This document shows positions 1 to 34,260 of a stretch of DNA of 34,260 nucleotides, piece by piece. The notes below the pieces were generated by a model. The model saw only the letters and a list, made by a program, of their open reading frames with translations. It had not been told where the DNA came from and made no database searches. The stretch lies in contig NZ_RHNZ01000025.1 in NCBI RefSeq assembly GCF_003946395.1, positions 1 to 34,260 of the forward strand, in the 5' to 3' direction. The first letter of the stretch is position 1. The number at the start of each line of letters is the position of its first letter. The translations under genes and the position numbers were made by a program. The DNA is from Levilactobacillus fuyuanensis (GTDB taxonomy: Bacteria > Bacillota > Bacilli > Lactobacillales > Lactobacillaceae).

Positions 1-146
1 TTCATGGCCTTTTTGACTAGTCTGAATAAAGAACTGGTCTAGTAGAGCAGGTGTTGCACTTCAATTTTAAATCGAGGAGAAAAATCAAGTTCAATTATGA
101 ACTGATTTTCGCTATTCTCGTGGCACCTATTCACTCTAAATCACAC

Positions 147-194
147 AAAAAAATGGCCCCCCATTCCTGTGAATGGGCGGACCATTTTAAAATC
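147..194 (-). terminator. Rho-independent terminator of the ABC/LytTR/DUF3021 operon
   Basis: Read on the minus strand, AAAATGGTCCGCCCATTC and GAATGGGGGGCCATTTT form a long hairpin with a short ACAG-like loop, and the 3' arm runs into seven T. It lies about 100 nt after the DUF3021 stop codon. Positions 195-289 hold nothing else that I recognise. Confidence 0.85.
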
Positions 195-289
195 TAAGAA
201 ACTCCGGCTTGCTAAACAATCTCTCTGAATCTCTTTATTAGCATCTCTTAAACTCTAATAGATAACTATACACGTTCAATTAGAATTCG

Positions 290-691
290 TCAAGCTTTAT
301 TTTCATTTCGTTCGGCAATGGCCCGATTAATCTTGGTGACACGTAGGTGTTGATCCAATGTAACTGCGGCCCAAATACCGATATACACCAGGAAAAATAC
401 AATCCAAAATGTCCCTCTCGTCACCAACACAAACTGCCACCCATTGTAGAACAACATCGCTAACACTAAGGCTAACGTGCCACACAGGTGCAGGCCCAGC
501 GCCACGGGAAAGCTGAACCGGTCGCTGTCAAAAATCAGACTGACAATACCAATAGCCGCACTCATCAGTAAAATACTCAAAATACTTTTTGTGCTACTGG
601 CCGTCGGCTCCATATGACTCGCCATCAGCAGAAGGTAGGCCACCCCGCCGTAGCCCATGCCCCGCAAGGCATAGCGTATCACTTTATTCAC
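290..691 (-). CDS. DUF3021 family membrane protein
   Basis: Small integral membrane protein of 133 residues with about four hydrophobic segments and a basic C-terminal tail. It matches the DUF3021 family, whose members are typically encoded directly after a LytTR regulator; the usual idea is that the membrane protein holds or modulates the regulator, which is not shown here. The open frame extends upstream to 700, but the GTG at 691 is the better start: TAGGAGG sits 8 nt before it, while the upstream GTG overlaps that ribosome binding site. The chosen start gives the family-like N-terminus MNKVIRYALRG. It is the last gene of a four-gene minus-strand operon and has a terminator behind it. Confidence 0.8.
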   Translation of the reverse strand: MNKVIRYALRGMGYGGVAYLLLMASHMEPTASSTKSILSILLMSAAIGIVSLIFDSDRFSFPVALGLHLCGTLALVLAMLFYNGWQFVLVTRGTFWIVFFLVYIGIWAAVTLDQHLRVTKINRAIAERNENKA

Positions 692-703
692 TAGGGTCAC
701 CTC

Positions 704-1159
704 CTAAATGCCTAACCGCCGCATGAGTCCCTTCACGTATTTACGACTCACATCGGTCTTCACTTTTGCCGTCAACGTCGCCGTCATATTGCCAGAAAAG
801 CTATCCTCCAACGCCTCCAAATGATCCAAATTTAACACGCTGTGCTTTGAGACCTGCACAAAGTTCGGATTGGCCAGCCGCTGCAGTAGATGCCGTAACG
901 GTTCCTTAGTCGTCACTACCCCCGATGTCGTGTACAGAAGCAGCGTGGCGGTCTGAATTTCCGCCGAAATAATCGTGGCGACCTTGACCATCACCAGCCG
1001 ATCCGGTGTCTTCACCGCAATCATCCCCGGTTGCGTGGCCGCATAGCGATCCAAATACGCCAGTAAATCGAGCACCGCTTCCGTCTCGCTAGCGGCTTGA
1101 ACCACGACCAACGGATCTGCTGGGTCGATCTCAGAATTTTTCTCGAATTTATGCCGCAC
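704..1159 (-). CDS. LytTR-type DNA-binding transcriptional regulator
   Basis: Protein of 151 residues. The C-terminal two thirds, from about residue 45, is a LytTR DNA-binding domain, with the typical block FVQVSKHSVLNLDHLEAL followed by VSRKYVKGLM near the C-terminus. There is no receiver (REC) domain, so it is a stand-alone LytTR protein and not a classical two-component response regulator. The start is GTG with AGGAGG 8 nt upstream. The gap to the DUF3021 gene is about a dozen bases, and the upstream neighbour is an ABC permease gene. LytTR/DUF3021 pairs in Firmicutes often control a linked ABC transporter, so autoregulation of this operon is likely but inferred. Confidence 0.85.
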   Translation of the reverse strand: MRHKFEKNSEIDPADPLVVVQAASETEAVLDLLAYLDRYAATQPGMIAVKTPDRLVMVKVATIISAEIQTATLLLYTTSGVVTTKEPLRHLLQRLANPNFVQVSKHSVLNLDHLEALEDSFSGNMTATLTAKVKTDVSRKYVKGLMRRLGI

Positions 1160-1178
1160 GCACCACGCCTCCTACCTG

Positions 1179-2054
1179 CTACTGTTTCCGCAATCGGCGC
1201 CGCTGGTGGTACTGCTTCGCCCAAGTTGGGCCCACCGTCAATATCACCGCACCGATAAAGATTAACCCTATTATGTGGTAAGTTGCGGACGGGGTCAACA
1301 GTCCCGACCAATCGAGACGGATGCCCATTAACTTTTCAAAATTCAACCGCGCCACCGGAGCATGTCGAAAGATTGTGTCCAGCCGATCATCCATTAAAAG
1401 TTGCCGATACAACGCGGCCACGTAGCTGCCTGGTGTGAGTTTGACAAGGTACTGGGCAAAGGTCGGCAACAGCCCAATAGGAATGTAGGTACCAACTAAA
1501 AAACCAGCCGCAGTCCCGACAATCGAGCCAAGTTTACTTAGATTAGTCACCGTCCGAACCCCCTGAATCAGGATGGCATTCACGGTCGTCGCTAGCAATG
1601 CGCTCACCACCATGAGTCCCAGAACATTGATTGCCTGGGAAATGGTAACCGTCACGTGATCCGTGAGTGCAAAGTCACCCAACATGATGGCAAACATGGC
1701 CACTTGCATTATCACGCCAATCACTGCTGCACTTAATAAATAGCTCAGTTGTAGCCGTAACGGGCCGGCATCGGTCAACTGTAGGTCCGCCGTCACGTGC
1801 TTTTCCCGGTCGATAACCATCTGTGAAAGGCTGGTCAGAGTCGTCGTAATCCCAGTAATTGCCAGCGTTCCCCCAATCAGCCACAAATCTAGCAGGCGGG
1901 TTGCGTGCGGAACGTGAGACCAGCTATTTAGCATGTTCAGTTTCAGGAAAATAAGGTATAGCACAAATGAAATCAACGCCCCCATCAGGGAGAAGAAGAC
2001 GCCGCTCCAATTGCGGAAGTATAACAACAGATTCCGTTTTATCATGGCTAACAT
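1179..2054 (-). CDS. ABC-2 type transporter permease
   Basis: Integral membrane protein of 291 residues with about six hydrophobic segments in the ABC-2 permease pattern: an N-terminal basic stretch (MIKRNLLLYFRN), a first membrane helix, then clustered helices around residues 55-85, 105-130, 140-170 and 185-205, and a last one near the C-terminus. It would form the membrane channel for the ATPase encoded immediately upstream, with one base between the ATPase stop and this ATG. The substrate cannot be read from sequence; drug, bacteriocin or lipid export are all compatible with the family. A second in-frame ATG three codons later is an alternative start. Confidence 0.85.
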   Translation of the reverse strand: MLAMIKRNLLLYFRNWSGVFFSLMGALISFVLYLIFLKLNMLNSWSHVPHATRLLDLWLIGGTLAITGITTTLTSLSQMVIDREKHVTADLQLTDAGPLRLQLSYLLSAAVIGVIMQVAMFAIMLGDFALTDHVTVTISQAINVLGLMVVSALLATTVNAILIQGVRTVTNLSKLGSIVGTAAGFLVGTYIPIGLLPTFAQYLVKLTPGSYVAALYRQLLMDDRLDTIFRHAPVARLNFEKLMGIRLDWSGLLTPSATYHIIGLIFIGAVILTVGPTWAKQYHQRRRLRKQ

Positions 2055-2055
2055 G

Positions 2056-2916
2056 TTAACGCATCTCCCTTCCAGTCAGGGCGAGAAAGGCATCGTCCAT
2101 CGTCCCCGGTCGAAACTCAAAGGTCGTAATCAACTCTCGGTTAGTCGTTAACACCTCGAGGGCGTCCTGCGGTGAGGACAGTTTGAAGATTAAACGATTG
2201 CCGTCACACTCTGTCGGCGCCACAGTAAGCCGAGCCCGCAACCGGTCGACATCTGAGCTTGTCACCTGCAAAACGTCTTCAGCGTACCGCGTCTTGATAG
2301 CCGTCGCGGTCCCAGCCGCAACCAAGCTACCGTGATCAATGATATAGACACTATCCGCCGCATCGGCCTCGTCTAGGTAGTGCGTCGTCAAGACAACCGT
2401 CAGTTCGCGGGTTCGCTGCAGGTGGCGCAGAAGATCCCAGATGGCCGTTCGCGTTTGAATATCCAGTCCGGTCGTGGGCTCATCTAAAAACAAGATGTCG
2501 GGATCGTTCAACAGAGCCCGCGCAATGTCCACCCGCCGCTTCTGTCCCCCAGACAAGGTGCCGTACTGTTGGTGAGCAAAGGCCGTCAAGCCCAGCTCTG
2601 CACTGACTGCCGCTACTTTCGTCTTGGCGACGTGCCGGTACTGCTTGGCCCGAATCTGTAAGTTTTCTGTCACCGTTAACCGCTCGTCCAGCACGCTATT
2701 CTGAAAGACAACACCCCGTTTGACCTGATCCGCATAGCTCACCTGGCCCAGACTCGGTGTCGTCAGGCCAATCAGAAGATTCATCGTCGTGGACTTGCCC
2801 GCGCCGTTGGGCCCCAGTAGCGCCGTAAAACTCCCCCGCCCAATCTGCAAGTTCAAGCCATTGACCGCAACGTGACTACCAAAGGTTTTTGTTAAGTGCT
2901 TCGCTTCTAATAACAT
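2056..2916 (-). CDS. ABC transporter ATP-binding protein
   Basis: ATPase subunit of an ABC-2 exporter. It has Walker A GPNGAGKST, the signature LSGGQKRRVDIARAL, Walker B ILFLDEPTTGLD and the switch His in TTHYLDEAD. A C-terminal domain of about 80 residues resembles the DrrA/CcmA-like extension. The frame is open to 2925, but the first ATG overlaps the ribosome binding site (AGGAGATG). The ATG at 2916, nine bases after GGAG, fits better and gives MLLEAKHLTKTFG. It is the first gene of the ATPase - permease - LytTR - DUF3021 operon. No convincing promoter was found in the 100 nt upstream. Confidence 0.88.
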   Translation of the reverse strand: MLLEAKHLTKTFGSHVAVNGLNLQIGRGSFTALLGPNGAGKSTTMNLLIGLTTPSLGQVSYADQVKRGVVFQNSVLDERLTVTENLQIRAKQYRHVAKTKVAAVSAELGLTAFAHQQYGTLSGGQKRRVDIARALLNDPDILFLDEPTTGLDIQTRTAIWDLLRHLQRTRELTVVLTTHYLDEADAADSVYIIDHGSLVAAGTATAIKTRYAEDVLQVTSSDVDRLRARLTVAPTECDGNRLIFKLSSPQDALEVLTTNRELITTFEFRPGTMDDAFLALTGREMR

Positions 2917-3020
2917 CTGTCCCATCTCCTATGCCGCTAAGAATAGGCCCAATTGGCTAAGTTGTCTGGGACTCGGGGATAAGTGGCTGGTGCGGCTTGA
3001 TGAGTGGTCGAAAATGGCCG

Positions 3021-3061
3021 TTAAAAAGCGTACCCGTTAGAAGTGATCTAACGGGTACGCT
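3021..3061 (-). terminator. Perfect 15-bp inverted repeat, terminator of the HicB-like gene and repeat copy A
   Basis: AGCGTACCCGTTAGA (3027-3041) and TCTAACGGGTACGCT (3047-3061) are perfectly complementary around a 5-nt loop. On the minus strand the stem is followed by TTTTT, so it can terminate transcription coming from the HicB-like gene. A related inverted repeat with similar flanks lies at 6213-6247, so this is also a small dispersed repeat. The rest of 2926-3160 shows no gene. Confidence 0.75.
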
Positions 3062-3160
3062 GCTGAATAACGATTGCTTTTGTAGGACACTTTTTCTTGA
3101 AACGAAATGATTCTTGGATGATTGAAATAGAAAGTAACATCATTTTTCTTGATTTTCGAA

Positions 3161-3616
3161 CTAAGCTTCCAGCTTTGCTTTTAAGGCTTCCGTTAACACT
3201 TGTGAGACGTTTACCTTCCGCTCTTTTGCCATCACGTTCAAATATTCTGGAATCGTGACATTTTTACGAATAGTCCGAGAATACTTCATCCTAAACCCAG
3301 CGAAATCAACGGAAACATAGACAAGCGTTTCGCCATCTTTTAATTTGATATCTTCAGGCTGGGATGGCTTCGGATACTGCGTCTTGTCCGACAATAAATT
3401 ACCAATCAGGTCTTCTGTCATCGTCACAGCATTTAAAGTATCTGTTCCTTGGGTATAGCCACCTTGCAGATCAGGAACTTGCACAAAAATATACGCATCA
3501 TCTTTGCTAAAATGGCTGGATAGATCACTAAGTCCTTCTTCATTAAAAGCCAAGCAGGAAACCTGCGATTTCAATTGCAGGATGAATGCTAGAATTTTAC
3601 GCTTTACGAAACGCAC
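3161..3616 (-). CDS. HicB-like antitoxin, N-terminus replaced by IS sequence
   Basis: The C-terminal 125 or so residues match the HicB antitoxin family: a partial RNase H-like fold with VQVPDLQGGYTQG, then a C-terminal ribbon-helix-helix segment (NVTIPEYLNVMAKERKVNVSQVLTEAL) that would bind DNA. HicB normally begins about ten residues before the FNEEG segment. Here that point falls at the left end of an IS element (about 3546), and the first 22 or so codons of the open frame are IS end sequence. The apparent GTG start at 3616 has only a poor ribosome binding site. No hicA toxin gene is visible. It is probably a broken orphan antitoxin and may not be expressed. Confidence 0.6.
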   Translation of the reverse strand: MRFVKRKILAFILQLKSQVSCLAFNEEGLSDLSSHFSKDDAYIFVQVPDLQGGYTQGTDTLNAVTMTEDLIGNLLSDKTQYPKPSQPEDIKLKDGETLVYVSVDFAGFRMKYSRTIRKNVTIPEYLNVMAKERKVNVSQVLTEALKAKLEA

Positions 3617-3643
3617 GTTCCCCTATCTAGTGGCTAAGCATGG

Positions 3644-3649
3644 TATACT
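3644..3649 (+). promoter_or_regulatory. Extended -10 promoter element for tnpB
   Basis: TATACT preceded by TGG gives an extended -10 motif, 28 nt before the tnpB start. No good -35 was found. The gene has a strong ribosome binding site, AGGGGAGG, six bases before a TTG start. Confidence 0.45.
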
Positions 3650-3676
3650 TAGACCAATCTTCAGGGGAGGTAGCTA

Positions 3677-4897
3677 TTGGTTAAATTAGGCCGAACGATT
3701 AAATTACGACTCTATCCAGACAACAATCAGTCGGCAGATTTCTTAACAATGAGCCGAGAGTACCAGCGATTAGCTAACATTGTCAGTCAATGGATATTTG
3801 ACCATGATTTTCCGTTAAGTTGGTTAAAAATCAATCACCAGCTGTACCAAGTTCTCAGACAGAAATCACAGTTGAACAGTCAGATGGTCCAGTCTGTTTT
3901 TCGGACGGTCGCAGCGCGGTACAAAGCTGTTCAGGAACAGATGAAACAACATCCTTACCGTTATAAGAACGAGGGCAACAAATGGGTTCAAGTTCCCAGG
4001 GACTTGACTTGGTTGGTGAAACCCATCCATTTTCGTCGACCACAGGCAGATTTAGTTCGTCAAAGAAATTATTCTTTTGTGGATGAGATGAAACGAATCT
4101 CAATCACCACCCTGGGTAAGCGGACGAAACTGTACTTTACCGATAAAGGCTTCGAAGACTATTTTCACGGAAATTGGAAACTTGGTACCGCAAAATTAGT
4201 CCATAATTGTGGCAAGTGGTTTCTACACATTGGTGTCACGCGGGAAGTTAGTGACTTTAATGCTAAGGATAGCCCTAAAATCGTAGGAATTGACCGTGGC
4301 CTGCGCTTTCTAGCAACCACCTTTGATAGTGCGGGAAAGACGCTATTCTTTGACGGTCAAAAAGTCTTATATAAGCGGAAGAAGTTCCTAGAGACCCGTC
4401 GACAACTACAAAGAAAAAGTACCAAGTCTGCCAAGAAGAAGTTAAAGCAACTAGCTCAACGAGAGAACCGCTGGATGACCGATGTGAATCATTGGTTAGC
4501 TAAGACACTCGTTACGGCATATGGATCGCATACGCTTTTTGTTTTGGAAGATTTAACTAATGTGACATTCAACACCGATGACCTGCCTAAGTCCTTACGA
4601 AACAGCCATCGTTCCTGGTCTTTCTTCCAGCTAGGATCTTTCTTAACGTATAAAGCTCAGGCCATTCAGAGTATTGTTGTGAAGGTTAATCCAGCGTTCA
4701 CCTCACAGAGATGCCCTAAATGTGGCATGGTCGAGAAAACTAATCGCCATCACGAGGCTCACGAATATTGGTGTGAACAATGCCAGTATCGTTGTAATGA
4801 TGACCGATTAGGGGCAATGAATATTAAGATGCTTGGACAAGATTGGTTGAGCGGCGTCAAGCACCCAAAGATTACAAAATTAACGACTATTAGGTAG
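3677..4897 (+). CDS. tnpB: TnpB, RNA-guided endonuclease of an IS200/IS605-family element
   Basis: Protein of 406 residues with an intact TnpB layout. The N-terminal helix-turn-helix/WED region begins LGRTIKLRLYP. The RuvC-like nuclease has Asp206 in GIDRGL, Glu291 in FVLEDL and Asp376 in DDRLGAMNI. The zinc finger is C346-x2-C349 and C366-x2-C369. TnpB proteins cut DNA next to a short motif using the omega RNA encoded at the element's right end and help keep the element in the genome. The start is TTG with AGGGGAGG six bases upstream. The last RuvC motif is DRLGAMNI where DxNAxxNI is common, but the catalytic Asp is retained. No frameshift or stop is seen. Confidence 0.9.
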   Translation: MVKLGRTIKLRLYPDNNQSADFLTMSREYQRLANIVSQWIFDHDFPLSWLKINHQLYQVLRQKSQLNSQMVQSVFRTVAARYKAVQEQMKQHPYRYKNEGNKWVQVPRDLTWLVKPIHFRRPQADLVRQRNYSFVDEMKRISITTLGKRTKLYFTDKGFEDYFHGNWKLGTAKLVHNCGKWFLHIGVTREVSDFNAKDSPKIVGIDRGLRFLATTFDSAGKTLFFDGQKVLYKRKKFLETRRQLQRKSTKSAKKKLKQLAQRENRWMTDVNHWLAKTLVTAYGSHTLFVLEDLTNVTFNTDDLPKSLRNSHRSWSFFQLGSFLTYKAQAIQSIVVKVNPAFTSQRCPKCGMVEKTNRHHEAHEYWCEQCQYRCNDDRLGAMNIKMLGQDWLSGVKHPKITKLTTIR

Positions 4898-5037
4898 ATC
4901 CTGATAGTTAAATGGGTAGCTGTCAATTACCCGATGATGTTGCCACTACGAGTAGGAGTGCTTAACAGGCATGTTGGACTACTGTGTCGTCAGACACGTG
5001 AGTGACAAGCCTCTGAATTCATTCAGGGGCAATTGAC
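4898..5037 (+). ncRNA. Predicted omega (reRNA) RNA of the tnpB-only element
   Basis: The non-coding segment between the tnpB stop and the element's right end. It contains GGGTA/TACCC and CCTCTGAA/TTCAGGGG hairpins. In characterised TnpB systems this region is transcribed with or after tnpB, and the RNA continues past the element end so that flanking host DNA becomes the guide. Here the guide would begin just after TTGAC, with CAGTACTCTGAGTATCTC. Assigned from position and hairpins, not from a covariance model. Confidence 0.5.
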
Positions 5038-5389
5038 CAGTACTCTGAGTATCTCCTGTCATATACTCCCAAGGATTGACGACCTCCCCCTTTGTCGTCC
5101 ATCGGCGGTTCACGTGACTATTCCTTTTATCTTGGTGATGCATAGTCAACGCCCGGTGCTTGTAGGTTTCAAAACGCTCACCACTCTTACTGTAAAGACT
5201 CCGATACTTATTTCGTAGCGTCGGATAACAAAGCAACCAACTCAGAAATATCCAGATAGTGAAATAGGTGACGGGAATCGTCCAGCCAGTCCGGGTACGT
5301 TCCAGATTCCAGGTCAACAGGACTAGCATGATAAACACACCTTTTAGTAGGGTTAACACGTAGCGCCAGATTATTTGCCAATTTGTCAT
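4979..5389 (-). CDS. Unidentified membrane protein, C-terminus running into the IS right end
   Basis: Open frame of 136 residues that I do not recognise. Two hydrophobic segments at about residues 8-26 and 38-56 suggest a small bitopic or hairpin membrane protein with a long basic cytoplasmic tail. The final 17 or so residues (from about PLNEFRGLS) are encoded by the right end of the tnpB element, so the original C-terminus is missing. The start ATG has a weak GGCGGGG ribosome binding site. The other side of the IS continues with a HicB-like gene that is not related to this frame, so the IS does not interrupt one single gene. Confidence 0.5.
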   Translation of the reverse strand: MTNWQIIWRYVLTLLKGVFIMLVLLTWNLERTRTGWTIPVTYFTIWIFLSWLLCYPTLRNKYRSLYSKSGERFETYKHRALTMHHQDKRNSHVNRRWTTKGEVVNPWEYMTGDTQSTGQLPLNEFRGLSLTCLTTQ

Positions 5390-5476
5390 GGATTATCCCC
5401 GCCTTCTCAGATATTGCAACGCCATAAGTTACTTGGCTTACATTTTTGATTTATAAAATGATTACGTGTCTCAGTA

Positions 5477-6079
5477 CTAGCCTTCAAAATGATAAGTCAA
5501 CTCTTCTGCAGTATATGGCCGATCCTTACGGGCAGGTTCCAAAAAGCTATCTCCGACCTTAATGCCACAAGCACGTGCCACCGTAATCGCAAACTCACGA
5601 AAGAATTGGAAACTTGATGAGATTATGCCATTGTCCGAAACGACCGGCTGACGGACTAAGTTTTGTTTCGGGATGAACGGATTATTTTCATATGTTTCTT
5701 CAAAAATCCCACCCGTAAATTTCGTATCCGCCAAGAGCCCCGCCTTCGCTAGTAGAATTGGTGAACTCGACATAGCCGCAATAATTGGCCGTTTACCCGC
5801 TGTCTTCAGTTGTGCTAGAAAAGCTGCGTTACGGACATCACTTAGCGGTACGTGATAATCGTCAATTCCTGGGAGAATCAACAAGTCATAATCTAGCAGC
5901 ACAACCTGCGAAAAGTCCTTCTGTGCCAAAACCACCATAGAATCTTCTCCCGTATACGCCTTGGATTCTGCAGCAACTGTCGTCATTTCCCAATCATCCT
6001 GAAAGGCCAAAATTTCTGTTAACGCTGCAATCTCAAAATTACAAAAACCAGGATATAACATGACTAAAAATCGTTTCAT
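5477..6079 (-). CDS. DJ-1/PfpI family protein with Ser in the nucleophile position
   Basis: Class I glutamine amidotransferase-like protein of the DJ-1/ThiJ/PfpI superfamily, about 200 residues. The fold marks are the N-terminal strand FLVMLYPGF, DLLILPGID, and the nucleophile elbow IIAAMSSSPILLAKAGLL. Active members have AxCxxP at the elbow; here Ser (residue 104 from the chosen start) aligns with the Cys, so the usual Cys-dependent chemistry is doubtful. The frame is open to 6094, but the ATG at 6079 has GGAGG eight bases before it, whereas the upstream ATG overlaps that site. It is monocistronic. Function is unknown; stress-related chaperone, glyoxalase or regulator roles are possible in the family. 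Confidence 0.75.
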   Translation of the reverse strand: MKRFLVMLYPGFCNFEIAALTEILAFQDDWEMTTVAAESKAYTGEDSMVVLAQKDFSQVVLLDYDLLILPGIDDYHVPLSDVRNAAFLAQLKTAGKRPIIAAMSSSPILLAKAGLLADTKFTGGIFEETYENNPFIPKQNLVRQPVVSDNGIISSSFQFFREFAITVARACGIKVGDSFLEPARKDRPYTAEELTYHFEG

Positions 6080-6212
6080 GACCAGCACCTCCATTTATTA
6101 TATTTCTCTCATAATATCATCTTGCTTTAATCAAGTAAATAAAGACTAGCCTTCTAGTTCAGGCCAGCTGTCTTACTAGAACTTGGTGTATGATTGAATG
6201 CGACACTTAAAC

Positions 6213-6247
6213 AGCGTACCCGCTAGAACTAGCCTAACGCGTACGCT
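6213..6247. repeat. Inverted repeat copy B, related to 3027-3061
   Basis: AGCGTACCCGCTAG (6213-6226) and CTAACGCGTACGCT (6234-6247) form an imperfect hairpin. Stem and right flank (GCTGCTGAAT...TTTGTA) match the palindrome at 3027-3061. The run of A upstream of copy A is not kept, so copy B is a poorer terminator. It lies between the DJ-1 gene and the type I toxin transcript. Confidence 0.65.
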
Positions 6248-6367
6248 GCTGAATGATAACTATATTTGTAAGGCGTCTCATCTAAAGAATGCTTTCATTT
6301 CTGATACACTTGATCAGGCAAGGGGTTTTATGTGCGGGGGCTGTCTTTCCCTTTCGAGGTGAGGTCT

Positions 6368-6403
6368 ATGGAAAATTCCGAAGAAAGGTTTCACGACCCG
6401 TGA
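6368..6403 (+). CDS. Leader ORF coupled to the toxin gene
   Basis: Eleven-residue open frame MENSEERFHDP with GAGGTGAGG ahead of its ATG. Its TGA stop overlaps the toxin GTG start as GTGA, the classical geometry for translational coupling. The toxin's own upstream sequence (AAAGG, 11 bases away) is a poor ribosome binding site, so the leader may control toxin translation. No known homology; very short, so only moderately sure. Confidence 0.45.
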   Translation: MENSEERFHDP

Positions 6404-6483
6404 GTGTTTTTCGAACGCTATCGTTAATGCTGGCATTTGCAACATTAATGATTCTTATCGATCGCCATAACGATCGCAAATAA
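6400..6483 (+). CDS. TxpA/BsrG-like type I toxin peptide (annotated in lactobacilli as putative holin-like toxin)
   Basis: Peptide of 27 residues beginning (V/M)SVFRTLSLMLAFATL and ending in a charged tail DRHNDRK. The pattern M-S/T-V-Y/F-x-x-L-x-x-M-x-x-F followed by one membrane helix and a basic end is that of the Bacillus TxpA/BsrG peptides and the lactobacillar holin-like toxins. Such peptides insert in the membrane and are silenced by an antisense RNA that overlaps the 3' end of the toxin mRNA. A longer in-frame start at 6289 exists, but it would fuse an unrelated 37-residue leader. An IS element begins only 61 bases after the stop. Confidence 0.65.
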   Translation: MSVFRTLSLMLAFATLMILIDRHNDRK

Positions 6484-6520
6484 AAAAGCCGCCCCCATAA
6501 CTTTGATCGGTTAGGGCGAC
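6482..6520 (-). terminator. Terminator reading toward the toxin gene, likely end of an antisense RNA
   Basis: On the minus strand GTCGCCCTAAC and GTTATGGGGGCGGC pair, followed by TTTTTT that touches the toxin stop codon. A minus-strand transcript entering from the right (an antitoxin RNA, or read-through from the IS element's tnpB/omega RNA) would end here, overlapping the toxin 3' untranslated region. On the plus strand there is no T-run. Confidence 0.6.
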
Positions 6521-6544
6521 CTGTCGTCAGAACTGTCTCCGCTC

Positions 6545-6701
6545 GTCAACCACGCCCGTTTAAAAACGGACGCTTGCGAGAACCACACCCCATGGCATGG
6601 TGACCACAATTTGCTTAGATACAGCGATTGCCTACGAAGAGGACTTATCCGCTAATTACCAAAGCCTTTTAGGTCCGCAGGTTGCTAGACGGACTCGTTT
6701 T
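6545..6701 (-). ncRNA. Predicted omega (reRNA) RNA of the IS605-type element
   Basis: The non-coding stretch between the tnpB stop and the right end of the element, with the terminal hairpin CGTCCGTTT/AAACGGGCG. By analogy with characterised TnpB loci it encodes the guide scaffold. The guide would be the host flank after TTGAC, GAGCGGAGACAGTTCTGACG on the minus strand, which lies just downstream of the type I toxin gene. Confidence 0.5.
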
Positions 6702-7955
6702 TTATAGTGTTGCTAAACCCTTAGCTAATATATTTTTAGCCGCGTTATGATCACGTACATGAAACGTGCCACAACTAGGACAAGTCCATTTGCGATCAGC
6801 CAACGTTAACTTATTCCTACCAGTCATGACGTACCCACAATGACTACAAGTTTGCGTTGTATTTCGGGGATTGACAGTCAAAAATATTCGATCATACAGA
6901 TCCGCCTTATAGGACAGCATAGACAATAATGTTCGCCAGCCGACATCCGAGATGCTCATTGCCAAAGCATGGTTCCGTAACATGTTTTTACCCCGCAGTT
7001 CTTCAGCTACGACTAAATCGTGGTTTTTGATCAAGGCCGTAGAGACGTGATGCAGGAAGTTCTTGCGTTGGTTAGCAACTTTAAGCTGTAATTTAGCCAC
7101 TAGTAATCGTTGTTTTTGATAGTTCTTGGATTCTGATAAGCATCGTTGGTTCTTTTTAGCTCGTCTGGCTCGCCGTGACAGTTTCCGTTGGGCTTTAGCC
7201 AGCTTTCCCTTAATCATCCGATAGTACCGTGGATTCGCAACCATCTTTCCATTGGAGTCCGTCAGAAAATTATCAAGATTCAAATCGATGCCGACTTTAG
7301 ATTCAATAACTGGTTGCTTAGAAACGAAGGGATGCTCCGACCCCATCTGCAGGGACACAAAATAATGACCCACGGCATCCATTGAGACTGTTGTCGTACC
7401 AACTCTGACATCATCGACACGTGATAAAAGTTTTGATGGAAATCCCTTGAAACGGAGCCGTCCCAGCTTTGGTAGCCATAAGTGGTGGGGATCAGTTAAC
7501 CTAACACTCCCATTGTTCATCGCTGGTGTCATCACCTTAACACCATAGAGACAAGACGTTTGATAAGTCTGAGTATAACCACGCTTATGAAATTTAGGCG
7601 TCCCCGCCTGATGGACCTGGTGGAATAGTTTCCAGGCAGTCTTGTAATTCTTAATGGCATTAGCTTTCATCAGACTGTCAAAATCCGGATGATTTAACCA
7701 ACCATGAATATTGGAGATAGCAGTTGATGGCTTCTTTAGACGTTCAGCCAGATCGGCGATTCGATCCAAAACAAGCGTAATTGGGATCTTCACTTGCTTT
7801 AGCCAGAACAGGTCATTATTCATGCCGTTCATCTGATTATAAATAAACCGACTGGCGTCACTGTTACGCCTAATCAACCGTTTTTGTTCGGTTGAAGGAA
7901 AAACTCTAACCTTAACCCCATAATGATAAGGCAATTGGGCCATTGTCTTCGCCAT
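6702..7955 (-). CDS. tnpB: TnpB, RNA-guided endonuclease of the IS605-type element
   Basis: Protein of 417 residues. The RuvC-like nuclease residues are present: Asp224 in VGIDLNL, Glu318 in VVAEEL and Asp402 in VRDHNAAKNIL. The zinc finger is C370-x2-C373 and C392-x2-C395. A basic stretch (about 249-270) and a long helix precede the second catalytic motif, as in other TnpB proteins. The start ATG has AGGAGG eight bases upstream. It is clearly a different TnpB lineage from the one at 3677-4897 (little identity outside the motifs), although the two elements share left-end structure. Confidence 0.92.
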   Translation of the reverse strand: MAKTMAQLPYHYGVKVRVFPSTEQKRLIRRNSDASRFIYNQMNGMNNDLFWLKQVKIPITLVLDRIADLAERLKKPSTAISNIHGWLNHPDFDSLMKANAIKNYKTAWKLFHQVHQAGTPKFHKRGYTQTYQTSCLYGVKVMTPAMNNGSVRLTDPHHLWLPKLGRLRFKGFPSKLLSRVDDVRVGTTTVSMDAVGHYFVSLQMGSEHPFVSKQPVIESKVGIDLNLDNFLTDSNGKMVANPRYYRMIKGKLAKAQRKLSRRARRAKKNQRCLSESKNYQKQRLLVAKLQLKVANQRKNFLHHVSTALIKNHDLVVAEELRGKNMLRNHALAMSISDVGWRTLLSMLSYKADLYDRIFLTVNPRNTTQTCSHCGYVMTGRNKLTLADRKWTCPSCGTFHVRDHNAAKNILAKGLATL

Positions 7956-8050
7956 AAGTTGCCACCTCCTCTTGCTTGATGGTAGTATATCATATGAGTA
8001 TACTGTATCTATAAGAGAAGGGCTTATAATAATATTTATAGATATAACAT

Positions 8051-8470
8051 ATGAGCAAGGACATTGACGAATTAATTCACGAACGAGGTTATGTTTACAA
8101 TTTTCATTTTCACTTGGTCTGGGTCACTAAATGCCGGCATGAAGTATTTACAACGCCAAAGTTAGTCGCTGAAATGACCGACATTCTAATGAAAATAGCC
8201 CGACTGAATGAGGTGACTATTGAGCAAATGGAAGTAATGCCTGACCATATCCACTTACTGCTAAGCTTTAAGCCCAAGTATGCGCCAACCAATGTTGTCA
8301 AAGCCTTCAAGGGCGGTTTGGCTCGTTTATTCTTTGAATTACATCCCGAGATGAAGGCTCAGAAGTTCTGGGGCGGACATCTCTGGTCTCCAAGCTACTT
8401 CATGAGTACCCTTGGCGATATGAGCAAGGAAACTGTAGAAAACTACATCGCCAGTCAACGAAAGGGATAG
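8051..8470 (+). CDS. tnpA: IS200-type Y1 HUH transposase TnpA
   Basis: Single-strand transposase of 139 residues. The HUH motif is in VMPDHIHLLL (His66 and His68), and the catalytic Tyr is Tyr132 in ETVENYIASQ. It acts on single-stranded DNA, recognising the subterminal hairpins seen at both element ends. Length is within the family's usual range. The start ATG has no strong ribosome binding site, in keeping with the low expression usual for this family. It diverges from tnpB. No defects seen. Confidence 0.93.
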   Translation: MSKDIDELIHERGYVYNFHFHLVWVTKCRHEVFTTPKLVAEMTDILMKIARLNEVTIEQMEVMPDHIHLLLSFKPKYAPTNVVKAFKGGLARLFFELHPEMKAQKFWGGHLWSPSYFMSTLGDMSKETVENYIASQRKG

Positions 8471-8534
8471 CGGCATTCATCCCTTGTTTGAAAGCAAGAG
8501 AATTCTGCCTAGCTTTCATTAAAGCGGCGTGCAA

Positions 8535-8568
8535 GGTCAGTGTAAAAGCATCGGCTTTTGCTATGACC
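8535..8568. repeat. Hairpin next to the IS left end
   Basis: GGTCA...AAAAGC / GCTTTT...TGACC forms an interrupted hairpin with a tetraloop ATCG. It lies between the IS605-type element and the rplS terminator. It could be an old terminator remnant; role unknown. Confidence 0.35.
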
Positions 8569-8620
8569 CTAATAAATACTAGTGAGCAACACCAAACACA
8601 TTTGCTCTCTTTTCAGCGCA

Positions 8621-8656
8621 AAAAAAATACCAACCACCGAAGTGATTGGTATCTTG
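8621..8656 (-). terminator. rplS operon terminator
   Basis: On the minus strand ATACCAATCAC, TTCG loop, GTGGTTGGTAT and then eight T. A strong intrinsic terminator just after the rplS stop codon. Confidence 0.92.
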
Positions 8657-8664
8657 AGTTGTTA

Positions 8665-9021
8665 CTAGTTGCGACGGCGTTCTGGGATCCGCGCTGCCTT
8701 ACCGTTAAGTTCACGGAGGTAGTACAGCTTAGCACGACGTACACGACCTTGACGAATAACGTCAATCTTAGCAACACGTGGGGAGTGTAATGGGAAGATC
8801 CGTTCTACACCGACACCGTTACTGATCTTACGTACAGTGTAAGTTGCTTGGATGCCAGCACCCTTACGCTTGATTACGACACCTTCGAACAATTGGATAC
8901 GTTCGCGGGTACCTTCAACGATACGGGCGTGAATACGCACAGTATCTCCGGCACGGAAGTCTGGAACATCGTCCCGTAATTGTTCTTGGTTGATCTTTGC
9001 AATTAAATTATTTTGGCGCAT
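8665..9021 (-). CDS. rplS: 50S ribosomal protein L19
   Basis: Full-length L19 (118 residues; family about 115). Recognisable blocks are [53 protein letters not shown] and the C-terminal [16 protein letters not shown]19 sits at the interface of the 30S and 50S subunits. It is the last gene of the rpsP-khpA-rimM-trmD-rplS cluster, separated from trmD by 111 nt containing a leader hairpin, and closed by a strong terminator. The ribosome binding site is AAAGGA ten bases before the ATG. Confidence 0.97.
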
Positions 9022-9040
9022 ATCAATTCTATCCTTTCGC

Positions 9041-9075
9041 CAACATTCATCCTCAGTTTCGACAGCGGAATGTTG
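9041..9075 (-). promoter_or_regulatory. Ribosomal protein L19 leader hairpin
   Basis: On the minus strand AACATTC (9068-9074) and GAATGTT (9042-9048) close a stem-loop around CGCTGTCGAAACTGAGGAT, about 20 nt before the rplS start. Short leader hairpins before rplS are known as L19 leaders in Firmicutes and are thought to be bound by L19 for feedback control. A -10-like TATGAT lies upstream (about 9095), so rplS may also have its own promoter. Assigned from location and shape. Confidence 0.55.
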
Positions 9076-9132
9076 TTTCTGTGGCTAAACAGCCAAAAGT
9101 AAGTGTATCATATCTCGAAATGCCTGTAAAGG

Positions 9133-9912
9133 TTATTTTCTTGACTCCTGCTCAGCAGCCTGACGTTCTTCCTCTTCGATCCGCACGTCGGCCAGCAGAT
9201 GCTTCTGCTCCTTGGTCAACTTGCTGTGGTCGATGAGGTCGGGACGCCGCGTGTAAGTCCGCCGTAACGCCTCTTTTTGCCGCCACTCGTCAATCTTACC
9301 ATGGTTCCCACTGATCAAGACATCGGGCACCTTCATGCCACGGAAATCAGCTGGCCGCGTGTATTGCGGGTATTCCAGCAGTCCTGAAGAGAAGGAATCC
9401 CCAGGCGCAGACTCCTCGTTGCCAAGTACGCCGGGCAACAGCCGCACCGTGGCATCGATCATCACCATAGAGGCCAATTCTCCTCCCGTCAGCACGAAAT
9501 CCCCCAGAGAGACCTCATCCGTCACGAGTGAGCGAATACGCTCGTCATAGCCCTCGTAATGGCCACACAGGAAGGTTAAATGTTCTTCATGGGCAAACTC
9601 TTCGGCGACGTGTTGATTGAATGTCACGCCAGCTGGATCCATCAGAATCACTCGGCCCTTTGGCAAGCCCTCGGCCGCCGCCTGCTCTTCCGTAGCCTTA
9701 ACGGCATCGAAGATTGGTTGTGGTTGGAGTAACATCCCGGCACCCCCACCAAAGGGGTAGTCGTCAACGTTACCGTGCTTGTTGGTCGAGTAATCTCGGA
9801 AATTGGTGACCGGCATGGTCAGATGACCATTTTCAATCGCCTTTCCCACGATGGAGTCGTGCATTGGCCCGGAAAACATATCCGGAAATAGACTTAACAC
9901 ATCGATTCGCAT
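9133..9912 (-). CDS. trmD: tRNA (guanine-N1)-methyltransferase (m1G37)
   Basis: TrmD methylates G37 next to the anticodon, using S-adenosylmethionine, and prevents +1 frameshifting. The SPOUT trefoil-knot motifs are clear: [13 protein letters not shown] at the N-terminus, FGGGAGM at 55-60, [11 protein letters not shown] at 115-125 and GDFVLTGGE at 137-145, then [11 protein letters not shown]. Length is 259 residues, with a charged [14 protein letters not shown] tail slightly longer than many homologues. Its ATG overlaps the rimM stop as TAATG, so the two are translationally coupled. Confidence 0.97.
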
Positions 9913-10430
9913 TACTCGAGTCCCTCCATTAATTCAACCGTGACTTGGTGTTGCTCCAAGTCGATGGTCTTAATCACTTGGTCGATCTTCGGCAACAGCA
10001 GGTCGTCTTTGCCAGGACGATCAACGACCCAAACGTCATTGGCACCGGGTGACAGAATTTCTTTGATTGTCCCCAGTTTTTCGCCATCGACCGTGACGAC
10101 ATCCAAACCCACGATTTGGTGGTAGTAGTATTCGCCGGGTTGTAACTTATCGTGTTGTAATTGGTCATCCGTCACCTTCAACGTGCTTTGCTTATAGATC
10201 TCAACATCGTTGATTGACGGCTTGCCCTCGAAGCTTAATAAGTAAAAGTTCTTGTGGGGCCGTTCGGAAGCAATCGTCAACTTAACGGGCTTGGACTGGC
10301 CCTTCTGAAAAGCGTAGAGGGTTGACCCCACCGCGAAACGATTCTCAGGAAAATCGGTGATCGCCATAACGCGGACCTCACCCTTGATACCATGCGTGTT
10401 CACGATGGTCCCGACTGTGTAATATGCCAT
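9912..10430 (-). CDS. rimM: Ribosome maturation factor RimM
   Basis: Protein of 172 residues with the N-terminal RimM barrel ([19 protein letters not shown]) and the C-terminal PRC barrel ([14 protein letters not shown]...GANDVWVV...LLPKI). It binds S19 and helps 30S head assembly. The ribosome binding site is GGGAGG before the ATG. Instead of following khpA (or ylqD) closely, it is preceded by about 670 nt without a gene that carries two copies of a structured repeat; one copy is in the sense orientation and ends 80 nt before this start codon. Confidence 0.96.
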
Positions 10431-10510
10431 CTAATTGGCCTCCCTATTTTTTAAAATGATTATTTTATATTTTTAAATCAGTCGTTTGGTTATTTCAATT
10501 CGCCTTACCA

Positions 10511-10670
10511 GGCGGTGAAAATAAACCGGGACGCGGTGGGCGGACGTTCCGAGCCACAGAGCGGTCTCGAAACTTGCTTTGAACCTCTGAGAACCGAGTT
10601 TCAAAGTCACCAATTCTCTAAGCGACAAGTCGCTAAGAGAATTCCCACGGCTGAGTTTATTTTCACCGCC
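10511..10670 (-). ncRNA. Cloverleaf-like structured element, copy 4 (divergent member)
   Basis: Read on the minus strand. The outer stem is GGCGGTGAAAATAAAC pairing with its exact complement (10655-10670 with 10511-10526). Inside are hairpin P2 (10612-10643, 14 of 15 pairs), stem CTTTGAA/TTCAAAG, and hairpin P3 TTTCGAG - loop ACCGCTCTGTGG - CTCGGAA (10547-10572). The P3 loop is identical to copy 3 and the stem differs but still pairs. AGCCGTGG before P2 is also shared with copies 1 and 2. It ends 80 nt upstream of rimM, in sense orientation. No known family recognised. Confidence 0.6.
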
Positions 10671-10854
10671 CTCACGGCTGACATTGATTCAACCAAGTTT
10701 AACTGTTTATTCAATTAGAAATTGTTTTCACGTAATGATCACCATGACCGATCACAATAAAGTTGCGGATTACTGCAATGGTATTTTACCACTATCAGCG
10801 ACGTTTCCCACCGGTTTATGTCCAAACTAATCGTCGCATTAACACGACTATCTT

Positions 10855-11036
10855 AGCCGAAGGAGGCCAGAGATGGCGCCAGCCGTGGCGGTGGTGTTGG
10901 CTGATGTTTTTCAGCCAGCACCACGGGACGTATTTGAAGACGTGTGATTTTCTCGGCTTCAAATCGAGCCGAAAGACCGCTCTATGGCTCTCGGCGGTCC
11001 CCACAGCAGGCAGAATCTCTGGCAGCCGCAGGCGAA
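10855..11036 (+). ncRNA. Cloverleaf-like structured element, copy 1
   Basis: Closing stem P1 is GCCAGAGAT (10866-10874) with ATCTCTGGC (11015-11023). Hairpin P2 is GTGGTGTTGGCTGA/TCAGCCAGCACCAC. P4 is ATTTGAAG/CTTCAAAT. P3 is CCGAAAG - loop ACCGCTCTATGG - CTCTCGG (10969-10994). It is flanked by AGCCGAAGGAGG on the left and CAGCCGCAGGCG on the right, both shared with copies 2 and 3. It is antisense to the surrounding rpsP-rimM genes and its 3' end lies 61 nt from the khpA stop. It may be an RNA, or a DNA-level repeat with RNA-like folding. Confidence 0.65.
10873..10947 (+). CDS. Possible 24-residue peptide inside cloverleaf copy 1
   Basis: AAGGAGG is followed six bases later by ATG; the frame begins MAPAVAVVLADV and ends in TGA at 10945-10947. 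Copy 2 has the same arrangement with a 25-residue frame beginning MEPAVVMTLADV and ending at the matching TGA, while copy 3 has GTG then an immediate stop. The conserved frame may be a side effect of conserved structure. Low confidence as a real gene. Confidence 0.25.
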   Translation: MAPAVAVVLADVFQPAPRDVFEDV

Positions 11037-11097
11037 CAGCTCGCTTAATGTGACGCTTAGTTTGGGGTACAAAAAAACTCGAGGAAACGTTGCCGCC

Positions 11098-11358
11098 TCA
11101 CTCGAGAGTCTTTGCCGGGCGGTCATCAATGATGAGTCGTACCCGTTTATTGCCTTGAACGCGAACGCTATAGACGATTGTACGAATCGCCTGCGCCACG
11201 CGGCCTTGTTTACCGATCACCCGACCGATATCGTCCGGATGAACGGTTAACCGATATTCGTAGAACCGGTCCGTCTCCTGAGGTGTTACCACCAAAGCTT
11301 CGGGATGTTCCACGAGTGGGCTAACAATTGCTAGAATTAATGCCTTAAAATCGGTCAT
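11098..11358 (-). CDS. khpA: KH domain RNA-binding protein KhpA (YlqC)
   Basis: Small 86-residue protein made of one KH domain, with the RNA-binding loop GRVIGKQGRVAQAIRT (GxxG at 49-52). KhpA pairs with KhpB (Jag) in Firmicutes and affects cell elongation and division through RNA binding. It follows rpsP by nine bases, the standard order. The ribosome binding site is weak, so it probably relies on coupling to rpsP. In Bacillus the next genes would be ylqD and rimM; here the gap is filled by repeats. Confidence 0.93.
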   Translation of the reverse strand: MTDFKALILAIVSPLVEHPEALVVTPQETDRFYEYRLTVHPDDIGRVIGKQGRVAQAIRTIVYSVRVQGNKRVRLIIDDRPAKTLE

Positions 11359-11367
11359 GGCTAATCA

Positions 11368-11643
11368 CTACTTTTTAGTGTATTTAGCTTCGTGGTATTG
11401 CTTCATGATACCAGCGTTGGAGAGTAAAGTCTTAACCGTATCTGAAGGTTGAGCACCATTGTTCAACCAGTTCATGATAGATTCTTCCTTCAACGTAATT
11501 GAAGCAGGTTGGGTAACTGGATTGTACGTTCCAACTTGTTCGATGAAACGACCATCACGAGGACTCCGTGAGTCGGCAACCACAATCCGGTAGAATGGGC
11601 GCTTCTTAGAACCCATCCGCTTTAAACGAATCTTAACTGACAT
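11368..11643 (-). CDS. rpsP: 30S ribosomal protein S16
   Basis: Full-length S16 of 91 residues: [35 protein letters not shown] at the N-terminus, then a conserved [16 protein letters not shown]. It takes part in 30S assembly. The ribosome binding site is AGGAGG and a good sigma-A promoter lies upstream (11678-11706), so rpsP is the first gene of the khpA, rimM, trmD cluster. Confidence 0.97.
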
Positions 11644-11677
11644 GTAGACACCTCCTGTATTTCTTTCAACGTGTAAT

Positions 11678-11706
11678 AATATACCAGTTTATGGATATGA
11701 TGTAAA
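11678..11706 (-). promoter_or_regulatory. Sigma-A promoter of rpsP
   Basis: TTTACA (11701-11706) and TATATT (11678-11683), read on the minus strand, with a 17-bp spacer. Transcription would start about 30 nt upstream of the rpsP start codon. Confidence 0.8.
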
Positions 11707-11730
11707 GGGTTTTTTCTTTACACCTCGAAA

Positions 11731-12027
11731 TTAATCGAAAGGACGCTGTAACCAGGCCCGATCATTCGGGGTTAAATACTGTTGATTCGCGGCAATCCAC
11801 CGCTGAATGGCCCCGTAATCGTCGAAATCTAATTTTACCGAACTAACCCCCGCTGCCTGTAAATCCTTCGCAAATTGGAGGTCGGCCACGGTGATTGGCG
11901 CTTGGAACAACGGATTCTCCTGAGCCCGTGCGCCCCACTCATCGGCCAAGATGGCATGAGCGTTGCGATACGGTGCTGTTTGTCTAATCAACGACCGTAA
12001 CTCGGCCGCCGTTAACTGTTGGGTCAC
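11731..12027 (-). CDS. Unidentified 98-residue protein in the MoxR/VWA operon
   Basis: Not recognised. The sequence is soluble looking, without membrane segments, rich in Ala, Gln and acidic residues, and ends WLQRPFD. The frame is open to 12054, but the GTG at 12027 has AAGGAGG eight bases upstream and overlaps the VWA stop as GTGA, so it is the likely start. This coupling makes it the third gene of the AAA+/VWA operon and suggests a related function, for example an accessory or client-binding subunit. Confidence 0.65.
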   Translation of the reverse strand: MTQQLTAAELRSLIRQTAPYRNAHAILADEWGARAQENPLFQAPITVADLQFAKDLQAAGVSSVKLDFDDYGAIQRWIAANQQYLTPNDRAWLQRPFD

Positions 12028-13376
12028 GACTTTTCCCTCCTTATCGCCTGCCACTGCGGATCGGTCGTCAGACTCACCACAGTCCCGGGCGCCGACTCGA
12101 CCGAGAACGCCGCGATGGGACTCGTCAGCAACCAGATTACCGGTACCGGCAGTGTTGGCTGTAGATGTCGTTCCCCGTAACCGTCCGTCAAAATAATGAC
12201 GAGCTGGCCACTCGCCCCCTGAAGGAGTCGGGGCAAGGCATCGAAGACCGCCTGAAACCGGGTGCCACCCCCGCCCGTCCGTGTAAGCTGCTGAGGACGG
12301 CGCTGCAGGTCAAAGCGCTTGTTAGGGTCCATGACCGTATCAAACGGATAAACGGTCACCTGGGCGGGATAAACGGCCAATAACGCGGCCATCTGTCCCA
12401 GCAGGTAGCTAATTTCACGGTTACCCATCGATCCCGACTCGTCGACAAAGACTGAAACCTTCTGCCAGGTCGTCACAATCTGACCGGGCAATTCCATTCT
12501 GGCCGGTTGTCGACGGTTGAATCGGCCAAACGCCGGCTGACGTCCCGCTGGTACCTGCCCCAGTCCGCGTTTAAGCAAGGCCCGCCAATCCAGTGGATGC
12601 TCAGCAATCGTCGGCGTCAAAGCTGCCTGAACGGCCCCAGGGAGCGTTCCCCGCTGCTTGGCCGTCAAGGTATCCGCCGTGTGCTGGAAGAGTTGTTGAC
12701 GCCACTGCTCGCGATTTGCCGCGGCGGTGGCATCCGCATCTCCCCAAGTCGAATGGCCGTCTAAATCGGTCGGCTCAATTCCCTCGGTCGCGGTCAGGCG
12801 TGTCGCGTCGGTTCCAGGATGTGCCGGACCACCAGCCGGCTTGGGCTGTGACGAGGCGTGTTGCTTAGCTCGCCACTGGCGCAATTGCTGAAAATAAATG
12901 GCCGAGTCCTGCTGCCGCAAGACCGGTTGGCCAATCAACTGTTGGAGCTTTTGACTGGTAATCGCCTGTTTTGGTAAGTCAGTCAGGTAGTCGTTGACCG
13001 CGGCATCCGTCGCCCAACGCACCAGTCCAGCCTGCGCCGGTGTCTGTAACGCGGCGGCATACCGTTGGGGGTGTTGCCAGAGCAGGTGAAGGACCGTGTG
13101 ACGGAGCATCGTTACCCACTGGGCCCCGGTCCAATTCTGTTTGGCAATCGCCTCTGGATTCAACCGTAGCCGCCAATCCCTGGGCGTCGGCCGTAGCTCT
13201 AACGGCGCGCGCCCCTGACCGACCTCAAGTGTCAGCTGACTGAGCACGTGGCCGTAGAAGGGGTCCGTCTGCAACAGGGCCATGACCGCATTGCGATAAA
13301 GCTCTTGCGACCGCGGGCCCTGGTCGGCGGTCGATACCGTGCCTAACCGTTTCAAATCCTGCGTTAAACTGGTCAT
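12024..13376 (-). CDS. VWA-like (DUF2201-type) protein partnered with a MoxR ATPase
   Basis: Protein of 450 residues. The C-terminal third is a von Willebrand factor A-like domain with an intact MIDAS start DESGSMG (Asp312, Ser314, Ser316) and a later LTDGYGE. The N-terminal part resembles the DUF2201 metallopeptidase-like domain, which normally carries HExxH; here the segment is LRHTVLHLLWQH (His93, His97), with Thr in place of the Glu, so peptidase activity is doubtful. The middle (170-220) is low-complexity linker. It lies four bases downstream of the AAA+ gene. MoxR/VWA pairs act as chaperone-like machines in metal insertion or complex assembly; the client here is unknown. Confidence 0.75.
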   Translation of the reverse strand: MTSLTQDLKRLGTVSTADQGPRSQELYRNAVMALLQTDPFYGHVLSQLTLEVGQGRAPLELRPTPRDWRLRLNPEAIAKQNWTGAQWVTMLRHTVLHLLWQHPQRYAAALQTPAQAGLVRWATDAAVNDYLTDLPKQAITSQKLQQLIGQPVLRQQDSAIYFQQLRQWRAKQHASSQPKPAGGPAHPGTDATRLTATEGIEPTDLDGHSTWGDADATAAANREQWRQQLFQHTADTLTAKQRGTLPGAVQAALTPTIAEHPLDWRALLKRGLGQVPAGRQPAFGRFNRRQPARMELPGQIVTTWQKVSVFVDESGSMGNREISYLLGQMAALLAVYPAQVTVYPFDTVMDPNKRFDLQRRPQQLTRTGGGGTRFQAVFDALPRLLQGASGQLVIILTDGYGERHLQPTLPVPVIWLLTSPIAAFSVESAPGTVVSLTTDPQWQAIRREKS

Positions 13377-13379
13377 CGC

Positions 13380-14564
13380 CTACACCTCGATCTGACTACC
13401 ACGCCGGCCAATCGCCGTTAACTGCTGATACAGCTGCGCCACACCGGGCGTTGTCGCTGTCACAGCCGCAAATTGTTCCAAAAGCTTCGGTTCATCCGCC
13501 AGCTGCTGGGCAATCGCAAACTGACCATCAGCGGGACAGGCCGCCAGCAGTTCACTGAACCGCTGGGCCGTGCTCCCCGTTGTCAGGGGCCAGTCCGCGG
13601 GATTGGCAGCCAAACACAAGCGGAGAATCTGTTGTTGTTGTGCCGGCGCAAGACCCTTAAAGACGGTCACGGCATCCGCTGTCGTATACGCCTGGTCAAC
13701 GGTCAATCCCGGCCGTTGCTCCTGCACGTAACCGGCAAAGGCCGTGCCGACCGTCATCCCCAAGTTTCCTTGCATGATGGCCGCCACGACCGCCGTTTGA
13801 CTCAGGAGTCGTTGCTGTTCTAATTCGTGTAAGGCTTGTGAGACCCGTTCCCAGGCACGGGGTGTCGGTTGCAAGTCATCGTCCGCCGTAGCAGTGGTCG
13901 TCGCAACCATGTGCAGATCGGCGGGATTTTCCGCTAAATAAGCTGTGACCAGTGGGTGAATCCGTGGCTGGCCGTTAACCGTCTGCGTTGCCCAAGCCAA
14001 CCAGGTCGTGGCGTCCGCCGTTAAGACGAGGCGCGTCGTCCGATCGGCAATCGCCGCATCCCCGGGGGTTACGCCGTAATGGCTCTGCTCGAACCCGGCC
14101 ATGGTCGCATCGGGATTTTCCGCGAGGACCAGGTGGACCTGCTCCGGTAGCGTTAACGTATTAATCTGTCGTTGCAGCACGAGATTCATCAGCTCACTCT
14201 GAACTGCCTGTGTTCCCCGGTTAAACTCATCTAAGAACCAGATGATCTCCTGGTCCGGATGGGCTTCGGCGTAACGAATCATGGCAACCAGGGTGTGAGA
14301 ATAGCCAAACTGCACGTCGGCCAGTGACCCATACTTTTCGGTCTGGACAAAGGAATCGCTCGTCAGGGGTGGGACGGGAATCACCAGATCCCCCTTTTCA
14401 ACCAAGCTGACGACCGTCGTAAATAGCTTGGCGTGACGCTGACGGGCCAGGTCCGCGACTAACGCGGATTTCCCGATCCCGGCTTCACCCACGATGGTGG
14501 GCACGCTCCCACTCGCTAGGACGACGTTGGTTGCTTGTAAACACGCTTGATACGTTAAAGCCAC
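13380..14564 (-). CDS. MoxR-like AAA+ ATPase
   Basis: AAA+ ATPase of about 394 residues. Walker A is GEAGIGKSAL near residue 26, Walker B is IIWFLDEFNRG near residue 112, and the sensor region is LVLAENPD. The DEFNRG motif and the following QSELMNLVLQRQ are typical of MoxR-type ATPases. The frame is open to 14573, but that GTG is only one base from the AAGGGG ribosome binding site; the GTG at 14564, ten bases away, fits better. It is the first gene of a three-gene operon with the VWA protein and the 98-residue protein. It probably remodels a protein bound through the VWA partner. Confidence 0.82.
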   Translation of the reverse strand: MALTYQACLQATNVVLASGSVPTIVGEAGIGKSALVADLARQRHAKLFTTVVSLVEKGDLVIPVPPLTSDSFVQTEKYGSLADVQFGYSHTLVAMIRYAEAHPDQEIIWFLDEFNRGTQAVQSELMNLVLQRQINTLTLPEQVHLVLAENPDATMAGFEQSHYGVTPGDAAIADRTTRLVLTADATTWLAWATQTVNGQPRIHPLVTAYLAENPADLHMVATTTATADDDLQPTPRAWERVSQALHELEQQRLLSQTAVVAAIMQGNLGMTVGTAFAGYVQEQRPGLTVDQAYTTADAVTVFKGLAPAQQQQILRLCLAANPADWPLTTGSTAQRFSELLAACPADGQFAIAQQLADEPKLLEQFAAVTATTPGVAQLYQQLTAIGRRGSQIEV

Positions 14565-14593
14565 TACCTTCACACCCCTTCAGGTCACATTCT

Positions 14594-14620
14594 GTAAAAT
14601 AACGATTACCATTATTTTAC
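14594..14620 (-). terminator. Hairpin overlapping the ATPase stop codon
   Basis: GTAAAATAA (with the ATPase Lys-stop codons) and TTATTTTAC form a perfect 9-bp stem around a 9-nt loop. The 3' arm is U-rich on the minus strand but no long T-run follows. Probably a weak terminator between the P-type ATPase and the MoxR gene. Confidence 0.5.
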
Positions 14621-17260
14621 CACGCGGCGTTGAAAGAACTTAACGATTTCCACAATGACAATCATCATAAACGAGGCTCCCAGGACGATGGCCCATTGGA
14701 ACAGATCCAAGTGAGCGACGTGGAACATACCATTTAAGCCCGGAACCAGGATCGTCATGGCTAATAACGCGAAGGCAATCACGATGGCCCAGTTGAAGAA
14801 TTTATTCCGGAACAGGCCGACCGTGAAGATTGAGCCGCGAATCGACTTGGAGTTAAACGCGTGGAATAGTTGAATCAGGCCTAACGTAGCGAAGGCCATG
14901 GTCAGAGCATCGGCATGAGCCAGGTTAGTGGCGGCGTGAACTGGATAGGTAATCGCCATCCAGTAAACAAACAGCGTGATGGCTCCCTCCAGCAGTCCCT
15001 GGTAAAGGATACCGCCCAGCACCCCACCGGAGAAGAAGTTAGACTTCCGGCCACGTGGCGGTTGCTTCATAATGTTACGTTCCATCGGTTCGACCCCCAG
15101 CGCAATCGCTGGCAGGGTGTCGGTCACCAGGTTGATCCAGAGAATGTGGACCGGTGCCAGAATTTGCCAGCCCAACATGGTCATCATGAACAGTGTCAGG
15201 ACTTCACCCAGGTTGGCGGACAGCAGGTACTGAATGGCCTTTTGAATGTTAGCAAAGACTTTCCGTCCTTCCTCAACGGCCACGACAATCGTGGAAAAGT
15301 TATCATCGGCCAAGACCATATCGCTGGCCCCCTTGGAAACCTCGGTCCCGGTGATGCCCATCCCAATCCCGATATCGGCAGCCTTCAGTGCGGGGGCATC
15401 GTTGACCCCATCACCGGTCATGGCGACGACCTTACCGTGCCGCTGCCAAGCTGTCACGATCCGCACCTTATGCTCCGGCGCGACCCGCGCGTACACCGCA
15501 TAATCCTTGACCTTGTTGGCAAAGGTAGTGTCGTCCATGGCGTCCAGCTCGGCACCGGTAATCACGGCATCGGTCTCGCCCGCTTCGATGATGCCCAAAC
15601 GCGTGGCAATGGCGGCCGCCGTATCCCGGTGGTCCCCCGTGATCATCAGGGGACGAATCCCAGCCGATTTGGCGTCGGCCACGGCCTGTTCAACCTCTGG
15701 CCGTTCGGGGTCGATCATCCCCACCATTCCGGCAAAGACCAGGTCGTTTTCAACGTTAGCACTGGTCATATTCGTTGGCACTGCGTCGACGATTCGGTAG
15801 GCAAAGGCCAGAACTCGTAAGGCCTGCGTAGCCATCTCATGATTAGTCGTCAGGATGGCCTCGCGGTCGACAGCCGTCAACGATGCCGCCTGACCCTGCT
15901 TAGCCACCTGTGTCACCCGTTTCAGCAGTTCATCCGGCGCCCCTTTAACGGCGATCAAGAACCGTTTATCGGGTAAAGGATGAACGGTCGACATTAACTT
16001 CCGCTCGGAATCGAAGGGAATCTCCGCCACCCGTGGTCGGTCGGCTAGGATTTGATCAACGGGATAGTCACGGTCCATTTGGTATTGGACCAACGCGGTT
16101 TCGGTAGGATCACCGGCCAAACCTTCATCAGTGATTTTCGTATCGTTGCTGAGAATCATGGTTTGAGCCAACAGATTGTCTCGGTCAAAGTTCAGGCTGT
16201 GAGCGTCGACCAGCTTTAAATCCTGATAAACTTTTTCAACGGTCATCTTGTTTTGCGTCAGTGTCCCGGTCTTATCGGAAGCAATGATATCGGTACTTCC
16301 CAGCGTCTCCACGGCCGGTAGCTTCCGCACAATGGCGTGGCGCTTGGCCATTCGCTGGGTACCCAAGGCCAGCGTAATTGTGACGATGGCTGGCAACCCT
16401 TCTGGAATTGCTGCAACGGCTAAGGAAATCGCCGTTAGTAGCATGTCAATCAGGCTCTCGGCCTGCCGCCACATTCCCATGGCAAAGACAATGGCCGCAA
16501 TCACTAAGATCAGAATCGTCAGGGATTTCCCAAGCTGCGTCAGGTTGGCCTGTAACGGCGTAGTCGTCTCGTCGGCGGCTTCAATCATGCCGGCAATCCG
16601 ACCGACTTCCGTTTGCATCCCGGTGGCGACCACGACCCCGGTGGCTCGACCGTACGTGACGTTACTATTCATAAACGCCATGTTAGCGCGGTCCCCGATG
16701 GGCAAGTCATCGCCCGTCAAGATGCCATCGCGCTTCTCAACCGGCACAGATTCCCCGGTCAGCGCGGACTCCTCAACCTTGAGTGAGCCCACCTCGACCA
16801 ACCGCAGATCGGCGGGAATGATGTCGCCGGCTTCCAGCAACACAATGTCCCCAACCACCAATTCATCACTCTTGACGGTCGTAACGACGTTGCCCCGGCG
16901 CACGGTGGCATTGGGGGCCGACATCTCCTTTAAGGCGTTGATGGCTTCTTCGGCCTTAGCCTCTTGAAAGACTCCGAAGACGGCGTTTAGCACGACCACA
17001 ACCAGGATAATCACGGCATCGACGACTTCACCGGTCAGACCGGCGATCAGGGCCGCCACCATCAGGACAATGATCATAAAATCCTTGAACTGTGCGATGA
17101 ACTTCTGCAAGAGCGATGTGGTCTTCTGCTGATTCAAGGCGTTCTTGCCATTCTGCGCCAGTCGCTCCTGCGCGGTCTGCGCGCTGAGGCCTTGCGCATC
17201 AGTCTGTAGCGACTGGTAAATAGTGGACACGGGTTGCTGGTAAATTGGGGCTTTTGCCAT
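14612..17260 (-). CDS. P-type Ca2+/Mn2+-transporting ATPase (PacL/PMR1/SERCA-like)
   Basis: P2-type cation pump of 882 residues. Visible marks are the N-terminal cation-ATPase domain, LTGES at 167-171 in the actuator, AAIPEGLPA (283-291) in membrane helix 4, the phosphorylation site SDKTGTLT with Asp329, MTGDGVNDAPALK, and INLVTDTLPAIALG in helix 6. There are about ten membrane helices and no N-terminal metal-binding domain. Related enzymes in Lactococcus and Streptococcus export Mn2+/Ca2+ and are controlled by a yybP-ykoY manganese riboswitch. A matching leader lies upstream here, which makes Mn2+ or Ca2+ the most likely substrate. The ribosome binding site is AGGAGG. Confidence 0.92.
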   Translation of the reverse strand: MAKAPIYQQPVSTIYQSLQTDAQGLSAQTAQERLAQNGKNALNQQKTTSLLQKFIAQFKDFMIIVLMVAALIAGLTGEVVDAVIILVVVVLNAVFGVFQEAKAEEAINALKEMSAPNATVRRGNVVTTVKSDELVVGDIVLLEAGDIIPADLRLVEVGSLKVEESALTGESVPVEKRDGILTGDDLPIGDRANMAFMNSNVTYGRATGVVVATGMQTEVGRIAGMIEAADETTTPLQANLTQLGKSLTILILVIAAIVFAMGMWRQAESLIDMLLTAISLAVAAIPEGLPAIVTITLALGTQRMAKRHAIVRKLPAVETLGSTDIIASDKTGTLTQNKMTVEKVYQDLKLVDAHSLNFDRDNLLAQTMILSNDTKITDEGLAGDPTETALVQYQMDRDYPVDQILADRPRVAEIPFDSERKLMSTVHPLPDKRFLIAVKGAPDELLKRVTQVAKQGQAASLTAVDREAILTTNHEMATQALRVLAFAYRIVDAVPTNMTSANVENDLVFAGMVGMIDPERPEVEQAVADAKSAGIRPLMITGDHRDTAAAIATRLGIIEAGETDAVITGAELDAMDDTTFANKVKDYAVYARVAPEHKVRIVTAWQRHGKVVAMTGDGVNDAPALKAADIGIGMGITGTEVSKGASDMVLADDNFSTIVVAVEEGRKVFANIQKAIQYLLSANLGEVLTLFMMTMLGWQILAPVHILWINLVTDTLPAIALGVEPMERNIMKQPPRGRKSNFFSGGVLGGILYQGLLEGAITLFVYWMAITYPVHAATNLAHADALTMAFATLGLIQLFHAFNSKSIRGSIFTVGLFRNKFFNWAIVIAFALLAMTILVPGLNGMFHVAHLDLFQWAIVLGASFMMIVIVEIVKFFQRRVVK

Positions 17261-17341
17261 TTTCCATTTCCTCCTATGGTGTGCGCCGACCTCACCTGAT
17301 TAACCCGCGATAATGATTAACAGTCACCATTAAATGAGGTT

Positions 17342-17470
17342 AAAAAAATGAGGCCTACGCATGCACACAAAAATTTGTGAACACACATAAGTCTCACTAT
17401 TTAAGACAATACCGGATTGGCTTCTTGCTGACGATATTGCCGCAGAGTTTCCTGCTAGTTACTCCCTTAT
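17342..17470 (-). promoter_or_regulatory. Candidate yybP-ykoY (Mn2+) riboswitch with terminator
   Basis: On the minus strand the leader begins AAGGGAGTAAC, like the GGGGAGTAG that opens this class. It continues with a GCAG/CTGC hairpin, a stem CAATATCGTCAGC...GGTATTG containing the characteristic AUCGUCA, and then AGTGAGACTT. Next comes a long hairpin (TGAGACTTATG with CATGCGTAGGCCTCA, several G-U pairs) followed by TTTTTTT at 17342-17348, an intrinsic terminator. The 5' arm of the terminator overlaps the GTGAGACTT segment, so ligand binding could prevent termination. The location ahead of a Ca/Mn P-type ATPase supports the call. Confidence 0.7.
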
Positions 17471-17486
17471 GAATTGCTTTAGAGAT

Positions 17487-17515
17487 AGTATACCGGATAA
17501 ACCTCCCGGCGTCTA
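17487..17515 (-). promoter_or_regulatory. Promoter of the P-type ATPase leader
   Basis: TAGACG (17510-17515) and TATACT (17487-17492) on the minus strand, 17-bp spacer. It would start transcription just ahead of the riboswitch. Confidence 0.6.
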
Positions 17516-17564
17516 CTCTTTTGCAAGTTTCAAATTGAAAGCACCGCTAGCTGAAAATTCAAGG

Positions 17565-19028
17565 CTATTTCCGGCGTTTCTTCTTACTCTTAAGGCGCTT
17601 CTTTTTGTTTTTCTTCATCTGACGGGACATCCGGTTCATGGCCATCTTCTGCATGCGGCCCATACCGGCGCCACCGCCCATGCCACCCATACCAGAGCCG
17701 CCCATCATTTGTTCCATCCCAGACATGTTCCCCTTGGAAACTTGGTTCATCATTTTCTTCATCTGGTTGAACTGCTTGATCATTCGGTTCACTTCGTGGA
17801 TGGGGCGACCGGAACCAGCGGCAATCCGCCGGCGACGGGAAGGATTCAAGAGATCGGGATTGGTCCGTTCTTGTGGCGTCATGGAGTACACGACGGCCTT
17901 CAAATGTTCCATATCCTTAGGGTCCATCTGCGCATTCTTCAGTGCAGGGTTGTTGGCCATCCCCGGAATCATCTTCATGATTTCATCCATGGGTCCCATC
18001 TTTTGAATCTGGCCAATCTGATCCAAGAAGTCGTTGAAATCAAACGAATTTTCCTGAATCTTTTCGGTCAGTTCTTGGGCTTGCTTTTCATCGTATTCCT
18101 TCTGGGTCTTTTCAATCAGGGAAAGCATGTCCCCCATACCCAGAATACGAGATGCCATCCGGTCTGGATGGAAGACGTCCAGATCAGACATCTTTTCACC
18201 TTGACCAATGAACTTGATTGGCTTGCCGGTCACGGCCCGAATAGACAGTGCAGCCCCACCACGGGTATCGCCATCTAACTTGGTCAGCACGACCCCGGTG
18301 ACGTCCAACTTGTCGTTGAACCCTTCGGCGGTGGCCACGGCGTTTTGCCCAGTCATGGCATCAACCGTCAGTAAGATTTCGTCGGGGTGAGCTAAGGCCT
18401 TGATCTTGGCCAATTCATCCATCAATTGCTCGTCAATCTGTAAACGACCGGCGGTATCGATGATGATGTAGTCGTTGTGGTCCGCTTCAGCTTGGGCTAA
18501 CCCTTGCCGCACGATTTCCACGGGGTCCACGTCGGTTCCCAATTGGAAGACAGGAACATCGATGCCTTGGGCGACCTGCACCAACTGCTCGATGGCGGCT
18601 GGCCGGTAAATATCTCCGGCAATCATCAGTGGACGGGCGTTTTCTTCTTCCTTCAACTTCCGGGCTAATTTCCCGGCAGTCGTCGTTTTCCCGGCCCCTT
18701 GAAGCCCAACCATCATGATGATCGTTGGGATCTTGTCGGATTTGTTCAGGGGAACGGCTTCTTCCCCCATGGTCTTCGTTAACTCTTCGTCAACGATTTT
18801 GACGATCTGTTGGGCAGGGTTCAACCCTTCCAGTACATCGGCACCCATTGCCCGGTCACGGACCTGCTTCACGAAGTCCTTGACCACGGTAAAGTTAACG
18901 TCGGCTTCCAGTAATGCTAGCCGAATCTCACGCATCGTTTCGCGCAGATCACTTTCGGAGACTTTCCCCTTCCCGCGAAGTTTGCGCATTGCGTTTTGCA
19001 GTCGTTCAGTTAATCCTTCAAACGCCAT
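17565..19028 (-). CDS. ffh: Signal recognition particle protein Ffh (SRP54)
   Basis: SRP GTPase that binds signal peptides and 4.5S/SRP RNA and delivers ribosomes to FtsY. N domain, then G domain with GLQGAGKTTTAGKLA, DTAGRLQ and TKLDGDTRGGA, then a methionine-rich M domain. The C-terminal end is longer than in Bacillus: a Gly/Met segment (MMGGSGMGGMGGG) and a Lys/Arg-rich tail, about 487 residues in all. The open frame reaches a GTG at 19040, but the ATG at 19028 lies eight bases after AGGTGG and gives the normal N-terminus MAFEGLTERLQ. It is co-transcribed with ylxM, twenty bases upstream. Confidence 0.96.
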   Translation of the reverse strand: MAFEGLTERLQNAMRKLRGKGKVSESDLRETMREIRLALLEADVNFTVVKDFVKQVRDRAMGADVLEGLNPAQQIVKIVDEELTKTMGEEAVPLNKSDKIPTIIMMVGLQGAGKTTTAGKLARKLKEEENARPLMIAGDIYRPAAIEQLVQVAQGIDVPVFQLGTDVDPVEIVRQGLAQAEADHNDYIIIDTAGRLQIDEQLMDELAKIKALAHPDEILLTVDAMTGQNAVATAEGFNDKLDVTGVVLTKLDGDTRGGAALSIRAVTGKPIKFIGQGEKMSDLDVFHPDRMASRILGMGDMLSLIEKTQKEYDEKQAQELTEKIQENSFDFNDFLDQIGQIQKMGPMDEIMKMIPGMANNPALKNAQMDPKDMEHLKAVVYSMTPQERTNPDLLNPSRRRRIAAGSGRPIHEVNRMIKQFNQMKKMMNQVSKGNMSGMEQMMGGSGMGGMGGGAGMGRMQKMAMNRMSRQMKKNKKKRLKSKKKRRK

Positions 19029-19047
19029 TCGTATTGCCACCTAACTT

Positions 19048-19389
19048 TCATTGTTCTTCTAGATTTTCAAGTCCCGCGACCAACCGGTTGAGTTTGGCAT
19101 CCTTGGGGTAATTATCCGCCACGTATGCCTGAATCTCATCGGCCTGTTCGTTGCGAGCCGTAAATTCTTGATAAAGATGAAGCTTACCCTCGTAATCTTC
19201 GAGGATCTTTTCCGTCCGCCGCAGGTTGTCATAGACCGCCTGTCGACTCACGTTGAATTCCTCGGCAATTTCACCCAGGGAGTAGTCGTCGCCGTAATAC
19301 AGTTGCATATAGTTATTCTGCTTTGCGGTCAACAACGGCTGGTAGAACGCAAATAAGGAATTAATGCGATAATTTTTTTCAATTTCCAT
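19048..19389 (-). CDS. ylxM: YlxM/p13-like SRP-associated DNA-binding protein
   Basis: Protein of 113 residues with a sigma-70 region 4-like helix-turn-helix ([30 protein letters not shown]) and a C-terminal coiled helix. Members are always linked to ffh; in streptococci YlxM associates with SRP and modulates its GTPase activity. The ribosome binding site is GGGAGG seven bases before the ATG. Confidence 0.94.
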
Positions 19390-19524
19390 GATTGGTCCTC
19401 CCAGATAGTTACGCCGCGCTTACTGGATCATCACCATCCCCGACCGCCGTTGCCGGTCTGCCGGGAATGCTTCCCCTATTTGGAAAGTGTGACGGGACCC
19501 ATCCACGCACTTACACACTCTACT

Positions 19525-19553
19525 AGAGTACCGATTTTTAACGGTTTCGTCAA
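19525..19553 (-). promoter_or_regulatory. Promoter of ylxM-ffh
   Basis: TTGACG (19548-19553) and TACTCT (19525-19530) on the minus strand with a 17-bp spacer. The resulting leader of about 130 nt is GC-rich and contains GACCG/CGGTC and other short hairpins (19400-19500) that I do not recognise. Confidence 0.6.
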
Positions 19554-19678
19554 TTTTTTTCGCGTTCTTTAACGACGAAATATTCTGCCGGTTTATTAGT
19601 GAGATTGGGGAAGAAGTATCAAAACGGACTTCGCGCGCTTTTTCAGCTGGGCGGGTGTTTATTATAAGAAAAAGCAGA

Positions 19679-19705
19679 TTGACATCTATATCATGATTTT
19701 ATAAT
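19679..19705 (+). promoter_or_regulatory. Consensus-like promoter with no gene behind it
   Basis: TTGACA (19679-19684) and TATAAT (19700-19705), both perfect consensus hexamers, on the plus strand with a 15-bp spacer, shorter than the optimal 17. No ORF follows. A hairpin at 19808-19843 could end a transcript of roughly 130 nt. The remainder of 19554-19895 shows no gene. Confidence 0.45.
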
Positions 19706-19807
19706 TGAGATTTAACTGAATTGGGCAGACAAGAGTGATCGTCTTACAATACAAACTCAAGGTCCAAGAGAATGCACAATTTTTAGTGCTATACCCTACT
19801 GTAATTC

Positions 19808-19843
19808 AAAAAAACTCTGTAAAACTGATTTAGTTTTACAGGG
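19808..19843 (-). terminator. Terminator of the secreted-protein gene
   Basis: On the minus strand CCTGTAAAACT, short loop, AGTTTTACAGAG and then TTTTTTT. It is about 50 nt past the stop codon. On the plus strand the same stem is followed by CTAATTTTAG, so it may work weakly in both directions. Confidence 0.85.
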
Positions 19844-19895
19844 CTAATTTTAGTATATTTATCTTTTTAAATTTTATTTTGCAATAGACTCTGAT

Positions 19896-20666
19896 CTACT
19901 TAGCAGGTTCTAGGTAGATATAAGCATCTCCACGATTGGCACCTTCGTCACCCCAGCCATTGTGGATGTCAATGCCAATGTGCCAGCCGGCATACTTGGC
20001 GCGAACCGTTGCTGGATAACCAGCAACATTCAACAGTGATTTATAGGCTTGGAAGTAGAAGGGTTGGTCATCAGACTTGGGATTCCGTAAATGAATCAAC
20101 GTCTGGTTGGCACCAACGTAGTCACCATCGACAGCATCAACTGGGTAAGCGGCGGAATTAGCTTCCCTGTTCAGCGATGCATCTGAGATGGTTCCTGGGA
20201 ACAATTGCTTTAAGGCCGCCTTGAACTGGTCTTCATTCTTGCTTCCCAATTTCCCCTGCGGTTCAGAAACAGTTGCGGTCTGAGAGGTCGTCGCTCCGGT
20301 TGCAGCAACCGGTTTTAGATACCCCCGCCAGATCCAGCCTTGTAAGGTTCCGTCCGCACTTTTAACGTGATAATAAATGGCGTTGTGCCCTTTATACTTT
20401 TTATACAATTTTTCATGGGCATCGGTGTACCAAGTAACAGTTGGGGTAACGTCATTATTACTGTAACGAATACCCAGGTGCCTGGAGTAACGGGCCCCCG
20501 TAGTTGCTGTAAACGCATGTTGCTTCATACTCTTACGCCAAACTAGCCGCACCGACTTCGACCGTGAACCAGAATACTGGCTATTCGCAGAAGCAGTCAC
20601 ATGTGACATTCCTAAAATGCCTACACCGACCCCGATAACCATAATGCCTTGTATAACCTTTTTCAT
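19896..20666 (-). CDS. Secreted protein of unknown function with an SH3/GW-like N-terminal module
   Basis: Protein of 256 residues with a clear Sec signal peptide: MKK, a hydrophobic core to about residue 22, and a predicted cleavage ASA|N after residue 27. Residues 40-120 (SVRLVWRKSMKQHAF...YYHVKSADGTLQGWIWRGYLKPV) resemble the GW/SH3-like cell-wall modules common in extracellular proteins of lactobacilli. A Thr/Ala linker leads to an unidentified C-terminal domain of about 120 residues ending AGWHIGIDIHNGWGDEG...GDAYIYLEPAK. There is no LPXTG anchor. It sits alone between the ftsY and ylxM-ffh transcription units, with its own terminator and a GGGAGG ribosome binding site. Confidence 0.7.
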   Translation of the reverse strand: MKKVIQGIMVIGVGVGILGMSHVTASANSQYSGSRSKSVRLVWRKSMKQHAFTATTGARYSRHLGIRYSNNDVTPTVTWYTDAHEKLYKKYKGHNAIYYHVKSADGTLQGWIWRGYLKPVAATGATTSQTATVSEPQGKLGSKNEDQFKAALKQLFPGTISDASLNREANSAAYPVDAVDGDYVGANQTLIHLRNPKSDDQPFYFQAYKSLLNVAGYPATVRAKYAGWHIGIDIHNGWGDEGANRGDAYIYLEPAK

Positions 20667-20764
20667 GTAAATTCCTCCCGTTCAACCCCAGCCATGTTAA
20701 CTAAACAATACCTGAAGTCCTACTAACCATTTTAGTACAAAATTACTTTTTTACACATCTTAAA

Positions 20765-20816
20765 TAAAAAAGCTGAAAGACTCCCGACCATTACTCTAGT
20801 CGAGAGTCTTTCAGCT
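20765..20816 (-). terminator. Terminator of the ftsY transcription unit
   Basis: AGCTGAAAGACTC...GAC and GTC...GAGTCTTTCAGCT form a very strong stem. On the minus strand it is followed by TTTTTTATTT. It lies 93 nt after the ftsY stop. Confidence 0.93.
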
Positions 20817-20908
20817 ACATTTGTTGGTCTAAACAGACAAGCCCATCATCGATATAAATACCAACGGGTCAGACGATTCAGAACCGAAGGCATTAGCTAA
20901 TCGGCCCA

Positions 20909-22414
20909 CTATCTCTCCAACGCTTTAACATCGATCAGGCCCTTGAACAGGCCGTAAACGAACTCGTTCGGGTCGAATGGCCGCAAGTCTGAGATCTGTT
21001 CGCCCAACCCAATGAACTTCACGGGCACGTGGAGTTCATTGCGAATGGCCAACACGATTCCCCCACGGGCGGTCCCATCCAACTTGGTCAAAACGATTCC
21101 AGTCACATCGGTGGATTCCTTGAACAACTTGGCCTGCGTCAACGCATTCTGCCCAGTCGTCGCATCCAGCACCAACAAGACTTCGTGTGGTGCCGTTGGA
21201 ATTTCACGGGTAATGATCCGCTTCATCTTGGCCAACTCATTCATCAAGTTAACCTTGTTCTGCAAACGCCCAGCCGTGTCCACGAAGAGAATATCGTAAT
21301 CCTCTTCCTTCGCCTTACGCACGGCATCGAAGACAACGGCGGCAGGGTCCGACTGAGGCTTCCCCGTCACGATGTCAACGTCCGCCCGTTTGGCCCAGAC
21401 GTCGAGTTGCTCTGTGGCTCCGGCTCTAAAGGTATCGGCCGCAGCCAACAACACCTTCTTGCCGGCCTGGTGATAGCGGTTGGCCATCTTCCCAATGGTC
21501 GTGGTCTTCCCAACCCCGTTGACCCCGACAAAGAGGATCACGGTTGGACCTTCCTTAGCCATGTTCAGCGCAGTACTCTCGTCATTACCGGCCGCATCGT
21601 AAATCTCAACCAGCTTCTCGACCACCACGTTCTGCACATCGGCAGACTTCTTGGCGTTCTGGAGCTTAACCTCGTCGCGCAACTCATCGCTGAGCTTCAC
21701 GGCCATGTCAAAGCCAACATCGGCACCAATCAGCGTTTCCTCCAAGTCATCGAAGAAGCTCTCATCGACGTGGCGGAAGTTCGCCAGCAACGCGTTCAGC
21801 CGTTCGCCGAACGTGTGCCGGGTCTTTTCCAGGCCTTTGTCGTAGAGTTGTTCATCGCTAACCGGTTGATCGGCTGATTCAGCGGGCGTCGTACGCTCAG
21901 TTGTGGCTGGTTCAGTCGATGCTGGGGCATCAGACGTTACCGTCTCGGTGGCTGCCGGTTCAGTCGCAGCGCTCGCTACGGAATCTGGTTCAGCCGTTTC
22001 TTCTGCGGGTGTGGCTTCGGAGACGGGGGCCACTGCTGGCTCTGGCGTTGGTTCGGCCGGCGTTTCAGTTACCGCCGCCGTTGACTCAGACACAGCAGTT
22101 TCCGGAGTGTCCGTGGCTTCACTAGCCGCAGTATCAGAGGTCGGCACTGTCTCGCTCGCGCTTTCAGCATCACTCGTCGCTGATTCCTCAGCTGGCGTTG
22201 CCGTCGATGATGCTGGCGTCTCGGTTACAGCACTTGCCGAACTAGCGGCACTACTATCGACGGCACTGCTCGATTCAGCAGTTACCGCCTCACTGGTTGG
22301 TGTGGCAACAGCACTTGCTGGCGTTTCAGCACTGCTGGCTGGGGCTGATGATTCTGGTGCTTGGCTTTCCGGTTCCTTTTTGGCCCGGCGCCGAAAAATA
22401 TCAAATAATCCCAT
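20909..22414 (-). CDS. ftsY: Signal recognition particle receptor FtsY with a long low-complexity N-terminal region
   Basis: SRP receptor GTPase at the membrane. The NG domain is canonical: Walker A GVNGVGKTTTIGKMA (297-304), DTAGRLQNK (from 379) and TKLDGTARGG. Total length is 501 residues, against roughly 330 in Bacillus. The extra part is residues 15-185, made almost only of Ala, Ser, Thr, Glu, Pro, Val and Asp after a basic MGLFDIFRRRAKK start. Such acidic A-domains exist in E. coli FtsY, but this one is strikingly repetitive. Its ATG overlaps the smc stop by one base. It is the last gene of the rnc-smc-ftsY run. Confidence 0.95.
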   Translation of the reverse strand: MGLFDIFRRRAKKEPESQAPESSAPASSAETPASAVATPTSEAVTAESSSAVDSSAASSASAVTETPASSTATPAEESATSDAESASETVPTSDTAASEATDTPETAVSESTAAVTETPAEPTPEPAVAPVSEATPAEETAEPDSVASAATEPAATETVTSDAPASTEPATTERTTPAESADQPVSDEQLYDKGLEKTRHTFGERLNALLANFRHVDESFFDDLEETLIGADVGFDMAVKLSDELRDEVKLQNAKKSADVQNVVVEKLVEIYDAAGNDESTALNMAKEGPTVILFVGVNGVGKTTTIGKMANRYHQAGKKVLLAAADTFRAGATEQLDVWAKRADVDIVTGKPQSDPAAVVFDAVRKAKEEDYDILFVDTAGRLQNKVNLMNELAKMKRIITREIPTAPHEVLLVLDATTGQNALTQAKLFKESTDVTGIVLTKLDGTARGGIVLAIRNELHVPVKFIGLGEQISDLRPFDPNEFVYGLFKGLIDVKALER

Positions 22415-25400
22415 TAGGATTGCTTCCCTTCCGTCGTGGTTTGTTTATCCAGATCTACGGCGACCATCTTGGAAACGCCGGACTCCTGCATCGTCACCCC
22501 GTATAAGATATCGGCTTGGACCATCGTCTCTTGCCGGTGGGTGATCACGATGAACTGGGTCTGATCCTGGAACTGATGAATGTAGCGGGCGAACCGGGTC
22601 ACATTGGCCGGATCCAGCGCCGCTTCCACTTCATCCAAAATACAGAATGGTACGGGTTGTACCTGTAAAATTGCAAATAATAGCGTAATTGCTGTCAGGG
22701 CACGTTCGCCTCCGGAAAGGAGTCCCATATTCTGGAACTTCTTGCCCGGTGGCTGGGCCATGATGTCAATTCCCGTGGTCAACAGGTCGTGGGGATCGGT
22801 CAAGACCAACTCGGCCTTACCACCGCCAAACATCTGCTTGAACGTCGCCGCAAACTTCTCGGCAATCTGATCAAAACTCTGCTTGAACCGCCGTTTGACC
22901 TGACCGTCGAGCTCATCCATGCTCGTGGTCAACTGATCACGCGCCGTGAGTAAGTCATCGCGTTGCTGGGTCAAGAAGTCGTAGCGTTCACGAACCTCTT
23001 TGTATTCAGCGATGGCGTTCACGTTGACCGTCCCAATCTCATCCAGCCCACGCTTCAACAGCTTCAACTGCACGGCCAACTCGGTATCGGGGAGGTCGCT
23101 AACTTCGGTCTCCGCACCGGCTAAGCTCAGCTGGTACTTCTCGGAAAGTTGATTCTGCTGTTGGTCGATCAACGCGGCTAACCGGGTCTGCTTGACCTGC
23201 GCCTGTTGGAGATCGTCGTTGGCCAATTGCAACAGCCCACTGGTCCGCTGGTTCGCGTCCTCGGCCGCTGCCAACTGGTCGTTGACCGTGGTCAACGTTT
23301 CGTTGCTGGCCACCAGTTCGTGGTCGATAGCTTTCCGATCGGCCTGCGCCTGCTTCAACTGTGTCTCGGCTTCAACCGGCGTCAAAGCCTCCCGCTGATC
23401 TAGTTGTTTCAGATCAGTGGTCAGCGTGGCAACTTGTTGCTCGGCCGCTGCAATGTGGTGTTTCAGGTCCGCACAGGTCGTCCGTTGTTGCTGCTGGCGT
23501 TCCTTAGCCCCAGCCTGCCAAGCCTGCTTCTCAGAGAGTTGGGCCTGCTTGGTCGTCTGTTCGGCCGTGACCGTCTCAATCTGTTTCTGGACGGTCTGGA
23601 CTTGCGCTTCGGTCGCCGTAATCTGCTTCTCACCGGTCAAAATCTGCTCGGCTAAGTGCGCATCCTGCTGGTCATCCCCGGCATTTTTCGCCTGATCGAT
23701 GTCCAATTGCGCCGCCTTGACCTGGCGACTGGCTTGAGACAGCGCAGTTTGCGCACTGGCTAAATCATCATCCAGTTGCCGACACTGCGGCTGTAACCGA
23801 TTGATAGTCGCCTGGAGCGTCTGGCTTCGCTGTTCGCTAGCTAACATGGTAGCTCTGGTCGTCTTAATCTTCGCTTCTTGTTCTTGTAACTGTGGTTTCA
23901 TCTGAGCGATTGACGCTTGTAACTGTTGCAAGTCCTGTTGTTGCCGGAGCACGCTGCTGTGATTCTGCCGCGCTTGCCCCCCGGTAATGGCCCCACTGGC
24001 GCTGACCACGTCGCCGGCCAGACTGACCACCCGATAACGGTGATGGATCTGCTGACTAATGGCCACCGCAGCGTCGAGGTCGCTTGCAAAGATCGTGGTC
24101 CCCAACAAGTACTCTAAAATGTTAGCGGCCCGGCCGTCAATCTTGACCAGGTCACTCCCAATACCTAGAAAACCGGCCAGCGACTGCAAGTTTTGCCGTG
24201 TCGTCCGGTCAACCTGACGCCCGTGAATGGCCGTCAGCGGCAGGAAGGTGGCGCGCCCAGCACGTTGCTGGCGCAGGTAACTCACAGCGGACTTCGCCGT
24301 CGTTTCATTATCCACGACCACCTGTTGGAGCTGACCACCCAGCGCATATTCAACGGCTGCTGTGTAACGTTCAGGCACGTCTAGTAACTCTGAAACAGCC
24401 CCCAAGAGACCCGCGAACTGTTGGCGCTGCTTGAGGATGGCCCGTACACCTTGGTAGAAGCCCCCATATTCAGCCGAAGCCGCCTGTTGGCTCGCTGCCT
24501 TGGTCTGCGCGCGTTGATAGACTTCCAACGCCGCCTGCCAATTGTGTTGCAATTGCTGATAGGTCTGTTGCTGTTGTTGATACTGACCGGCCTCGGTATC
24601 GAGGGTCTGTTCCGCCGCGTTTAGCTCGGACTTGTGCGTCGTTGCCGCTGCGGTGGCCGTATCAACCTTGGCCTGAGCCGTCTTTTCAGTCGCCTGTAAA
24701 TCGGCTAGCTGTCGAGCGACCCGTTCACCTTGCTGCAGTAACCGTTCCTGATTCTGCTGAATGTACTGCCGCTGGTTTCGCCAATTGGCAACGCTCTGTT
24801 TCTGATCGAAATAGGTCGTCCGCAGTTGTTCCAACTTAGCCCGCAGATCACTCAGCGTCTTGGGCGCCGTTGCCTTGGTCAGTTCACGAATCTCGGCCTT
24901 GGCTGTGGTCATGGCCGACGTTAGATCCTTTAAGGTCTGTTCAGTAGTGGCTAATTGTTCCTGGTCCGACGCAATTTCACGTCGTAACTGTTGCAACTGA
25001 TCCGTGGTCGCCTGACGCTGTTCGTCTTGGTGCCGTTGTTGTTCGCCGGACAGATTAACCTGTCCCTGACACTGTTCGACCTTTCGGGTAGCCGCAATCA
25101 GCTTGGCCTGCAAGTCATCCTTCTTGGCTAGCAACGCTGTCTGACGCTGCTTGAGCGCCTGAACCGTTGTCGTCTGGTCGCGCTCCGCTGTCTGGTGATT
25201 GGCAACTAAGTGTTGTTTTTCCTTAACCGCCGCATCCGCGGAACCCTTTTGATCCAATTCCGTATGCAGTTGTCGCACCAACTGGGTCTTTTCCAACAAT
25301 GCATACTTCTTTTGCTGGTCCAGATAATCCTCAGCTAAACTGCTCTGTTCCTCCAACGGCTCCAAACGACCCTCGAGCTCAGCCACAATGTCCTCAACCC

Positions 25401-25968
25401 GATGCAGGTACGTCATGGTCTCTTCCAGCTCGCGTTGGGCCTTTTCCTTGTCCTTGCGGTACTTGTAAACGCCGGCAACTTCCTCGACGATGTTCCGTCG
25501 TTCCTCGGGTTTACTGTTAAAGATCGCCTCGACTCGTCCCTGTGAAATAATCGAGAATGAATCTTGCCCCATTCCCGAGTCCATTAACAGCTCCGTGATA
25601 TCCCGCAACCGACAATTCTGCCCGTTGATTTGATAGTCACTCTCGCCGGACCGGTACAGGATGCGGCTGATCGTTAACTCCGTGTAGTCGCTCTTCAGGT
25701 AGTGGTCGCTGTTATCCAGCGTAATCGCCACTGCCGCACGATTCAGCGGATGGCGGTCGGCTGACCCAGCAAAGATGACATCGGGCATCTTACTACCTCG
25801 CAAGCTCTTCGCTGACTGTTCCCCCAAAACCCACCGCACAGCTTCAGAAATATTACTCTTTCCACTACCATTAGGGCCGACGATGCCGGTCATCCCCGGC
25901 AAAAAGTCAATTCGAGTCTTATCCGCGAAGGACTTGAACCCGCTAATTTCTAATGTCTTTAACCGCAT
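22414..25968 (-). CDS. smc: Chromosome partition/condensation ATPase Smc
   Basis: Full-length SMC of 1184 residues. N-terminal Walker A GPNGSGKSN (31-39), long coiled coil rich in Gln, hinge at roughly 505-660 (GLLGAVSELLDVPERYTAAVEYALGGQLQQVVV...SGAITGG), second coiled coil, then the C-terminal signature LLSGGERALTAITLLFAI and Walker B FCILDEVEAALD. It forms condensin with ScpA and ScpB to extrude DNA loops and separate chromosomes. The order rnc-smc-ftsY is conserved in Firmicutes. The rnc stop lies about a dozen bases upstream. Confidence 0.97.
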   Translation of the reverse strand: MRLKTLEISGFKSFADKTRIDFLPGMTGIVGPNGSGKSNISEAVRWVLGEQSAKSLRGSKMPDVIFAGSADRHPLNRAAVAITLDNSDHYLKSDYTELTISRILYRSGESDYQINGQNCRLRDITELLMDSGMGQDSFSIISQGRVEAIFNSKPEERRNIVEEVAGVYKYRKDKEKAQRELEETMTYLHRVEDIVAELEGRLEPLEEQSSLAEDYLDQQKKYALLEKTQLVRQLHTELDQKGSADAAVKEKQHLVANHQTAERDQTTTVQALKQRQTALLAKKDDLQAKLIAATRKVEQCQGQVNLSGEQQRHQDEQRQATTDQLQQLRREIASDQEQLATTEQTLKDLTSAMTTAKAEIRELTKATAPKTLSDLRAKLEQLRTTYFDQKQSVANWRNQRQYIQQNQERLLQQGERVARQLADLQATEKTAQAKVDTATAAATTHKSELNAAEQTLDTEAGQYQQQQQTYQQLQHNWQAALEVYQRAQTKAASQQAASAEYGGFYQGVRAILKQRQQFAGLLGAVSELLDVPERYTAAVEYALGGQLQQVVVDNETTAKSAVSYLRQQRAGRATFLPLTAIHGRQVDRTTRQNLQSLAGFLGIGSDLVKIDGRAANILEYLLGTTIFASDLDAAVAISQQIHHRYRVVSLAGDVVSASGAITGGQARQNHSSVLRQQQDLQQLQASIAQMKPQLQEQEAKIKTTRATMLASEQRSQTLQATINRLQPQCRQLDDDLASAQTALSQASRQVKAAQLDIDQAKNAGDDQQDAHLAEQILTGEKQITATEAQVQTVQKQIETVTAEQTTKQAQLSEKQAWQAGAKERQQQQRTTCADLKHHIAAAEQQVATLTTDLKQLDQREALTPVEAETQLKQAQADRKAIDHELVASNETLTTVNDQLAAAEDANQRTSGLLQLANDDLQQAQVKQTRLAALIDQQQNQLSEKYQLSLAGAETEVSDLPDTELAVQLKLLKRGLDEIGTVNVNAIAEYKEVRERYDFLTQQRDDLLTARDQLTTSMDELDGQVKRRFKQSFDQIAEKFAATFKQMFGGGKAELVLTDPHDLLTTGIDIMAQPPGKKFQNMGLLSGGERALTAITLLFAILQVQPVPFCILDEVEAALDPANVTRFARYIHQFQDQTQFIVITHRQETMVQADILYGVTMQESGVSKMVAVDLDKQTTTEGKQS

Positions 25969-25980
25969 CGTTAGTCATCC

Positions 25981-26676
25981 TTACTCTGTTTTCAAATTCT
26001 CCAGGGCATGGCGCGCCGCATTCTGTTCGGCGTGCTTCTTCGAGTGGCCGTGGCCCTCACCCAATTTTTTATCGTCCACGTAAACGGCGACTTCGAAGGC
26101 ACGATCGTTGTCGGGACCCTCTTCGTCTAGTAAACGGTAGTCGATGGTGACGGAGCCGTTCTTTTGAACCAGTTCCTGTAACTCCGTCTTGTGGTCAAAG
26201 AACTCGTCGAAACGGCCCTCATCTAATTTCGGAAAAACAACCGTCGTGACGAAACCAACGACCTTATCCAGGCCTTGGTCCATGTACAACGCCCCGATAA
26301 ATGATTCGAAAATATCACATAACAGGGAGTCACGTTGCCGGGCTTGCGCCTTCTCTTCACCTCGACCCAAACGAATATACTGGTCGAAGTGACACTCACG
26401 CGCAAAACTAGCAAAGCTCTGTTCATTCACCATGGCTGCCCGTAACCGGGTCAACCGTCCCTGTGGCATATTGGGGTACCGCCGGAAAATGTAGTTGGAT
26501 ACCACCAACTGCATGACCGCATCCCCTAAAAATTCAATGCGTTCATAAAATTTAAGTCCCTGATTGGGGTGTTCGTTGACGTAAGAAGCCTGCGTAAACG
26601 CCTCATCTAGCAAGGATTGGTCTTTAAAATGGATATCGAAGTTATCTTTTAGTTCTTGATTTAATCCAGCAATCAC
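25981..26676 (-). CDS. rnc: Ribonuclease III
   Basis: Double-strand-specific RNase that processes rRNA precursors and structured mRNAs. The RNase III signature YERIEFLGDAVMQL has Glu45, Glu48 and Asp52; the second metal-ligand segment is CDIFESFIGAL with Asp121 and Glu124. A C-terminal double-stranded RNA-binding domain ends GHSKKHAEQNAARHAL. Length is 231 residues. The start is GTG with GAGGG nine bases upstream. It would be a natural processor of the long hairpins found elsewhere in this cluster. Confidence 0.96.
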   Translation of the reverse strand: MIAGLNQELKDNFDIHFKDQSLLDEAFTQASYVNEHPNQGLKFYERIEFLGDAVMQLVVSNYIFRRYPNMPQGRLTRLRAAMVNEQSFASFARECHFDQYIRLGRGEEKAQARQRDSLLCDIFESFIGALYMDQGLDKVVGFVTTVVFPKLDEGRFDEFFDHKTELQELVQKNGSVTIDYRLLDEEGPDNDRAFEVAVYVDDKKLGEGHGHSKKHAEQNAARHALENLKTE

Positions 26677-26841
26677 GCGCTAATTCCCTCATTTCTATTG
26701 TTCTGTTAGGTACTTTGGGGCCTTTGGTTGGTTCTAGTTTGGTGCTGCTTCGGTTCTACTCAATAAGGCACTCCTATTGCCATTCGCCCGCCTCGGGTAT
26801 TGGTGCTTCCTGGCTGACGGGACTGGTTCGGAACCTCTTTA

Positions 26842-26870
26842 ATTTTATATAGCCGAAACGTGCGCCACAA
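26842..26870 (-). promoter_or_regulatory. Candidate promoter of rnc-smc-ftsY
   Basis: TTGTGG (26865-26870) and TAAAAT (26842-26847) on the minus strand, 17-bp spacer, about 170 nt ahead of rnc. A terminator after acpP (26977-27012) isolates this unit from upstream transcription, which supports a promoter in this gap. Confidence 0.5.
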
Positions 26871-26892
26871 GGCAGGTCCCTGCGCTTAACCC

Positions 26893-26932
26893 CAATAAGG
26901 AAAAATCCAGGCCCGGGATTTTACCCTTATTG
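26893..26932. repeat. Strong inverted repeat in the acpP-rnc gap
   Basis: CAATAAGG-A-AAAATCC and GGATTTT-AC-CCTTATTG pair over 15 bp around AGGCCCG. No T-run on either side, so not an obvious terminator. It lies just upstream of the candidate rnc promoter. The rest of 26677-27022 shows no gene. Confidence 0.6.
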
Positions 26933-26976
26933 ACGTTAATGCTCAGGACCTAAGCACCTTGTTCTGCACTCTAGAC

Positions 26977-27012
26977 TGAAAAAGCCCGGGACAAAGAATT
27001 GCGGCCCGGACT
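26977..27012 (-). terminator. Terminator after acpP
   Basis: On the minus strand AGTCCGGG pairs with CCCGGGCT (one G-U) around a 14-nt loop, then TTTTTC. It is ten bases past the acpP stop. Confidence 0.85.
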
Positions 27013-27022
27013 CGCTCAATCG

Positions 27023-27274
27023 TTATTTATCTTCGGTTTGGTGGGCCACGATGTAGTCGACCACTTCGCCAACGGTCATCAATTTCTCGGCATCTTCGTC
27101 GGAAATTTCCGCGTTAAACGTATCTTCCAGTTCCAAGACGAATTCCACGAAATCAATGGAGTCGGCGTCTAGGTCCTTCTTAAAGTTCAACTGTTCGTTG
27201 ATTTGGTCCCGGTCGGTTTCAAACCGATCGGCAATAATATCGGCAATCTTGTCAAAAATTTCTGCTCTCGTCAT
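27023..27274 (-). CDS. acpP: Acyl carrier protein
   Basis: Protein of 83 residues with the phosphopantetheine site DADSIDFVEFVLELED, Ser39 (DSID where DSLD is most common). Acidic four-helix carrier of growing acyl chains. It sits directly after plsX, as in other Firmicutes, which matches its role as acyl donor for phospholipid synthesis. Lactobacilli often have a second acpP in the fab cluster; this copy is the plsX-linked one. A terminator follows. Confidence 0.95.
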   Translation of the reverse strand: MTRAEIFDKIADIIADRFETDRDQINEQLNFKKDLDADSIDFVEFVLELEDTFNAEISDEDAEKLMTVGEVVDYIVAHQTEDK

Positions 27275-27400
27275 ATCTATCCCTCGCTCACAGTATTCAA
27301 TAAGTAGTCTAACCGTTTTGGCTGACCTTGTCTAGCAAATTAATATCGGTCACGAATTCATTTTTAGTGTGAAATGACCCGTAACACCACACTTTGACGC

Positions 27401-28435
27401 TTACTTCAGGGATTCCTTCAAGGCCGCCATCTCATCGGTGTGATCGGCAAAGTAGCTGACTAACTGATCAGCACTCTTGGTCTCGATCAACTCGCGAATC
27501 TGACCGATCGTGTTCTTGACGGTTGGTGCCTTGCTGGAACCATGCGTCTTAACGACTGGTGCTTTCAAGCCCAAGAGCACGGCTCCCCCATATTGGGAGT
27601 AATCCATGGCACTCTGGACATTCTTGAAGACCGGCTTCAACATGCTGGCCCCAATCTTACCACCCAGACCACCACTCATGATTTCACCCTTAATGAGCTT
27701 CAACATGGAGAGCGCAGTTCCTTCAATGGCCTTCAACGTGGCATTTCCAGTAAACCCATCGGTCACAACAACGTCTGCCGCCCCGTTTAAGAGTTCCCGC
27801 GATTCGACGTTGCCGATAAAGTTAATGCTGTCGATGCTGTCCAGGGCCTGATAGATAGCCTGGTGCGCCATGTCACCTTTGTCAGCTTCGGTCCCGTTGT
27901 TCAACAGGCCAATCCGGGGTTGTTTCACGTGCATGATTGATTGCGCGTAGTACTGACCCATTACGGCGTATTGGACGACGTTAAACGGCTTGGTATCGGC
28001 ATTCGCACCCACGTCCAACATCACAAAGCTGGACTGGTCCGGCTTGCGTAAGACGGGGAGTGTCGTGGTCAATCCTGGCCGGGCAATACCCTTGATTCGG
28101 CCAACGATCAGCAAGCCAGCGGCCAATACGGCCCCGGAATTTCCGGCGGAGAAGAAAGCATCCGCCTCACCATCCTTGACAGCGTTCGCAGCAAGCACGA
28201 TGCTGGATTGCTTCTTCCGCCGGATGGCCCGGACTGGTTCGTCCTCCATGGCGATGACCTCAGCGGCCGGCACCAATGTGATACGACTGTCGTTTTGAAT
28301 CAACGGCTTCACTTGTTCTTCTTGTCCGTATACCAAAAATTCAACGTCACTGTAAGCGTCTCGTGCTAATTCGACACCTTTGATAATTTCAGCGGGGGCG
28401 TAATCGCCACCCATTGCGTCAACGGCAATTTTCAT
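27401..28435 (-). CDS. plsX: Phosphate acyltransferase PlsX
   Basis: Makes acyl-phosphate from acyl-ACP for PlsY, the first step of phosphatidic acid synthesis, as a peripheral membrane enzyme. The N-terminus MKIAVDAMGGDYAP, then FFSAGNSGAVLAAG, MLDVGAN, and VVTDGFTGNATLK are typical. 344 residues, the usual length. It follows recG by 13 bases with AGAAGGAG before the ATG. The fapR gene found here in Bacillus is absent, as usual in lactobacilli. Confidence 0.96.
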   Translation of the reverse strand: MKIAVDAMGGDYAPAEIIKGVELARDAYSDVEFLVYGQEEQVKPLIQNDSRITLVPAAEVIAMEDEPVRAIRRKKQSSIVLAANAVKDGEADAFFSAGNSGAVLAAGLLIVGRIKGIARPGLTTTLPVLRKPDQSSFVMLDVGANADTKPFNVVQYAVMGQYYAQSIMHVKQPRIGLLNNGTEADKGDMAHQAIYQALDSIDSINFIGNVESRELLNGAADVVVTDGFTGNATLKAIEGTALSMLKLIKGEIMSGGLGGKIGASMLKPVFKNVQSAMDYSQYGGAVLLGLKAPVVKTHGSSKAPTVKNTIGQIRELIETKSADQLVSYFADHTDEMAALKESLK

Positions 28436-28448
28436 AATTCGTCTCCTT

Positions 28449-30488
28449 CTAATCCATGGTGGTGTTCTGATGGGCCGTCGTGCTCAGAAACGCAGCGAGC
28501 GCCAAGTTGGCATCCTTATCCGCCCAATCGGGGGAAGCCACCGTTTCCTTAGCCGCCTGTTGGGCCGCACTCAGAATATTCAAGTCGGCCACGGGATCAC
28601 CGACCTTGAAGTCGGGCACCCCAGACTGCTTTTTACCCAGAATATCACCTGGACCCCGTAATTCCAAATCCTTTTGTGATAAAACAAACCCATCGTTGGT
28701 GCTGGTCATGGTCGTCATCCGCTCAACGGCCAGCTCATTCTTCGGGTCCGCAATCAAGATACAAGCGGAAGCCTTCTTACCCCGGCCGACCCGGCCACGC
28801 AACTGATGGAGCTGGGCCAGACCAAAGTGGTCGGCGTCATAGATCAGCATCACCGTAGCGTTAGGTACATCGACGCCAACTTCAATCACGGTCGTGGCGA
28901 CCAGAACTTGGAACTCGTTGGCCTTGAAGGCATCCATCACGGCGTTCTTTTCGTCATTTTTCATCCGACCGTGGAGCAAGCCCACCTTATAGGTCGGTTC
29001 GAACTGTTCCTTGAAACGCTCGTAAATGGCCTCGGCATTCTTCATGTCGACGGCCTCCGATTCCTCAATCAAGGGTGTCACTACGTAGGCCTGCGAACCA
29101 CTACTCAACTCGGCCTTGACCTGCCGGAGCGTGCTGTCAACCTGATTGCTGCGAATCCATGAGGTCTTGATAGGTTGGCGTCCGGCTGGTAATTCATTGA
29201 TGACCGAAACGTCCATTTCGCCATAGGCGGTAATCGCCAGTGTCCGGGGAATTGGCGTCGCCGTCATGGCCAGAACGTCGGGTTGTTGGCCCTTCTCACG
29301 TAAAGCCTGCCGTTGATTGACCCCAAAACGGTGTTGCTCATCGATCACGGCGAGGCCGAGGTCGTGGTAAGCCACTTCCGGTTGAATCAGCGCGTGCGTC
29401 CCGACAATCAGGTTGACGGCGCCGTTAGCAATCTGCGGCAACAGCGTCTTCCGGGCGGCGGGCTTGGTGGCCCCCGTCAACAGGGCCACGTTGACCGGAA
29501 AGTCGGCGAACAATTTTGCTAAATTATTAGCGTGTTGCTCGGCCAAGATTTCCGTCGGGGCCATGAGGGCGGCTTGCGTTCCCGCAGTGATGGCCGCGTA
29601 CATGGCTACGGCGGCCACGACGGTCTTCCCACTCCCTACGTCCCCCTGCAGGAGCCGGTTCATGTGGACTGGTCGCTTCAGGTCGTAGCAGATTTCATTG
29701 ACCACCCGTTTCTGGGCGTCCGTCAGTTCATACGGTAGCGAGGCAATGAAGTCCTTGAGCTTGGGCAAGTCGTAGGTCAATGCCTGGCCATGAAGCGTGT
29801 GATCCTGTTGCTTCACAATCTGTAGACGTGTTTCAAAGAGATAGAACTCCTCAAACTTAGCTGTCCGCCGAGCCGCTTGGGCTGCGGCATCTCCTGCCGG
29901 GAAGTGCATGTCGTGAATCATCTGGCGCCGGTGCAACAAGCGATACTGCTCGCGCAATGGCTCCGGAATCAGGTCCACGATGACTGGTTCGTAGGCGTCA
30001 TAGGCACTTTCGACCAGTTTCTGAATAGTGGCCTGCCGCACCTCCTTATTAGCGGGATAGATCGACCCCATGCCGCCACCATCGTCGGTACTAGCAATGA
30101 TTTTCATACCAGCTAGGCTCTGCCGCTTGGCATCGAAACGACCATACACGGCCAGTTCATTCCCGACCTCCAGCTTATCCTTGAGCCACGGCTGATTAAA
30201 GAACGTGACCGGAATAATCGTGTGCTCGTCCAGGAGTAACCGAAAGTTCAGTCGCGTCTTCCGCCGACCGAACCGTGAAATCACGGGAGCGGCGGCCACG
30301 GTGCCCTTTAGGGTCACTTTAGCTTGATCGGTCAATTCGGTAGGATCTTTGGCCTGCAAGTCCTCGTAACGAAACGGGAAGTAGGTCAACAGGTCGTTGA
30401 CGTTCTCGATATCCAAGGACTTCAGCGCTTGCGCCCGCTTCGGCCCAACACCGGCCAGCTCACTGACCGAATCATTCAAACTCACCAT
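28449..30488 (-). CDS. recG: ATP-dependent DNA helicase RecG
   Basis: Branch-migration helicase acting on stalled forks and Holliday junctions. The N-terminal wedge/OB domain includes a helix-hairpin-helix-like ELAGVGPKRAQ and the OB-like TLKGTVAAAPVISRFGRRKTRLNF. The helicase core has Walker A GDVGSGKT (282-289), the DEQH box (383-386) with HRFGVNQR, and the motif VI region QLHQLRGRVGRG. 679 residues, full length. The ribosome binding site is GGAGGGG. A copy of the cloverleaf element ends 61 nt upstream in sense orientation. Confidence 0.96.
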   Translation of the reverse strand: MVSLNDSVSELAGVGPKRAQALKSLDIENVNDLLTYFPFRYEDLQAKDPTELTDQAKVTLKGTVAAAPVISRFGRRKTRLNFRLLLDEHTIIPVTFFNQPWLKDKLEVGNELAVYGRFDAKRQSLAGMKIIASTDDGGGMGSIYPANKEVRQATIQKLVESAYDAYEPVIVDLIPEPLREQYRLLHRRQMIHDMHFPAGDAAAQAARRTAKFEEFYLFETRLQIVKQQDHTLHGQALTYDLPKLKDFIASLPYELTDAQKRVVNEICYDLKRPVHMNRLLQGDVGSGKTVVAAVAMYAAITAGTQAALMAPTEILAEQHANNLAKLFADFPVNVALLTGATKPAARKTLLPQIANGAVNLIVGTHALIQPEVAYHDLGLAVIDEQHRFGVNQRQALREKGQQPDVLAMTATPIPRTLAITAYGEMDVSVINELPAGRQPIKTSWIRSNQVDSTLRQVKAELSSGSQAYVVTPLIEESEAVDMKNAEAIYERFKEQFEPTYKVGLLHGRMKNDEKNAVMDAFKANEFQVLVATTVIEVGVDVPNATVMLIYDADHFGLAQLHQLRGRVGRGKKASACILIADPKNELAVERMTTMTSTNDGFVLSQKDLELRGPGDILGKKQSGVPDFKVGDPVADLNILSAAQQAAKETVASPDWADKDANLALAAFLSTTAHQNTTMD

Positions 30489-30549
30489 CGTGACACCCCT
30501 CCCATCCTTATTGTTTTTACTTTAATCTCGTGGTTAATGCGCGTTTTAC

Positions 30550-30735
30550 TTCGCCTGCGGCTGTCAGGGATTCCACCTGCTGTGGGGACCGGGCCAAGCC
30601 ACAAAGCGGTCTTGACCCTCGACTTGAAGCCGTCAAAGATCAGACGTCTCCAAGCTCGTCCCATGACGTAACCTGACAAGAAACGTCAGCTAACGTCATC
30701 ACCACGGCCGGTTCCATCCCTGACCTCCTCCGGCT
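30550..30735 (-). ncRNA. Cloverleaf-like structured element, copy 2
   Basis: Read on the minus strand. P1 is GTCAGGGAT (30716-30724) with ATCCCTGAC (30563-30571). P2 is ATGACGTTAGCTGA/TCAGGTTACGTCAT, 12 of 14 pairs. P4 is CTTGGAG/CTTCAAG with a G-U pair. P3 is GGGTCAAG - loop ACCGCTTTGTGG - CTTGGCCC (30591-30618). It is flanked by AGCCGGAGGAGG and CAGCCGCAGGCG. It ends 61 nt before recG, in the sense direction, so it may be part of the recG leader. Confidence 0.65.
30640..30717 (-). CDS. Possible 25-residue peptide inside cloverleaf copy 2
   Basis: GGAGG lies six bases before an ATG; the frame begins MEPAVVMTLADV and stops at a TGA matching that of copy 1 (there MAPAVAVVLADV). The two frames differ by one codon in length. 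It may be a leader peptide or a by-product of conserved structure. Confidence 0.25.
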   Translation of the reverse strand: MEPAVVMTLADVSCQVTSWDELGDV

Positions 30736-30984
30736 AATGTAAACGTTAACCACGATATTGATTTAACAATATTATCGGGTAGGTTGCCACAACAAGATGT
30801 ATCTCGCATCAGCAACATACCATTCAACACTTAATTTTACGCCTTACTTGTCAGTCGTCAAAGGCTGAAACCAGTTAGATTAGCTGAATACTGCCAAATA
30901 TTTCCGACTGACCACTGAATAGTCCAGCATGATTGTCCATCGTCTTCCGCGCAACGCGACTTGGTGCCGTGAAAAAACAGCTTA

Positions 30985-31168
30985 AGCCGGAGGAGGCTAG
31001 ACGTGTAGCCAGCTGTGACGATGGCGTTAATTGGCGATTTGGGCCAATTTACACCATGGACGTGCTTGGAGACTCGTGATTTTCGAGGCTTCAAGGCGAG
31101 GGAAAAGACCGCTCTGTGGCTTTTCCCGGTCCCACAGCAGGCGGAACGTCTAGCAGCCGCAGGCGACA
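30985..31168 (+). ncRNA. Cloverleaf-like structured element, copy 3
   Basis: P1 is GCTAGACGT (30996-31004) with ACGTCTAGC (31146-31154). P2 is ATGGCGTTAATTGG/CCAATTTACACCAT, 12 of 14 pairs. P4 is CTTGGAG/CTTCAAG, capped by an inner CTCG/CGAG stem. P3 is GGGAAAAG - loop ACCGCTCTGTGG - CTTTTCCC (31100-31127). Same flanks as copies 1 and 2. It is divergent from copy 2 across a 249-nt spacer with no gene, and its 3' end lies 71 nt from the fakA stop. Confidence 0.65.
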
Positions 31169-31199
31169 GTTTTTCCACAACAAGTCCATAACGCGAAAG

Positions 31200-31232
31200 A
31201 GGACCGGGACAATCGTCCTGGACCCCTTTAGT
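31200..31232 (-). terminator. Weak terminator-like hairpin after fakA
   Basis: On the minus strand GGTCCAGGAC, GATT loop, GTCCCGGTCC (8 of 10 pairs) followed by TCTTTC. It is the only hairpin between the fakA stop and cloverleaf copy 3. Confidence 0.4.
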
Positions 31233-31239
31233 GGTAATG

Positions 31240-32931
31240 CTATTCGACAGAAATCAAGAATGGATAGACCGGTTGGCCCCCATCATGAACTTCCGTTTCT
31301 AATTCGTCATCTAAGTCCTCAACGGCCGCTTGCAATTGCTTTGCAACGTCTTCGGTCGTGTCGGTCCCATAAATAATCGTGACAATTTCGCTGTCATCGT
31401 CGAGCATAGCCTTTACCGTAGCGACCGCCGTCTTTAACAAGTCGGCATCGGTCACCTTAATAGTGCCATCGACGATTCCCATGAAGTTACCTTCTTTGAT
31501 GTCAAACCCGTCCAATTCGGTATCCCGAATGGCGTGGGTCACTTGACCACTCTTAACAGCGGCTAAGTTTTCTTCCATCGCAGCTTGGTTGTCATCCAAC
31601 TCGGCATCTGGGTTGTACCCCAACATTGCCGTCATCCCTTGGGAAACCGTCTTTGAGTGGACGATCACCGTTGGCACATCGGCAACCTGAGCAGCTTGTT
31701 CAGCGGCCAGGAAGATGTTCTTGTTATTTGGCAACACAATGGCCCGTTTAGCCTTGCTGTTGTTGATGGCATCCACGATATCCTGCGTACTTGGATTCAT
31801 GGTCTGACCACCGTTGACCACGTGCGTCACACCCAAACTCTTGAAGAGTGTAGCGAGACCGTCACCGGCAGCGATGGCAATAATCGCTGTATCAGCAGGT
31901 GCTTCGGCTTCGGCCACTGGTGCGGCGGTTGCAGCGGATTCTTCATCATGTTCCATGATGGTTTCCTGTTGCATCCGCATGTTGTCGACCTTAACCTTCG
32001 CCAGGTCACCAAATTCTTGGCCCCAGGCAATGACCTTACCAGGATGTTCCGTGTGAACGTGGACCTTAACGATTTCGTCATCGTTCACGACCAACAGAGA
32101 ATCTCCTAAATCAGCAAGGTACTTGTAGAAGGTATCGTAATCAAAGTCGTGTTCGATTTGCTTCCCACGGCCGATTCGTACCATGATTTCAGTACAGTAA
32201 CCGTACTTGATGCTTTCGGGATCGAGCTTACCCTGTACACTTTGGTGATGGGCAGCATCGATCATTTCGTCCATTTCAGCATCGTCAGGCTTGTAGTCGC
32301 CCTCTTCAGCCACACGACCATTTAATGAATCGTTAAAGGCTTCGAGCACAAACGTCAACCCTTGACCACCGGAATCGACCACACCGACCTGCTTCAAAAC
32401 AGGCAGTAAGTCTGGCGTCGTTGCCAAGGCTGCCTTAGCAGCTTCGTAAACAGCATCCATCACCGCTAAAATGTCATCGGACTTCTTAGCGGTGTTTAAG
32501 CCGGCCTGAGCACCCTCACGGACAACCGTCAGGATAGTTCCCTCAGTTGGCTTCATAACGGCCTTGTACGCCGTTTCTGCGCCGGCTGCGAACCCATCAG
32601 CTAAGTCTTGCGCCGTCAAAGTTTGCTTGTCCGCTAACTTCCGAGAAAAGCCCCGGAAAATCTGGGACAGGATAACGCCGGAATTTCCCCGCGCACCCAT
32701 TAGTAACCCCTTGGCTAAGGCCGTTGATAAAGCCCCTACAGCATCGGTGTCGGCTTCACGTTCATACTTGGCCCCACTCTGTAGTGACAGACTCATGTTG
32801 GTTCCAGTATCCCCATCAGGAACGGGGAAAACATTCAATGAATTAATAAAATCGGCATTCTGGTTTAGCTTTTGCGATGCGGCTTGGACCATCTTACCAA
32901 ACTCAAGATTAGTAATTTCTGTTACTTTCAA
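31240..32931 (-). CDS. fakA: Fatty acid kinase catalytic subunit FakA (DhaL/DAK-like, YloV)
   Basis: Phosphorylates exogenous fatty acids held by FakB proteins, giving acyl-phosphate that feeds PlsX/PlsY. The N-terminal DhaL-like kinase domain has VFPVPDGDTGTNM (metal-binding Asp39 and Asp41) and GARGNSGVILSQ at 79-90. The middle and C-terminal parts follow the family pattern (YGYCTEIMV, VHVHTEHPG). 563 residues, usual length. The start is TTG with AAGGAGG eight bases upstream. It forms a pair with asp23 (33-nt gap) as in most Firmicutes, and is close to plsX, its pathway partner. Confidence 0.94.
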   Translation of the reverse strand: MKVTEITNLEFGKMVQAASQKLNQNADFINSLNVFPVPDGDTGTNMSLSLQSGAKYEREADTDAVGALSTALAKGLLMGARGNSGVILSQIFRGFSRKLADKQTLTAQDLADGFAAGAETAYKAVMKPTEGTILTVVREGAQAGLNTAKKSDDILAVMDAVYEAAKAALATTPDLLPVLKQVGVVDSGGQGLTFVLEAFNDSLNGRVAEEGDYKPDDAEMDEMIDAAHHQSVQGKLDPESIKYGYCTEIMVRIGRGKQIEHDFDYDTFYKYLADLGDSLLVVNDDEIVKVHVHTEHPGKVIAWGQEFGDLAKVKVDNMRMQQETIMEHDEESAATAAPVAEAEAPADTAIIAIAAGDGLATLFKSLGVTHVVNGGQTMNPSTQDIVDAINNSKAKRAIVLPNNKNIFLAAEQAAQVADVPTVIVHSKTVSQGMTAMLGYNPDAELDDNQAAMEENLAAVKSGQVTHAIRDTELDGFDIKEGNFMGIVDGTIKVTDADLLKTAVATVKAMLDDDSEIVTIIYGTDTTEDVAKQLQAAVEDLDDELETEVHDGGQPVYPFLISVE

Positions 32932-32963
32932 CTAAGTATCCTCCTTGATTTCAGTACGTCTGG

Positions 32964-33326
32964 CTAATCAGCCAACACCCGCACCCCTTGAACAATGACG
33001 TTTACTGAGTTTGCAGTAACCCCCAGCATCGTTTCCAGGTTATATTTGACTTTAGATTGGACGTTACGTGAAACTTCGGAAATCTTCGTTCCGTAGCTAA
33101 CGATCACGTAAACATCAATGGCCACGCCATTTTCTTCTTGGCGAACGACCACACCGCGGGCATAATTCTCCCGCCGTAAGATATCATTTACATTGTCTCG
33201 AATCTGATTTTTGCTTGCCATGCCCACGACACCATAATTATCAGTCGCGGCACCCCCAACAACGGTCGCAATCACTTCATTGGTAATATCAATTGTTCCG
33301 TATTGAGTCTTAATCTTTACGGCCAT
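32964..33326 (-). CDS. Asp23/Gls24 family protein (YloU-like)
   Basis: Asp23 family envelope stress protein of 120 residues, MAVKIKTQYGTIDITNEVIATVVGGAATDNYGVVGM at the N-terminus. The open frame runs up to 33479, but the ATG at 33326 has AAGGAGG eight bases upstream and gives the normal N-terminus; the longer form would add 51 unrelated residues from the promoter region. It precedes fakA, the standard yloU-yloV arrangement. Precise function is unknown. Confidence 0.93.
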   Translation of the reverse strand: MAVKIKTQYGTIDITNEVIATVVGGAATDNYGVVGMASKNQIRDNVNDILRRENYARGVVVRQEENGVAIDVYVIVSYGTKISEVSRNVQSKVKYNLETMLGVTANSVNVIVQGVRVLAD

Positions 33327-33466
33327 GGAAATAGCCTCCTTATCTGGATATACAATCTTAACAGAAATTAATCTTACCACAACCACGCCGAAAATAGAAA
33401 TAGGATGACTGAAAAGCACGTTATGAGGGGAAATAGGTGTCAAGTAGATTTCCTTGAAAGAAAACA

Positions 33467-33495
33467 TTGCGTTCCGCAAAAGAGTATGGTAAATT
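33467..33495 (+). promoter_or_regulatory. Promoter of rpmB
   Basis: TTGCGT (33467-33472) and TAAATT (33490-33495) with a 17-bp spacer, and TGG just before the -10, an extended -10 promoter. About 70 nt ahead of rpmB and divergent from asp23. Confidence 0.7.
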
Positions 33496-33566
33496 AGTCA
33501 GGTGAGTAAAAAGGCACTGCTTTTTTATAAAAGTAATGAATGAATTAACAAAGGAGGGTTTACGCC

Positions 33567-33752
33567 ATGGCAAAGGATTTTATCAACGGCAAGCGGACGC
33601 GCTTCGGTAACAAGCGTTCTCACGCTTTGAATTCAAGTCGTCGCGCTTGGAAGCCGAACTTACAAAAGGTTCGCATCTTAGTGGACGGTAAGCCAAAGAA
33701 GGTCTGGATTTCTGCTCGGACCTTGAAATCAGGTAAGGTAACCCGCGTCTAG
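33567..33752 (+). CDS. rpmB: 50S ribosomal protein L28, cysteine-free form
   Basis: Full-length L28 of 61 residues: [31 protein letters not shown] and the conserved [24 protein letters not shown]. It contains no cysteine at all, so it is the zinc-independent form. The ribosome binding site is AAAGGAGG. It is monocistronic and divergent from asp23-fakA, as in other Firmicutes. Confidence 0.97.
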
Positions 33753-33778
33753 TTAAACGGACACGGTTAAACGAATTA

Positions 33779-33817
33779 GCGAGGAGTGCAGGTTTCACCT
33801 GTGCCCCTCGCTTTTTT
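33779..33817 (+). terminator. rpmB terminator
   Basis: GCGAGG...GTGCAGG, TTT loop, CCTGTGC...CCTCGC, then six T. A strong intrinsic terminator. Confidence 0.95.
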
Positions 33818-33894
33818 CGTACTCTCGATTCAGTCTCTTTCTAAATTCTATTTGTTGTGAAAACCGCCATGCGGCAGTTGACTCTCACCTAAAA

Positions 33895-33955
33895 AAATGA
33901 AAGCTATGGACACCAATTTTCATCAGAGTGCTCTTCCCCCTAGCTTTTTTCAAAT
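33895..33955. terminator. Possible bidirectional terminator
   Basis: GAAAGCTA and TAGCTTTTTTC flank a 38-nt interior. On the minus strand the outer arm is followed by seven T (after CA), and on the plus strand by TTTTTTC. The loop is large, so support is moderate. Confidence 0.35.
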
Positions 33956-33987
33956 ATCTTCTTACAACTTTTTATTACTACGCCAAA

Positions 33988-34052
33988 TAGCGTCAGATTT
34001 CTAGTAATCACTAAAATTAGTGATTTACTTCGAAATTTGACGTTATTTTTTT
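33988..34052 (+). terminator. Long AT-rich hairpin with T-run, no gene in front
   Basis: TAGCGTCAGATTT and GAAATTTGACGTTA form the outer stem, AATCACTA and TTAGTGATT the inner one; a run of T follows on the plus strand. It could end a small RNA from the gene-free interval 33820-33990 or be a remnant of an IS insertion site. No ORF lies between 33818 and 34148. Confidence 0.5.
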
Positions 34053-34147
34053 ACCCGTTAGCCCCTACTACAATGCAAAAGCCAATTCTAAACGAAAAAA
34101 ATTTAATTTATTAAATGGCAAATTCTATAATTAATCCGAACAGAAAT

Positions 34148-34260
34148 TAAAAAGCCCAAAGCAATCACTTACAATGGTAGTAACTAATTCCAACCAATAT
34201 AGGGAGTGATTACTTTGGGTACATCTACTTTATCACGTTTTCAACGTGGCGCACTAGCAC
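34148..34260 (+). mobile_element. Left end of an IS30-like insertion sequence, cut by the window edge
   Basis: AAAGCCCAAAGCAATCACTTA near 34151 resembles a terminal inverted repeat, and it is echoed in inverted sense by the GGGAGTGATTACTTTGGG at the gene start. The CDS that begins at 34215 looks like the N-terminus of an IS30-family transposase. Only 113 bases are visible, so family assignment is tentative. Confidence 0.5.
34215..34260 (+). CDS. N-terminus of a probable IS30-family transposase (partial)
   Basis: Frame starting with TTG and reading MGTSTLSRFQRGALA up to the window edge. AGGGAG lies eight bases before the start. N-termini of this type (short Ser/Thr start, then FQRG) occur in IS30-family transposases of lactobacilli; recognition rests on 15 residues only. 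Confidence 0.5.
   Translation, partial: MGTSTLSRFQRGALA

Follow-up and report, generated by a model that had tools for sequence, protein, structure and literature searches.

The window, a stretch of 34,260 bp from a Levilactobacillus genome, contains two units of similar build, one between genes that we take to be khpA and rimM and the other between genes that are presumably dak and recG (Table 1). By eye, both units directly follow what looks like the terminator hairpin of the upstream gene, and their modules have a GC content of 53–60% in a window of 51% GC. Copies at their own place aside, each spacer has a single match among the loci compared (E 1e-3), which in both cases is the orthologous spacer of L. 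parabrevis (80% over 177 bp for unit 1 and 76% over 122 bp for unit 2). The window also holds two reading frames that face apart, 8051–8470 (+) and 6702–7955 (−), presumably those of an IS200/IS605-like transposase and a TnpB-like protein, and a second, lone frame at 3677–4897 (+) that we likewise take to be TnpB-like.

Table 1 Features of the two units in the window (bit scores from the covariance model R1 unless stated)
Feature	Position	Strand	Score or composition
khpA–rimM intergenic region, 667 bp, with unit 1 inside	10431..11097		
Module, B-type, unit 1 (first-pass copy 1)	10500..10679	−	66.8 bits (copy outside the R1 training set); B profile 126.9 bits (copy itself part of that profile)
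Spacer of unit 1, A+T-rich	10680..10854		37% GC
Module, A-type, unit 1 (first-pass copy 2)	10855..11035	+	192.6 bits (copy inside the R1 training set)
dak–recG intergenic region, 751 bp, with unit 2 inside	30489..31239		
Module, A-type, unit 2 (first-pass copy 3)	30551..30735	−	201.2 bits (copy inside the R1 training set)
Spacer of unit 2, A+T-rich	30736..30984		41% GC
Module, A-type, unit 2 (first-pass copy 4)	30985..31166	+	185.2 bits (copy inside the R1 training set)

A first-pass annotation had claimed four cloverleaf copies, and all four are present in the window with one common architecture (R1, E ≤ 1.4e-15 each). Three belong to type A; the copy at 10500 is of a second type, B, in which stem P1 is long and A+U-rich. 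The perfect 9-bp P1 stems that had been described exist (GCCAGAGAT, GTCAGGGAT and GCTAGACGT), but their carriers are the copies at 10855, 30551 and 30985 rather than copies 1–3. Likewise, the 12-nt loop of P3, described as nearly invariant, is alike in the four window copies but only there; CTGTGG is found in this loop in 3 of the 130 A-type copies of the window's genome. The element still looks undescribed when compared with Rfam: none of 4227 families matched the window at its gathering score, and the best weak match around unit 2 reached 19 bits for a cut-off of 70.

With the copy at 10855–11035 as blastn query, the window's genome gave 167 candidates, the best 40 of which were scored. The A-type alignment consists of 31 copies and leaves out window copy 10500, which is of the other type. 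RNAalifold predicts 51 pairs from these copies, 36 with two-sided changes, and the fold extended by hand has 54 pairs, of which 38 have two-sided changes, with 95.6% of paired cells pairing. None of 500 shuffles matched this fold in pairing, two-sided changes or covariation score (0.396 compared with 0.183 in shuffles); with partners slid by 1–3 columns, the score was 0.05–0.09 and only 29–41% paired. P1 covaries too, with arms ~130 nt apart (helix 2 has two-sided changes in 10 of its 11 pairs). A further putative short helix, P5 (GGGA:UCCC), can enclose P3 and P4 and would turn the fold into a pair of joined three-way junctions; although 98.3% paired, P5 is nearly invariant (one two-sided change), so that covariation says little about it, and with it the fold has 58 pairs, 95.7% paired. 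The fetched stretches contain 130 distinct A-type copies; any two of them are on average 72% identical (2,000 sampled pairs), and 95.9% of cells pair. The B-type consensus fold, from 26 sequences, has 59 pairs, 40 with two-sided changes. The proposal that selection acts on structure is upheld to the extent that the fold has been kept through two-sided changes; part of the compensatory variation, however, looks like hairpins swapped between copies, so that covariation gives too high a count of independent compensations.

The strand that carries ACCGCTCTGTGG had been put forward as the RNA, and the pair counts agree: GU exceeds AC by 338 to 81 in the 130 A-type copies. With GU-rich pairs removed the counts are 212 and 89, and GU outnumbers AC in 37 of 56 pairs and is outnumbered in 9 (sign test, P = 4e-5). 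The pseudoknot suggested between CTGTGG and CCACAG fares poorly, with a six-pair match in just 7 of the 130 copies and a partner that already lies within P1; loop and partner form on average 4.46 of 6 pairs compared with 3.82 for shuffled loops.

The A-type modules have some further recurrent details. P1 is interrupted by a symmetric purine-rich mismatch, GGA/GCA, with outer G and A bases that are >90% conserved, and by a second internal loop, AG/AG, whose 5′ side is conserved to ~two thirds. The module lies between weak complementary A- and T-tracts. In P1 of 10855–11035, 30551–30735, 30985–31166 and many A copies, a stretch like GGAGGAGG is followed six bases later by an ATG or GTG that resembles a start codon. 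Translation of a peptide from this site is unlikely because some A copies read ATG TAG at their sole start-like site, but the stretch does resemble a ribosome site.

The modules are numerous and taxonomically restricted. R1 has at least 149 matches in the 2.72-Mb genome of the window (E ≤ 0.01; best 150 of 870 candidates scored), among which two pairs overlie the same stretch on opposite strands; at ~185 nt each, the element family makes up ~1% of this genome. Of the 83 match clusters outside the window, 80 were fetched and three were left out. Matches occur in 33 of 35 genomes of the genus, including that of the window (E ≤ 1e-4; at most 75 scored per genome), in 71 of 301 genomes and 10 of 40 genera of the family (E ≤ 1e-6), and in 10 of 295 genomes of an order-wide draw, all ten of which share the family label of the window. 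We also assembled 89 named loci, selected for carrying the motif; hosts among 80 of these 89 stretches are nine named Levilactobacillus species, Lactiplantibacillus mudanjiangensis and Companilactobacillus huachuanensis, and one search of the named loci took in 80 of the 89. In plasmids, one L. tujiorum unit and one A module each had no blastn match at E 1e-5, and the same held for a different A module in phages.

Neighbouring modules are arranged in a consistent manner. In the window's genome, neighbours less than 700 bp apart stand minus then plus, with tails outward, in 35 of 38 cases (20 A/A and 15 A/B), and 90 of 160 modules have no recognised partner. In the named loci, 59 of 62 neighbours are tail-out (42 A/B, 14 A/A and 3 B/B), with a median spacer of 89 bp. 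The partners within an A/A unit are no more alike than random copies (distance of 0.32 compared with 0.28; 18 pairs). A cargo gene between the modules was considered and rejected: the two wide minus–plus pairs inspected in the window's genome enclose ordinary-looking reading frames of 215 and 221 amino acids, the latter presumably ruvA-like, and not a transposase.

The orthologous sites in relatives are often empty. Each locus is present in 30 of the 35 genus genomes, one relative per site being unscorable. The khpA–rimM gap is 670 bp in the nearest relative and 75–125 bp in 20 of 28 scored relatives; the dak–recG gap is 779 bp in the nearest relative and 71–101 bp in 19 of 28. The remaining gaps measure 171–691 bp. 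Of the 14 relative sites with a module match, nine have both modules and five have one (one of these weak), and some longer gaps without a module look like remnants. Pairing, empty sites and the units of relatives described below indicate that the four copies, real as modules, are not free-standing but pair as halves of a transposon-borne unit, which the first-pass annotation had missed.

Complete units were found in relatives. In an alignment of L. tujiorum units, homology extends past the modules to inverted ends in many cases. The well-preserved units are MITEs of 541–618 bp with 13-bp inverted ends, CTAAAGGTTGAAA...TTTCAACCTTTAG, and 0–2 mismatches per end. Four of them, from two genera (loci L074, L091, L101 and L114), have perfect 8-bp target duplications; they measure 582, 583 and 618 bp in L. 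tujiorum, the last including a masked run, and 541 bp in Lactiplantibacillus mudanjiangensis. These come from a scan for the 13-bp ends in 293 sequences (≤2 mismatches per end, filtered on duplication or end match), which yielded eight pairs; the others are of 496 bp with one mismatch in the duplication, of 637 bp with two, and two without a duplication. Duplications with one mismatch were recorded at L079 and L298. The exact 13-mer occurs 415 times, in 25 of the 35 genus genomes, compared with 4 occurrences of a reversed control pattern.

The same ends bound an insertion sequence of 1,559 bp (L328, 1417–2975), which has both exact ends, the duplication CTGATTAA and a 450-amino-acid transposase that matches NCBIfam NF049925 (transpos_IS4_4) with 470 bits (cut-off of 250) as well as Pfam DDE_5 and DDE_Tnp_1. 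The A and B profiles find no module inside it. At L302 (1501–1724), a miniature element of 224 bp is bounded by exact IS4-type ends and accompanied by a perfect 8-bp duplication; it has no module match. At L315, a TnpB-like frame that looks like that at 3677–4897 of the window (2108–3013, minus strand) lies ~600 bp from an IS4-type inverted end, which suggests that mobile elements are nested here. Neither of the two units in the window has recognised inverted ends or target duplications; the window's genome has one exact 13-mer only and no homologue, at E ≤ 1e-20, of a 200-amino-acid piece of the transposase, whereas 10 of the 35 genus genomes have such a homologue. The membership of the window units therefore rests on their modules, their pairing and the empty sites.

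To follow change in place, we compared syntenic sites shared with L. parabrevis; 27 were mapped, 6 were dropped for want of a single full-length orthologue and 21 were used. At each of the 21 sites the module has diverged less than the 150 bp of spacer next to it, a count that includes five barely aligning spacers (37–45%) and one with 15 aligned bases. At 10 sites, chosen by identity (≥88.5%), stems change more slowly than loops (47/1018 substitutions, 4.6%, compared with 72/756, 9.5%; Fisher P = 7e-5). Single changes that keep a pair show no excess there over a random model (17 compared with 16.8 expected), and those that break a pair are modestly fewer than expected (19 compared with 26.9; P = 0.02). 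Constraint on the modules after insertion is thus likely; selection on pairing alone is only modestly shown. At the other 11 sites, where modules are 65–85% identical, stems (279/1174, 23.8%) and loops (221/849, 26.0%) change alike (P = 0.25), and 95 pairs have changed on both sides and still pair, compared with 10 that are broken.

The differences at these 11 sites fall mostly in P2, P4 and P3, and mainly in one hairpin at L201 3042 (P2) and at L205 (P3). For the inner part, another copy of the window's genome clearly beats the orthologue at 8 of the 11 sites (best 0.945 compared with 0.54–0.82); the pattern is marginal at window 30985 and at L177 and is contradicted by L174, where the outer part differs more. 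Among the 130 copies, distances correlate at 0.52 between the two arms of P1 and at 0.77–0.87 between the arms of P2 or of P4; they correlate at 0.31–0.40 among the hairpins and at only 0.05–0.16 between P1 and the hairpins. These observations fit the overwriting of inner hairpins from other copies inside a P1 that stays with its locus, in which case some blocks of compensatory change in P2–P4 did not arise independently. Identity of the 60-bp 3′ flank is 91.5–96.3% at four of the changed sites and 40–74% at seven, and those seven may instead reflect separate insertion, or re-insertion, close to the same place. Among mechanisms of exchange we lean towards RecA-type gene conversion, with odds set lower because re-insertion could account for seven of the 11 sites.

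For most modules (139 of 160), any overlap with a reading frame of ≥100 codons is 90 bp or less. With frames picked by length and not by a gene finder, the 3′ end of the module points towards a gene end in 81 of 135 scored cases (median of 35 bp) and towards a gene start in 54. Convergent gaps are enriched (34/135 compared with 54/412 in the same loci; P = 0.002). Predicted promoters in the spacer are only slightly enriched (mean z of 0.53, SE of 0.17), at a distance that is not fixed. RNA that runs outward from the spacer would be the simplest reading because the polar strand reads in that direction.

We consider it highly probable that a non-autonomous transposon left the window feature behind as the remains of two of its copies, and that this transposon is a MITE derived from the IS4 family of insertion sequences. 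The intact unit, ~540–620 bp where preserved, would consist of a 13-bp inverted end, an outward module, a spacer, an outward module on the other strand and the other end, together with the 8-bp duplication. An IS4-family transposase probably moves it in trans, as the common ends and the length of the duplication suggest. Insertion would take place mostly between genes, often close to gene ends, after which the ends and spacer would decay and the modules (~180–195 nt each) would be kept for longer; their inner hairpins may occasionally be overwritten by those of other copies, most likely through ectopic gene conversion. Structured RNA genes that stand alone, or riboswitch-like leaders, inherited vertically and controlling adjacent genes, would account for the strong covariation, the strand polarity and the modules that face a gene start (54/135), but more modules face a gene end (81/135), units with inverted ends and duplications exist and most orthologous gaps of relatives lack modules, which makes this very improbable. 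Harder still to credit is a REP-type repeat moved by the IS200/IS605-like transposase that we assume at 8051–8470. A short transposase-like frame does adjoin a TnpB-like frame in the window; IS200/IS605 elements, however, are not known to make inverted ends or target duplications, whereas complete units have both, the duplications being of 8 bp and the ends common to an IS4-family insertion sequence.

If the element is such a MITE, its fold could matter as single-stranded or cruciform DNA in transposition, replication or recombination rather than as RNA. An IS4-family transposase would be expected to need the inverted ends only, and the 224-bp element at L302, with these ends and a perfect duplication, has no module match; a cruciform would have no strand preference, yet GU exceeds AC by 4 to 1. 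The element is nevertheless mobile DNA, G–T pairs are tolerated in DNA as well, and a repeat motif elsewhere is discussed, in the part of that paper available, as possibly relevant as DNA (PMC11109978), so that we rate this reading as unlikely but worth keeping in view. A little less credible to us is that covariation is largely a by-product of exchange, in which self-complementary hairpins are swapped or template switches correct palindromes without selection on the fold. It would explain the 11 sites at which two-sided paired changes far exceed broken pairs and stems change as fast as loops, the identity of up to 0.95 reached by the best paralogous interiors, and the largely independent variation of P2, P3 and P4 relative to P1; it does not predict the GU:AC polarity, P1 covaries despite its distant arms and at the remaining 10 sites loops have changed faster than stems. 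For the MITE itself we tentatively favour a role of the modules at the RNA level: transcription would run outward from the spacer, and the folded product would most likely serve as a leader or buffer through which neighbouring genes tolerate the insertion. A more speculative and rather improbable extension is a self-maintaining RNA population, of 130–150 members here, that is selected at its sites, with P1 bound to the locus and inner hairpins traded as cassettes; an intermediate of RNA or single-stranded DNA might then carry them, in place of ordinary gene conversion. If true, the transposon would be the vehicle of an exchangeable structured-RNA system adopted by the host.

The open-licence PMC literature searched, beyond which descriptions in print may exist, yielded, among the papers listed, no description of these repeats, nor of branched modules paired tail-out with IS4-family ends and exchange of hairpins; the available main text of PMC11109978 and PMC8632094 contains no Lactobacillus name. 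The family can be compared, by description only, with several known repeats. BOX and RUP of Streptococcus pneumoniae are, in the available text, high-copy and probably non-autonomous, with predicted RNA folds and ends that resemble those of resident insertion sequences; BOX is composed of boxA–boxB–boxC and likened to ISSpn2, and RUP, of 107 bp, to IS630-Spn1 (PMC3049150). They are alike in being MITEs with an RNA-like fold, whereas here there are two divergent, branched modules of ~180 nt, tail-out, with IS4-family ends and 8-bp duplications. The intergenic repeats bcr1–bcr18 belong to another host group, the Bacillus cereus group; bcr1–3 are MITE-like, and bcr10 and bcr18 have a conserved fold and are transcribed, and paired tail-out modules and IS4-family ends are absent from the available part of their description (PMC3446304). 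QMITE2 of Coxiella burnetii has inverted ends, target duplications, a stable predicted transcript fold and an insertion sequence as its source, and prokaryotic MITEs are typically AT-rich, according to the text available (PMC10969869); here, by contrast, the modules are GC-richer and the fold resides in two internal modules, kept through two-sided changes. With the IS4-family insertion sequence (NF049925) the units have in common the exact 13-bp ends and the 8-bp duplication, but that element holds a transposase gene and no module. The family thereby offers a large natural experiment on how mobile DNA keeps RNA-like folds, and suggests that the swapping of hairpins among copies can pass for stepwise compensatory mutation, a caution for covariation tests on repeats.
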